Shown here in pieces: positions 1 through 64,000 of a stretch of DNA of 64,000 bases. This stretch comes from Closterium sp. NIES-65 (lineage: Eukaryota > Streptophyta > Zygnematophyceae > Desmidiales > Closteriaceae), in assembly GCA_948144175.1 (NCBI GenBank), contig CANXME010000418.1, positions 991,001-1,055,000 of the forward strand, in the 5' to 3' direction. Within the stretch, counting starts at the first letter, position 1, and each line of letters opens with the position of its first letter. The translations under genes were made by a program, and so were the position numbers. A model generated the notes under the pieces. The model searched no databases, was not told the DNA's origin, and was given only the letters and a program-made list of their open reading frames with translations.

Positions 1-1
1 A

Positions 2-12
2 TGGTATCAGAG
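2..12 (+). other. Possible retrotransposon primer-binding site
   Basis: TGGTATCAGAG matches the usual primer-binding site of plant LTR retrotransposons, which is complementary to the 3' end of initiator tRNA-Met. It lies at the very edge of the window, so a preceding LTR cannot be seen, and no gag-like protein follows. The match alone is weak evidence. Confidence 0.25.
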
Positions 13-1143
13 TGGTCTCGGATTCGAATCCCGGTGTATGCACATGTAGGCCGTTGCCGCTGTGCTCAGTCCTGGGCCTCCCAGTGTAGGGGGGTGTCAG
101 TAGATCTGCACTGTGGATGCACGATTGATCCTTCGGGGGGTTACAGGCGCGTTTGCCTGGGGGGTTATGGGCGCACTCTGACCCGCTACTTAAACAAGCC
201 CTTTTATCCTAATGGTCTAGTGGTTGGGATTCTGACACTTGCCGCCACACCTATTTGACGCCCGCACTGTCCCAGCAGTGATGGAGACAGCGATAGCGGC
301 TCCGCGACGCTGATCTCTAGGGCGTGAGCCTCTCCAGCCATTGGACGTCGCACCGCCACATCAACCCGCTTCCCTTGCAACACCACACTATCCTCCAATG
401 TCACCACCCCCCCCGACGCCTTAGAGATCTTCGCCACCGCAAACTTCACCTCATCATGCACCCGAGAAGGACCATGCTGGTGCCTGCATCTCAGGGCATG
501 GTGCGGCGCAACAAAATTTTCAAAGTCACCTGGCTGAATGACGCGCATGGTGCTCTGATTGGTTGTAGGAATCACATCAATAGTGAGAAGCCTTGCCATC
601 TGCTCTCCGACAACACTCTTCAAACAAGCTGGTATATCGTGTAGCTGCATGTGTAAGCGAACAGATATACGGTACTACTGACCAAAGTACAGTAAAACGT
701 ATTGTAAGGTATTAGAATTTGCAAAAGGCTATGATTCCCACAGGCTGCACAGCGGGTATAATCTGTCAATCTATTATCTTGGAGCAATTAGATGAAGCAA
801 TGCAACATTTACCATCGTCCAAACAAAGACATTATGTACTATCGGGGAAAGCAAGATAAAAGTGTATTATTTTTGCTGCTGTACTTTTAGCGAGCATGCA
901 CTTTTCCAACCGCCAGCAGTCTGCTTTTATGGGGTAAGTTGACATGCAGCAGCAGAAGTGTGTCGGCAGCAGGTCTCACGTCAGCAGAGAGATGGGCAAT
1001 CCCAAGAGGTACTTCAGCGCCGCCGATGTCAGTCACTTTCAAGTCAAGACCCAACGGCTTTAGCTGGCTCCACTTGAGGGTTATTTTATAACGGCAGGTT
1101 GGAGAAGAGTCAAGTCCCATCCTAGCTTACGCTGACTAAGACC

Positions 1144-1346
1144 AGAGACAGCCGTGAAGTCTGTCGCATGAATCTGTGGTCATCCTTGCTTCACTATAAC
1201 CGTTGGAAGCGTAAACGACTCCACTCGAGGTGACTTTTGAGTTGACTCAAAAGTCAAGAAAAGAGACAGCCGTGAAGTCTATCGCATGAATCTGTGGTCA
1301 TCCGTGTTTCACTGGAACCGCTGGAAGCGTAGACGAATCCTCTCGT
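1144..1346. repeat. Tandem duplication centred on a palindrome (TTGA core)
   Basis: A segment of about 85 bp at 1144-1228 is repeated, with several substitutions, at 1262-1346. Between the copies, 1232-1255 reads GACTTTTGAG-TTGA-CTCAAAAGTC, a 10-bp-arm palindrome with one C-to-T change from the TCGA centre seen elsewhere. Confidence 0.85.
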
Positions 1347-1683
1347 TATGAGTGACAACAGCTGTGTCGTTCCGGTACGGTATGCCATCTGATCGTCGCT
1401 AATGCTTACTACATCTTAAATCTAGCCCTGACAGTTGCCTGAGGGAGTCTGTAGCTCCGTTTTGAGTCGTCCCGCAACAGATTTTGCCATCGCAGGTCTA
1501 GCCCTGGCAGCCTGAGGTTATCTGTCGCTCCTGTATTGAGTCGTCTCCTGCTCTGACGAGATTTGACTCAGATTTGTCTCTCCTGCGTCACCGCCTGCTC
1601 ATCGTATCACTGTCGCTGATCCGCATGGTAACGCCACTATTGTATCACCACCACTGTAAGTTAACCACGGAAACACTGCAACC

Positions 1684-3514
1684 ATGGCGGCGGTTAACCC
1701 CCCACTCCTCTCCGGCGTGGCCGTTCGCGGACGCGCTCAACCCAGGAAAACTCCCAGCAAATCGTCAATATTCTCCGGAAAGCTTCCATCCTCTCCAGGC
1801 CTGCTCCTTGCCTCTCCAAGGTCTCTCACTGCTTCCGGGTCTCAGAACGAGTTCTTGACCAGCCAGGGCTCGAACCCGGGTCGGGTGTTTGCCACGTCCA
1901 CTGGACGAATTCTGGGAGGCAGAAACAGACCCGAGGTACTTCGAAACTCTTCGGAGGGACCTAACATGCTTCCGAGCGGAGCTGCACCCGGCAATCCCGA
2001 GGGTATTGGGCCAGAAGAAGGGCCAGAATCCAGGAGAAACCCAGACGAATCAAGCCCGAATCCGGATGCACTGAGGCGCGATTGCACTCTCGTGCAAGGA
2101 TCCGGGTGGATTATGGATGGATTGGCGCAGGAAGGAAACACTAGAAGCATTTTTGAGGCGCCTAAAAGGTCGTCTCGTCACACAGGATCCTGGCGCAATC
2201 CCCATAGCTTGAGGCGGGATGGTGGGTGCGGTGATAGTGTGAGCGGGAGCAACTGCAACGGGGGGAACAAGGGCAGAGGTAGCAGGAGGAGAGGCGGCAG
2301 CAGCAATAGAAGCAGCCGGAGTAAGAGCAGCAGCAGCAGCGTTAGCAGCGGCAGCTGTAGCAGCAGCAGTGGCAACAGCAGCAGCAGCAGTGGCAGCGAG
2401 AGTAGGGAACTTCCAACTTGGAAAGTTCCCTCTACAACTGTCACAAGCGATTCGTTACAAGGACAATCCGGTCCCGTTACAAGCATCCCTCAGAGGGACA
2501 CATCATCGCCACAGAGGGCGAGGGCTCTAGAAACGGTCGTCCGTTATAGTCACGGGGAGAAGCCCTCTCTGCTGATGGACGACCAGGCCCTGCAGAACCT
2601 CCCGTTACAGTCACTTCGCACCCGTCACACTCCATACAACAAGGGGTCCGATGGTGGTGAACGTGACTATAGCGGCAGCAGCAGCAGGGCGAGTGGGAGG
2701 GGAGGGGTCAGGGGGAGAGGCAGGGGAAGAGGCAGGGGGGAAGTGGGGAAGAGTGGGAAGGGGAGGGAAAGAGGGAGGGGAGAGATAGTTCCGACGGGCA
2801 GACAGGAGAAAGCGTGGGTGAGACGTGGTAGACCCGGGGAGGGAGGGAGGAGGGAGGAGGAGGAGGCAGATGAGAGAGGTGCGAGAGCGAGGGCTGCTGC
2901 GCTGCAGAAATGGCTGGAGGAGGGGTACGCGCTCCTGTATGGCTCCCATAACCTTCCTGATGCCCATAGTGCCCCTGATGTCTATGGTGCCACTGATGCC
3001 CATAGCCCTCTTTATGACCATGGTGCTTCAGATGTGCATGGTACTCGTGATGGCGTTGGTGGCAGTGATTATGCTTATGTTGTGCATTCAGAGAAATCGG
3101 GTACATCCACAGGAAAATCAACGGCAGAAGCAGCAAAACCAGCACCAACAGGCCTGTCACGAGCAGACCCATCAGCACCAGCCCAACAAGCAGCGACAGA
3201 ATTAGCACCACGAGCGTCAGCAGAGTTATCCTCGTCTAAGGGTGCTTCGTTTCTGCAAGTGCCGTTTTTGGAGGTGGAGAAGATACCGGAAGGGCAGAGG
3301 TCGGCTGTAGCGTCAGCTGTAGCCAGGGAGATGTGGACGGCAGGCGCCGCCCATATCGTGGCGGAGATCTGCCGCCAGGTAACCCCTTCCCCGCTAGCAG
3401 CCGAGCTTGGCCGCTCGGTCCTGCCCTGGACGGCCCACGATGACGCCTGGCTGTTTCCTTCTGCTCCTGCTTCCAGTTCTGCAAAGGGTGCTGCTGGTGC
3501 TGGAAGCAGGAGCA

Positions 3515-3558
<44 letters not shown>

Positions 3559-6500
3559 TCTGCTGGTGACTCTGGTACACCGTTTACTCGTGCTCCTGCT
3601 CGTGGTGCTCCTGCTCGTGGTGCTCCTGCTCGTGGTGCTCCTGCTCGTGGTGCTTCTGCTCGTGATGCTCCTGCTCGTGATGATGCTGCTGCTGGTGCTG
3701 GTGGTTTGAGCATGGGTCGGATGAAGATGAGGAGAAGAAGTACAAGCCTTGAAGCTGGTGTGCAGGAGGCAGCAGCAGGCGGCTGGCATGCCACAGAAAG
3801 TGGGCGGCATGCATCAGCAAGTGGACGGCATGCCACAGAAAGTGGGCGGCATGCAGTGGCTGAAGGTGAAAGGCAGATGAGGTGTGGTGCTTACAGTCAG
3901 AGATGGAGTAACGGGGAAACGGGAAGAGAGATGGATATGGAGGAATGGAGAGGAGGAGGGGCTGGTAGGGATGACGAGAGGGAGGCATGGAGGGAGGCGT
4001 GGAGGGAAGCAGGGCGGGAGGCAAGGAGGGAAGCGTGGGGGGAGGCAAAGAGTGAAGCAGGAAAGGATGCAGGGGGTGGGGAGGAGCAGGAGGGTGGGAT
4101 TGAGGAGTGGGGAGCAGAGAAAAAGGGGAGAAGTAAGCGAGGGGGCAGCAAGAAGCAGAGGAGTGCGAGTGAGGGGCGTGTGGGGATGGAGCGTGCGCGT
4201 GCAGCTATGGGGGAAACTGGTGCGGCATGGGAGAGAGAATCTGCAGGGTTCGGTGGTCGGTTGAGCCAGGAGGAAGCGGAGGCATACAATCGTGTGATGA
4301 AGGTGAGTGAGTGGGTGAGAGAGAGGGAGTGCAAGTGAGGGGTGTGTGGGGGGGATGGATGGTGTGCGTGCAGTTATGGCAGGAAGTGGTGTGGCATGGG
4401 AGGGAGTATCTGCAGGGTCCGGTGGTCGGTTGAGCCAAGAGGAAGCGCATTTTCTACCTTTCTCAGTTCTTTGTCCTTGCTCTTTTTCTCTTTCTCAACT
4501 GAGACGAATTTTGAGGCGCCTCAAAAGTCGTCTCAGTTCTCGTGGTTTTTGTATCGAGAGGATTTTGAGGCACCTCAGAAGTCAATTTCTTCGCTTCTCA
4601 GTCCTTGTCCTTGCTCATTTTCTCTTTCTCAACTGATTCCCCTGTTGCACCACGATACCATAGGTATGTGTACCTTGTCTACCATTCCCATCCCATCTCC
4701 TTATTCCCATGCCTATTCCCACGTCCTCCTCTCGTCAACTGTTTTTCCTCAATTCCGCTTCCTCTTCCCCCTCACTTGTGGCTCTTCCCTTTCCACCTGC
4801 ATGCTCGCTTCTTCAGGCAGTAGTTCAGCTCAACGCTCACCAGCGCCGAGTGGTCACCAGCAGCAGCGGCACCGGCGGCAGCGTGAACAGCAGCAGGAGC
4901 AGCAGCAATAGCACCGATAGCAGCAAGAGCGTTGGCCGCCACAACAGCAACAGCGGGCACGCATCACCACCACTTGAGCAGCCAGGGTTACAGGCAGCAA
5001 TCAATGCAGACATGCATGGTGTGGCGTTGGACCACTCAGATGAAGCAACAGCTAATGACAAGCACCATTCCCGGGACCTCGTGCACCTGTAACCACCAAC
5101 CCCGGCTTATAGCCCCCTTAGCTCTCTACACCCCGTGCTGCATACCCCGTAGCTCAAAACCCCTTTCGCTCCTGCTGCCTTAGCCCAAACCCGTTTCTCG
5201 ACCCAAGTACCCATGGCCTAGCAGCGTCTGCTGGCTACGTGTAAAAAGGGTAGTTTTTAGTGTAAAAGAGACGTCTCAAAACTACTCTTTTCACACCCGA
5301 AGTACCCTTGGCCTAGCAGCGTCTGCTGGCTGCCCTCTCAGGAGAGAGTCTCTTAAAACAGCTCCCCTTTATTTCCCCTTCTTCCCTTGCCTCTGCCCTC
5401 CGTTCCCCCTCATCGTCCCTCCTCCGCTGCCGTTTCACCTGTGTACACGCAACCCCCCAGTGCGGCCCAGGCGCCCTTGGCCCAGCAGCGGCTCGTGGCG
5501 GCTCACTCAGGCCTGGTTCCTCGTCCTCAACACGCCGACCACCCATCCTCCTCCTCCTCACCCTCGACCGTCCCTCGTCTCCCCTCCCACACCCCCTACC
5601 CAGTGCGGCCCAAGCGCCCTTGGCCCAGCAGCGCCTGGTGGCTGGCGGCTCACTCAGGCCTGGTATCCTTTTCTCAAGACCCTGACCATCCTCCCCTTTT
5701 CCACCCACCAACTCTCTCTCGTTTCCCCCCCCACCCCCCACCCAGTGCGGCCCAAGCGCCCTTGGCCCAGCAGCGGCTCGTGGCGGCTCACTCAAGCCTG
5801 GTGCGCTCCATTGCTCGCCGCTTCTTCGGGCATGGGGTGTCCCTCTCCGACCTCTACCACGTGTGTGAGGGGATGAAGGGGGGATGGAGCGGGGGACTGG
5901 GGAGGGGTGAGATGGGTTGGAGCAATGGAGAGACTTTGATTCGCCTTGTGCCGGCTCATTCAGGGCGAGTGCGCTCCATTGCGCGCCGCTTCTTTGGCCA
6001 CGGGGTGTCCCTCTCTGACTTCTACCACGTGGGTACAAGAGGGAGGGGGGGGGGGGGGGGGTGATGGGGGTATGGCACTGAGGGTAGAGATGGGGCAGAC
6101 GGCTTTCTTCGGCCACGGGGTGTCCCTCTCCGACCTGTTCCACGTGCGTACACGCTTGTGTTGGGGGTTGTGGTGTTGGGGAGGTGGTTTTTAAGGGAGG
6201 TGGTTTTGGGGAAGGCAGGAAGAGGCTGGGATGGTGAGACTGCTTCTTCGGGCACGGGGTGTCCCTCTCCGACCTCTTCCACGTGGGTAAAATACAAGAG
6301 AGCGAGGGAGGGGGGGGGGGGGTTGATGGGGGTATGGCACTGAGGGTAGAGATGGGGCAGACGGCTTTCTCGGCCACGGGGTGTCCCTCTCCGACCTCTA
6401 CCACGTGTGTGAGGGGATGGAGTGATGGATGCACTTAGGGAGGTGGAGGTGGTGGGGGCTGAGATGCCTAAGATGGGTGATATGGGGGTTATGATTATTT

Positions 6501-9500
6501 CAGCCGCGGGTTATACCCCACCAGACAGAGCTTGGTTTGGTTTGCACTGTCCCCTACCTGCGCCTTGCTGCCTGCCTGCCTGCTTGCTTGCCACCCAGCA
6601 TCTCTTTCCGCTCTCCTTCCCATCTGCTCTCCCCCACCTTTCTCAATGCTGCATCCTCTTCCTCGTCTGCTTCGTCTTCTTCCTCGTCCGCCGCTTCCTC
6701 CTCCCGCCATTCTTTTCCACCCTTCCTCCGTTGCCTCCTCTCCTCTCCTCTCCTCTCCTCACACCTATTTCTCCCGCCGTTGCTTGGGCACCAGGCGGGA
6801 GTGACAGCCCTGCTGCGAGCAGCAGCAACCTACAACCCCACCCTCGCCTCTCCAGCCTCAGGTTGATCCCCCAGTCGACCTGGTAGTAATTGTTTTTTTT
6901 CTCTCTCCCACTCCCATTCTCTGCACCAGGCGGGAGTGACAGCCCTGCTGCGAGCAGCAGCAACCTACAACCCCACCCTCGCTTCTCCAGCCTCAGACCC
7001 CTCCTCGCAGCAAACCAGTGCAACCAAACCAGCCCAGTCAAGGGCACGAGGGGAGAAGGAGGAGGAGGAGAATGAGCGTGTGTTGAAGGATGAGAAGGAG
7101 GGTAAGGTGAAGGCGTGGCAGGAGGACGAGTATGGCATGAGGAAAGGCCGCTTGTGGGCTCTGCCAGGACTGAGGCGGAAAGCCCGTGTGGAGAGCGGAC
7201 GGGGAGAGGCAGTGAGTGGGGGAGGGGGTGTAGAGGCCGGCAGGGGAAAGGGTGAGGGGATGAAAGGACTCAATGAAGGGGGTGGGGCAGGCCAAGGGGT
7301 GGTGGCTGCACGGCCAACTCACATGTCGCAGGAGGCGATGCAGCGCGAGGTGCCACAGCAGGTGCTACAGTCGGTGCTACATCAGGGGCAGGTGGAGCAG
7401 CGGCCAACGGAGCAAGGGCAGCTTGAAAAGGACTTCGCAAATAGCGAAAGTGGAAAGCAAGGAGAGTTGGTGGAGGAGAAGCAGGGAGGATTTGAAGAGC
7501 AGCAGGCAATGTCCTTCTCATCATGGGCCAGTCGTCTTGTTTACCAGGTGAGCCCCATCCTCCTCCCTGTAACCCACAACCACCCCCCTCTCCCCTCACC
7601 CCTCCTCGATTGAACCCATCTCGCCCACAACCCCCTTGCAGTTGCCCGCTCACCACACCCTTGCTCCTCCTACTCCCACCTCCCTCCCACGAAGTGCCGG
7701 CCGGTTACCTGTCTTCTCCCACGAGGTGCCGGCTGGTTACCTGTCTTCTCCTTGCTGTGCCCCTTTCTTGTGTTCTACGAGCTGGTTTTTGAGAATTCTC
7801 AAAAGCCAACCCTCCCACGAGGTGCCGGTTACCTGTCTTCTCCCACGAGGTGCCGGCTGGTTACCTGTCTTCTCCTTGCTGTGCTCCTTTCTTGTATTCC
7901 CGCTTGACCACACAGACCACCCAATTCCATCCGCTCCCCCTCCCTCCATTCCCCTCTCCCTCCAATCTCTTCTCTCTCCCTCTCCCGCGCAGACCCTCCA
8001 GCAGGAGGTGTGGCGCCGCTCACCAGACTTCTCCTTCCCATGCTCCTTGCTTGAATGCCCGTTTGAAACCCCCTTTGAAACCCCCTTCCACTCCCGCCTC
8101 TCTCCCCTCCACCTCCACTCATCAGACCCTCCAGCAGGAGGTGTGGCGCCGCTCACCAGTCTTCTCCTTCCCACGCTACGCCTACTTCCAATACGCTGAG
8201 ATTTCTGCCGCCTATGCTGTAAGCCCATGTGTCATTCTGTACCATTCTGTGCCATTTCGTGCCATTGTAACGAGGTGAGTAGTTTTGAGGCACTGTAAAA
8301 GCCATTTGCCTGTTTCTTCCTTCCCATGCTACGCCTACTTTCAATGCGCTGAGACCTCTGCTGCCCTGCATTTTCGGAGTGAGAGAGAGAGAGCAAACAT
8401 TTACGCCTAATTTCGTGAAACGTGTTTGCTCTCGCTCTCTCTCTCACTCCCAAATTTCCAAAGCCTTGCATACCCTTTCGCTTTTCCTTCCTGTCTCACC
8501 CTCGCGTTTCAGCTATTCCTGAAGCCATACTGATGCAAGGCACTCAGAAAGAGGCAGAGAACTTCTATGAGTTCATTGGATTAGTGAGAGCTCTTAACCT
8601 TGCTTCCACGATTTCAACCTATACCCTCCATCTGCTCTCTCATCTCTCACACACTCTCTCCTTCTCTCCCCATCGCCCCTCACCTTCTCCCCCCACGCAG
8701 TCATTTCGGAAGCAGCACGGCCAGGAGCCCCCTCTCGCAGCCCCCTCAGCCACCACCTAGTGACTTCAAAGTCGATTCAAAAGCGCCTCTCTCCCCTTCC
8801 CCCCTCACCCTCGGCCCCCACCCAGTCATTCCGGAAGCAGCACGCCCGGGAGCCCCCTCTCGCAGCCCCCTCAGCCTCGTTTCCATGCTCTCACTCTCCC
8901 ATCTCCATTCCGCCTCTCTCTTTCTATTGCCCCTCACCTTCTGCCCCCACCCAGTCTTTCCGGAAGCAGCACGCTCGGGAACCCACCCTCGCAGACCTCT
9001 CAGCTGCCACCAGCCTCTCACCCCAACGGGTATGCGGCGGAATTCACCCGTGAACCTTAGGGTAGCTGCGGAATGTGCCCATTAACTCAAGGGGTAGGCT
9101 GCGGAATGTGCCAATGAACGCAGTGGGTGGGTATGCCGCCGATTGTGCTCATGAATCCATGGGTACGCTGAGTAATATGCTCACGAATTGCTGCAAGTTA
9201 CCATCGCTCACCTCCCTGCCATGCCATCCCTCTCGCCCACCAGATTGTGACTGTATCGAGGGCCATGAGGCGAATAAAGAATTGCCTTGTATGTGTTTTG
9301 TTACACTCCTCCCACCAGATTGTGACTGTCTCGAGGGCCATGCGGCGAGTGAAGAACCCTCTCTCCTTCGACGTCTCCTTGCTCCCCAACCGCACCCATG
9401 CTGAGACCTTCTCCAACGACAAAGCGGACCCCTGGCAGGTGGGTTTGAGATTGGACTGAGAGGAGGGATGAGAACAGGGATGAGAACAGGGATGAGAATG

Positions 9501-11235
9501 CGACAGTAACAACCTCCTCTCCTCCCCCCCCGCACCCCCCCCTCCTTCTACTCCTCCTCTTCTCCGCCCAACAGCATCTACTGGACTCGGAGCATCTGGT
9601 CCTCCTCTCACACGCTCTCTCCTCGCTTCCCTCCATCTATCCGTCTCCACGTCTCCTCTATGTCTTCCCTCCCTCGCTTCCTCTCTTCCCCATCCAACAG
9701 CATCTCCTGGACTCAGAGCATCTCGTCCTCCTCTCACGCGCTCTCCCCTTTTTTTGAGCCGGCAAAAACAACCTCCCCCGCCTCTCCTTCTACTCCTCCC
9801 GTTCTTCTCCTCCTGTCTTCCCCATCCAACAGCATCTCCTGGACTCGGAGCATCTGGTCCTCCTCTCACACGCTCTCTCCACCCTCGACCCGCACCGCCG
9901 CCTCGTGAGTGCACTTTTGCTAACACATGGGCAGAGGCGGCGGGTACAAATGGGTAGTGGTGCGTACAAATGAGCAGAGGCGGTTACAAATGGGCAGAGG
10001 CAGGTACAAATGAGGGTACAGAGGGGCAGAGGTGGGTACGGATAAGCTGCAATTCTCTGTGCATGTGCCGTGTTTTCATGCACCTTCCCTAAGAAGTCAT
10101 ATTTTGAGTCGACTCAAAACACGACTCAATACAAGCAGAATCAGCTGCAATTCTCTGTGCATGTGCCGCGTGTTCATGCACCTTCTCTAAGATCGTTGCA
10201 ACGACGTTCGCCGTTCCTCTACCTGACTCGCACCGCCCTCGCCCCCTTCGTTTCTGCACCCTGAATGAGCAGATTCTGGAGCTTCGGCTTAGCCTTAGGG
10301 GTTCTCGCCGTGTGCCATGTGTTCCTGTGCCCCTTCTCCGCACATGGTGTAATCTCTCCCTACCTCTCTCTCCCTGTCTCTGACCGTCCTCGCCCCCTTC
10401 GTTTCCGCACCCTGAATGAGCAGATTCTGGAGCTTCGGTTTGGCCTGCGGGGGTCTCGCCAAGTCTCACAAGAGGAGGTGAGTGCATGCTTCCATTTGCC
10501 CTGATTTGAGTCGACTCAAAGCAGTCTCACAAGAGGAGGTGAGTGCATGCCTTGGTGTGGCCTGCATGCATCATTCCACTTGATGCACCATTTGACATAT
10601 GACGATGCACTGCGTTTACTTTTGAGTCGACTCAAAAGCCACTACGGTGTGGCCTGCATGCATCATTCCACTTGATGCACCATTTGACATATGACGATGC
10701 ACTGTGTTTGACATTCGTTTTTGCGTGTTTTTTCGCAGATTGCTGCAGCGTTGGGGATGACACCCAAGATGGTGTCTTACTTGGAGGTGAGTGTGTGTGT
10801 GAAGGGGAGAGGTGAAGCACCTGGTGCTGACGGTGAAAGGCTCCCCTTTCCCAAGGTGGCAGGGGACTTGGAAGAGGAACGAACACAACAGACCATACAA
10901 AATTTGTATTCCAGACGTATCATATGTGCTTGCCATGTGCACATCACAATCGAGGGGTGTGGTGGGTGCGGGCGTGTGCATGTGTGTCATTGTGTGCGTT
11001 TTGCTTATTTCGTGGTTATTTTATACTTTCTAAGGTGTCATTTGTGGTTGCTATGTTTTGTGTGTGTTTGTGGTGGTGGTGGTGGTGGTGGGGGGGTGCG
11101 GGCGTGATTGAGTGTGGGTGCGTGTGCGGAACGCACGGGTGTGTGTTTGTGCGCACGTGTGTGTGAGTCACATTGCAGGTTTCAGCATTGAAGCAATTGA
11201 GGAAGGCATGTGTGGGTGGCACAAATATAAAGTGA
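1684..11235 (+). CDS. SIG: Plastid RNA polymerase sigma factor (sigma-70 family), 11 exons
   Basis: Predicted promoter-recognition subunit for the bacterial-type plastid RNA polymerase. Exons: 1684-4302, 4817-5088, 5746-5860, 6930-7547, 8126-8218, 8955-9029, 9319-9438, 9833-9904, 10424-10477, 10739-10786, 11179-11235; all GT-AG and in phase, 1380 aa. The start sits in a strong ACCATGGCG context and the N-terminus (MAAVNPPLLSGVAVRG, basic/Ser-rich) looks like a transit peptide. Region 2.1-2.2: RLVAAHSSLVRSIARRF, then DLYHAGVTALLRAAATYNP across an exon junction. Region 2.3: FSSWASRLVYQ. Region 2.4: SFPRYAYFQYAEISAAYA. Region 3: AREPTLADLSAATSLSPQR and PLSFD. Region 4: LILELRFGLRGSRQVSQEE, then IAAALGMTPKMVSYLEVSAL. 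Residues 1-873 are long, low-complexity (poly-Ser, GAPAR repeats) and unlike typical 400-600 aa plant sigma factors. About 160 residues are inserted between regions 2.2 and 2.3. Most exons have partial copies, so which copies are used is inferred from phase and homology. Confidence 0.85.
3517..3678 (+). repeat. Poly-Ser (AGC)n and GAPAR-type coding repeats in sigma exon 1
   Basis: An (AGC)n run at about 3520-3560 encodes poly-serine. It is followed by 15-bp units encoding repeated Gly-Ala-Pro-Ala-Arg at about 3590-3680. The region is in frame in the long N-terminal extension and is probably disordered. Confidence 0.8.
4195..4475 (+). repeat. Duplicated 3' end of sigma exon 1
   Basis: The end of exon 1 (about 4190-4275, encoding GGRLSQEEA) is copied in the intron at about 4360-4445. 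The copy keeps the GGTGGTCGGTTGAGCCA stretch but lacks the continuation to the functional donor at 4303. Confidence 0.8.
4501..4534. repeat. Junction palindrome, GCGC core
   Basis: GAGACGA-A-TTTTGAG-GCGC-CTCAAAA-GTCGTCTC: arms of about 15 bp with one mismatch. A CT-rich segment of about 40 bp (CTCAGT..CTTTCTCAACTGA) lies before it at 4462-4501 and again at 4597-4638. A decayed second palindrome (TTTTGAGGCACCTCAGAA) sits at 4563-4580. Confidence 0.85.
5200..5333. repeat. Duplication with ACGT-core palindrome
   Basis: GTACCC(A/T)TGGCCTAGCAG..CTGCTGGCT occurs at about 5200-5235 and again at about 5297-5333. Between the copies, GAGACGTCTCAAAACTAC at 5268-5285 is the right part of an ACGT-core palindrome. 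The left arm is interrupted (GTAGTTTTT, then about 10 extra bases). Confidence 0.8.
5457..6415 (+). repeat. Seven full or partial copies of sigma exon 3 (region 2.1)
   Basis: The region 2.1 exon is present as the intact copy 5746-5860 and as truncated copies from 5457 and 5601, each with its own CAG acceptor but ending after AAHSGLV. Further truncated copies around 5946-6030, 6098-6147, 6240-6288 and 6360-6407 keep the 3' part (GHGVSLSDL.HV) and a GTG donor. Only one copy has both acceptor and donor in phase with the neighbouring exons. Confidence 0.85.
6790..6992 (+). repeat. Duplicated start of sigma exon 4
   Basis: The segment CACCAG|GCGGGAGTGACAGCC..CCAGCCTCAG occurs at about 6790-6862 and again from 6924. 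The first copy stops after about 62 exon bases. The second continues into the full exon 6930-7547. Confidence 0.85.
7696..7860. repeat. Palindrome (AATT core) among GAGGTGCCGG repeats
   Basis: TTTTGAGAATTCTCAAAA at 7787-7804. CCCACGAGGTGCCGG and its relatives flank it on both sides (about 7688, 7717, 7814, 7842). Confidence 0.85.
7990..8380 (+). repeat. Copies of sigma exon 5 (region 2.4)
   Basis: ACCCTCCAGCAGGAGGTGTG with its CAG acceptor occurs at 7991 (truncated) and at 8126 (intact exon 8126-8218). The 3' half is copied again at about 8325-8372 (CATGCTACGCCTACTTTC). A decayed palindrome (TTTTGAGGCACTGTAAAA, 8283-8300) lies between the intact exon and the last copy. Confidence 0.8.
8690..9029 (+). 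repeat. Three copies of sigma exon 6 (region 3 start)
   Basis: CAG|TC(A/T)TT(T/C)CGGAAGCAGC occurs at about 8701, 8825 and 8955. The first two copies decay after the Leu-Ala-Ala codons; the third is full length and ends at a GT donor at 9030. A decayed palindrome (TTCAAAGTCGATTCAAAA) sits at about 8765-8782, between copies one and two. Confidence 0.8.
9238..9904 (+). repeat. Copies of sigma exons 7 and 8
   Basis: Exon 7 start (ATTGTGACTGT.TCGAGGGCC) occurs truncated at about 9242 and complete at 9319. Exon 8 start (CAACAG|CATCT.CTGGACTC) occurs at about 9572, 9702 and 9833; only the last has a donor (9905). A decayed palindrome, TTTTTGAGCCGGCAAAAAC, lies at about 9751-9769 between the second and third copies. 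Confidence 0.8.
10045..10190. repeat. Duplication with TCGA-core palindrome
   Basis: AGCTGCAATTCTCTGTGCATG..TTCATGCACCTTC occurs at about 10045-10090 and 10143-10190. TTTTGAGTCGACTCAAAA lies between them at 10102-10119. Confidence 0.9.
10250..10477 (+). repeat. Copies of sigma exon 9 (region 4.1)
   Basis: GCACCCTGAATGAGCAG|ATT..GAGCTTCGG occurs at about 10257-10305 (truncated) and 10409-10477 (intact exon 10424-10477). The truncated copy diverges after the FGL-equivalent codons. Confidence 0.75.
10461..10550. repeat. Duplicated exon 9 donor around a TCGA-core palindrome
   Basis: AGTCTCACAAGAGGAG|GTGAGTGCATGC, the end of exon 9 with its 5' splice site, occurs at about 10462-10489 and again at about 10523-10550. 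TTTGAGTCGACTCAAA at 10505-10520 separates them, so the donor exists twice. Confidence 0.9.
10554..10704. repeat. 59-bp direct repeat around a TCGA-core palindrome
   Basis: An identical 59-bp segment beginning GGTGTGGCCTGCATGC is at 10554-10612 and 10646-10704. TTTTGAGTCGACTCAAAA at 10620-10637 lies between. The identity suggests a recent event. Confidence 0.92.
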
Positions 11236-12093
11236 TAGTGCTGTTATATATACTATCCCCATCTGTGAAAAAAAACAGTGTTCACTTGCTGAAGCTGGTA
11301 TGTTGTATTCCTGTGTGAAAAGTGTTCCGAATTACGGTACCTGAAAGTAGTTATTTAATTAATCAGCTCCTTCCACCTGATTCCCACCCTCCCACTCTCT
11401 ATAATCACACTAGTGTGAAGCAGACTTTTCCAGTGTATTATGAATATGGACCTAACAAATGAATCCAGAAAATCCGATGTAGTTTTGATCTGGAGGCTGA
11501 ACATCAGAGGAAATAAGATTATTGACACACTACACTAAGATTTCCATGTCTGTGCCATCACCATACATCCTATTTCTTAGACTTAGAGCTGTAGGAAGTT
11601 TCCTTGCAGAACCTAAGCTTACCAACCACCTCCCCCTGTAACATTCAAGATTGACAGTAACCACGCCTCCATCATGCTATCACTGTAGCAAAAATCAATT
11701 GGCTAAGGGTGGGTATTGATTGAGAGCCCGCATTGAAAGCCTGAAGCGGGCTTTGTAGCCGAAACCGAAGCAGAACAAGCGGCAGGCAGGAGTCCTTCAA
11801 AACGAAAAGAGAAGCATAAGGTACCCCTGCCTCACAGTGCCTCACCCTGCCTCACCCCTTCCTACCAACCTTGAGAGAGACCGAATGAAAGAAAGTTTGC
11901 AGTACCTTTCAACAAGGCCCAATCATGCTTATACCCACCCACCAACACCATCCGCTCTGCCCCCCCCAAATGAAATCAAACAGTGCACAGTGCGTGCTCA
12001 TAGGCTGCGATCCCACCAATCCTTGACCTCGGAGAGTCGACTCGAAAATCAATGATGCATGCTCATAGGTTGCTCGTAGGTGGCTCATAATCC
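11236..12093. other. Convergent intergenic region
   Basis: The stretch separates the stop codons of the sigma gene (+) and the U-box kinase gene (-). It is more AT-rich than its neighbours and carries no supported coding region. It should hold both 3' UTRs and polyadenylation signals. Near 11995-12110 there are decayed copies of the last PUB exon's GC.CATAGGTTGCG..TCCCGCCA segment around a degenerate palindrome (GAGAGTCGACTCGAAAA, 12032-12048). Confidence 0.6.
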
Positions 12094-15000
12094 TCATAGG
12101 TTGCGTTCCCGCCAGTCTTTGATCATGGCGCGCACGGCATGGTTGGGCACGAGGTCCTTGGAGGGCAGCTGCTCATTGGTCATGGGCGAGCGGTCGCTGC
12201 TCTCCAGCCACGACTCTATCGCCTCCTTCTCGTACGTGTGCCCGTCCGCTGCCAGCACCGGGTTCACCATCATCTCCTGTGCGGTTGAGAGCGGTGAAAG
12301 GGGGTGGAAGAGGGTGCCAAGATGGGGAAGAGGGGGTGAGAGTGTGGACAAGCTAATAGTGGAGGCTTCTCGTAGGTGTGCCCGTCCGCCACCAGCACCG
12401 GGTTCACCATAATCTCCTGTGCGGTTGCAAGGTGTGAAGGGGATAAGTGGTAAGAGGTTTGAGAAAGTAAGAAGGCTTCTCGTACGTGTGCCTGAACGCC
12501 GCTAGCTAGCACCGGGTTCACCATCATCTCCTGTGTATGGGAGGATAGGGAAAAGGTTGTGGTAGTGTGAGAGGGGTGGTGGTGTGAGTGGGTGGACAAG
12601 CGAATATTATAGAGAAGTTGAAGTCACCGAGGGCTTCTCGTACATGTGCCCTTCCGCTGCCACCACCGGATTCACCATCATCTCCTGTGCGGGGTAGTGG
12701 AGGGGTTGGGATGTGGTGGGTAAGGGTTTGAGAGAGCATCAAGGCTTCTCGTATGTGTGCAGGGGAGGAGGATGTGCAGGAACGGGTAGAGAGGAAGACA
12801 GAGTGGAGAGTTGGAGACAAAAAGTAGACGGGGCACAAGGAAACCCAAGCTTGCCTGAGTGATGGGGCAGAACAGGCTGCTGGGCGCATCCCCAATCGAC
12901 CGCTTCGCCGGCGTCTTCCTCGCCTCCTCCTCCGCCTGAACCGCTCGCGCCCGCGCCCTATCCAGCACGGGCATCACATGCGTCTCCAGATCCGGCCGCT
13001 TCTTCCTCCTCATCTCAGAACACTTCACCGCAATCTTAGCCACTTCCATGACCATATCCAGCGGCCAGTTCCCAGCGCGTTCATCTAGAAACTCCCTCAT
13101 GGCCTCCTCGTCCCCGTCGTCCACAGCTTCTTCTAACCCCTCGTACACGTTGGGCTTGCGGCCGGTGAGGAGATCGAGGAGCACGATTCCGAGTGCGTAG
13201 ACATCGGATTTGGGGCCGAACTCGCCCGTGCGTTGGAACTCCGGGTCGACGTACGCGAAGGTGCCGACAGGGACCGATTCTCGCATGTAGGTTTGATCCA
13301 TGGACAGCCCAGGCATGAGCTTCGCCAGCCCGACGTCTCCGAGTTTCGCAACGAAGTTTTTATCGAGGAGGATGTTGCCGGGCTTTAAGTCGCGGTGCAC
13401 GATAGGCACGGGGCGCGTGTGGAGGATGAGGAGCGCGGAGGCGATTTCGGCGGCGACGCGCATGCGGGTGTACCAGGGGAGAGGGGGCGTGTTGTTGGCG
13501 CAGAGGAGGCGGTCCTCGAGGGAGCCGTTGGCCATGAACTCGTAGACGAGGCAGTACCTGTCGGGACAGCAGCCCAGCAGCATCACCACGTGTGGGTGCT
13601 GAATCTGACTCAGCACTTCGACCTGTGGGAGATGGGGGAATTGGGGGAGGGGGGAGCGGGAGGAGAGGAGGAGAGAAGGCGGAGGGGAGGCAGAGGGGAG
13701 GAAAGGGGCAGGGGGAAAAAGACAGGGGAAAGGGAGGGGGAGGTTGGGGAAGCGACGGCGGAGAGATGAGGCGTGTTGTTGGCGCAGAGCAGGCGGTCCT
13801 CGAGGGAGCCGTTGGCCACGAACTCGTAGACGAGGCAGTACTTGTCGGGACAGCAGCCGAGGAGCATCACCACGTGCGGGTGCTGGATCTATCTAAGCAC
13901 CTCCACCTGGTGGGGGGATGGGGAGGATAGGGAAGGGGAGGAAGGGATGAGTGGGAAGAGAGGTGAAAATTGTGGGAGTGCGTACAATGACTTGCCACAA
14001 ACGTGTGGGAGCTGGATGTGACTCCACCTGGTGAGAGGGATGGGGAGGGGGAGAGGCGGGGAAACGGGAACAGAGGAATGGGGGCACGGAAAGTCGAAGG
14101 GTGAGGGTGGTGGAAGGGAGGGGGTGTGATGATGGGGAAGAAGAGAAATGAAGGTACTGGATCTGACTCAGGCACAGCCCAACACACACGTGGCCCAGCC
14201 GTCACCCACCTCTGCTATGCTCACTAACCTCTTGTTGGAACTCGTGCGCGGCCTGCATGGCGTCTGTGTTCTTGAGCACCTTCACCGCCACGGGCGTGGG
14301 TGAGGTGGAGCGTGCTACACCGCCCCACCACCTTCTGGCCTACCTTTCAGCGCAATACCCCTTCTTTCCCACCCATCTTGCACCAAAACCCTTTGCTCCG
14401 CGCACCTCTTGTTGGAACTCGTGAGCGGCCTGCATGGCGTCCGTGTTCTTGAGCACCTTCACTGCAACGGGCGTGTGGTGCAGCGTGCCTGAGAACACCG
14501 TTCCAAACCCGCCCTCGCCCAGCTTGCGGTCCGTCTTGAAGTTCTCCGTTGCAAACTGGGGGATGTTGAATGGGGGAATGCGGGTGGAGAGGGAGGGCTT
14601 TAGAGCATGATTTGTGCCCTGAGGAAGTTCTCCGTAGCAAACTGCCATTTCATGGGGAGGAGGAAACACAAGTAGCTCGGGTGCTTGAGGAGTTGATCTC
14701 TGGGATGAAATTTGAGTCCACCGAGAAAGTAACCCGCTCTCGCCGAGCGCTAGAAGTTCTCCGTCACGATCTGTTATGCATGGCAGGGGGAATCAGCTTT
14801 TGAGGCGCCTCATTCATGTGCATGCGTGCACGCCCACCCCACATTCACGAAGGCACGCCTCACTGTGCAAACGGATAGCACCAACACCCTCCTTCACCAA
14901 TATACCAACTCACCCACCCTTCCACCTTCCACCTCCCCTCCACTCACCACAATGTTGTCTCGTCAGACGAGTACTCGCGGTAGTTTGTCATCACGCGCAT

Positions 15001-18000
15001 GTGTTCATGCCCACCCCACATTCACGAAGGCTCCCCTCACTGTGCGAACGGGCAAAAACACCCTTCTACACCAACGTACCCACCCACACACCCACACACC
15101 CACCCACAGACCCGCCACTCACCACAACGTACTACAAGTAATCGCGGTACTGGGCCATCATGCGCATGCATGTATGCACATAACCACCTTCTACGCTCGG
15201 GGTGATTTTGGTGATTCGCCTCTTCAACCTTCCCCCGCCACTCACCACAATGTCGTCGTACGAGTACTCACGGCAGTTGGCCATCATGCGCATGCATGCA
15301 TACACGCATGCACCCAGGCAACCATCTACTCACCCGTCCACTCACTCTCCAACCCACCCATTCATCCACCCACCGATCCACTGACCCACCCACCCACCCA
15401 CCTATCCAACCACCCACACGCCTACCACTCACCACAATGTACTCACGGTAGCTGGCCGTCATGTGCATGCATACCAAGCTTCTACGCTGCTGGTGATTTT
15501 GGTGACTCCGCTCCTGCTCATTCACCTTCTTATCATTTCCCCATCCACTCACCATAATGTCGTCGTACGAGTACTCCCGGTAGTTGGCCATCATGCGCAT
15601 GGGTGCATGCACGCATGCACACATCTAACCATCCACTCACCCATCCACCCACCCTCCAACTTACCCATTCATCCACCCACCCACCCACCAGCCACTCACC
15701 ACCACAATGTCGTCATAAGAATACTCGCGGTAGTTGGCCATCATGCGCAAGCACCCATCTACCCATCCACCCGTCTACCCATCCACCCATCCACCCACCC
15801 ACCCATCCAACTATTCAACCATCCACGAGCCCTCCACTCACCACAATGTCGTCATACGAGTACTCGCGGTAGTTAGCCATCATGCGCATGCTGCCCTTCT
15901 CCGATTTCGCCTTCTTCTCCGCCTCCTGCCGCCGCTTCTCCTCCAGCTCCAGCGCCGCGCGCGTCATCGCCGCCTGCTTCATCGCCACCTCCGTCTTCTG
16001 CGCCTCCAGCTCCGCCTGCTTCCGCGCCTCCTCCGCCGCCGCCATGGCGCGCGCCGCCTCCTGCGACGCCATCTCGATGCGCACCGCCGTTTCCAGCTCC
16101 CGCCGCTTGTTCTGCGCCTCGACCTCGCGGAGGGAGCGGTCCGCTTCGGAGAGCGCGCGCTGCGCGCGCTGCTCCGCCTCCAGACGCGCCTTCTCCGCCT
16201 CCGCCGCGCGCTGCCGCATCAGCTCCAGCTCGCGCCGTAGGTCGTTCTGAAGGGGGTTCCGGGAGGAATGGGGGAAAGCGGGGGGAAAAGGGAAAGGGAA
16301 GGGGAGGGGAGAGGGGGAAGGGAGGGGAGGGAAAGGAGGGAGGGAAGGGAAGGGAGGGAGGCAAAGGAAAAGGGAGCGCTTTGTCTCGTGAGCTCCAACT
16401 CGCGATGAAGATCGCTCTGAAATCAAGGCGTGGGGATGCCTTGAAGTAAGGCGTACTTATCATAGCATGTGGGTATTGGGAATGTAAAAAAAACAACTGG
16501 TACACGACGATTGTGTGCGGTATGTGAGCATGTGGGGTGTGCGGGAGGGAGAGGGAGCGAGAGATCGAATGAAGTGGGAGGGAGAGGGCGCTGAGGAAGC
16601 CGGCGTGGGAAAGCAGGGGGGTTGGGGGGGAGGAGGGGGGGGGGAGGAGGGGGGAGAAAGGAGAAGGAGATGAGGCAGCATACTAGGCTTATACGTTGAT
16701 CTCCTCACCTCAACGCCGCCACCACCGCCAACAGAAGAAACGTCCGAAGCAGCCGGAACAGGAGCAGGAATCGCCGCAGGGTACGCATGCTGCATTCCTC
16801 CCCCACCACCACCATCACCCCCCATCTCCCCTCCACTACCGCCCGCAGGCGACCCTCCCCCTCCTGCCCCTCCGCCTTCCCCCAGCTGCAGCCCCGCGAG
16901 CGCCGCGCGCGCCTTGCTCATGCGCGACTGGAGATCCGACATGAAGTCCTGCTGCTGCTGAAACGTCGCCGCCTGATTGGCGCGCTTCCACGCGTCGAAC
17001 TCCGCGAGGTAGTCCGATTGCAGCTTCTGCCCCTCCGCCGTGTTCGCCGCCTGCTTCGACCACGCCAGCGCCGACAGCGCCGCGGCTTGTTGGATATCGC
17101 TCCCGCCCTTGGGACCTCCGCCGCCGGGAGAGCTGTCCATGCTCCCGCCGTCCATGGAGAAGCGCGACTGCAGGCTGCCGGATCCGCCGCCGCCGGACGC
17201 GGGCATGTAGGGCTGCATGGGTCCCGAGCCTTGCGGGCTCGAGTCGTTGCTGCCGTACTGGCCTCTCGGCGCCACTCCTCCCCCCATCATTCCCCCATAT
17301 GGCGCGTTCATTCCTCCGCCGCCGCCGCCCCAGCCCCCCCCTTGCGGAGCTCCCCCGCGCGCAGGGTACTGCTGGTACTGGCCGTAGGATGAGCCAACGG
17401 GTGCTCCGTATCCTCCGCCCGATTCGTCGTACTCGCCGCTTCTTCCTCCTGTGAATTCGTTTTTCAGGGATAGCAAGAAAAACACAAAAATGACATCATT
17501 ATTTTGATTGTTCAATTCTGCCTTCCTCGCCCTTCCTGAATCTTCACCTTCCCGGATTTCAGAAAGGTCTGATCTGCCGTCATTTCTCATTTTCAGAAAT
17601 CCCTGCATGATCCGAAATGAGATCATATTAGACAGCAAATTGCCACTGACGTAACGCTTACCCGATTCATTGAACCCGCCGCTGTAGGTCGGCTCGAGAG
17701 AACCCGAGCCTTGGCCGGACCCTCCCGAGCCTGGCATCAGACGGCCCGAGCCAGCAGGACTTCCCGAAGCAGATGACATGGGCGAGCCTTCCGATTCCTT
17801 GTAAAGAACGACCTTGTCCTTTTGAATCACAAAAACGGAGAGACCATGAGGCTTATAACGAACGCAGTACGCTCCGGTACTCGATGACTTGCCCCGCCTG
17901 CCAAGTCAAACACAGATCAGCACGTGAGACGGCTTCCAGATACTCTTTCCAAGGTGCATATCTTTTTAAAAAAGGCTCCCGAAGAAAGCTTGAAAAGGAG

Positions 18001-18992
18001 TGAAACAGCGGGCACGATGCTTACATGCTGAACATTCCTCGCGCATTGGTTCCTAGAACCAGCGTCGTCGCTTTCAGCTTGCTCGACTCTTCCACGATTC
18101 CCTTTTCTCTTGAGTTGTTTCGGCCAACCTTCAGCTCCAATTTGATCTGCAGTATCGAATGGACGACAAAAAATGAATGAAACAATATTTTGATCCTCTC
18201 TCGTTTCAAAACCGGGTCATTGTCCAGGAAAACCGCAACTCGGAACAGAATGGCTGCAGTCACTCGTATCACTACCACGAGAGACATCAGACGCGATATA
18301 CCTTGGGGTCGACGAGTTTTTTCAGAGAGAGCATCATAGGCTGCACGATGGTGCGGACATAATGCACAAACATGGTGTTGTTGACCTCGCTCTGATACAT
18401 CTCCACCGCTCCTGCAACCAGAACCAACCAGAAGAAATCATTGTAGTCAGCGCAGTGAGCACGCAGAAACTGTGTAACGCCATGTAAGGAGCTTTGAAAG
18501 ATATTCAGGAGAAATGAGCATGCGGATATGGCAGGTATTAAACGCCAGCAATGCACTAAGTTTTGTCAAAATGGATGAAATTGCAGATTTGAACGCCGTA
18601 ATGACTGCATCTTGACAAAAACAGACGAGTATGATTTTTTTTATCTAAACGACTTAAATACCTGCAACTTGCCTTCCCGCTCCTCCATAAGCACCCATAC
18701 CTGATCCGTGAAACAGGAATACTAGTTAATGTTGTGCAAGCAACAATAGAAGCACAGACTTACGAAATGCGCACTTGAGGAAACAATCATCCAGTTTAGG
18801 AGAAAGGGAGCCATAAAACTGCTTACTTGGGCTGGGAATCTTAGTGACCACATGGAGCAATATAAGAATGTCGTCTGGGCTGCGAACTTTATTCGTGATG
18901 GCCCATTTGATGGCTTCTTTACACGATGGGTCCTTACTAACTCCGACAACGACCCTCTCCCCGCCAAACTCAAAGCCGTCACCAGGCGCCAT
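12094..18992 (-). CDS. PUB: USP/coiled-coil/protein kinase/U-box protein (PUB type), 10 exons
   Basis: Predicted E3 ubiquitin ligase fused to a receptor-like cytoplasmic kinase. Exons in transcript order: 18992-18764, 18700-18662, 18411-18302, 18146-18025, 17897-17662, 17448-16709, 16246-15842, 14555-14406, 13622-12855, 12276-12094; 993 aa, all in phase. Universal-stress-protein domain at about 1-210 (ERVVVGVSKDPSCKEAIKWA; LVLGTNARGMFSMRG; CVRYKPHGLSVFVIQ). Gly/Ser-rich linker, then an Ala/Glu/Arg coiled coil ending NYREYSYDDIV. Kinase: GEGGFGTVF loop, VAVKVLK lysine, HRDLKPGN, DVG in place of DFG (usual in this family as I know it), SVPVGTFAYVDPEFQRTGEF. C-terminal U-box: CPITQEMMVNPVLAADGHTY, SPMTN, LVPNHAVRAMI. 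The last intron has a GC donor (CAG|GCAAGC at 12854). Several exons have decayed copies. Plant family members act in defence, stress and developmental signalling; the exact role here is unknown. Confidence 0.88.
12240..12690 (-). repeat. Four copies of the U-box last-exon start
   Basis: The acceptor and first codons of the last exon (minus strand GCACAG|GAGATGATGGTGAACC) occur intact at 12276 and as truncated relatives near 12415, 12535 and 12685. These encode EIMVNPVLVADGHTYEK, EMMVNPVLAS and frameshifted forms. Each copy runs into a shared segment meaning (R/H)EAF-like sequence and an intron. Only the 12276 copy reaches the stop codon in frame. Confidence 0.8.
13778..13915 (-). repeat. Copy of the kinase-domain exon
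   Basis: A duplicate of the start of the 13622-12855 exon. It encodes VMLLGCCPDKYCLVYEF and GSLEDRLLCANN, with a TAG-like disruption where the intact exon has SQIQHPH. It is truncated inside the domain. Confidence 0.8.
14225..14770 (-). repeat. Copies of the glycine-loop kinase exon
   Basis: The 14555-14406 exon has a truncated downstream copy at about 14228-14300 (HEFQQE end, donor kept). Fragments of its start (ACGGAGAACTTC on the minus strand) recur at about 14620-14640 and 14738-14765. Confidence 0.7.
14798..14812. repeat. Junction palindrome, GCGC core (right arm truncated)
   Basis: TTTTGAGGCGCCTCA, then TTCA rather than AAAA. It lies between kinase-exon fragments and the array of NYREYSYDD exon copies. 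Confidence 0.7.
14940..15896 (-). repeat. Seven copies of the YREYSYDD exon end with donor
   Basis: The last ~50 bases of the coiled-coil exon plus its 5' splice site (plus strand CACCACAATGTCGTC.TACGA and CATCATGCGCATG) recur. Copies lie at about 14946, 15119, 15245, 15434, 15547, 15698 and 15838, with the complete exon ending at 15842. Between them run CCACCCACCCATC-type intron repeats. The copies end after the Met-Arg-Met-Met codons, so they are exon-end fragments. Confidence 0.85.
16384..16422 (-). repeat. Copy of the coiled-coil exon start
   Basis: A minus-strand fragment encoding SDLHRELEL with a CAG-like acceptor duplicates the NDLRRELEL start of the 16246-15842 exon. About 30 bp are retained. 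Confidence 0.7.
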
Positions 18993-20207
18993 TTCGAGCT
19001 CAAGTGACCAAAAGCATCGACACCGCGACCCGAAAAATGAAAAAAAAGGCGAAAAAAAAACTGCGTCTGGAAATCGCTACAGGAAGAAGCCGCGGATAGT
19101 TGGAATGTTACAGCTGGCTATCTTTCCCTGATTGCGTGAGGGCTGGGTGGAAGGGATCCAAACCCTAGCCTCTCCGTTAGCAGACTGGAAGCCCTAGGGA
19201 GTTCAAGCAGCCACAGCTGGAGGGTAGTACGAGAAGAGGTGAGTGAGGGGGGCGGGGGGGGGAGTCGCGAGGGGAAGGTTGTGGGGAAGCAGAAGCATGG
19301 CGGAAAACGGGGACAGCCAGAGGAGAGCAGAAGGCGAGCGGAGCGGAAGGGAAGCAGGAGAGTGGCGGAGGGCAAATGAAGCAGCATGGAGTGGAGGGCT
19401 GGATGTGTCCATTGCCCCTTGAAGGGTCATTCTCAACAACCAAAACATGGTTCTCCATGGTTCGGCTAGTTTTTAGACGGTTTATAAAGGACACGTTTGT
19501 TCTGGAAACCTCGGATCATGGATATATGCACACAGGGGCAGTGACAGCAGGGGCAAGGGGAGGTGGCCTTGGAGTTGGGACGAACACAGACCACGATCAT
19601 GACGAGGAACGGCTGTGCGAAACAGGTAACTTGATCAAATGTTACTCTCACATCTAGATATCAACCAAACTAGATATCATAAGACTGTTTATTTGCTTCT
19701 TCACGAAACAAACCGCTTCGTTTCTATCTTTCGAAAATGCTCGAATAAGGCCGTTACCAGCTCCCATCCAACCCTTGCATTTTTGGGTGGCATTAGGGAC
19801 GAGGATGAAGCAGATGTACGGTGGACGAAAGTGTTGTCCGTTTGCAGAAAAGGACCATTTTCACTTGTCCGGCAGTGTTCGCTACCCCAACGAACCATTT
19901 TGTAACGTCACGTAGCTGGTGTTCTCGATATGTTTTGGAAATCCCTGCCAGTTCAGAGTTTTACACCCTATTCATCCTGCCCGTTGATGTGTTCTCGTTC
20001 TTACATCATTTACTGGGTTCCTTCTGCCCACAGAAAGCAGCCAGTGTTTTTTTAGCCCGACACTAATGTTCACGGTCACAACCAGGTTGCCAGGCTTTGT
20101 GAGGGGCAAGGGTGACGACACCAGGCTTTGGCGTTTGCGTGTTTTGCAGCATCTATATTGTCTCTTTTGTGGGAGTAGACTTGGCCAATTGGGGATTTTT
20201 TTTTAAA
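18993..20207. other. Region upstream of the PUB gene, no gene seen
   Basis: This should contain the PUB promoter and 5' UTR (minus strand). Short open frames on both strands have no recognisable features. A G/A-rich purine tract lies at about 19220-19370. I see no clear TATA box. Confidence 0.5.
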
Positions 20208-20947
20208 GGGGGTGTAACATGTGCGCAAGAACTAAGCTGGGCCGTGCTGGGCCGCTACGGCCCAGGGGCATTTGCACGGACCAGAGCGGACCAGCACGGA
20301 CCAGCGAACGGCCCAGTTGTGGACACGGACCAGCATGTACAGTGCGAGACGCACGTACGAAAACGAGGCTCGACACGCATGACCATTTCCAGAGCGACCA
20401 TCTCGCATGCGAAAACTGCGTTTTGATCGTGCGCCAGAAGGAGCTGCTTTGTGCGAAATCTTGTAAAGGACGCGGTACAGATGCAAATATCGCAGGATCG
20501 TCTGCACATATCGATCCCCACAATTGATTGGGCATATCGATTGGCGAAGCGTAGCGATCGCGACGTTGTAACGAACGCCACTGAAATTTTGATAGAGCTC
20601 CCGCGATTTGTGATCAGTCGCATTCACACACTGTCCAAAAAATTGGGCCAAAAAGAGTACTGTAGCATAGTTACAACGTGGAAAATAGGGTAACCGTTTT
20701 GCACATCGATCACGACTGACGATCGATTGTCTACTTCGACCGCGTCCTAAGGCGCGACCTGGCTCACTTTTGTTTTCGTCAACACTTCGTTTCGAAGCTG
20801 CAATGCACTGTGCATAGCTGGTCCGCCGCAAATGGTCCCCGGTACCACGCGGAACCACTTTTGGAAGCGATCCCTCTAAAATGGTGGCCACATGTATTCG
20901 CTGGTCCATTTCCTTGTAAATGGACCAGCGCGCAATGTAACACCCCC
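20208..20947. mobile_element. Non-autonomous DNA transposon with terminal inverted repeats
   Basis: GGGGGTGTAACAT at 20208-20220 is mirrored by ATGTAACACCCCC at 20935-20947, a 12/13 match. TAA follows the right end, and TAAA precedes the left end, consistent with a 3-bp TAA target duplication with one extra A. Such ends and targets are typical of PIF/Harbinger elements. Inside the right end is a 13-bp-arm hairpin (CGCTGGTCCATTT / AAATGGACCAGCG, 20899-20930). The element is about 740 bp. Its 268-codon minus-strand frame has no transposase motif and runs out past the right end, so the element appears non-autonomous. Confidence 0.6.
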
Positions 20948-22186
20948 TAAGAATGCGTTCTCCATCCACTGGCTGGCTGATGAGGTAGCAGTTTCGGTGT
21001 GTTCCATAGCACTGGCAGCAGTATGTTGTAATTCGCAATCACAATATACAACTATGATACGCAGGGTAAACATGGCAAACAAACCTGGCTCCCAGAACCC
21101 TGCACGTCACTCCAGTTGAGGTGAGCCTGGTCACTGCCAACTCATGCATTGGCCCAAGGTCCATGTCCAGTCAGCGAACCGCGAATTTCAAATCGAGCCG
21201 CATTTATTTCTTACCGTGTCGCCTTCTCGCATTTTGCACGTAGGAAATTGCACATCCCTTCGAAAATGTGACATGGATGGGATGAGATTGTAGAGGGCTC
21301 GGTTTTGTGAAGAGCCCTTGGACATGGCAGCAGTATCACTGCAGCACAGCACGAGTTTGCTACGCAGGCGTGTACAGATATCTTGCTGTTGATCTTGTTC
21401 TGTACGGCTGTTAGCGAATAGTAAGTACACTGATGCAGTTGTTTACTTTCATCCCTTCTGTGAGGAGGTGCTGCAAGGACACACCTGGCGTGATCGTTGC
21501 TTCCTTACGGGGTTGTATGGCTTCGTGAGACACAACTGTTCCATCTTAGCTGTTCTGGTCGAACCAACCCCGCTCCCGCCTTTTTCCTTTCCCTATCACC
21601 GTCTGTACATTCCCTCGATACAAGTTTGCCCTCCACTCCTGTCCAGCCCATAGTCGAAACCACACTGTTTTGTGACCCTCGGGCTGCCATCCGGCTAGAT
21701 TGCCAGACGACCTACGAGGCACGAAAGCATCACAAGCCACTTCATAGCTTCTAGGCCTCCCTGTTCCGGCTATCCAAAATTGAGGGTGCTTGAAACCAGC
21801 GAACCCGCTAACGAAACGGAGAAGTAAGGCCACACAAGGACAGCCCGCGAGGTTGCAACCATTAACCTAACTACCGTATCACTCGGACGTGGTTATTGCT
21901 GCTGATTTAGTAGTCACACCTTTGCTTCAGCCGGTGTGGTCTAACAAGCCAGTCAAAGCGGCAGCATTAGCGTGCAGCGAATGCCCGCACGCATCTTTAG
22001 TTGGCTCCTACAACATCACGTATAGCAACGACTGAGCGTGTTTAGTTCCACCCATCGACCATGGCGTCGTGCGCTTCGACTGCTTACCGAGTGCCGTTCT
22101 AGCCAGATTTGTCTAAACAGCCTGAATCCCTAGGCTTATTATTGCAACGACGAGGCCTAGTAGCTGAGGCTAGCCGACCACGCGAC
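20948..22186. other. Region upstream of the first armadillo gene
   Basis: No supported gene. It should hold the promoter and 5' leader of the armadillo gene. Composition is close to balanced and free of the exon-fragment repeats seen elsewhere. Confidence 0.5.
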
Positions 22187-25100
22187 ATGGCTATAGGAAC
22201 CGTTTATCCGGAACATCGAAATGAACCACCCAATGCCATCGTGCCACCTGGAAGCCCCAACTTGAGCGCAATCGCGGCGACGGCGGCATCTCTAACCACT
22301 GACTCGTACAGCATCCTTGCCAGCGCGGATCTGACGTCAGCGCTCTCTCTGGCCGAACACGTGGCACGCCTGACCGCGGCTCCGCACCTTTACGTGCATC
22401 GCATCAGCGTGGAGAAAGTCGCGGTGTGCGTGCGACAGCTGCTGCCGACGCTCCATCTTCTTAAAAGCTCCGCGCCGTCGCTCTCCTTTGATCCGCGCTC
22501 CGCGTTCGTTCTCCGCCGCCTCGCATCGGAGCTGAAAGACGTTATCGCGTTGCTCAAGGCGTGCAAGCTGACTATACCAGGGATGTTTTTCAGCCTTGGG
22601 CATCATCATAAGGGGCTGGCGCGCAAAGCAGACGCGTGCGTGACGGAGATTCGACATTGTCACACCGTCTGCTCGATGCTGCTGGGACAGGCTTCGAATA
22701 CCACCAATGCCAAAATCGCCGCCGACCACGGGCCGCTGTCGACCTCGTTGGTGTCACAAGCGCCACCGCCGACGCAGCAGAACCACTTCCCGTTACGAAC
22801 CGTCTCATGCAGTCACACTAGCGGGTCGAGCAAGGAACCTTCCACGTTCCTGGAGTCTTACAGCGGGAGCGGTATCACCGGCGGAAGCGGAAGCTCGGTA
22901 ATGTTTCCCGGCGACGGGGCGGAACAGCCCGCGCGGGTTCTCCAGCAGGTGGCGGAAATGTTTCCCCAGAGCCCCATGATCGGCCCCTCCGCCGCTACGT
23001 TTTCCGCCAAAGACTCCCCAAGGCCTCCCGGGATGATGACGTGGCAGCAGATGCAGGTGCGCGGGATCCCCCCGAGGTCGATCTCCGCCTCCGCCGCTTC
23101 CGGGTTTCGCGGGCCGCCTGCGGGGGGACTGTACGGGAGAGGTGGGTCCGCGGGGCGGCAACGACCGGGGATTTTAGCAGGGGCGCCGCCGCTGGCGCTC
23201 CTCGGGGGGGAGCGGAGGGAGCGCGATAGCAGTGCAGCCGATGCTGCAGCGTCCGCGGCACTCGCCTTGATAGGAGCTAACAACGGCGGTGGCGGCGGTG
23301 TTGGAGGGAGCCGGTTCGCGGGCCCGGGCCGAACCTACACCGTCTCCTCCGCTTCCTCCGGCAGGATGCAGCCATACTACGGCTCGATCGCCGTCTCGCC
23401 TCGTCCGCTCAGCCCCGCGACCGCCGCCGCCGCCGCCGCTGCCGCCGCGTTCGCCGCGCCAAGGATGTTCTCCCCGCGACGCCCCCGCGCGTCGTCCCCG
23501 CTGCCGTCCGCGCTCAATCGGTCGAGCATCTCCGCCGCCGCTGCGGCGAGCGCGAACGTGTGCCGGCTAGTGGACGCACTGGCGGAAGGATCGGCGGAAG
23601 AGAAGCGCGCGGCTCTGGCCTCGCTAATGGATGTGATTGTAACGGATGAGGGGAAGCTCCAAGCCGCGGCGGCGGGGGCGGTGCCGGTCCTGTCGGTGCT
23701 GCTGTCGTTGCCTGAAGACGACTTCCTTTTGGACGACGAGTCAGCGTTACCCGGTTGCGCAGACGACGATGATTGGTTCCAAGGAGGGGGGGTGCTCTCC
23801 GCCGGGGGAAGCGGGGGTGGAAGCGGAGAGGGGAGCAGAGGGGGGAGCGCGGGTAGCCGGGGAACGGTAAAAACAGGCAAGGGCAGCGGGGGTGTGGAAC
23901 GGGGAAAACCAGGAGGGATCAGTTGCGGAAGGGGCGCGGTGGCGGCGTTGCTTCCGCTTCCGCCGCTTCCGGAGCCCCCTCCACGCGAATCGCTGAACCT
24001 TCTCGTGGCGCGCGCTTTGGTGCAGCTTTCCGCGCTTCCCGCTAACTGCCAGGTCATCGCTAAGGCGGGGTGCGTGCCGTCGCTAATCGCCATGCTTCGC
24101 GGCGGCAACCCCGAGGCGCAGGCGGTCGCGGTGAACCTGCTGCTGAACCTTGCGACGGGCTGCGACAGCGACTGCGACAGCAAATCGCCAGCGATCGTCG
24201 CAGGCGAGGCGATCCCGTCGCTCGTCGCCATCGTCCATTCAGCGAGCGAGGCGAAAGTCCGGCGACAGGCGATGGAGGCCCTCGCGCATGTCGTCGCGAA
24301 GGCCAAGGAGAACCAAGACGCCGCGGCGCGAGCCGGCGCGATCCCGATATTGACAGAAGCGTTAAGAGAAGGCTCGCTGCTGGTACAGGAAAAAGCGGCG
24401 TTTGCGCTGGGCTCGATAGCGGAGGATAACGACGAAAATAAAGTAATGATTGCTGGGACGGGAGCCGTGCCGCCGCTGCTAGATCTCCTTCTGTGCGGGC
24501 CGGCAGATATCAGCCTGCAGGAGCGCGTTTCGCGGCGGGCGGCGTGGGCGTTGTTTGCGCTGAGCTCGCATCGTTTGTCCGCTTCGTACATCGTAGCCTC
24601 TGGCGGGTTGGACGTTGTGAAACGAGCTAACGAGGATGGGCCGTTGGATACGAAGGAATGGACGGCGAAGATCATCCCGCTTTTGGAGCCAGTGGCGGAG
24701 CAGCACCAGCAGGAGCAGCAGCAGGCGGCGTGGCAGCAGAAGTGGACGAATCAGCGCCGGGGGGGAGCTGAAACGGCCCTGCGAAAATCGTACGATGACG
24801 TGGCATCGTTTCAAGAAGGTCAGCGTCCGAACGGGCAGAAACCTTCCAGGTTTAAAGAGCGGGATAATAGCTGCCCAGATGGGTCAGAATTGGGTGACAA
24901 TGAGACGGAAGATGGGCAGAGGAGGAAACAATTGCAGGAGGACGAGCAGATGGAAGCGAAAGTTGACAAGAAAGTGGAATCTAGTGAGAAAGCGGAGTGC
25001 GAAGTAAAGAGCACGGGTGGTGAGGAGGAAGCGGCTTATAAGGTTACGAAGAGTCATGATTTTGGAGAGAAAATTAAGAATGAGAAGCAGGCTCTGGAGA

Positions 25101-25339
25101 AAGAGCAGACACAGCCACAGAAGCACAAGCAGGAGGGACAGCAGGAGCAGAAGCAGCCACACCACAGGAAGCAGCAGCATCAGCAGCAGCAGCTCCAGAA
25201 GCGACCAATGTGGCAGTTCAGTGTTCATCCTTCATCAAGCCCTGGTGGAAACTTCAGGCAGATGTGCAAGCAGAAGACGCAATCACCACTGCCACAGCAG
25301 CAGCTACAACAAAACAAGGCGGCCAGCAATGTCAGGTAA
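22187..25339 (+). CDS. Armadillo-repeat protein, intronless (paralogue of the gene at 60.6 kb)
   Basis: Single-exon gene, 1050 aa from the first in-frame ATG at 22187 (MAIGTVYPEH); the open frame extends 26 codons upstream without an ATG. Residues about 50-170 form an alpha-helical N-terminal domain ending ACVTEIRHCHTVCSMLLGQ, reminiscent of helical domains that precede armadillo repeats in plant proteins. A Gly/Ala-rich region with poly-Ala (about 408-425) follows. Armadillo repeats run from about 457 to 830 (AKAGCVPSLIAMLRGG, AVAVNLLLNLATG, AGAIPILTEALREG, AAFALGSIAEDNDENKVMI), interrupted at about 505-585 by an acidic/Gly-rich loop. Residues 840-1050 are Gln/Lys/Glu-rich and probably disordered or coiled. 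No U-box, F-box or kinase is present, so it is most likely a scaffold. It has no exon fragments or palindromes. Confidence 0.85.
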   Translation: MAIGTVYPEHRNEPPNAIVPPGSPNLSAIAATAASLTTDSYSILASADLTSALSLAEHVARLTAAPHLYVHRISVEKVAVCVRQLLPTLHLLKSSAPSLSFDPRSAFVLRRLASELKDVIALLKACKLTIPGMFFSLGHHHKGLARKADACVTEIRHCHTVCSMLLGQASNTTNAKIAADHGPLSTSLVSQAPPPTQQNHFPLRTVSCSHTSGSSKEPSTFLESYSGSGITGGSGSSVMFPGDGAEQPARVLQQVAEMFPQSPMIGPSAATFSAKDSPRPPGMMTWQQMQVRGIPPRSISASAASGFRGPPAGGLYGRGGSAGRQRPGILAGAPPLALLGGERRERDSSAADAAASAALALIGANNGGGGGVGGSRFAGPGRTYTVSSASSGRMQPYYGSIAVSPRPLSPATAAAAAAAAAFAAPRMFSPRRPRASSPLPSALNRSSISAAAAASANVCRLVDALAEGSAEEKRAALASLMDVIVTDEGKLQAAAAGAVPVLSVLLSLPEDDFLLDDESALPGCADDDDWFQGGGVLSAGGSGGGSGEGSRGGSAGSRGTVKTGKGSGGVERGKPGGISCGRGAVAALLPLPPLPEPPPRESLNLLVARALVQLSALPANCQVIAKAGCVPSLIAMLRGGNPEAQAVAVNLLLNLATGCDSDCDSKSPAIVAGEAIPSLVAIVHSASEAKVRRQAMEALAHVVAKAKENQDAAARAGAIPILTEALREGSLLVQEKAAFALGSIAEDNDENKVMIAGTGAVPPLLDLLLCGPADISLQERVSRRAAWALFALSSHRLSASYIVASGGLDVVKRANEDGPLDTKEWTAKIIPLLEPVAEQHQQEQQQAAWQQKWTNQRRGGAETALRKSYDDVASFQEGQRPNGQKPSRFKERDNSCPDGSELGDNETEDGQRRKQLQEDEQMEAKVDKKVESSEKAECEVKSTGGEEEAAYKVTKSHDFGEKIKNEKQALEKEQTQPQKHKQEGQQEQKQPHHRKQQHQQQQLQKRPMWQFSVHPSSSPGGNFRQMCKQKTQSPLPQQQLQQNKAASNVR

Positions 25340-27340
25340 GGATTGAGGTAGAATAAATCCAGTGTGTGACAAGCAAACAGTGTGAGTACTCTAGTTTTTC
25401 TACCTGGAAGAATGACCATGCACACTATTATGCTCTCCATTCTACAAGTTTTCCACTCTAGGGACTGAACCACGGCATGCTTTGCCGTCCAATTACCATA
25501 TATGCTTAAAACACTCCTTGATTCCCGTTTTCAGGTCATGCAGGGTTCACAAACAGGAGTTGTGACCTGGAAGATGCGGCCTTCTAACAACTTACCCATG
25601 CACCTTGTTTCGTCCCAAGGCGGAGAGGCTCTTTTGACTGACCTATGGCCATTCGCTACGTTTCTTTTGATGATAATGACCTGACAATCTGAAGTGGTAG
25701 GCTTCTTTTTTCCAGTTTGCATGCTTGTTTAGACTAACTTTCATTCATGCTTTGCTGAAGCTGTCCATAATGTTGCGTGCATTTTCGCAAAAAGTGCGTA
25801 TAGTGCTTGAGATGGCTGCGTTCCCTCTCGAATGGAGTCAAGTGACAATATTACCAGTACACTTCAAATTCAAAACACCTGCTAAGCTGGAACACGCTAT
25901 TGACTTTAAGGATCTTGTAACGGGTCACCCGTTAGAACCTACAGCACTTTGTCCACGAATCGGCGACACGCTAGTTTTCGGTGTGCTGGGCAATCGGGTA
26001 CAGTAACGGACGGAAGCCATGTGATGGCAGGTGTGGTTTAGGTTGGAAGACTCGCGACAAAATTTGGCGAGGCACGGTGGAGGTGTGAAGAAGGAGCTGT
26101 AGAGGAATGTGGAACCAGAGCGGGCAGTTTCACCAGCCTCGTGCTTTGTCGTTGACAAACAAACTCGAAACGGTTGGCAGAAACGCCCGTTACTCGGTTA
26201 TTGAAGGTTCGTTGTATCATACACATCTCAAGCGGAAAAATTATTTCGGTAAAGAAAGAAGGTTTTTGCCTTCAAGAATGTGTTGCCGCTTCTACTCGCG
26301 TTTTTGTTTGGTTTCCATGTTGTAATCTTGCAAAATCTTTGGGTAATTCGCTCCATCGCAGCCCTTTCTCCTCCACGTTCGGACGGCCATCCTGTACCGT
26401 GCCGCTTTCTTCTGGCTGATGCCAGTTTTTCCAATGGTGAAAATCTCTCCATCAAAAGAACTTATGTTAGCTTGTCCTTTTCTCCAGCCTGCCTTGCTTG
26501 CTTAGCTTATGGAACACAGCATTGAGAGACCCATGGCTGGAACAGGAACGATATCACAACAATCTTGCATCAACAATCCCGCTAAATAGCTCGCGCAGCA
26601 TTGCGATCGTTCGCGTGGTGCGATATAAATAGAAAGCGAATGCTTGTACATAGAGCCGTGATCTCGCCTTCCCAACTAGCTCAAGCTTTTTGTTCCCACA
26701 AATTTCGTGTAATTCGAGTAATGTTACGTTTTCTGTGTCGACAAAAAATGAAAGCTCAAGCGTGAGAGTCTTCGCATTGTCATTTAGAGCACGGCGATAA
26801 GCTATTTCTTCCTTAACAGTGAAGCCTGGGTACCGTTAATTCCCTCAAAAGCGTGAAGACCACTGGTGCACCAGTGACATAACGCCAAGGATTGCCAGGG
26901 AATGCCACGGATTGCTTTTAGAACTCCTGGATGCTTTGGTGATGACGAAAACTCGAGTAATGGCGGGCGAACACAACGAGTCTCTTCATAAGCTATCGGA
27001 TAGTAACGGCGCTGGCTATAATGACGGAAACACTCTCTCTTGTCCAAGCTGTTTATATCCTGCGCGGTTAGCCATTATTCTCTCGTTCTAAGAGCTCGCC
27101 ACGTGGCGCAAGGACCAGCACTTCATAGTCTCGTCATTGGACGATCCTGTAGGGTTCGTGGTCGCGTCAAATCAGGGATTGATCCAGCGGGTATCGCGGA
27201 GCCACGCGACGACTATGTTACACGCAACAGTCGCCGACGTAGCTTCCAGCCGTGCTTCACCACCCTGTCTATCTCCCCGCGATTCACGGCGACAGCCTTT
27301 GAGTTACCGTTGCTGTCGCGGAGCGAATCGACCTGAAAAC
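25340..27340. other. Intergenic region between armadillo and membrane-protein genes
   Basis: No recognised gene. It should hold the armadillo 3' UTR and the promoter of the membrane-protein gene. A TATAAATAG match lies at about 26624-26632, but about 700 bp upstream of the ATG, so its role is uncertain. Short open frames have no recognisable features. Confidence 0.5.
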
Positions 27341-30300
27341 ATGCGCACTAGCTGCGACTCACAGCGACAGCAGCTACCGCGTTTTCCGGAGCTCCTGACG
27401 AGCCTGATAGTACCGTTGCTGCTTCTGCTGCTGCTGGCACTGGCAGTCGGTCAAGCAGAAGGTATGCCCGGAGATTTCGGTTCTAGATTAAGTTAGGGTC
27501 ACTTTTGAGAATTCTCAAAAGGTATGCCAGGAGCTTCGGCTCAAGATGAACTTGGAAAGGTTCTCTTCGGTTCAGGATTGATGTGGAAAGGTTCCTGGCG
27601 GTTCAGGATCGATATGGGATATGGGAAGGTTTCCAGCTCAGGATTAGCGTGGCTGCTGCTAGTCTGTCTACAGACGGTCCTTTCTTGCCATCCCTTTCTC
27701 ACCCTACTGTCAACCCACCTTCTTACTCACCCTCTCCCTTCCCCTCCCTTTGCCTCTCTCCCCAACCCCCTCCTTCCCTTTCCCTCTTTGATCCCCTCGT
27801 TCTCGCTCTTCCCATCCCTTTTCCCTCCCACTTCCCCCCCACGCCCTCCCTCCCCTCCCTTTTCCTCCGTTTCCCCACTCCCCCCTCCCCCTCTTCCCGT
27901 CTCTCTCCACCGCTTCGCATCCCTTCCCACTCCTTTATCCACCAGCCGCGTGCCCGCTGCTGCCGGAGGTGCATGTGGACGCGACAGCCAGCAGCCAGGC
28001 CGCTCAATGCTGTGGGGACTCCGGCAATCCCTGTGGTGAGCTGCTGGAGAGTTTGCTAGAAACTATGTTGTAAAGTGTCTGTGAGATTTGATCCCTGGCC
28101 CTCCGTTTGTCCGTTCAGTCACCTCTTTCTCGCTTTCTTAAATTCACTTGTGATATTTTCCTAAAACCGAATCTTGCTCTCTTTTGCTCCGTTCCCACAC
28201 TGACCCCTCTTCCTTCCCTCTTCCCTTGTCACATGTCTTGTCTTCCCTGACTTGCGTCCGCCCAATGTCTTTCAGGCACAATCGAACAGGCTCTTACCAT
28301 GTAAGTCCCCTGTCTCTATCTCCAAACCTCCGCTCCCCCCTTTCTCCCTTGCCTCCCTGCTTCCCCAACTCCTCCTTCCCTCCCTCTGCCCCTCCCTCCA
28401 TTCGCCCTCCGCCCGTCCGTCCCTCCCTTCGCATTCCTTCCTTCTGTCCTTTCTCCAGTCACGCTTCTTATGAATCCCTTCACTGCCCCTTGCTTACTAC
28501 ACCACTCTCGCTTTCCCCCACACTCACCCCAAATTCCCTGTCCCCACCACCTCAACCTTTCACCCCTCCACTCTCCCTTCTCTTCCCTCCCCACCCCCAC
28601 CAGCATCCCCCCCAACAGGTTCCACCATCCTTCTCTCTCCAGACACTCACCCTGTCCCTCCCTTCGGCCTGCAACTGGGGGGTCTTCCCCCTCACCATGC
28701 TCACCCTCCCCCACACTCACTCCAATCACTGCGCCATACACACAGTCTTCATCCCTGTACCGTCAACCTTTCACCCCTCCACTCTCTCTTCCCTTCCCCA
28801 TCCACTTCCCCATCCCCACCAGCATCCTCTTGCAGGTGGCACGGTGGTACCTACCATCCCCCTGTCCCCAGGCACGCACTCCGTCCCTCCCTTCGGCCTG
28901 CAACTAGGGGGATCTTCTCTTCCCCTCACCATCACTACCGCCTCATACCCTTCCCCGTACCCTTCCCCAACCCCACGCACCAGTATCCCTCCTACAGGCG
29001 GAACCATCCTCCTGTCCCCTGGCACTCACGCTGTCCCTCCCCTCGGCTTGCAACTGGGGGGTCGTCCCCTCACCATCACTGCTGCCACTGCTACTGGTGA
29101 CACCTCCGCCCCTCCCGTCATCAGCTGTGAGAGCAGCAACGGCAGCAACAGCAGCAGCGGGTCGTGTTTAACTGCCACGTGTGCAGCTTCCAGCACTGGA
29201 GCAGGGGGCGGGAGCATTTGCAGTGAGCAGCAGGCGAAGCTGGTGTTGCGGGGAGTGGTAGTGGCCAATGGCAGAGCAGAAATCACCAGCAGTGTTGGCA
29301 CTGGCAGCAACAGCAGCAGCAGCAGTGCTGGTGGCAGCGCAGGAAGCGGGGGTTGTCTGCTGGTGCAGGGGCAGGCAGTGGAGGTGACAAACTCCTCGTT
29401 CCTCAACTGCACTGCTGCTGACGGTGGTGGGGCAATCTTTGCTGTTGATTCCCCCAACGTTACCATCTCTGGCTCTCGCTTTGAAGGCTGTAAGGCTCTT
29501 GGCGGCCCCACTGCCACTGCTGGCGCTGCTGGTGGTGCCGGTGGTGCTGGCGCCGGTGGTGCTGGTGCTGCTGGTGGTGCAGCTGAAACCATTGGCAAAG
29601 GAGGAGGAGCCGTTGCTCTATACAGCGTCGCCCACGTGGAGGTCTCCGATTCGTCCCTTCGCGACTGCACCTCCTCATCCACCAATGGCGGCGGCCTCAC
29701 CATCGTCTCGTCCAACGCCGCGCTGACAGCTGTCCGCTTCTCGGGCTGCTACGCTCAGAACCTGGGCGGCGCGGTCTCGTCTTCTCTCTCCAACATGACT
29801 GTAACGAGCTGCGAGTTCCGCAACTCGCGGGCCATGCGGGGAGGATGCTTCTCGGATGATTCCTCCCCGCTCGTCTCCATCTCCTCGTCCTCGTTCCTCC
29901 GGTGTAACGCGGATGTATCTAAGGAAGGGGATGTTTACAGCAAGGTGAACGGCGGTGGGGTTGCACTCAATGCAACCGCCTCTTTCGCCATCCAAAACTG
30001 TACCTTCTCCCGCTGCCTCGCGGTTATGGACGGGGGCGGTCTCGACGCTCTCGATCCCGGAAACCTCACTATAGACTCCTCCACTTTCCGCTTGTGCTCC
30101 GCGTACGATAATACTGGCGGCGGCGGGGGAGCGGTGTCGTCCCGCGGCGGGAACATCACCATTCGGGGAACTCTGATGGAGAAAAACTGGGTGAACAGCA
30201 CTATGGTTGGCTTTGGCGGGGCGATCACTATTATGGATACAGAATTGGGGATTTTTAACTCGACTTTCCGGGAGAATATCGCGTACGGGCATTTGTACGG

Positions 30301-33300
30301 AACGCTGAGCCAGGGAGGGGTGATTAATCAGCAGTGGACCAGACGGGACGTGGTGATTCCGCTGGTGATGGAGGAGTGTGCGTTTGAGAGGAATGTGGCG
30401 GATTTCGGAGCGGTGGGGTACTTTGAGGGCCATGTGACTGTGAGGCGGTCGCGGCATGAGAGGAACGAGGCGCAGTTCAGATACGGCGGCGCGTGTGAGT
30501 ATATGGGGAGTATGAGGGTGGGTGGGAACATGCGTTGTTTGCTGCAGCTGTAGAGGGCGATTGCCGCAGCAGCCTCACTCCTTCCCATCTACCATCTCCC
30601 GTGCTCCCATGCACTCCCGTGCTCCCATGCACTGCCGTGCTCCCATGCACTGCCGTGCTCCCATGCACTGCCGTGCTCCCATGCACTCCCGTGCTCCCAT
30701 GCACTGCCGTGCTCCCATGCACTCCCGTGCTCCCATGCACTGCCGTGCTCCCATGCACTCCCGTGCTCCCATGCACTGCCGTGCTCCCATGCACTCCCGT
30801 GCTCCCATGCACTGCCGTGCTCCCATGCACTCCCGTGCTCCCATGCACTGCCGTGCTCCCATGCACTCCCGTGCTCCCATGCACTCCCGTGCTCCCATGC
30901 ACTCCCGTGCTCCCATGCACTCCCGTGCTCCCATGCACTCCCGTGCTCCCATGCACTGCTCTGTGTAGAATGGTTATTTCTGAGACGTCTCAAAAATAAC
31001 CTATCTACACGTGGCGTGGCATCTACCATCTCCCGTGCTCCCATGCACTGTTCTGTCTGAACCCTCTCCCTGCTCTTCCTTGCAACCCATTCCCCCCGTC
31101 CCCCCCCAGACTACGCCACCGTGAGCACCACCATAGAGGATTCTCTCTTCGCACACAACACCGTGCTGCAGGACGGGGGGGCGATCGCCACAGCCTTCAC
31201 TTCTTCATGCTCCCATGCACCGCTCTAAACCACCTCATATCCCCCCTAATCCCTCTCCCCCCCAGACTACGCCACCATGAGCACCACCATAGAGGATTCT
31301 CTCTTCGCGCACAACACCGTGCTGCAGGACGGGGGGGCGATCGCCACAGCAGGGCTGATGGCCACGGTGGTGCGCGGGTGTGTGTTTCGCAACAACACCG
31401 CCATCTCTGGGGAGGGGGGCGCGATCGTTGTGCTCGAGGTGAGTCAACCCAGTCAATCAAGTCAACATATAAAACGGGGTGGTCACATGACCTGTCTCTG
31501 GGTTCTTGAATTGAAAGTGATGCGTGTCTGTTCCATGCGCGCCTTGACCCGCCCTCTTCATTTCCCGCATGCTTCTATCTCCTCTCTCCTCCCTCCCCTC
31601 TCCTCGCCCTTCTCTCCTCTCTCCTTCTCTCCTCTCTCCTTCTCTCCTCTCTCCTCTCTCCCCTCGCCCGTGCAACAGGGAACGGAGGGAGCAGTGGAGG
31701 TGGAGGGGAGTCGATTTGAGGGCAACACAGCACCGGCATCCAAGGGGGGTGCCATCTCTGCTGCCTCTGCTCGCCTCACCCTCGCCCACACCACCTTCCA
31801 CCACAACCGTGCTCTTGTCAAGGGCGGTGCTGTTGCAGGTGGGTTGACTGGAAGGGGATGGTTGACGGGAAGGGGGTGGTTGACTGGAAGGGGGTGGTTG
31901 ACTGGAAGGGGGTGGTTGACGGGAAGGGGGTGGTTGACTGGAAGGGGGTGGTTGACTGGAAGGGGGTGGTTGACTGGAAGGGGGTGGTTGACTGGAAGGG
32001 GGTGGTTGACTGGAAGGGGGTGGTTGACTGGAAGGGGGTGGTTGACTGGAAGGGGGTGGTTGACTGGAAAGGGGTGGTTGACTGGAAGGGGGTGGGCTGT
32101 CTTTTAAGGGAAATGTTGTGATGCTATTGTTCGCCTCACCCTCGCCCACACCACCTTCCACCGCAACCATGCTGTTGTGAAGCGTGGTGCTGTGGCAGGT
32201 GGGTTGGAGTTGAACCGTTGAACGGCATGCCACGTGCCATCGGTCATTCTTTTGTTTTTCTATGTTGAGTTTACTAGTTTACTATGTTGAGAATTCTCCG
32301 AAGTAAACTCAACATAGTTGAACCGTTGAACGGCATGCCACGTGCCATCGGTCACTCTTTTCCTTTTCCCTTTCTCTCTCTCACGCATCTCCTTCCCTCT
32401 ATCTCTCCCTGCCTCTCTCTTCTCTCCCTCCCCTACCTCGGCAGTTTCGCACCCAACTTCTCCTCCCAGCGACAACACCACCACCACCACCGGCAGCAGC
32501 AGCAGCACCCTCCCCACAGCACACTTCTCAAACGTGACCTTCGGTGAAAACAGCGCCACGCTGGGGGGAGCAGCGCTGCATCTGGGCATGGCGGCGCGCG
32601 CTGCACTCATGGGGTGCCGCCTGGAGGGCGGGCAGGCCAGCAACGGCGGCGGTGTGATGCTGGAGGAGTTTGCACAGCTGCAGATGGCACGATCCGAGTG
32701 CACTGGGAACAGGTGAGAGGAGGCTGGGGGCTGTGCTTGGGAGGTGGCTCGGGTGAGTCAAGAGCTGCTTGGTTGGTTGGAGGGCAGGCTAGCAACGGTG
32801 GCGGTGTGTGTGATGCTGGAGGAGTTCGCACAGCTGCAGATGGCACGATCCGAGTGCACTGGGAACAGGTTAGGAAGCATATAAATTCTCAATTTACATA
32901 CTGATGAAGTATCCTCCCGTTTGCCACTGCCCGTTTCCTCTCCCCGTTATTTGAGATGTGTTTAAATATATATATCCCTCTTTCCTGTGCTCCTGTCCTG
33001 CCCTTTTCTTTCCCTCACCTGTTCCCACTTTCCAGCGCGCCATCTGGGGGAGGCTGCATCTCCATGAGCGAGCTGGCCTCCGTTACAATCACATCCAGCA
33101 ATGTCACGTCCAACCAGGGCGGCAACGAGGGTGGCGCCATCCGGGCCACAGGGCAAACCCGCTTGACCATCACGGATTCTCATTTCTTCAACAACTCGGC
33201 CATGGATGGCGGCATGCTCTGGTCCGAGATGAACTCGCAGGTGTGTGTGCACTGCGGCTCTCCTTCCGCCTTTCCTCTGTCTCGTTTGACCCCTTAGCAC

Positions 33301-36300
33301 ATGTTGCGCACTCCACACGGCATTAAGGGCCATCTGAGTTCTTCAACAGCTCGGCCATGGATGGCGGCATGCTCTGGTCCGAGATGAACTCGCAGGTGTG
33401 TGTGCACTGCGGCTCTCCTTCCGCCTTTCCTCTGTCTCGTTTGACCCCTTAGCACATGTTGCGCACTCCACACGGCATTAAGGGCCATCTGAGTTCTTCA
33501 ACAGCTCGGCCATGGATGGCGGCATGCTCTGGGCCGAGATGAACTCGCAGGTAATTCTCTCCCTCCTTCTCGTTTGACCCTTAGCACCTGTTGCGCACGG
33601 CCCATCAGAGCCATGGGGCAGTCATAATCCGCTTGACCATCACGGATTCCCATTTCTTCAACAACTCGGCCATGGATGGCGGCATGCTCTGGTCCGAGAT
33701 GGACTCGCAGGTATGTGCGATGCAACCCTTGCTTGTCCCTCCCAGGTATCTGTGGCGAAACTCAGACCACAGAGCAAATGTTTGAAGTAGTGTTTTGAGA
33801 CGTCTCAGCGACCGAGCCCTCCTTTCCACTGCCCTCACCTCCTCTCTCTCCTCCTCCCCACCTCCCATGCCCATCACCCCCCTCACATGCTCTCACATCA
33901 GGTGCACATCTCCTCGTCTGTCATGGCCCGCAACAGCGCCACCATCCAGGGCGGGGCGCTCTACTGCATTCACAACGCGCGCCTCTCGCTGCTCGCCTCC
34001 TCCCTGCGCGCCAACACTGCCGCACGAAGAAGGGAAAGGGAGGGGGGGTGGGGCAAAACCACTATATCTCACCTCTCTTTCTCACTGTCCTCAACTCCCT
34101 GCCAACCCTCTCTACCCATACCCTTCACTCACCCCTTCACATAATACACCAGGTGCACATCTCATCATCAGTCATGGCCCGCAACAGCGCCACCATCCAG
34201 GGCGGGGCGCTCTACTGCATTCAGAACGCGCGCCTCTCGCTGCTCGCCTCCTCCCTGCGCGCCAACACTGCCGCACGAAGAAGGGAAAGGGAGGGGGGGT
34301 GGGGCAAAACCACTATATCTCACCTCTCTTTCTCACTGTCCTCAACTCCCTGCCAACCCTCTCTACCCATACCCTTCACCCCTTCACATAATACACCAGG
34401 TGCACATCTCATCATCAGTCATGGCCCGCAACAGCGCCACCATCCAGGGCGGGGCGCTCTACTGCATTCAGAACGCACGCCTCTCGCTGCTCGCCTCCTC
34501 CCTGCGCGCCAACACAGCCGCACGCGGCGGGGCCATTCTCGCGGAAGGGGGAGTCCGCCTGCTGGTCGCTGTGCGGGTGGGCAGCAAATCGCCCACGGTC
34601 TTTGAAGGGAACTCGCAGCATGCGGTGGTGCTGCAGGGGCAGGCAGTGGGGTCTTTTTACGGGCCGGTTCTCTTTCGGGGGAATGCGGGGGGAAGCACGA
34701 TGGACGTGGGGGATGGAGGGGCGATTTTTGCCACGGATTCGACCGTAGTGGTGGTGGGGGGTGGAGTGGGGTTTGAGGGGAACACGGGGCATAGAGGAGG
34801 TGCGATTTTCTGTGATGCAGAGAGCTCGCTGAGTGTTAGCTCGCGGGTGGATGATGCTGCTGTTGCTGCTGCTTATGCCGCTGCTGGTGGCGCTGCTGCT
34901 GCTGCTGCTGCTTCTACTGCTGCTGCTGCTCGTTATGATGAGAGTGCTACAGTCACAGCTGCATCAACTACAGCATCTGCTGCTGCTGACCCAGCACCCA
35001 CGCCCCAAGCACCCATGTTCTCAAACAATCAGGCGCAGGAGGCCGGCGGGGCAATCTTTGTGGCCGGCAACACGTCCCTGCAGATCTCCGATTCGATCTT
35101 CGAGTCCAACCGGGCGGCGATGGGGACAGGTGGCGCGATCCTAGTGCTCGACTACGCGCACGGGGACCTGCGGAATTGCGCTTTCCGAAGCAACGAGGCA
35201 GGCTCGGACGGGTCGGCTGTGTACCTGGATCGGGGAGGCATGGGGGGAGGTTCGGGAGGAGGAGCGGGTGGGGGTGAGGAAAGAGGGGGAACTGGGGGAA
35301 CGGGGGGGGTTGGGGGAAGTGGAGGAGGTGGGGGGGCGGGGGGAACGGGGTTTAGCAAGGCAGCGGTGGGGGCTGTGGTTATGGCGTCTGATATTGCAGG
35401 GTTGCTGCAGGCAGGGAGTAACCTTGGCGCTGCTGCCAATGCCACTGCTGGTACTGCCAGCACTAGCGCCAACGGTAGCAGCAACACCATCACCAACAGC
35501 AGTGCCAGCGGCAGCAGCGGCAGCGGCAGCGGTGGTGACGGTGTGAGTGTGAGTGGCGGGCTGCTGCCTCTGAACGTGTCTGGTCTGTCGTTCTACCGCA
35601 ACAGAGTCACTGGTAACGGCAGCATCCCAGCTCTTGCCAGCGGTGGCAGTGCTAGTGGTGCTGGTGGTGGCAGTGGTGCTGGGGGGAGTGCAGGTGGTGC
35701 AGGAGGGGGAGGGGCAGGGGCAGGGGCAGGGGCAGGGGCAGGGGGAGGGGGAGGGGCGGGGGGGATTGCAATGGCAGCAGGCGGGCTTGGGTCGGCGTTT
35801 CTTGACGCGACGTTCCTCCCTGCCATGCGGTCGACGTGTGTGGGGTGTGAGAGCAAAGACAAGCAGGACACCATCGGCACTCTCCCTTCCTCCTTCCGTC
35901 TCCAGTGAGTCTCAGTCACCCTCATTCCCTAACTCCCTCACTCCCTCACGTCCCCATCCGTGGCTCCCCGCTGCTCTGGTCATCATGTTTCCACTTATTA
36001 GCTCCACCCTTGTGACTTTTGAGTCGACTCAAAAGTCACCTCTGCTCTGGTCATCATGATTCATGTTTCCTCTTATTAGCTTCACCCTTGCCTCCTTCTC
36101 CCTCCCCCTCTCCTTTCCCATTCCCCCTTCCCCCTTCCCCCCAGGTGGTCAGGCCAGAATGACTCAGCAGCAGGTGCCACCACAACTGACATGGTATTTC
36201 AGGTGAAGGGCGATTGCGCTGCCACTGCCACTGCCACTGCCACTGCCACTGCCACTGCCACTGCCACTGCCACTGCCACTGCCACTGCCACTGCCACTGC

Positions 36301-39300
36301 CACTGCCACTGCCACTGCCACTGCCACTGCCACTGCCACTGCCACTGCCACTGCCACTGCCACTGCCACTGCCACTGCCACTGCCACTGCCACTGCCACT
36401 GCCACTGCCACTGCCACTGCCACTGCCACTGCCACTGCCACTGCCACTGCCACTGCCACTGCCACTGCCACTGCCACTGCCACTGAATCGGTATACAGTG
36501 GCAGGGCTGCACGTCACCGTGCTGGACGCCGCAGGCCTCATCCCAGTCAAAGCCTCCGTCCTCCCCACCCCCTCTCTCCATCGCACTCACTCGCCTCTCC
36601 CCTTTCCCATGCCTCGTCCACCCCCCTGTTCCGCTGATCCCCTCCCCACAGGTGGTCAGGGCAGAACGATGCATCTGGAAGCACCACGCCATTCCAGGTG
36701 AAGGGAGACAGGGCTAATCCAGTGACAGGGCTGCATGTCACAGTGCTGGACGCAGCAGGCCTCATCCCAGTCAACGACTTCCGAGCCAAAGCCTCCATCC
36801 TCCCCACTCCTTCCATAAGCGGCCTCCTGCAGGCCATAGCAGTCAACGGCCGCGCCACCATCCCCCCCGTTTCCATCGTCGAACCACCCGAATCCGGGAA
36901 TCTCTCGCTCACGCTGTCGGTTTCCTCGTCGTTGGATGCGTTTCCGCCGATCGCACGGACGGTCGAGATCGTCTTCTGCCCGCCCGGGCAGTTTTACACC
37001 CGCCCGGGGATGACCTGCGAGGTCTGCCCAATCGGGAGCTGGTGCGGGTCCGGGCGGGGCGCGGAGCTCTGCCCGCCGGGCAGCTTTAGTTTTTTCCCGG
37101 GCACAGCATCCCTCACCGATTGTTTACCCTGCCCGATGACCCGCGACGTTCTTAAAGACACGCTAGCGGTGACGTGCGAGCAAGGGAAGATGACAGTAGA
37201 GGAGGGGTTCTGGTTTGACTTCAACAGTATCAGCTCTGGCATCCCTGCCGTGTATGCCTGCGACGTGTTAGATGGATGTGCAGGGCTGGTCTACCCTTCC
37301 AACTCCTCTGAACCCACTGTGATTACTACCCAACAGCCGCAGCAGCAGCAGCAGGCGGCAGCAAATGCAACTCTGGAGCAGCAGCAATGCAAGCAGGGGT
37401 ACAACGAGAATCGGCTCTGCTCCAGCTGCGCGCCCGGATACTACTCAGTGCTCAAGTTCTGCTACCAGTGCGCACCCACCTTCCAGCGCCTCTTCCCGCT
37501 GCTGCTCCTGCTCATCGTGCTCGCCTGGGTGGCCATGGGGATTTTGTCGGACTCGTTTCACACCATTGCTATACTCGCTATAGAGCTGCAGATGCTGACG
37601 TTTATCGGGTCGTACAACCTCCCGCTGCCCTCCTGGGTGAACACCATTATTCAGTACTTCCAGATCGCGCTCTTCGTACCGGTAAGCACTGCTCTCGACC
37701 CAGGTGTTGTCGTTGTATGGCTCATCCCTTCCCCCATCCTCAGGGCATCATTGGGCCAGGCTGCACAGTCATAATGGGCGGGTTGTACTCCTTTGTACTC
37801 CTTTGTGCAGCAGTGGGCAGTCACGATGGTCATCCCCATAACCACACCAAACTCCGTTCCCATGATCACTTCTCACCTCATCCATCTGCCCATATTCCCC
37901 TCCAATCCACAGGACGTGATCGGGCCAGGCTGCACAGTCACCTACTCATTCGTGCAGCAGTGGGCAGTCACCATGGTCATCCCCGTTTTAGGCGTCCTCG
38001 TTTACGCCTGCCTCTACCTCACACACCGCCTCTACTCCCACACCATCACCCGAATCTACGGCACCCCCAAGAACCACCCCATCACCAGCACCACCAGCTT
38101 CACCCCTTCGGCCGCCGCCTCCGCTGCTGCTGCTGCTTCTGCTGCTGCTGCTGCGTCTGCTCCCTCTCTCCGCACCGATATCGACGGCACCAGTTTCTCG
38201 CGAGCTCCAAGCAGCATCGGCTCTCGGGCAGACGACTTGGGCGGGCACGTGACGACAAAACGCGAGATGTTTGACAAGTACGAAAACACGCTGATCCACG
38301 GGGTGACCAACTGGCTCGATCTCAGCTACGCAGCTGTAACCTTCCGGTGTTTCCAGGCGTTCTACCGGCACTGGTACGGCGCGGACGTGATGGGTGCTGC
38401 GCCGTATATCGGGTGGTTTTCCGAGACGCACACGGTGGTGTTTGCGCTGTCGGTGGTGATTGCGGTGGTGTATGTGGCGGGTGCGCCGGTGTGCTACGCG
38501 CTGGTGCTGTGGCTGGGGAAGTCGAAAGGCTTGCTGGCAAGTCATACGTACAAGATGCGATGGGGGTGGATGGTCAGCCGGTGAGTGACACATGATGGGT
38601 GGATGGTCAGCCGGTGAGTGACACATGATGGGTGGATGGTCAGCCGGTGAGTGACACATGATGGGTGGATGGTCAGCCGGTGAGTGACACATGATGGGTG
38701 GATGGTCAGCCGGTGAGTGACACATGATGGGTGGATGGTCAGCCGGTGAGTGACACATGATGGGTGGATGGTCAGCCGGTGAGTGACACATGATGGGTGG
38801 ATGGTCAGCCGGTGAGTGACACATGACTTTTGAGGCGCCTCAAAAGGGGTGGATGGTCAGCCGGTGAGTTTTGAGGCGCCTCAAAAGTCAGCCGGTGAGT
38901 GACACATGATGGGTGTTGCATAGCATTGCAGGCATGCACTACGTTCCCCTCACGTGTGAGCTGCATTGCATGGTGCATGGCACCTCATGGCATGTGATTT
39001 GTGTTTTCCCACCCTCCCGCCCGCACATGTGTGGTGCATGGCATTGCATGGCATGTGATGTGTGGTGCATTGCATTGCATTGCATGGCATGGCATGGCAT
39101 GGCATGGCATGGCATGTGATGTGTGGTGCATTGCATTGCATTGCATGGCATGGCATGGCATGGCATGGCATGGCATGGCATGGCACAGGTACGAGTACGA
39201 CTACTTCTGGTGGCACCTCACCTGCTATGCCCGTCGCATCATCCTCGTCTCCATCACCGTCTTTGGCGTGCAGTCACCCCAGATGCAGGTATGCATGCGT

Positions 39301-42300
39301 GTAGTGACGGAGGTGGGCATAACAACTCTTCTCTACTTCATTACAGTAGTGACACAGTTCGAAGATTCCACTTCCCCACTCCGCCAACACTCTCCTCTTT
39401 CCCCCCCCCCCCCTTCCTCACTTGCTCCCCCACTATCTCCCCCCACCTCATCAGGTATCAGTGACTCTCCCTCTGCAAGCCATTCGCATCGGCCTGCAGT
39501 ACGGCGCATCCCCCTTTGCAGCCTTCTCGCACGACGTGCTCAACTCGCTGCTCGCTGCCCTTCCCTTCTCGCCTCCTTCCTTATCCATCTTGCCATCCCC
39601 TCCCCCAATCAGGTATCAGTGACCCTCCCTCTCCAGGCCATTCGCATCGGCCTACAATATGGAGCCTCTCCCTTCGCAGCCTTCTCGCACGATGTGCTCA
39701 ACTCGCTGCCCGCACTCGCAGAGCTGCTCTTCACGGTGGTGCTCACGGGCTTTAACTTCACTTCTGAGGCCCCTCAAGAATAGCCAAACAGCCACCCTGC
39801 GGAACGGTACATCCCGCTCTCCTCTTCCTCAGTCCTTTTGCCTGATCCACCCCCCTCCCCTCCCCACCCCTCCCCTCCCCTCCCCTCCTCCCCCCAATTC
39901 AGGTATCAGTGACCCTGCCCCTGCAAGCCATTCGCATCGGCCTACAGTACGGCGCATCCCCCTTCGCAGCCTTCTCGCACGACGTGCTCAACTCGCTGCT
40001 CGCACTTGCAGAGCTGCTCTTCACGGTGGCACTCACGGGCTTTAACTACATCGGCATCACCACCGGGGCCAACGTCCTCTTTGCCTTCTCCTTTGCTCTC
40101 GTCTTCCTCCCCACGCTCCTCATCCTCTGCTACGAGCTCGTCAACTGGTAAGTTGTTGTTGTTGTTGTTTTTTTGTTGTTTTGTTTTTGGTTGCATTTCA
40201 CAGCCCTTAACTCTAAACTTTAATAGCTGCCTTTTTGTTCCTGCCCACGCACCTTTTCCTCGACGACAAGATGGTAAACTGGTTAGAGCAATTCCTGTAA
40301 TTTTTTTCTCTGAACTCCCTTCACTCAACTTCTCATCTTTCCCTTCCCCTTTCCCTCCACTATCCCCCCCCCCACCCCCCTCTTCCTCCTTCCTCCTCCC
40401 CCCCCAACAGGTACATCACGCACTGCAATCTCAACAGCTTGTGGCAAAGCGACAAGGCCCGCAAGTTCCCCACTTCTCATCCTCTCCTTCCTTGTTCCCT
40501 CCACTTCCACACCCCCCCCAACAGGTACATCACGCAGTGCAACTGCTGCGAGCTCAGCAGCATGTGGCAGACCGACAAGGCGCGGAAATCCCTTCAAACC
40601 CCTCTCAAATCTCCGCTTCCCACCCTCCCCCTCCCCCTCCTCCCCTCCCCCCCCAACAGGTACATCACGCGATGCAACTGCCGCGAGCTCAACTCCATGT
40701 GGCAGACGGACAAAGCCAGAAAGTCTCTGCGCTCGCGCAAGCACCTGGCAGCCCTCTCAGTGGACAATCTCGTGCATCCCTCCGACACCTCCTTTCCCCT
40801 TCCCCTCCTTCTCCTCCCTCTCCCCCATCTTGCAACAGGTACATCACCCACTGCAACTGTCGCGAGCTCAACTCCATGTGGCAGACCGACAAGGCGCGCA
40901 AGTCTCTGCGCTCACGCAAGCACCTGGCGGCACTCTCAGTGGACGATCTCGTGCATCCCTCCGACATCGCCCGCTGGTTCCGCCCGCACGTGCTCTCCGC
41001 CTTCCTCTTCCACTACTCCTCTGGTCCGCCTCCCCACCATTCACTTTCCGTTTTCCCCAACCTTCCCCCCTCCCTCTCCCCTTCCCCCTCCCCTCCCCCC
41101 CCCCTCCGCCCCGCCCCAACAGGTACATAACGCGCTGCAATTGCAGGGAACTGAACAGCATGTGGCAGACAGACAAGGCCCGCAAGTCCTTACGTTCGCG
41201 CAAGCACCTGGCGGCACTCTCAGTGGACGACCTCGTGCATCCCTCTGACATGGCCCGCTGGTTCCGCCCGCACGTGCTCTCCGCCTTCCTCTTCCACTAC
41301 TCCTCCGCCTCCCCCGCTTACCACGCCGCCCGCCGCAAAACCCTCTCAGACGAAACAGGCTTGGAAACCGGCACTGCTGGTGCTGGTGGTGGTGGCGGGC
41401 AGTTTCAGCACGTGGGTACGGCGGAGATGCGGCGGCGGCGGCGGCTGCTGCTGCGGCTGCGGGACCGGTTTGAGCGGATCCGGCTGGCGGGACCCGGGGA
41501 TGCGCAGTGGATGAAGCACTTAAGTAAGAGTCAGATGTACGGGGTGCTGTCTCAGGCGCTGCTGGGAGCGGCGGTGGGGGAGGTGACTGTTGCGAGAATG
41601 CCTGTGAGTAGTGGGAGTGAAGGGCTGCTGGAAGGGGGTGCTGCTGCTGCTGGTGCCACCGCTGGTGCTGCCGCTGCTGGTGCTGGTGCTGCCGATGCTG
41701 CCGATGGCGGCGTTGGCAGCGCTGGTAATGCTGCTGCTGGTGGTATTGCTGGTGGGTGCTACCATAATAGCCCTTGGGGGGGACCTACTGCTGCTGCTGC
41801 AGGGCATGCTTTCAGTGGCAGGCTGGTAGGGGATAGCAGCCGGCTCACTGGCACTTCCACTCCCACTAATAGGCTAAGCTCCTCCGAAGCTGGCTCCAGG
41901 AGGCTCGGCACCCCCGAGGCTGGTTCACGGAGGCTTGGGACTCCCGAGGCTGGTTCACGGAGGCTTGGGACTCCCGAGGCTGGCTCGCGGGGGCTCAGCA
42001 CTCCCGAAGCTGGCACGAGGGCTGTGTCGAGGAGGCTCGGCACGCCGGAGCTAGGTTCCGCGAGAAGAGTGATGGCTTCGGGCTCAGCAGAAGGGGGAGA
42101 GGCACGGTTGGTAGACTTGGGCGCGGCAGCAGAAAGAGCAGCTGCAGCAGCAGGAGGAGGAGCCGGAGAAGCAGGGGGAGTAGGGGGGGCATCACCAATG
42201 CCAGCGTTTTTGTCTGCATCAGGGAGGTTGGATGTGACAGGGACGGGTGCAGCTGGGGTGGGTACACCTGGAAGAGGTACACCTTTTGGGGGAGGTACAC

Positions 42301-45300
42301 CTGGGCGCAGCACACCTGGGGGAGGTACACCTGGGGGGGGCACGCCTGGAGGGGGAGGTACACCTGGGCGCGGCGTGGCACGATTTGGGTCTCGCAGCCT
42401 ATCGAGACGAGAGCGGTGGGTGCAGCCTGAGGTGAGTAGAGGTGGTGAGGCGAATAGAGGTGATTCGCTTAGAGGTGATCCGTTTAAAGGTGATCCTTCT
42501 AGAGGTGTAGGGGATGGAACAGGGGGAGTGGAAGGGGCAGGGGGAGGGGGAGGAGGAGCGGGAGAGGGAGGGATGGGGCGTTTGGGAGCGGTTGGGGGGG
42601 TGGAAACGGGAGTGGGAGCGGTGGGATGGGATCCAGATGAGGAGGACGAGGAGAGAATGCTGCTGGAGTGGCCGCCCAGGCTGGACCACCACGTTAGCTG
42701 GACGGCAACTAATGCCGCAGGCGGCGAGCTCGAGCGGCGGGGTTTGTCTGGTAGTGGAGCGGATGTGCTGGTGAATGGGGAGGGGGAGGAAGAAGACGGG
42801 GAGGAACTGGAGAGGAATGGGTGGCGTGGGGAGGAGGACGGGGAGGAGGAGGGGGAAGACGGGGAAGAGGGTGAGGAGGATGAGGAGGAGTGTGAGGGGG
42901 ATGAGGAGGATGGGGCAGATCTAGAGGAGAGAGCAGAGCAACGGCGGCATCAGCAGAGGGAGCAGGGTGGGCAAGGGGGTTATAGAGGCGGGTACGGGGA
43001 GGGGCAGGGAGGCGGGGAGGCGTACAGGGAGGGCAGAGAGGGCGGAGGGGGCGGAGAGAACGGAGGGGAGGGCGGAGAGGGGGGGGAAGGGGGCTATGTG
43101 GAGGCTCGGATGAACATGGCGGAGCTCACGCTGCTCTTCCAGCGCCACCTCGCTCTCCTCGTGCGCTCCGAGGCCCTCCGCCGCCCCACCTCGCTGCGCC
43201 TGCTGCTGCAGTCGGAGGCAATTCCAGACCTTCTAGCCTGGCTCACCTCCCCCCACTGGTACGTCTGTGGGCGCTTGCTCATGGTTCTGCTGTTGTTGGG
43301 GGCACGGCACGGGCACCCTAGGCCGTCTGCCGCCACACCTCCCTGCGCCTCCTGCTGCTGCGGTCGGAAGCCATCCCTGGCCTGACCTGCTCGCCTTTTG
43401 AGACGTCTCAAAAGTCTGACCTGACCTGCTCGCCTGGCTCACATCGCCCCACTGGTGGGCTCGAATGCTGTGCTGTGCCTCATGTCCTCCTACCCGACCC
43501 CTCTTGTTTGAGATTGATTTTGAGAATTCTCAAAATCAATCTCAAACAGAATGCTCTGTGCCTCATGTCCTGACCCCTCTACCCGACCCCTCTTGTCATG
43601 CCACACAATTGAGACAGAGGACCAGCATGTCCCCTCCTTTTCTTACCTTTCCTCCTCCCCCCCTCCCCCCACATGTCACACCAGTGAGGCGGAGGACCAG
43701 CAAGTGTAGAGGGATGCGGTGGCAATGGCGCGGTCTGCAGCGGATCTTACCTTTTCCTCCCTCCACCCCTCGTCTCCTCCCCCCCTCCCCCCACATGTCA
43801 CTCCAGTGAGGCGGAGGACCAGCAGGTGTTGAGGGACGTGGTGGCAATGGCGCGGTCGGCAGCGGTTCTTACCCTCCTGCCTTCTCGCCCCTCTCTGCAT
43901 TGTGTCCCTCCCCTCTCCTTGTCACTCCAGTGAGGCAGGGGATCAGCAGGTGCTGAGGGACGTGGTGGCAATGATGCGATCGGCTGTGCTCCTTACCTTC
44001 CCTCCACCCCTCCACCCTTCCTCCCCTACTTTCCCCTCCCTCTCCCCTCCACAGTGAGGCGGAGGACCAGCAGTTGCTGAGGGACGTGGTGGCAATGATG
44101 CGGTCAGCATTGCTCCTTACCTTCCCTCCACCCCTCCACCCTTCCTCCCCTACTTTCCCCTCCCTCTCCCCTCCACAGTGAGGCGGAGGACCAGCAGTTG
44201 CTGAGGGACGTGGTGGCAATGATGCGGTCAGCATTGCTCCTTACCTTCCCTCCACCCCTCCACCCTTCCTCCCCTACTTTCCCCTCCCTCTCCCCTCCAC
44301 AGTGAGGCGGAGGACCAGCAGTTGCTGAGGGACGTGGTGGCAATGATGCGGTCAGCATTGCTCCTTACCTTCCCTCCACCCCTCCACCCTTCCTCCCCTA
44401 CTTTCCCCTCCCTCTCCCCTCCACAGTGAGGCGGAGGACCAGCAGTTGCTGAGGGACGTGGTGGCAATGATGCGGTCAGCATTGCTCCTTACCTTCCCTC
44501 CACCCCTCCACCCTTCCTCCCCTACTTTCCCCTCCCTCTCCCCTCCACAGTGAGGCGGAGGACCAGCAGTTGCTGAGGGACGTGGTGGCAATGATGCGGT
44601 CAGCATTGCTCCTTACCTTCCCTCCACCCCTCCACCCTTCCTCCCCTACTTTCCCCTCCCTCTCCCCTCCACAGTGAGGCGGAGGACCAGCAGTTGCTGA
44701 GGGACGTGGTGGCAATGATGCGGTCAGCATTGCTCCTTACCTTCCCTCCACCCCTCCACCCTTCCTCCCCTACTTTCCCCTCCCTCTCCCCTCCACAGTG
44801 AGGCGGAGGACCAGCAGGTGCTGAGGGACGTGGTGGCAATGATGCGGTCAGCATTGCTCCTTACCTTCCCTCCACCCCTCCACCCTTCCTCCCCTACTTT
44901 CCCCTCCCTCTCCCCTCCACAGTGAGGCGGAGGACCAGCAGGTGCTGAGGGACGTGGTGGCAATGATGCGGTCAGCAGTGGTGGCGGAGGCTGGCAGTGG
45001 AAGGTGACGTGTGCCTCGATCCCCACTCTCTTTCTCCTCCCCTCCTCCTTTCCCCCCATCCACAGTGAGGCAGAGGACCAGCAGGTGCTGAGGGATGTGG
45101 TGGCGATGATGCAATCAGCAGCGGTGGCGGAGGCAGGCAGAAGATGATAAATCATCCCTCCTCTCCTTCTTCGCCTCCCTCCCCTCTTCTTGTAACGCCA
45201 GTGAGGCGGAGGACCAGCAGGTGCTGAGGGACGTGGTGGCAATGATGCGGTCAGCAGCGGTGGCGGAGGCAGGCGGTGGGTGATGGGACATGCCTTTATC

Positions 45301-46854
45301 CCCTCCTCTCCTTCTCCTCCCTCCCTCTATCTCTTCCCTCTTTTTTTTTACTCCAGTGAGGCGGAGGACCAGCAGGTGCTGAGGGACGTGGTGGCAATGA
45401 TGCGGTCAGCAGCGGTGGAGGAGGCAGGCAGCCGATCTTGAGACGTGCCTTATGTCCCCTCCTGTCTCTCATCTCCCTTCCCTTTGCTCTGATCACTGCA
45501 GTGAGGCAGAGGACCAGCAGGTGTTGAGGGACGTGGTGGCAATGATGCGATCAGCAGCGGTGGAGGAGGCAGGCAGCCGATCTTGAGACGTGCCTTATGT
45601 CCCCTCCTGTCTCTCATCTCCCTTCCCTTTGCTCTGATCACTGCAGTGAGGCAGAGGACCAGCAGGTGTTGAGGGACGTGGTGGCAATGATGCGGTCGGC
45701 AGCCGTGGAGGAGGCGGGCAGAGGATGGGACAAGGTTTCAACACCTCTCCTGCCCCTCTCCCGCCCCCCTCTATTTTTGTTATTGCAGTGAAGCAGAGGA
45801 TCAGCAGGTGTTGAGGGACGTGGTGGCAATGATGCGATCGGCAGCGGTGGAGGAGGCAGGCAGCCTGCATTGGTCGAAAGGCTTCTGGGCCTTCTTCCGC
45901 ACCCACTCCGTGCTGCACCGCGCCAAGACATGGTGAGTGAATCACTAGGAGCCCATGGCATGGTGAGGTGTTGCAGTGCTGTGAGAAGCAGGCAGCCTGC
46001 ACCGGTCGAAAGGCTTCTGGGCCTTCTTCCGCACCCACTCTGTGCTGCACCGCGCCAAGACATGGTGAGTTGGGGCACGGTGAATTAAGGCATGGTTAGC
46101 CTGGGCAATCACAGGCGAGCCCAGGCAATCACAGGCGAGTCCAGGCAATCACGGGCATGGTGACCCCAGGGCATGGTGCGGTGTGCACGTGTGTTGGCTG
46201 GCTCTAAGCGGCAAGTGTGCACGTGTGTGAGCCCTGCCCGCCTGCACTGGCCGCACTGATTCTTCCACACTCACTTTGCGCTGCACCGCGCCAAGACATG
46301 GTGCGTGAATTGACATTTGAGTCGACTCATATGTCACCTCGCTGCACCGCGCTAAGACATGGTATGTGAATCACGGTAGGAGCCCATGGCATGGTGAGGT
46401 GTAGTTTTGAGGCGCCTCAAAACTAGAGCCCATGGCATGGTGAGGTGTGTAAGTGCTGTGAGAGGCAGGCAGCCTGCAATGGTGTCAGGGCTTCTGGGCC
46501 TTCTTCCGCACCCACTCCGTGCTGCACCGCGCCAAGGCCTGGTGAGTTGGGGCATGGTGAGGCAATATCTGAGAATCCAGGTCGTTGAGGTGTGCGAGTG
46601 TGTTGGCTTGTCGAGGCAGGCAGCTTGCACTGGTCCCCCGGCTTCTGGGCATTAGTTTGCAGTCACTCCGTGCTGCACCGCGCCAAGGCCTGGTGAGTCA
46701 AGTGTTGGTGAGGTGAGTGTAGGGCATGGAGGGATGGACTGCCCTTAAAATGTCTGCTCTGCCTTTTCTTTTTCTTTCTATTATTGTGTCTCTCGACTCG
46801 TGCAGTGTGCAGCCTTGTCTGCCGTCAAAGCCGCTGCTGGAAGATGACATGTAA
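27341..46854 (+). CDS. Giant membrane protein: beta-helix (Pmp-like) ectodomain, Cys-rich module, multi-span region
   Basis: Best exon path: 27341-27461, 27946-28035, 28276-28300, 28998-30494, 31266-31438, 31679-31838, 32445-32712, 33036-33240, 34400-35904, 36652-37681, 37913-38580, 39189-39288, 39903-40147, 41123-43258, 45789-45932, 46806-46854; about 2800 aa. Phases agree at all joins except 28300/28998, where a small exon may be missed. Order: signal peptide (LLTSLIVPLLLLLLLALAVG); repeats of the GGAI / FxxN type (NNTAISGEGGAIVVLE), as in right-handed beta-helix Pmp-like proteins; a Cys-rich GCC2/GCC3-like stretch (CPPGQFYTRPGMTCEVCPIG); then several membrane spans (LFPLLLLLIVLAWVAMGIL; VLFAFSFALVFLPTLLILCY). 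The long cytoplasmic tail is Gly/Glu-rich, ending in AEDQQVLRDVVAMM and FWAFFRTHSVLHRAKTC. Its role is unknown; surface sensing or adhesion is inference. Nearly every exon has truncated copies. Confidence 0.7.
27462..27540. repeat. Duplicated exon 1 donor around an AATT-core palindrome
   Basis: GGTATGCCCGGAGATTTCGG at 27461 recurs as GGTATGCCAGGAGCTTCGG at 27521. TTTTGAGAATTCTCAAAA lies at 27503-27520. The right arm itself supplies the AAAG before the second GTATGC, making a second donor-like site. Confidence 0.88.
28608..29060 (+). repeat. Three copies of the beta-helix entry exon
   Basis: CAG-acceptor copies beginning at about 28619, 28841 and 28998 encode variants of STILLSPDTHPVPPFGLQLG, GTHSVPPFGLQLGG and GTHAVPPLGLQLGG. 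Only the third continues as a long exon. All three have the same phase. Confidence 0.8.
30588..30957 (+). repeat. 18-bp minisatellite, two alternating variants
   Basis: About 20 units of CCATGCACT-(C/G)-CCGTGCTC in the intron after exon 4. The G and C variants mostly alternate in the middle, forming 36-bp higher-order units, and become all C at the right end. Confidence 0.93.
30972..31001. repeat. Junction palindrome, ACGT core
   Basis: GGTTATTT-C-TGAG-ACGT-CTCA-A-AAATAACC: 15-bp-type arms with one mismatch. CATCTACCATCTCCCGTGCT occurs both at about 30586 (before the minisatellite) and at 31020, so the array is flanked by a direct repeat plus this palindrome. Confidence 0.88.
31110..31438 (+). 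repeat. Two copies of the YATMSTTIEDS exon
   Basis: CCCAG|ACTACGCCACC.TGAGCACC occurs at about 31110 (truncated after GGGGGGGCGATCGCCACAGC) and at 31266 (intact, to a donor at 31439). The copies are almost identical. Confidence 0.85.
31838..32095 (+). repeat. 18-bp minisatellite next to a 5' splice site
   Basis: About 14 units of GGTTGACTGGAAGGGGGT begin directly at the exon donor (GTTGCAG|GTGGGTTGACTGG). The intron start thus seeds the array. A truncated copy of the preceding exon lies after it at about 32125-32198. Confidence 0.93.
32209..32360. repeat. Duplication around a long-arm inverted repeat (AATT core)
   Basis: GTTGAACCGTTGAACGGCAT..CATCGGTCA occurs at 32209 and 32317. Between them lies an inverted repeat, 32260-32317, with arms CTATGTTGAGTTTACT / AGTAAACTCAACATAG and GAGAATTCTC inside, a decayed relative of the AATT-core palindrome. 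Confidence 0.85.
32607..32880 (+). repeat. Duplicated 3' part of exon 32445-32712
   Basis: The end of the exon (GGGCAGGC.AGCAACGG.GGCG to TGCACTGGGAACAG|GT) is copied at about 32780-32870, again with its donor. Confidence 0.85.
33155..33720 (+). repeat. Four copies of an exon end with donor
   Basis: The end of exon 33036-33240 (TTCTTCAACA.CTCGGCCATGG to AACTCGCAG|GT) recurs at about 33338-33394, 33494-33550 and 33650-33711. One unit of about 154 bp is repeated almost exactly (33187-33340 and 33341-33494). Confidence 0.88.
33793..33807. repeat. Junction palindrome, ACGT core (right arm truncated)
   Basis: TTTTGAGACGTCTCA followed by GCGACC. It lies between the exon-end copies above and the VHISSSVMARNS exon copies below; no direct repeat is obvious. 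Confidence 0.7.
33895..34530 (+). repeat. Three copies of the VHISSSVMARNS exon start
   Basis: CAG|GTGCACATCTC.TC.TC encoding VHISSSVMARNSATIQGGAL occurs at 33902, 34152 and 34400. Units are about 250 bp and nearly identical, each followed by GCCGCACG. In the first two copies a GAAGAAGGGAAAGGG intron-like segment follows; the third continues for 1.5 kb as coding sequence. Confidence 0.9.
35971..36093. repeat. Duplication around a 28-bp TCGA-core palindrome
   Basis: GCTCTGGTCATCATG..TTATTAGCT.CACCCTTG occurs at 35972-36011 and 36043-36090. The perfect palindrome GTGACTTTTGAGTC / GACTCAAAAGTCAC at 36012-36039 lies between the copies. Confidence 0.92.
36145..36600 (+). pseudogene. Decayed exon copy carrying a hexanucleotide expansion
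   Basis: A copy of the start of exon 36652-37681 (GTGGTCAGG.CAGAA..TTCCAGGTGAAGGG) begins at 36145. At the point where the intact exon has CCAGTGACAGGGCTG it contains about 45 units of GCCACT (36216-36486). After the run the copy continues (GGCAGGGCTGCACGTCACCGT) but in a different frame, without a donor. The intact copy is used. Confidence 0.75.
36216..36486 (+). repeat. (GCCACT)n hexanucleotide array, about 45 units
   Basis: Perfect six-base repeat, open in all frames and encoding Ala-Thr on the plus strand. It lies inside a duplicated, frame-broken exon copy, so I treat it as non-coding expansion. Confidence 0.95.
37735..37990 (+). repeat. Two copies of the GPGCTV exon start
   Basis: CAG|(GGC/GAC)(AT/GT)(C/G)AT(T/C)GGGCCAGGCTGC occurs at about 37743 and at 37913. 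The second (DVIGPGCTVTYSFVQQWAV) joins in phase to the upstream exon and continues. Confidence 0.8.
38560..38910 (+). repeat. 33-bp minisatellite made of an exon end plus its 5' splice site
   Basis: About ten units of GGATGGTCAGCCG|GTGAGTGACACATGATGGGT. The first unit is the true end of exon 37913-38580; each later unit repeats the last 13 coding bases and a consensus donor. Confidence 0.93.
38828..38886. repeat. Two GCGC-core palindromes inside the 33-bp array
   Basis: TTTTGAGGCGCCTCAAAA at 38828-38845 and again at 38869-38886, with a partial 33-bp unit between. Left flank GAC and right flank GTC match across the pair, as if one GAC..GTC palindrome had been split by a duplication. Confidence 0.9.
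38925..39188 (+). repeat. GCATG/ATGGC pentamer-type repeats in two 60-bp blocks
   Basis: Runs of GCATT and GCATG with ATGGC units. A block GTGATGTGTGGTGCATTGCA..GGCATG occurs twice (about 39055-39115 and 39116-39185), ending at the acceptor of exon 39189-39288. Confidence 0.85.
39455..39985 (+). repeat. Three copies of the VSVTLPLQAIRIGLQYG exon start
   Basis: CAG|GTATCAGTGAC.CT copies at about 39455, 39612 and 39903. The first two stop after the NSL codons or run to a decayed palindrome (TTCTGAGGCCCCTCAAGAA, 39762-39780) where the intact exon has FNYIGITTG. The third is complete. Confidence 0.85.
40405..41180 (+). repeat. Five copies of the YITRCNCREL exon start
   Basis: CAACAG|GTACAT.AC copies at about 40411, 40525, 40660, 40840 and 41123 encode YITHCNLNSLWQSDKARK, YITQCNCCELSSMWQTDK, YITRCNCRELNSMWQTDK and so on. 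They extend increasingly far into the exon. Only the last continues beyond HVLSAFLFHYSS. Confidence 0.88.
43381..43434. repeat. 15-bp direct repeat around an ACGT-core palindrome
   Basis: CCTGACCTGCTCGCC at 43381-43395 and 43420-43434. TTTTGAGACGTCTCAAAA at 43396-43413 begins directly after the first copy. The whole resembles an insertion with a target duplication. Confidence 0.92.
43463..43599. repeat. Duplication around a perfect 42-bp palindrome (AATT core)
   Basis: 43506-43547 is a perfect palindrome: left arm GTTTGAGATTGATTTTGAG, centre AATT, right arm CTCAAAATCAATCTCAAAC. CATGTCCT..CTACCCGACCCCTCTTGT occurs before (43463-43507) and after (43549-43595). Confidence 0.95.
43675..45932 (+). 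repeat. Seventeen tandem copies of the AEDQQVLRDVVAMM exon
   Basis: CAG|TGAGGC.GAGGACCAGCAG recurs at about 43684, 43807, 43930, 44054, 44178, 44302, 44426, 44550, 44674, 44798, 44922, 45065, 45200, 45357, 45502, 45648 and 45789. From about 44047 to 44930 the unit is 124 bp and nearly identical: polypyrimidine tract, 3' splice site, then ~55 exon bases. Units on each side are more divergent. Only the last copy (45789-45932) reaches a GT donor in phase. Confidence 0.92.
46280..46370. repeat. Duplicated exon end around a 26-bp TCGA-core palindrome
   Basis: GCTGCACCGCGC.AAGACATGG occurs at 46280 and 46341. TGACATTTGAGTC / GACTCATATGTCA at 46311-46336 lies between (one mismatch pair per arm). 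Confidence 0.9.
46380..46448. repeat. 23-bp direct repeat around a GCGC-core palindrome
   Basis: GAGCCCATGGCATGG-TGAGGTGT at 46380-46402 and identically at 46426-46448. TAGTTTTGAGGC / GCCTCAAAACTA at 46402-46425 lies between. Confidence 0.93.
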
Positions 46855-47484
46855 TGCAACTGCTGGAGGATGACATGTAATGTAACTGAACCGGGATGAC
46901 ATGTAATGGCTGCTGGAAGGGGACGTGTAAGTAACTGAGCTGGGATGACATTTTATTTTCATTGGTGTGAGGTCATTAACTGATTTCCTAAGTTGGGAGA
47001 TGAGATGTAATATAAGGTAACTGATCTGGGATGACATTTGAGGATTGCTGGGAATGTCACATGTGCTGTAATAATTCAGTTTCATTATGTATCATATTTG
47101 ACACTTGGGAGGGTGCTGCCAAGGCTGATGCTTGGAGTGAATGGATGGATTTCAAATTAGAGTCTTGGCAGGTTCACGGAATTGGTATCGAAGCTGCTGG
47201 AATTGGAGGTTTCATGAGGATGGGTGTGTGAGGGCTTAGAGCACATCCATAGTTACCTCAAGCAGCATGAACACAAAAGTAGGCATCACATCACTGCATA
47301 ATTTTTTCGAAGGGAAAGTATATGTATCGATAAACACCTTTGCCTGGTATACATTTGAAAGTAGGGGTTCAAAATCCTTAGGAACTTGAAAAGTTGCCCC
47401 AAAACTGTGAGGCACAATAAAAACCCTGAACCTCACTGACAAATGTAAATTGGAGCTACAAAAGCTGGGAGCGAAAGAATAAAA
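46855..47484. other. Intergenic region before the tRNA
   Basis: 3' flank of the membrane-protein gene. AT-richer than the genes, with short repeats of the last coding bases (GATGACATGTAATG recurs at about 46849-46915). No gene seen. Confidence 0.55.
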
Positions 47485-47566
47485 CGTGTTCAGCAGGACT
47501 CGAACCTGCGCGGGCAGAGCCCAACAGATTTCTAGTCTGTCCCGTTAACCACTCCGGCATGAACAC
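47485..47566 (-). tRNA. tRNA-Ser(AGA): tRNA-Ser(AGA)
   Basis: The minus strand folds as a class II tRNA. The acceptor stem GTGTTCA pairs with TGAACAC, and the discriminator is G. The D arm contains GGAGTGGTTAACGG. The anticodon stem-loop is ACAGA-CTAGAAA-TCTGT with anticodon AGA. A long variable arm (GGGCTCTGCCC) is typical of serine tRNAs, and the T arm is GCAGG-TTCGAGT-CCTGC. CCA is not encoded, as expected in eukaryotes. It reads UCU (and UCC through inosine) codons. Confidence 0.95.
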
Positions 47567-47643
47567 ATGTACGTCTATTCTTCTGATATTAATCTAGCCT
47601 ATAATTTAAACACGCCTTCTCATTGAACGCGCTTCGTCCTTGC

Positions 47644-50600
47644 ATGGCGGCTCAAACGTCCTTAGCGGATCTTACGGCAGACTGCTTCGCGCACTGCTGC
47701 CGATGGCTCTCTCCCCGCGACCTCGTGAATCTCTCCTTTTGCTGCTCGTCGCTTCGCCAACTTGCCAATAGCGATGCACCGTGGGCATGCTACGTGGCAC
47801 ATCAGGAAGAGCTACCCCGTCAGGTTCGCATATAACTCGTGTACTCAGCACGTCAGTTCTCTCATAGTTTCTGGGAAAAAAAATGTTTCGGAGGTGAGTT
47901 TTTGAGGCGAAGTCCCTTCACGTTCTCCTCCTTCTTTCCCTTCCCCTCCCACTCCCCTTCACCTTCCCCCTCCCTTTCTCTCCCCTCTCCCCTTCTCCCT
48001 TTCCTTTCCCGCACTACATGCCCCATGTTTCCGTGCTTCAGGCTGCGCTCCTCTCGGGATTCCGTCAGGCCTTCATAGAGCGCCACGTGGCAGCACAGAA
48101 GCTGCAGATCGCCGACCCTGCCACGTGCGCATGGCCCCTGTCTGGGGACGCAAGGGGGGACGCAGCCGCAGCAGGAGGCGGAGGAGAGGGGGACGGGGGA
48201 GGGGAAGGCGCGGCAGCAGCAGCATGGGGATGGGGTGGGCCAGGGGGAAGGGGAGGGGGAGTTAGGGGGGGAAGAGGTGTGGGGCAGGGCGGCGGGGGGG
48301 AAGGGGAAGCGCAGAAGCCTGTGAGCGCAGTGGTGGCGCTACAGGGGGGCGGAGGCCTTTCCGCCATCCCTGCTTTATCCTCAGTTTCAGTCCCAGGCGC
48401 TGGGGAGGGTGATGAGTGGGATGAGGAGGGAGGGGAGGAAGGGGAGGGGAGGGGGAAGGAGGGGAGGGAAGGCTGGCATCATGTGGTGGCAGTGCAGGTA
48501 CGCTCCTTGGCTCTGTTTTTGTCTCTTTGGCTCTGTTTTGTTTTTGTTATTGTTTTTTTTTCCAGTTCCCCTTGTACCTCTTCCTAGTCGTGTTTATCCA
48601 TTCATAGCTCGGGTTTTGTTTTCTCGTTGTTATGTTTTGTTCTCTTTTTTTCTTTTTCTTTTCTTTTCTTTTCTTTCTTTTTCGGTCTTGGTTCTCTCCG
48701 TCACCTTTTCGTGTTCGTTCAAGCGTCGCTCACTCACACTCCCCCCCCCTTCCCCCCACCCTTGCAACAAGGCGCATCACAGCAGCAATAATCCACTCCG
48801 ACCACCTGCCTTGCCTTACGATTCGAAGCCAACCCAACCCAACCCAGCGTCAACGGTATTAAATCTACCCAACCCAACCACCTCCCTTGCTAGCAGGGCT
48901 CCAACGTCATCCTGTGGCGGGCAGCAGCGCCAGCAGGAGGGGTGCAGCTGTCAGCAGTGTTCACAGCACACAAGGGGCGCATCACAGCGCTGCTGCTCCC
49001 AGGGGACCTCTCGCCCTTCCCTCCTCCCCACTCCCATGACCCCTGCACCCACCTCCCTTGCATACAGGGCTCTAACATTCTCCTGTGGGGAGCAGCACCA
49101 GCAGGACGGGTGCAGATGTCAGCAGTGCTCACGGCACACAAGGGCCGCATCACAGCGCTGCTCCCAGTGGACCTCTCGCCCTTCCCTGCCGCTGCCCGCC
49201 TCGCCCCGCCCCTCCCCGCCCACACCTTCCTGCTCTCCACCAGTCTGGACCGCACTCTGCGCCTCTGGGGCAAGGTGAGAGGTGAGGGCAAGTGAGATGG
49301 TTTCATCCTGCTGCTTGTCTTGCCCCGCCCGTAGCCCCTAGCCCCTCATCCCGCCCGTAGCCCCTAGCCCCTCATCCCGCCCGTAGCCCCTAGCCCCTCA
49401 TCCCGCCCGTAGCCCCTAGCCCCTCATCCCGCCCGTAGCCCCTAGCCCCTCATCCCGCCCGTAGCCCCTAGCCCCTCATCCCGCCCGTAGCCCCTAGCCC
49501 CTCATCCCGCCCGTAGCCCCTAGCCCCTCATCCCGCCCCGCCCCTCCCCGCCCACACCTTCCTGCTCTCCGCCAGCCTGGATCGCACTCTACGCCTCTGG
49601 GGCAAGGTGAGACCGGCAGCTCGTTTTTGCATTCCATCCTCACCCCTCGCCCCGTGCCCCTCACCCCCCACCTTCCCCTCCCTGCCCACACTTTCCTCCT
49701 CTCTGCCAGTCTGGACCGCACTCTACGCCTCTGGGGCAAGGTGAGAGATACTTGCAAGGTGAGAGATACTTGCAAGGTGAGAGATACTTGCAAGGTGAGA
49801 GATACTTGCAAGGTGAGAGATACTTGCAAGGTGAGAGATACTTGCAAGGTGAGAGATACTTGCAAGGTGAGAGATACTTGCAAGGTGAGAGATACTTGCA
49901 AGGTGAGAGATACTTGCAAGGTGAGAGATACTTGCAAGGTGAGAGATACTTGCAAGGTGAGAGATACTTGCAAGGTGAGAGATACTTGCAAGGTGAGAGA
50001 TACTTGCAAGGTGAGAGATACTTGCAAGGTGAGAGATACTTGCAAGGTGAGAGATACTTGCAAGGTGAGAGATACTTGCAAGGTGAGAGATACGTGCAAG
50101 GTGAGAGATACTTGCAAGGTGAGAGATACTTGCAAGGTGAGAGGGTGAAAAAGGTAGTGGGGGCACACAAGTCGGGGCCTTCGTCCTTCTTTTACCTTGT
50201 CCCTTCTCTCCTATCTTATTGCTCCTCTCTACCCTTCCTCTCTGCTCTGAGACACATTCTCAGCACCTCACGCCCTTGCTTCCTCCCGTGATATACCACC
50301 CTCTCTGCCCTCTGCTGCCCTCTCCACCTTTCGCCACCTCCTTCCCTTTCTCCCCTTTGCTGCCCCACCCAGACCACCTGTCTGCGCTCCTTCTCAGGGC
50401 ACACAGGCCCCATCCTCTGCCTCTCAGACCGCATCATCGGCACCTCACACCCTTGCACGGGGAGCAACAGTGATGCTTCGAGCGCAGCTATCCCTTCCTC
50501 TACTTCCTCGTCCTCCTTCCTTCCGTGCGTCGCGACTGGAGGCAGCGACAGCACCGTTCGTGTCTGGTCCCTCCTCCATCAGGTATGTGGTCCCTCCTCC

Positions 50601-53600
50601 CATCAGGTATGTGGTCCCTCCTCCCATCAGGTATGTGGTCCCTCCTCCCATCAGGTATGTGGTCCCTCCTCCATCAGGTATGTGGTCCCTCCTCCCATCA
50701 GGTATGTGGTCCCTCCTCCCATCATGGTATGTGGTCCCTGCCCGTCTCCCATCAGGTATGTGGTTCCCTCCTCCCATCAGGTATGTGGTCCCTCCTCCCA
50801 TCAGGTATGTGGTCCCTCCTCCCATCAGGTATGTGGTCCCTCCTCCCATCAGGTATGGTGGTCCCTCCTCCCATCAGGTATGTGGTCCCTCCTCCCATCA
50901 GGTATGTGGTCCCTCCTCCATCAGGTATGTGTGTCCCTCCTCCCATCAGGTATGTGGTCCCTCCTCCCATCAGGTATGTGGTCCCTCCTCCCATCAGGTA
51001 TGTGGTCCCTCCTCCCATCAGGTATGTGGTCCACTCCTCCCATCAGGTATGTGGTCCCTCCTCCCATCAGGTATGTGGTCCCTCCTCCCATCAGGTTCCA
51101 TGTGGTGTGGTCCCTCCTCCCATCAGGTATGTGGTCCCTCCTCCCATCAGGTATGTGGTCCCTCCTCCCATCAGGTATGTGGTCCCTCCTCCCATCAGGT
51201 ATGTGGTCCCTCCTCCCATCAGGTATGTGGTCCCTCCTCCCATCAGGTATGTGGTCCCTCCTCCCATCAGGTATGTGGTCCCTCCTCCCATCAGGTATGT
51301 GGTCCCTCCTCCCATCAGGTATGTGGTCCCTCCTCCCATCAGGTATGTGGTCCCTCCTCCCATCAGGTATGTGGTCCCTCCTCCCATCAGGTATGTGGTC
51401 CCTCCTCCCATCAGGTATGTGGTCCCTCCTCCCATCAGGTATGTGGTCCCTCCTCCCATCAGGTATGTGGTCCCTCCTCCCATCAGGTATGTGGTCCCTC
51501 CTCCCATCAGGTATGTGGTCCCTCCTCCCATCAGGTATGTGGTCCCTCCTCCCATCAGGTATGTGGTCCCTCCTCCCATCAGGTATGTGGTCCCTCCTCC
51601 CATCAGGTATGTGGTCCCTCCTCCCATCAGGTATGTGGTCCCTCCTCCCATCAGGTATGTGGTCCCTCCTCCCATCAGGTATGTGGTCCCTCCTCCCATC
51701 AGGTATGTGGTCCCTCCTCCCATCAGGTATGTGGTCCCTCCTCCCATCAGGTATGTGGTCCCTCCTCCCATCAGGTATGTGGTCCCTCCTCCCATCAGGT
51801 ATGTGGTCCCTCCTCCCATCAGGTATGTGGTCCCTCCTCCCATCAGGTATGTGGTCCCTCCTCCCATCAGGTATGTGGTCCCTCCTCCCATCAGGTATGT
51901 GGTCCCTCCTCCCATCAGGTATGTGGTCCCTCCTCCCATCAGGTATGTGGTCCCTCCTCCCATCAGGTATGTGGTCCCTCCTCCCATCAGGTATGTGGTC
52001 CCTCCTCCCATCAGGTATGTGGTCCCTCCTCCCATCAGGTATGTGGTCCCTCCTCCCATCAGGTATGTGGTCCCTCCTCCCATCAGGTATGTGGTCCCTC
52101 CTCCCATCAGGTATGTGGTCCCTCCTCCCATCAGGTATGTGGTCCCTCCTCCCATCAGGTATGTGGTCCCTCCTCCCATCAGGTATGTGGTCCCTCCTCC
52201 CATCAGGTATGTGGTCCCTCCTCCCATCAGGTATGTGGTCCCTCCTCCCATCAGGTATGTGGTCCCTCCTCCCATCAGGTATGTGGTCCCTCCTCCCATC
52301 AGGTATGTGGTCCCTCCTCCCATCAGGTATGTGGTCCCTCCTCCCATCAGGTATGTGGTCCCTCCTCCCATCAGGTATGTGGTCCCTCCTCCCATCAGGT
52401 ATGTGGTCCCTCCTCCCATCAGGTATGTGGTCCCTCCATCAGGTATGTGGTCCCTCCTCCCATCAGGTATGTGGTCCCTCCTCCCATCAGGTATGTGGTC
52501 CCTCCTCCCATCAGGTATGTGGTCCCTCCTCCCATCAGGTATGTGGTCCCTCCTCCCATCAGGTATGTGGTCCCTCCTCCCATCAGGTATGTGGTCCCTC
52601 CTCCCATCAGGTATGTGGTCCCTCCTCCCATCAGGTATGTGGTCCCTCCTCCCATCAGGTATGTGGTCCCTCCTCCCATCAGGTATGTGGTCCCTCCTCC
52701 CATCAGGTATGTGGTCCCTCCTCCCATCAGGTATGTGGTCCCTCCTCCCATCAGGTATGTGGTCCCTCCTCCCATCAGGTATGTGGTCCCTCCTCCCATC
52801 AGGTATGTGGTCCCTCCTCCCATCAGGTATGTGGTCCCTCCTCCCATCAGGTATGTGGTCCCTCCTCCCATCAGGTATGTGGTCCCTCCTCCCATCAGGT
52901 ATGTGGTCCCTCCTCCCATCAGGTATGTGGTCCCTCCTCCCATCAGGTATGTGGTCCCTCCTCCCATCAGGTATGTGGTCCCTCCTCCCATCAGGTATGT
53001 GGTCCCTCCTCCCATCAGGTATGTGGTCCCTCCTCCCATCAGGTATGTGGTCCCTCCTCCCATCAGGTATGTGGTCCCTCCTCCCATCAGGTATGTGGTC
53101 CCTCCTCCCATCAGGTATGTGGTCCCTCCTCCCATCAGGTATGTGGTCCCTCCTCCCATCAGGTATGTGGTCCCTCCTCCCATCAGGTATGTGGTCCCTC
53201 CTCCCATCAGGTATGTGGTCCCTCCTCCCATCAGGTATGTGGTCCCTCCTCCCATCAGGTATGTGGTCCCTCCTCCCATCAGGTATGTGGTCCCTCCTCC
53301 CATCAGGTATGTGGTCCCTCCTCCCATCAGGTATGTGGTCCCTCCTCCCATCAGGTATGTGGTCCCTCCTCCCATCAGGTATGTGGTCCCTCCTCCCATC
53401 AGGTATGTGGTCCCTCCTCCCATCAGGTATGTGGTCCCTCCTCCCATCAGGTATGTGGTCCCTCCTCCCATCAGGTATGTGGTCCCTCCTCCCATCAGGT
53501 ATGTGGTCCCTCCTCCCATCAGGTATGTGGTCCCTCCTCCCATCAGGTATGTGGTCCCTCCTCCCATCAGGTATGTGGTCCCTCCTCCCATCAGGTATGT

Positions 53601-56600
53601 GGTCCCTCCTCCCATCAGGTATGTGGTCCCTCCTCCCATCAGGTATGTGGTCCCTCCTCCCATCAGGTATGTGGTCCCTCCTCCCATCAGGTATGTGGTC
53701 CCTCCTCCCATCAGGTATGTGGTCCCTCCTCCCATCAGGTATGTGGTCCCTCCTCCCATCAGGTATGTGGTCCCTCCTCCCATCAGGTATGTGGTCCCTC
53801 CTCCCATCAGGTATGTGGTCCCTCCTCCCATCAGGTATGTGGTCCCTCCTCCCATCAGGTATGTGGTCCCTCCTCCCATCAGGTATGTGGTCCCTCCTCC
53901 CATCAGGTATGTGGTCCCTCCTCCCATCAGGTATGTGGTCCCTCCTCCCATCAGGTATGTGGTCCCTCCTCCCATCAGGTATGTGGTCCCTCCTCCCATC
54001 AGGTATGTGGTCCCTCCTCCCATCAGGTATGTGGTCCCTCCTCCCATCAGGTATGTGGTCCCTCCTCCCATCAGGTATGTGGTCCCTCCTCCCATCAGGT
54101 ATGTGGTCCCTCCTCCCATCAGGTATGTGGTCCCTCCTCCCATCAGGTATGTGGTCCCTCCTCCCATCAGGTATGTGGTCCCTCCTCCCATCAGGTATGT
54201 GGTCCCTCCTCCCATCAGGTATGTGGTCCCTCCTCCCATCAGGTATGTGGTCCCTCCTCCCATCAGGTATGTGGTCCCTCCTCCCATCAGGTATGTGGTC
54301 CCTCCTCCCATCAGGTATGTGGTCCCTCCTCCCATCAGGTATGTGGTCCCTCCTCCCATCAGGTATGTGGTCCCTCCTCCCATCAGGTATGTGGTCCCTC
54401 CTCCCATCAGGTATGTGGTCCCTCCTCCCATCAGGTATGTGGTCCCTCCTCCCATCAGGTATGTGGTCCCTCCTCCCATCAGGTATGTGGTCCCTCCTCC
54501 CATCAGGTATGTGGTCCCTCCTCCCATCAGGTATGTGGTCCCTCCTCCCATCAGGTATGTGGTCCCTCCTCCCATCAGGTATGTGGTCCCTCCTCCCATC
54601 AGGTATGTGGTCCCTCCTCCCATCAGGTATGTGGTCCCTCCTCCCATCAGGTATGTGGTCCCTCCTCCCATCAGGTATGTGGTCCCTCCTCCCATCAGGT
54701 ATGTGGTCCCTCCTCCCATCAGGTATGTGGTCCCTCCTCCCATCAGGTATGTGGTCCCTCCTCCCATCAGGTATGTGGTCCCTCCTCCATTTCAGCCCAT
54801 CAGGTATGTGGTCCCTCCTCCCATCAGGTATGTGGTCCCTCCTCCCATCAGGTATGTGGTCCCTCCTCCCATCAGGTATGTGGTCCCTCCTCCCATCAGG
54901 TATGTGGTCCCTCCTCCCATCAGGTATGTGGTCCCTCCTCCCATCAGGTATGTGGTCCCTCCTCCCATCAGGTATGTGGTCCCTCCTCCCATCAGGTATG
55001 TGGTCCCTCCTCCCATCAGGTATGTGGTCCCTCCTCCCATCAGGTATGTGGTCCCTCCTCCCATCAGGTATGTGGTCCCTCCTCCCATCAGGTATGTGGT
55101 CCCTCCTCCCATCAGGTATGTGGTCCCTCCTCCCATCAGGTATGTGGTCCCTCCTCCCATCAGGTATGTGGTCCCTCCTCCCATCAGGTATGTGGTCCCT
55201 CCTCCCATCAGGTATGTGGTCCCTCCTCCCATCAGGTATGTGGTCCCTCCTCCCATCAGGTATGTGGTCCCTCCTCCCATCAGGTATGTGGTCCCTCCTC
55301 CCATCAGGTATGTGGTCCCTCCTCCCATCAGGTATGTGGTCCCTCCTCCCATCAGGTATGTGGTCCCTCCTCCCATCAGGTATGTGGTCCCTCCTCCCAT
55401 CAGGTATGTGGTCCCTCCTCCCATCAGGTATGTGGTCCCTCCTCCCATCAGGTATGTGGTCCCTCCTCCCATCAGGTATGTGGTCCCTCCTCCCATCAGG
55501 TATGTGGTCCCTCCTCCCATCAGGTATGTGGTCCCTCCTCCCATCAGGTATGTGGTCCCTCCTCCCATCAGGTATGTGGTCCCTCCTCCCATCAGGTATG
55601 TGGTCCCTCCTCCCATCAGGTATGTGGTCCCTCCTCCCATCAGGTATGTGGTCCCTCCTCCCATCAGGTATGTGGTCCCTCCTCCCATCAGGTATGTGGT
55701 CCCTCCTCCCATCAGGTATGTGGTCCCTCCTCCCATCAGGTATGTGGTCCCTCCTCCCATCAGGTATGTGGTCCCTCCTCCCATCAGGTATGTGGTCCCT
55801 CCTCCCATCAGGTATGTGGTCCCTCCTCCCATCAGGTATGTGGTCCCTCCTCCCATCAGGTATGTGGTCCCTCCTCCCATCAGGTATGTGGTCCCTCCTC
55901 CCATCAGGTATGTGGTCCCTCCTCCCATCAGGTATGTGGTCCCTCCTCCCATCAGGTATGTGGTCCCTCCTCCCATCAGGTATGTGGTCCCTCCTCCCAT
56001 CAGGTATGTGGTCCCTCCTCCCATCAGGTATGTGGTCCCTCTTCCCATCAGGTATGTGGTCCCTCCTCCCATCAAAATCAGCAGCGGCAGAGCACTCAAA
56101 AGTGAGTTCGTGTCTGGTCCCTCCGCCCATCAGGTATGTTACTCCAACATGACCTCACCTCTCCTCAAACCGTCCTTGTATCATCAATGCCTCTCCTCTC
56201 TTCTGTTGTTCTTGTCTATGTTTCCGTTTGGGTGGTATCCAGTCATCCTTTTGAGTCGACTCAAAAGTCACTCCGTTTTGGGTGGTATCCAGTCATCCTC
56301 TTCTTCACACCATTACCTCACTCTCAGTCTTCCTCACTACACCCTCCTCCCAAACCCTCCTACTAAACCCTCCAACCAACCATTCTCACTATTCCTTCCC
56401 TGCTTCCCTTATTCCAATCCCCCCCCCTCTTTCCCACCTGCCAGGGAAGGGGCGGTCAGCATGTGTTGCCACACTCAAGGGCCATGAGGGGCCGATATCG
56501 GCTCTGGCTGTTGCCACGTGGGTGATTTGTTTCTTCCTTGGCTTGACTTCCGTCCTCGTGTGATTGAACTCTTGAGAATTCTCAAAAGCTGCATGCTTGT

Positions 56601-59047
56601 ACCGTACACCAGCATCGTCCTGTCGATGCAATAACTGCCCTGCCTGTTGCTGCATGGGTGATTTCGTTCCTGGCCTCGTACTGCCACATATTGCCAGTTC
56701 TGTTCTCCTTACATGCAAGACCACCAGCATGGGTTACATGCTTTCACCATGCATATCAGCATCGTCCTCCTGTCCATGCAATAACTGCCCTGGCTGCTGC
56801 TTCGTGCGTTTCTTTCTCCCTCCCTCAACGTGTTGTTACTTGCACAAGCTTGCACGGCACCAGCGTTCTTTCCCTTTTCATTTGTCCTTCTCTCGACTCC
56901 CTCGTGCCATCATACTCCCTCCCTCCTTCACTCGCCTTCCTGCCATCCTCATTGTCCCTCTCCCTCTCCCCCTTCCCTTTCCCCTCGCCCTTTCCCTCAC
57001 TCAATTGTTGGTAGGGCACCGGACTTGTTCCCCTGTTGAGTGTAGGCCGGCTACAGTAGCGTTCTAGAGGGTTATGGGTGTGCTAGACCAGACAAACATG
57101 CCCTTTTGAGTTGAAACCCAGGCGGTAACAGGCTGAGTCGTCGTCATCATCCGTGTCACTTTAACTTACCCTACTCATGCCCCTCTCCTCTCAACATCAC
57201 CCCTCGCCCCCCGCCCTCCCTCATCGCAGTCACAACCCCTTCCTTCTGGCCAGTGTTGCTCGTGACGCCAAGGTGAGGATTGCTCGGGAGTTGTTTTTCC
57301 CAGGCACCTTTATCCATGATACCGTATTTGTGGTTCAAAATTCTCGCACTGATTCATAAGCAGGTGATTCACATCCACACCACCACCCTTCAGTCGATTA
57401 ATTAATCTGCCTGCACGCACCCTCTCTTCCTTGATGTTTTGTCCACCCTCTTTCTCACTCGCTTTCATAAGCCGGACTTGATTGTCTTAATCAATTTCTT
57501 TTGTTTCATCTGCTGCTTGTTTTGTTGTCCCATCATCCCAAGCAGCTGCGACTGTGGGATTGCCGCCACGTGATTCCATCCTCCATCACCATGGTTGCCG
57601 CGGCGCACAAGGCGACTACTTCTCTCTCCCCAACCTCCTCCTCCTCCTCCTCGTCGTCGTCTTCCTCGCCTTGCATCGGCACGTGTCGCACGCCCACAGC
57701 CCCCTTTGCTCTCCTCCCCCTCCCGCCTCACCCCACCCATGCGCTGTGCCTTGTGGTGGGCCGAGGCGGCATAGCGGCTCTGGACTTGCTTTCAATGAAA
57801 CAGGTATGGCATGGGAGGTGCAGCACAGGCACGTGTCGCACGCCCACAGCCTGTTCTGTGCCTTGTGGTGGGCCGAGGCGGCATAGCGGCCCTGGGCCTG
57901 CTTTCAATGAAACAGGAAAGGCACTTGTAACTTCCTTACCACTGAATCAGGCATGGTCCTGGCAGCGTGCACAGCCCTTGGAGCATGTTTTTGTGAGAAT
58001 TCTACAAAGATCAGGCATGGTCCTGGCAATGTGCACAGTACTTCGCATATGTGCTGTCTGTCTGAGTCGTGTACAACGACTGCATTAAGGATCTGAACAT
58101 TAGCGTACACCTGTCTTGTTGCCAACGCTTCCTTTGCCCGCCCCTCACCCACTTCTCTTTTCCGCTCTCCCCACGCCCACACTCTCTTCGCCCACACTCA
58201 GGTTCTCGCCCTCCCATGTGGGTCCGCCCCTCTCTCCTCCTTCGCCTCCTCTCCATCGCGCTGCATCTTTGCAGCAGGCTCTGAGGATGGGTGTGTCAGG
58301 CTGTGGCGCATGGGGCAGGTGCGGGAGGAAGGGGCAGCGGAAAGAATAAACACTGCAGGAGCAGCTGGGGCGGGAGGGCAGCTCTCAGCAGGCATGCGAG
58401 AATCTAAAGTGCTCTCAAACTGCTGCCAGGCAGGCGTGGCTGAGTTCACGCTGCTCGCCTGCTCAAAGGCGCACATCAGTACAGTGGATTTACTGTACGT
58501 GGACGGTTATAAATGCATCAGTGGGAGCCGAGGGGACGGAGTGTTGTGTGTGTGGGATGTGGAGACTGGGGAGGAGATTCGCACGTTGGACGCTACTGTT
58601 CTCCCCCCCTGGCTGGTGGAAACCGATGATGCTAGTAACGAGGGTCATGGTGATGGTGGTGGTGGTGAAGCTGCTGCTGGTGGTAACCTTACAAATGCTG
58701 GTAACAGCAGCGATTCAACAGCGGATGTTGACCTTATAGGGGAAGGTGGTGCTACAGCTGATGTTGCGACTGCTGGCGAAAGTAGGGGCAATGCTCCTGA
58801 GACCGTGAGGCGAGTTCTAGTGGAGAGTATGCATGCATGTGGGGGTGTGGTAGTTGCTGCCTTGGTGAGCTATCGCAGGAGGGCTGTGCTTGGGAGGAGG
58901 ATGCAACAACATGTGGTGGAGGAGGTTGAAGGCAGATGGATGCGTTTGTGGGATTTCACTTGTGGGAAAGCTTCATTGTTAGATGATGGTAATTTTTTAA
59001 GGGAAGAGGATGAGTCTATGATAGTGGGTGGAGGAAAATTCTGGTAG
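47644..59047 (+). CDS. F-box/WD40-repeat protein, 8 exons
   Basis: Predicted substrate receptor of an SCF-type ubiquitin ligase. Exons 47644-47823, 48042-48497, 49068-49274, 50373-50582, 56450-56517, 57230-57272, 57546-57803, 58202-59047 join in phase to 755 aa. F-box at about residues 6-55 (LADLTADCFAHCCRWLSPRD, then LVNLSFCCSSLRQLAN). After a Gly/Ala/Glu-rich linker come WD40 blades: HTFLLSTSLDRTLRLWGK, VATGGSDSTVRVWSLLHQ, ATLKGHEGPISALAV, HNPFLLASVARDAKLRLWD, CIFAAGSEDGCVRLWRM, CISGSRGDGVLCVWDVETG. A Gly/Asp-rich insertion interrupts the C-terminal part. Exon 5 uses the AG at 56448-56449 because it keeps phase; the AG at 56443-56444 would not. The order F-box then WD40 is shared with plant F-box/WD40 proteins such as Arabidopsis At3g52030 (from memory). 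The intron after exon 4 is about 5.9 kb, mostly minisatellite. Confidence 0.82.
48890..49745 (+). repeat. Copies of the SNILLWGAAPAG / DRTLRLWGK exon
   Basis: A truncated copy of exon 3 begins at 48897 (GSNVILWRAAAPAGG) with its own acceptor. After the intact exon (49068-49274), its last ~65 bases with the donor recur at about 49540-49607 and 49673-49740. Confidence 0.85.
49331..49538 (+). repeat. 26-bp minisatellite, eight units
   Basis: Units of GTAGCCCCTAGCCCC-TCATCCCGCCC with period 26, between exon-end copies of the F-box/WD40 gene. Confidence 0.93.
49735..50142 (+). repeat. 18-bp minisatellite built from an exon end and donor
   Basis: About 22 units of GTGAGAGATACTTGCAAG. The first unit starts at a copy of the exon 3 donor (GGGGCAAG|GTGAGA). 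Every unit regenerates a CAAG|GTGAGA 5' splice-site consensus. One unit has CGTG for CTTG near 50092. Confidence 0.95.
50572..56075 (+). repeat. 5.5-kb, 24-bp minisatellite seeded by an exon end and 5' splice site
   Basis: About 228 units of CATCAG|GTATGTGG + TCCCTCCTCC. The first instance is the true end of exon 4 (TGGTCCCTCCTCCATCAG|GTATGT), encoding WSLLHQ. Units from 50583 to about 51110 have indels and substitutions; from there on they are near-identical. Exceptions are a shortened unit at about 52434 and an insertion (TTTCAGCC) at about 54790. A substitution sits at 56042 near the right end. A last diverged copy (TGTCTGGTCCCTCCGCCCAT) follows at about 56112. All forward frames stay open because 24 is a multiple of three and no frame has a stop. 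Confidence 0.97.
56224..56298. repeat. 25-bp direct repeat around a TCGA-core palindrome
   Basis: CCGTTTGGGTGGTATCC-AGTCATCC at 56224-56248, repeated with one extra T at 56273-56298. TTTTGAGTCGACTCAAAA lies at 56249-56266. Confidence 0.93.
56510..56815. repeat. Duplicated intron segments around an AATT-core palindrome
   Basis: CTTGAGAATTCTCAAAAG at 56571-56588. TGTTGC..G.GTGATTT.TT.CT occurs on both sides (about 56510 and 56648). CACCAGCATCGTCCTGTC..ATGCAATAACTGCCCTG is itself repeated at about 56605 and 56757. Confidence 0.82.
57820..58045. repeat. Exon-7 end copies and decayed AATT-core palindrome
   Basis: GGCACGTGTCGCACGCCCAC..CTTTCAATGAAACAG, the exon 7 middle and end, is copied at about 57828-57916. 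Downstream, ATCAGGCATGGTCCTGGCA occurs at 57946 and 58010 around TTTTGTGAGAATTCTACAAA (57989-58008). Confidence 0.82.
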
Positions 59048-60500
59048 TACTGGTGTTAGAGCCTGGTGTATATGCCTTTTTGGTGATAATTAACTTGGGA
59101 TGTCGGATACTGATATGTAACTTGGGTTGTCTGCAGGTACCTATGTGCTTCGTGGTTATAGCGGAATACTACAATTCGCGCCGCAGGCTGTCCTCGACTT
59201 TCGTCAACGCTTCACCACCAAAACCAATGAAAATTTGTCGCAGACTCGGACGAAAATGCTGCAATGCCGTACCCATGCCCTGCGACTGATCGAGACTTGT
59301 CATGCTCCTTGCGGGTATGTCTTCAAAGTTTAGGAAATTCAGGCAATCTAGCATTTCCTAAACGATCCTACAAGAAGAGTTCATGCTGGGAATGTAAATG
59401 GTCGATGATCCGTCATCCCCTTGCAAACCCATTTTGCCCGCATGCTCTCGAAAGGGCTTCGATGGGGCCAACCAGCCATCAAAGACGTGGGTAGTTTACA
59501 GTCTTAGCCTGCAAAATGCAGAATACCATAAAAACAGAAATCAAAAGGTTCAGGGCATTGAGGGCATTTTACACCTCGTACCAACAGCCCTTCTCCTCAC
59601 CACTAATATTCGTTGCCTTCGTGCGGGGCTGCGGATTGGCCATCATCGGCCAGGTCAAGGACCACAACGAGATGACTCTCGTGGATTTCAATCCAAGGCA
59701 CACAGTTCCCAATGCTGTGGAGGGAGGGAACCGCATATAACCTTAACCTTGCTCGTCTCGTCCAGTCCAAGCCGGACTCATCATCAGCTGTGCTCGTACT
59801 CCTAGCGAAGGAATCAGTGGATGGGGTGAGGGTGAGGGGAAGTTGACATTTCTGCGACGCTGTTGTGACGCTGAACCGAACGCAGACGTTTTGTTCCTAG
59901 TGCACTGTCCTGGACTCTGCAGGGCTGCACTCATCCTCACTCTAGGTCTTTCTCTAGCTCCAAGCATCGGTGACGGTGTTATTTGCGAGAATATGCACGA
60001 CTGACGTTCTTTTCCGCGGCTGTGTTGCTTGCGGTGTGGGTCTCACCCCCCTTGTCCCCCACGTTCTGCCAGCTTATTATCCCTTGCGCTGCGACGCAAC
60101 ATAATCACGCGCCGATGTGGTCACTATCCGGCATTAATTAACCCAACAGGGCAACGTCTGTCATCTCCATGGCCTTCATTTATTTATTAACCGAGTTTTA
60201 AGTACTCCCGCGCGAGACCATTCACCATATTACATTGCAACCCTAATGCGGGGGTACCACGCGTCGGCGCCTCCATCTTTGTGTTTAGGGTACCAAGCAG
60301 CAACGAATATTTTTGTTTCAAGAATCCACTGAAACTCGCCCGGTGACGGCAACGATCCGCTATCGCACATCTCGCTGCTACAAATAATCCTCACCGCGTC
60401 GTCTGATGCCTCGAGGGAGAGTCCAGGCATCGTCGGTGCGTATATTCTGCGCATTGTCCCGCCCCTTACCTTCTCTGAATCCGCTCGTGTTCCGTTCCAC
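59048..60500. other. Intergenic region before the second armadillo gene
   Basis: 3' flank of the F-box/WD40 gene and upstream region of the second armadillo gene. Short open frames (for example 59516-59740 plus, 60230-60532 minus) show nothing recognisable. No palindromes or exon fragments are seen. Confidence 0.5.
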
Positions 60501-60511
60501 CTCGGAACCAC

Positions 60512-60550
60512 AAGTATAAAATGCTTCCGCATTCGTGGTTAGGGTTTTTT
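60512..60550 (+). promoter_or_regulatory. TATA box and telo-box of the second armadillo gene
   Basis: TATAAAA at about 60513-60519 is followed about 20 bp later by GGTTAGGGTTTT, the reverse form of the plant telo-box AAACCCTAA. Telo-boxes are common near transcription starts of plant genes. Transcription would then begin near 60545, shortly before the open frame. Confidence 0.5.
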
Positions 60551-60627
60551 TTTCGTGTTGTGTTTTGCCCCTTTTTCAAACATATTTAATTTATATTTGA
60601 TCTAATTTGGTTGTGTGAGGACCGCAG

Positions 60628-63579
60628 GTGGCGTCGACGAAGAGGGTGCGGCAACAGCAGCAGAAGCAGCAGCATCAAATCCCGGAACCTCCGTCATTCT
60701 ACCGCACCGCTCAGGACACCTCAAAAAACGCCCGACCCCAGCTCCCCGCCTCCTCCGTGCCTCCAGCCTACCCTTTCGAACCTCGCGATTCCTCTCCTGA
60801 TCATCTCGCTTCATCTCCCGAGCCTCCTGGGCCGACGCTTCGTTCACACGGTCCGCACGCCGAGCCTCCTTACAGTCATATTGTCGAGTCACGTTATAGC
60901 GAGTCTTCCCACCCAGCACGATCACAGCAGAGTGAAGATCGGCAAACCCAAGGCCGTACTTCGAGGGTTGATAAGGTCAGACATTACAATGATTCAGCAC
61001 CACAGCGGGATTACATGCCACAATCGAAGCAGAGTATACCAGAGGGAGCGAACGGCACGAGCTGCAGGGGTCATGGAAACAGCAGCGGTGGTAGCAGCAG
61101 CGGGTTTCAAACTCCGCCGTCCGATATTAGTCCCGGTTCTGCATCCCCGTTATTAGCTCAGCGTCCATCTCAATCTACGGCTCACCGCATCTCTGAACCG
61201 GAATCCGGCCGTCAGAATGGTAACGGCCGCGAATCAGAACGGAACGACGGCCGTCGGGGAATAAACGGTCACCGTCTTCATGACGCTGACCGTCATTACC
61301 AGCCCGCTGCTGCGGCTGAACCCGCAGAAATTTCTTTTCGAATGCACTCCCCTTCGCATCCGAACAGAACCGTGTCTCCCCCCGGTCCAGAAACAGCCAT
61401 TCGCAACCCATTAAGGCCGTCCTCGCTGAGGGCTTCCTCGGAAAACACGTTCCCCGGCCCCATTGCTTCCCCCTCAGGTGGACCGTCCAATTCCGTCCTC
61501 ACCGATCTCTCCTCCGCCATTGCTCTCTGCAACCGCATCGTCCATCTATCAGGCCCTTACCCTACCTCTACTTCCCCTCACCGGCACTCCGCATCCCTCC
61601 CCAGTTCCCCCTCCGCCTCCCCTTTCCACGCGACCGGCCCCCCTCTTCCGCCCATTCGGAACGCCGCCCTCCGTGTATCTGCCGAGCGTGTTTCGAAACG
61701 AACCAAGCAGCTCCTGCCGATCCTAATTCAGCTGCAAGGTCCGGCAGCCGCGAACCTCGCTTCCGATCCTCGTGCGATATTTATCATCCAACGGCTGTTA
61801 ACGGAGCTAGAAACCACTGTAACTGCCCTCGAGGCATGTAACAGATCGAGCAAATCTCCATTCGCAGGCCTGTTCCGCTTCTTTGGCAGGCAACATTTGT
61901 CTTTATCCGCCTTCTCTTCCAAACCCCGTACTGGTAGCCATGCCAAACCTCTTGCCGAACCTAACCCGGTTAATTTGGATGACCCACCCCCCCTCTCCCG
62001 AGCCTTATCCTCAGGCTCGACCTGCTCCATCCCTTTCACCTCCTCCGCTTCCTCCTCCTCCGCTCTTGCCTCTCAGCTAAAAGCGTGCTTAGCTGAGATT
62101 CGCCAGTGTCACACGGAGTGCCTACTCCTGCTCGGACAGGGTTCCACGGTTTATAGGCGCACTCAGAGCGTTGGTGGGAGGAGCTCAGTGGGAGGGGAGG
62201 AAGACGGCGGAGGAGTCAGAGCAGGGGGAGGCGGATATGGAGTGGGAGGAATGGGAGGGGGAGCACGAGGAGGGGGAGATGTTGAAGGAGGACAAGGAGA
62301 AACAGGTGAAGGGTATGGGTATCAGCAGCAGCAGGAGCAAGAGCAGCAGCAGCAGCAGCGCGATCGGAGGAGCTTAGAGGACGTGGCGCTCCCCTCAAGT
62401 TCCATGGTTGATAGGTCGTTATTTATGGCAGGCGGCCGAAACAGCGCTGAGGCTGCTGGGGGGGGTAGAGGCGTGCAGAGCGGTAACAGGGCTGCTAGCA
62501 CCTCTGCTGCCTCTGCCCACACTCCCACATCCCCTAATGCCGTCCCCGCCGCCGTCGCAGCTACTGCTGATGCTGCTGCAGCTGCGGCTGGCGCTAGTGA
62601 CGATGGGGGCAGGGGCCGCGCAGCCGCTACAGCCTCAACACCTGCTGCGGCCACTGCTCTCTCAGCTCCCAGTAAGCAAACTCCCAATAGGCAAGGTTCC
62701 AGAAACAACCGCACTCACAGCGGAACCAGAACCTCCAATTCAGCCCTAGCAACCGCCCTCCCAGGGACGCTCCCCCCTCGCTCCCCGCCTACCCCTCTCA
62801 CCACCTCCCACCCACCGACCCCCCCACACCAGCCCACCCGCCTTCCCCTCTCAGGCGCCTCTTCCCCTCGTAGTTCTACCGCCACTGGAACTTCTGTCTT
62901 TTCTGCCGGCCCAGCTGCCGCCCGCCAGCTGGTCGTCTCGCTCTCCCGGGGATCTGCGCTGGAAAAGCGGACGGCGCTGAGGGCGCTTCTGGAGTTATCT
63001 GAGTCGTCGGATGCGGGGAAGCTGCACGTGACTGCAGCAGGGGTGGTTCCTGTGATTGCTGTGCTGCTCAGTCATCCAGACCTGGGAGCCAGCTTCGGCA
63101 GCAGCAGCTTCGGAAGCAGCGGGGGGGCAGCGGGGATAGGTGGTGCAGGTGGCCCGGTTATCGCAACCAGGACTGGGAGTGGTACCAGGAGTGCTAGAAC
63201 GTCGAGCATAGGGGAAGAGCTTAAGATAGTCTCTTTGCAACTGCTCCTATCGCTCGTATCTCTTGATGAGAACCGAGCCGTGGTGGCGAAGGCTGGCTGC
63301 GTCGCGATCCTAGTCAGCATCCTCCGAACCGGATCGCCGGACCTGCGCGCCGTGGCTGCGCGGGTGCTTTGGAAGGTGGCAGTGGGAGGAGGGGGAGGGG
63401 GAGGGGGAGGGGGAGTGGGAGTGGGAGGGGGCGGCAGCGACAACTCCAGGGCGGCGATTGCGGCGAGTGAGGCGATTCCATCGCTGGTGGCGATTCTACA
63501 GTCGCAGACAGACGCTGCAGTGAAGCAGGATGCTGCTGACGCCATTGCTCACCTCACAGCCAACAACGAGAAGAACCAG
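60628..63579 (+). CDS. Armadillo-repeat protein, first long exon (paralogue of the gene at 22 kb; 3' end outside window)
   Basis: Open from 60619 (after an in-frame TGA) to a GT donor at 63580, 984 codons from 60628, phase 0. There is no ATG near the 5' end. Either CAG|GTGGCG at 60627 is a 3' splice site with the start codon upstream, or translation begins at the first in-frame ATG, 61015 (MPQSKQ). Codons about 335-510 match the N-terminal helical domain of the 22-kb gene (ACLAEIRQCHTECLLLLGQ here, ACVTEIRHCHTVCSMLLGQ there). Armadillo repeats begin at about codon 760 (GSALEKRTALRALLELSES, VVAKAGCVAILVSILRTG) with a poly-Gly insertion at about 920-935. Unlike its paralogue it has introns in the repeat domain and shows exon duplication downstream. 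Probably a scaffold; no enzymatic domain is visible. Confidence 0.75.
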
Positions 63580-63729
63580 GTGAGAGTGAGAGAGGAGGAG
63601 GAAGGGGCGGGAGAGTGGGGGGCTCTGGGCTGGGCAATGCGTGGGCAGTGGGTGAACAGAGAGCAAAGCAACAAAGGGGATGTTTAGTGTCAATGCAAGC
63701 ATGGAAGAAGGGTATAGGGCATGGCACCC

Positions 63730-63885
63730 ACCCTCCCTGGGGGCGGCAACTCCAGAGCAGTGATCGCGACGAGTGAGGCGATTCCATCGCCGGTGGCGAT
63801 TCTGTAGTCGCAGACAGACGCTGCAGTGAAGCAGGATGCTGCTGATGCCATTGCTCACCTCACAGCCAACAACGAGAAGAACCAG
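63730..63885 (+). pseudogene. Broken copy of an armadillo exon end
   Basis: Duplicates 63428-63579 (GGCGGCAACTCCAG.GC to AACGAGAAGAACCAG|GTGAG) with few differences. It carries an in-frame TAG at 63805-63807 where the intact exon reads CAG (ATTCTACAG became ATTCTGTAG), and has no clear acceptor. Confidence 0.8.
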
Positions 63886-63941
63886 GTGAGGCGGAGAAGG
63901 GGGGTGGGTAGTAGTTAAGGGTTTGGGCAGCGTGCAGAGTG

Positions 63942-64000
63942 CTAGCGCGATTGTGCACCTCACAGCCAACAACGAGAAGAAACATAGGTGAGGGCGCGAG
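63942..64000 (+). pseudogene. Second, shorter copy of the armadillo exon end
   Basis: GCGATTGTGCACCTCACAGCC to AACGAGAAGAAACATAGGTGAG repeats the last ~45 exon bases and the donor, with an insertion (AAACATAG for AACCAG). It runs to the window edge. Confidence 0.75.

Follow-up and report, generated by a model that had tools for sequence, protein, structure and literature searches.

The palindromes with the core TTTTGAG-N4-CTCAAAA found in Closterium sp. NIES-65 are probably insertions: a dispersed, non-coding palindromic micro-element appears to have been joined into staggered breaks whose overhangs were filled in. In the window, that is the whole stretch of 64,000 nucleotides which was analysed, there are 27 matches to this core with at most three mismatches; 1.64 are expected from 100 dinucleotide-preserving shuffles (sd 1.23, largest value 5). 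Exact copies amount to 30,327 in the 874 Mb of the genome, with 4 for the reversed control. The family accounts for 14 of the 16 perfect palindromes in the window with arms of at least 7 nt and for all 12 of those with arms of at least 9 nt, for which a first-order model gives 0.15. These palindromes are nuclear and dispersed, not organellar: the same contigs hold nuclear-type genes and retrotransposons.

In 26,579 of the 30,327 exact cores N4 is TCGA, GCGC, ACGT or AATT. All four are self-complementary, so that fresh cores have no loop, and they define four classes which we name by their N4. The self-complementary centre, the classes and the genome-wide copies come in addition to what the initial annotation of the window had described. 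A search of the window in Rfam at the gathering threshold gave tRNA only. The viral sequence collection has no exact match to the TCGA core, the single class searched there, and one 3-kb gene matched nothing in a plasmid collection. A paralogue search with an 11-kb DNA query gave mainly low-complexity-like matches to two small parts of the query.

The host DNA found on the left of a palindrome is usually found again on its right. Among the isolated sampled sites 36 out of 43 have a direct repeat of host DNA abutting the palindrome, and the corresponding values are 77 of 400 for random positions and 2 of 400 for mismatched flanks. Random positions often lie within local duplications, so the evidence is the excess and not the mere presence of a repeat. 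This comparison does not refute the initial annotation, whose description of one palindrome per junction, with the left flank copied on the right, holds. The sampled loci L005–L022 were chosen because they bear palindromes, and L023–L029 adjoin the window; since sites were located through their core, the counts are too low for inserts whose trimming reached it. The duplicated length is not fixed: it varies from 11 to 137 bp, with a median of 42. The two copies have an identity of 0.79–1.0, often 0.9–1.0, and the inserts between them measure 18–92 bp. The target signal is weak: 28 of 62 ends have an A as the letter immediately beyond the break. The frequency of local duplications at random positions would agree with palindromes that arose by chance or in the assembly at ordinary tandem duplications, or with slippage at palindromes already present. 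Such an origin is very improbable: the core counts in the window and in the genome are above chance, slippage would duplicate the palindrome as well, which is present once per junction, and many flank copies have diverged, which indicates old sequences.

All twenty sites listed as clear in the initial annotation are present, at the positions given or 1–12 bp away. The offsets occur where a longer palindrome had been cited; the core itself starts at 1235, 10504, 30978, 36017, 43518, 46315, 46405 and 56570. A repeat of the left flank on the right, which had been claimed for most of them, is clear at 16, doubtful at two and not found at two. We will start with the clear cases. The core 1235–1252 has the centre TTGA, a decayed TCGA; its flanks (1138–1227 and 1256–1345) give a 90/90 bp local alignment with a score of 68. 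Two GCGC-class cores, at 4509–4526 and 4563–4580, are found in one duplicated flank of 43/42 bp (about 4460–4502 and 4595–4636, identity 0.93, 92 bp between). A disrupted ACGT-class palindrome with long arms, at about 5268–5285, lies between 43-bp flanks (5194–5236 and 5289–5331, score 33); it is outside the 27 core matches because its left TTTT is split off from GAGACGTCTCAAAA. The AATT-class core 7787–7804 has flanks of 94/90 bp (7682–7775 and 7810–7899, identity 0.93). Three TCGA-class cores come next: 10102–10119 (flanks 10042–10094 and 10140–10192), which together with a right extension matches many other loci; 10504–10521, with 42-bp flanks (10462–10503 and 10523–10564, score 30); and 10620–10637, whose flanks (10554–10617 and 10646–10709) are 98% identical. 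Weaker copies, with an identity of 0.79, surround the AATT-class core 27503–27520 (27461–27553). The ACGT-class core 30978–30995 has twelve-letter arms, CACGTG on its right and 27-bp flank copies. A perfect palindrome of 28 bp at 36012–36039, of the TCGA class with GTGAC/GTCAC arms, is found between flank copies in 35965–36090; it sits between apparent splice sites, as if intronic, and a second, near-identical copy is found on C1689. The ACGT-class core 43396–43413 has 19-bp flanks (43377–43395 and 43416–43434). The longest perfect palindrome in the window follows, 44 bp at 43505–43548, of the AATT class, with flanks 43463–43507 and 43549–43596. In 46271–46448 the cores 46315–46332 (TCGA) and 46405–46422 (GCGC, in a 24-bp palindrome from 46402) each have their own flank repeat, of about 40 and 23 bp. 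The TCGA-class core 56249–56266 has flank copies of 26/27 bp (56223–56298).

The sixteenth clear case is found after an array of 33-bp units (38564–38826), which is followed by two GCGC-class cores, 38828–38845 and 38869–38886. The second core is a bare 18 bp between 13-bp copies (38856–38868 and 38887–38899), and the 13-bp word appears once per unit of the array. The core is found in a clean 13-bp duplication inside the array, whose units show the site in its empty state. The flank repeat of the first core is doubtful, as it lies inside the 33-bp array; the other doubtful case is 56570, with 72% identity. The two sites in which none was found, 14798–14815 (GCGC class) and 33793–33810 (ACGT class), are both cut on the right. 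The seven sites listed as decayed are a mixed group. Repeat junctions are present at 8765, 9752, 32285 and 57991; 8283 and 12032 have a repeat on one side only, 70 and 43 bp off, and 39762 has none near. Two of these junctions have decayed AATT-class cores: 32285–32302, within a longer inverted repeat (53-bp flanks 32208–32260 and 32316–32368, score 47), and 57991–58008, with 43-bp flank copies (57946–58052). Another empty state is found at position 1299 of locus L010, for which two nearby paralogues have a single flank copy and no palindrome; these alignments differ by just 6–10 score units and the left flank is of low complexity.

The initial annotation had tied the duplications to the palindrome. 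The excess at palindromes stands, but the duplications are not specific to them. In the sampled DNA we found 233 local duplications, 15 in a retroelement stretch and 218 in host DNA. Among the latter, 56 arrays and 33 cases which resemble alignments broken by an indel were set aside. The 129 clean two-copy duplications left have spacers of 16–70 bp (111), 4–15 bp (13) or 0–3 bp (5). In the group of 111 a palindrome is present in 43 and absent from 68. We looked for other filler families in these 68, but their fillers have no common 8-letter words above the level of random pieces. That other duplications also have fillers would suit a pure repair signature, in which the palindrome is made anew at each staggered break instead of being copied from an element elsewhere; both 3' ends might, for example, be extended with one fixed short template, after which their self-complementary tips anneal. 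The self-complementary N4, the four classes and the lack of a fixed target or duplication length point the same way. Such an origin appears nevertheless rather unlikely when the outer parts of the palindromes are considered.

A palindrome alone, with nothing inside, had been initially described, which is incomplete: outer arms extend beyond the core by up to about 19 bp per side, so that the whole element reaches about 56 bp. The arms are class-specific, common to unrelated places within a class and trimmed unequally on the two sides. They are mirror images within a locus and variable between loci: 10.8 of 12 positions agree within a locus, 5.8 across loci (11 distinct pairs). There are dozens of arm variants, several of them recurrent on many contigs, which resemble lineages and not the product of one template. 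Furthermore a repair signature predicts constant outer ends, whereas the Closterium palindromes have a constant centre and variable ends. The idea that the palindrome is a head-to-head telomere addition was also considered. It is unsupported: arrays of TTTAGGG and TTTTGAG are absent from 8 contig ends of 1.5 kb, which are probably not chromosome ends.

Terminal inverted repeats, classes and dispersal are also features of a non-autonomous MITE-like DNA transposon, in which case an undiscovered transposase would make long variable target duplications. We consider it improbable: the duplicated lengths are unlike those set by a transposase, the ends are trimmed and nothing longer that is bounded by these ends is found in 314 kb. 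Core half-sites at other spacings (5–35) are rare, with 3,267 places, and among the matches listed many contain or neighbour a standard core. The palindromes might otherwise be the excision footprint of a longer transposon with these ends, as joining two identical ends would yield a perfect palindrome. In that case full-length elements should be visible, but in the same 314 kb the half-sites that are not part of a palindrome lie close to background; a footprint is hardly credible. Nor did we find an enzyme, donor or autonomous partner in our analysis.

A small hairpin RNA retroposed by target-primed reverse transcription deserves mention too. Its paired nicks fit the long variable duplications, and in several ACGT-class copies we saw by eye one full and one cut arm. 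One-ended truncation was dropped after the arms were counted genome-wide: both are full in 130 copies (spacing 10–14, two long arrays included), while about 42 would be expected if the ends were independent, a value based on 5,047 cores with 923 full arms, counted under another spacing rule. Truncation is therefore not one-ended. There is no tail either, and an RNA tetraloop would not explain why N4 is self-complementary. Retroposition is thus quite improbable.

We return to the insertion of a micro-element at staggered breaks. Two nicks on opposite strands, some 10–100 bp apart, would produce a double-strand break, and fill-in of both overhangs would duplicate the host sequence between the nicks. 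The element, an 18-bp core with its arms, would be joined between the filled ends, with its outer arms trimmed differently on each side. Fold-back template switching may copy one arm from its partner, and the source of the inserted letters would be existing elements. Tandem arrays would arise later, when the unit of flank and palindrome slips or is exchanged unequally; identical arrays of this kind are found, with units of 37–53 bp. Small tandem duplications are known to arise from staggered-break fill-in and end-joining (PMC8355091, in the passages cited here). The initial annotation had offered a minimal fold-back element whose target duplications are long and variable, or a break-repair process adding a palindromic filler; both survive, combined, in this reading.

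A wider conclusion can be put forward tentatively, with the chances somewhat against it: these palindromes may represent mobile nuclear DNA of a new kind. This would be a loopless micro-element of about 18–56 bp which is taken up at staggered breaks during their repair and which seeds minisatellites by target duplication; each copy would be rebuilt from one half, with mirror-image arm variants as a result. A search of the literature, mostly open papers with a few subscription papers and preprints, gave no description of such an element and did not find the four core words; the paper on Closterium genome size (PMC10407611) does not contain "palindrom" in its main text. If the conclusion is true, the process behind these tens of thousands of insertions, whether mobility or repair, falls outside all transposon classes considered. 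Each copy would record the stagger length of one break, and together they would form an archive, natural and open to dating, of how staggered breaks were repaired in a relative of land plants. They would also be a source of new minisatellites, such as the arrays just mentioned. The spread of tiny hairpin elements could then be tested on the nuclear DNA of an alga which, according to the sections cited, has several sequenced strains and can be crossed (PMC10407611).

The known systems share some of these features. MITEs and other inverted-repeat DNA transposons have similar ends, high copy number and no coding capacity; the Closterium palindromes differ from them by the absence of an interior and of a fixed duplicated length and by their trimmed ends. 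Such transposons have a fixed-length target duplication and a longer or autonomous relative with the same ends. LINE and SINE retroposons have a transcribed source and long variable target duplications, the latter as found here; their one fixed end and one-ended truncation are not shared by the palindromes. Introners are inserts which act as introns and are associated with splice sites. Splice-like motifs directed towards the palindrome and at most 60 bp from it are found at 12 of 81 sites and at 233 of 3000 controls, and a splice-site mechanism was set aside because this enrichment is weak. The inserts measure 18–92 bp, compared with mean introns of 485–554 bp in four related assemblies, as given in the part of PMC10407611 cited.

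Quasipalindrome correction by template switching, as outlined in the cited part of PMC8794818, likewise brings the two arms of an inverted repeat into agreement, but it acts in place on an existing repeat and explains neither dispersal nor the duplicated flank. CST-Pol alpha-primase fill-in with end-joining (PMC8355091) also leaves a duplication of tens of bp beside a repaired break; in the examples cited the joints are near-blunt, whereas the Closterium junction holds a specific palindrome of at least 18 bp. Yeast mitochondrial GC clusters, repetitive and double hairpin elements and the palindromes of Volvox organelles are short, dispersed, non-coding, present in many copies, mutually nested and thought to be mobile, with a spread mechanism left unresolved in those papers, as far as the passages cited go (PMC4478555, PMC2800124, PMC2670323). 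In the same passages, the GC clusters have flanking repeats of 2–3 bp, and the Volvox palindromes have loops of 3–5 nt and nuclear copies described as inert transfers. These hairpin elements are organellar; the palindromes of Closterium are found in nuclear DNA, have no loop and are accompanied by duplications of tens of bp.

The initial annotation described about twenty palindromes of the form TTTTGAG-N4-CTCAAAA in the window. This count stands: there are 27 matches with at most three mismatches, for 1.64 expected. Perfect palindromes with arms of at least 9 number twelve in the window (0.15 expected), every one of them a member of this family. In the whole assembly (874,075,685 bases, 2400 contigs; the window is positions 991001–1055000 of contig C418) the exact 18-bp core is found 30,327 times, about 35 per Mb, against 4 for the reversed pattern. 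Its density is uneven: 13 in the 64-kb window, one in each of two adjoining 10-kb stretches and none in five further 10-kb stretches, four of which have long frames that match retroelement domains. Four classes can be distinguished by their central letters: TCGA (13,080 exact copies), GCGC (5,851), ACGT (5,047) and AATT (2,601), which together make up 26,579 of the exact cores. In the first 264 kb sampled they include 60 of 65 exact cores; the other five are one base off a class, and in four the change is the one expected from CpG decay. The core spacing is strict: 31 other spacings (5 to 35) amount to 3,267 places in total (172 in the control), and in many among the matches listed there are nested or neighbouring cores. 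In 314 kb there are 228 occurrences of TTTTGAG, for 8 to 37 of five words of similar composition, and about 168 of the 228 fall within palindromes. Non-palindromic half-cores are also found, in tandem 20-bp repeats (TTTTGAGGCAC) at 9343–9483 of one sampled stretch (L012).

Three matches in the protein collection, from Closterium sp. NIES-53, NIES-54 and NIES-68, are 88, 84 and 76% identical to an armadillo-repeat protein encoded in the window. Domains present in the window include armadillo repeats (two genes), protein kinase and WD40; the sequence is therefore nuclear and comes from a charophyte green alga. The region 50565–56074 is a 24-bp minisatellite with about 229 copies and 98% match. 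Its unit, TGGTCCCTCCTCCCATCAGGTATG, holds a splice-donor-like word, and several frames stay open over kilobases.

It had also been claimed that the left flank is repeated on the right at most palindromes, and the isolated sampled sites (at most one core mismatch) agree: at 36 of 43 a direct repeat scoring at least 10 lies immediately next to the palindrome. The corresponding numbers are 77 of 400 for random positions and 2 of 400 for controls in which the left flank of one site was paired with the right flank of another. The high background at random positions indicates that the host DNA is full of local duplications. A looser score is passed by 73 of 88 sites, arrays included. Where identity is at least 0.9 among the sites that pass, the duplicated length ranges over 11–137 bp with a median of 42; the inserts there measure 18 to 92 bp, the lower limit being partly built in because sites were located by their core. 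Across 31 young sites, no target signal is seen other than an A immediately outside the break, at 28 of 62 ends.

Outside the core, the arms are class-specific: they resemble GTCACCTCG in the TCGA class and are GTCACTCC or TCAAYCTCAAACA in the AATT class. Those of the ACGT class usually have twelve letters followed by CACGTG, although 11 and 13 also occur, and the two arms of one insert are often unequal in length. Genome-wide, 483 + 440 ACGT-class arms have exactly twelve letters plus CACGTG. Both full arms are present in 130 copies (spacing 10–14 allowed), many among the matches listed coming from two tandem arrays, while about 42 would be expected from 5,047 cores with independent ends; truncation is therefore not one-ended. 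Among 79 listed arms, 50 are distinct (arrays counted once); T stands at position 7 in all 79, and C at position 6 in 72. Left and right twelve-letter arms of the same locus agree in 10.8 of 12 positions (7 of 11 distinct pairs identical), those of different loci in 5.8 (1 of 110 identical). Variation is thus mirrored, as if one arm had been copied onto the other.

Empty states are seen at two loci. At position 1299 of a palindrome-bearing stretch (L010), a 23-bp insert is flanked on both sides by a 60-bp host sequence, which two paralogous stretches farther along the same locus carry once, without the palindrome insert. When the sequence was joined without insert and aligned to these paralogues, it scored higher than the filled site (77.6 v 67.9 and 97.1 v 91.3), although the left flank is of low complexity. 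An array of 33-bp units at window 38564–38826 has two insertions at its end; the second consists of the 18-bp core alone, with a copy of a 13-bp word on either side, and each unit contains this word once. In another sampled stretch (L009), one host word is found three times, separated by a GCGC-class palindrome at 6156 and an ACGT-class one at 6215: these are two independent insertions at the same place. Contig C1689, where parts of the window recur as an almost identical second copy, yields no empty site, because the palindrome at window 36017 is common to both and the copy aligns across those at 10102–10620 without a large gap. The copied regions, 35500–37000 and 9700–12300, have 96–100% identity and represent a recent duplication or a second haplotype. 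A CTGCCA hexamer array at 36219–36485, with about 44 copies, is several times shorter on that contig (L038), with the neighbouring palindrome unchanged. Tandem arrays with units of 125 and 132 bp (8663–9011 and 9551–9880) contain the decayed palindromes 8765 and 9752, as if old units of flank plus palindrome had been amplified.

Duplications are also found without any palindrome. A scan detected 233 local direct duplications, of which 129 are clean two-copy cases in host DNA (window and sampled stretches L005–L024); 2 clean ones come from a 50-kb retroelement stretch. With spacers of 16–70 bp, 43 have a palindrome and 68 do not; 13 have spacers of 4–15 and only 5 have spacers of 0–3. Palindrome-free duplications of about 15–120 bp with a unique 16–70 bp spacer are thus common in host DNA, and abutting two-copy ones are rare. 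No common words were shared by the non-palindrome fillers compared. Some palindrome-free cases may represent copies that have decayed, or tandem repeats with a fractional copy number. No other result speaks as strongly as these 68 cases against duplication being driven by the palindrome alone; they favour break repair of a general kind, in which the palindrome is the only recurrent insert. A staggered break would occur in host DNA, its overhangs would be filled in and a palindromic element, from a presumed donor, would be joined between the filled ends; fold-back copying would keep its halves alike. Small tandem duplications arise from staggered-break fill-in followed by end-joining (PMC8355091), and perfect hairpins can be made and mended through template switching (PMC8794818). 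No enzyme for palindrome insertion was found in this analysis.

The four core words do not occur in the literature searched, which excluded most subscription papers and preprints. The family differs from MITEs, since duplications of 11 to 137 bp have no fixed target length, and from LINE/SINE elements, since the both-arm copies (130 vs about 42) do not fit one-ended truncation. Volvox palindrome copies in the nucleus are described as few and inert (PMC2670323). The nearest systems by anatomy are organelle hairpin elements (PMC4478555, PMC2800124, PMC2670323); they are organellar and looped, with flanking repeats short or absent, unlike the nuclear palindromes found here.
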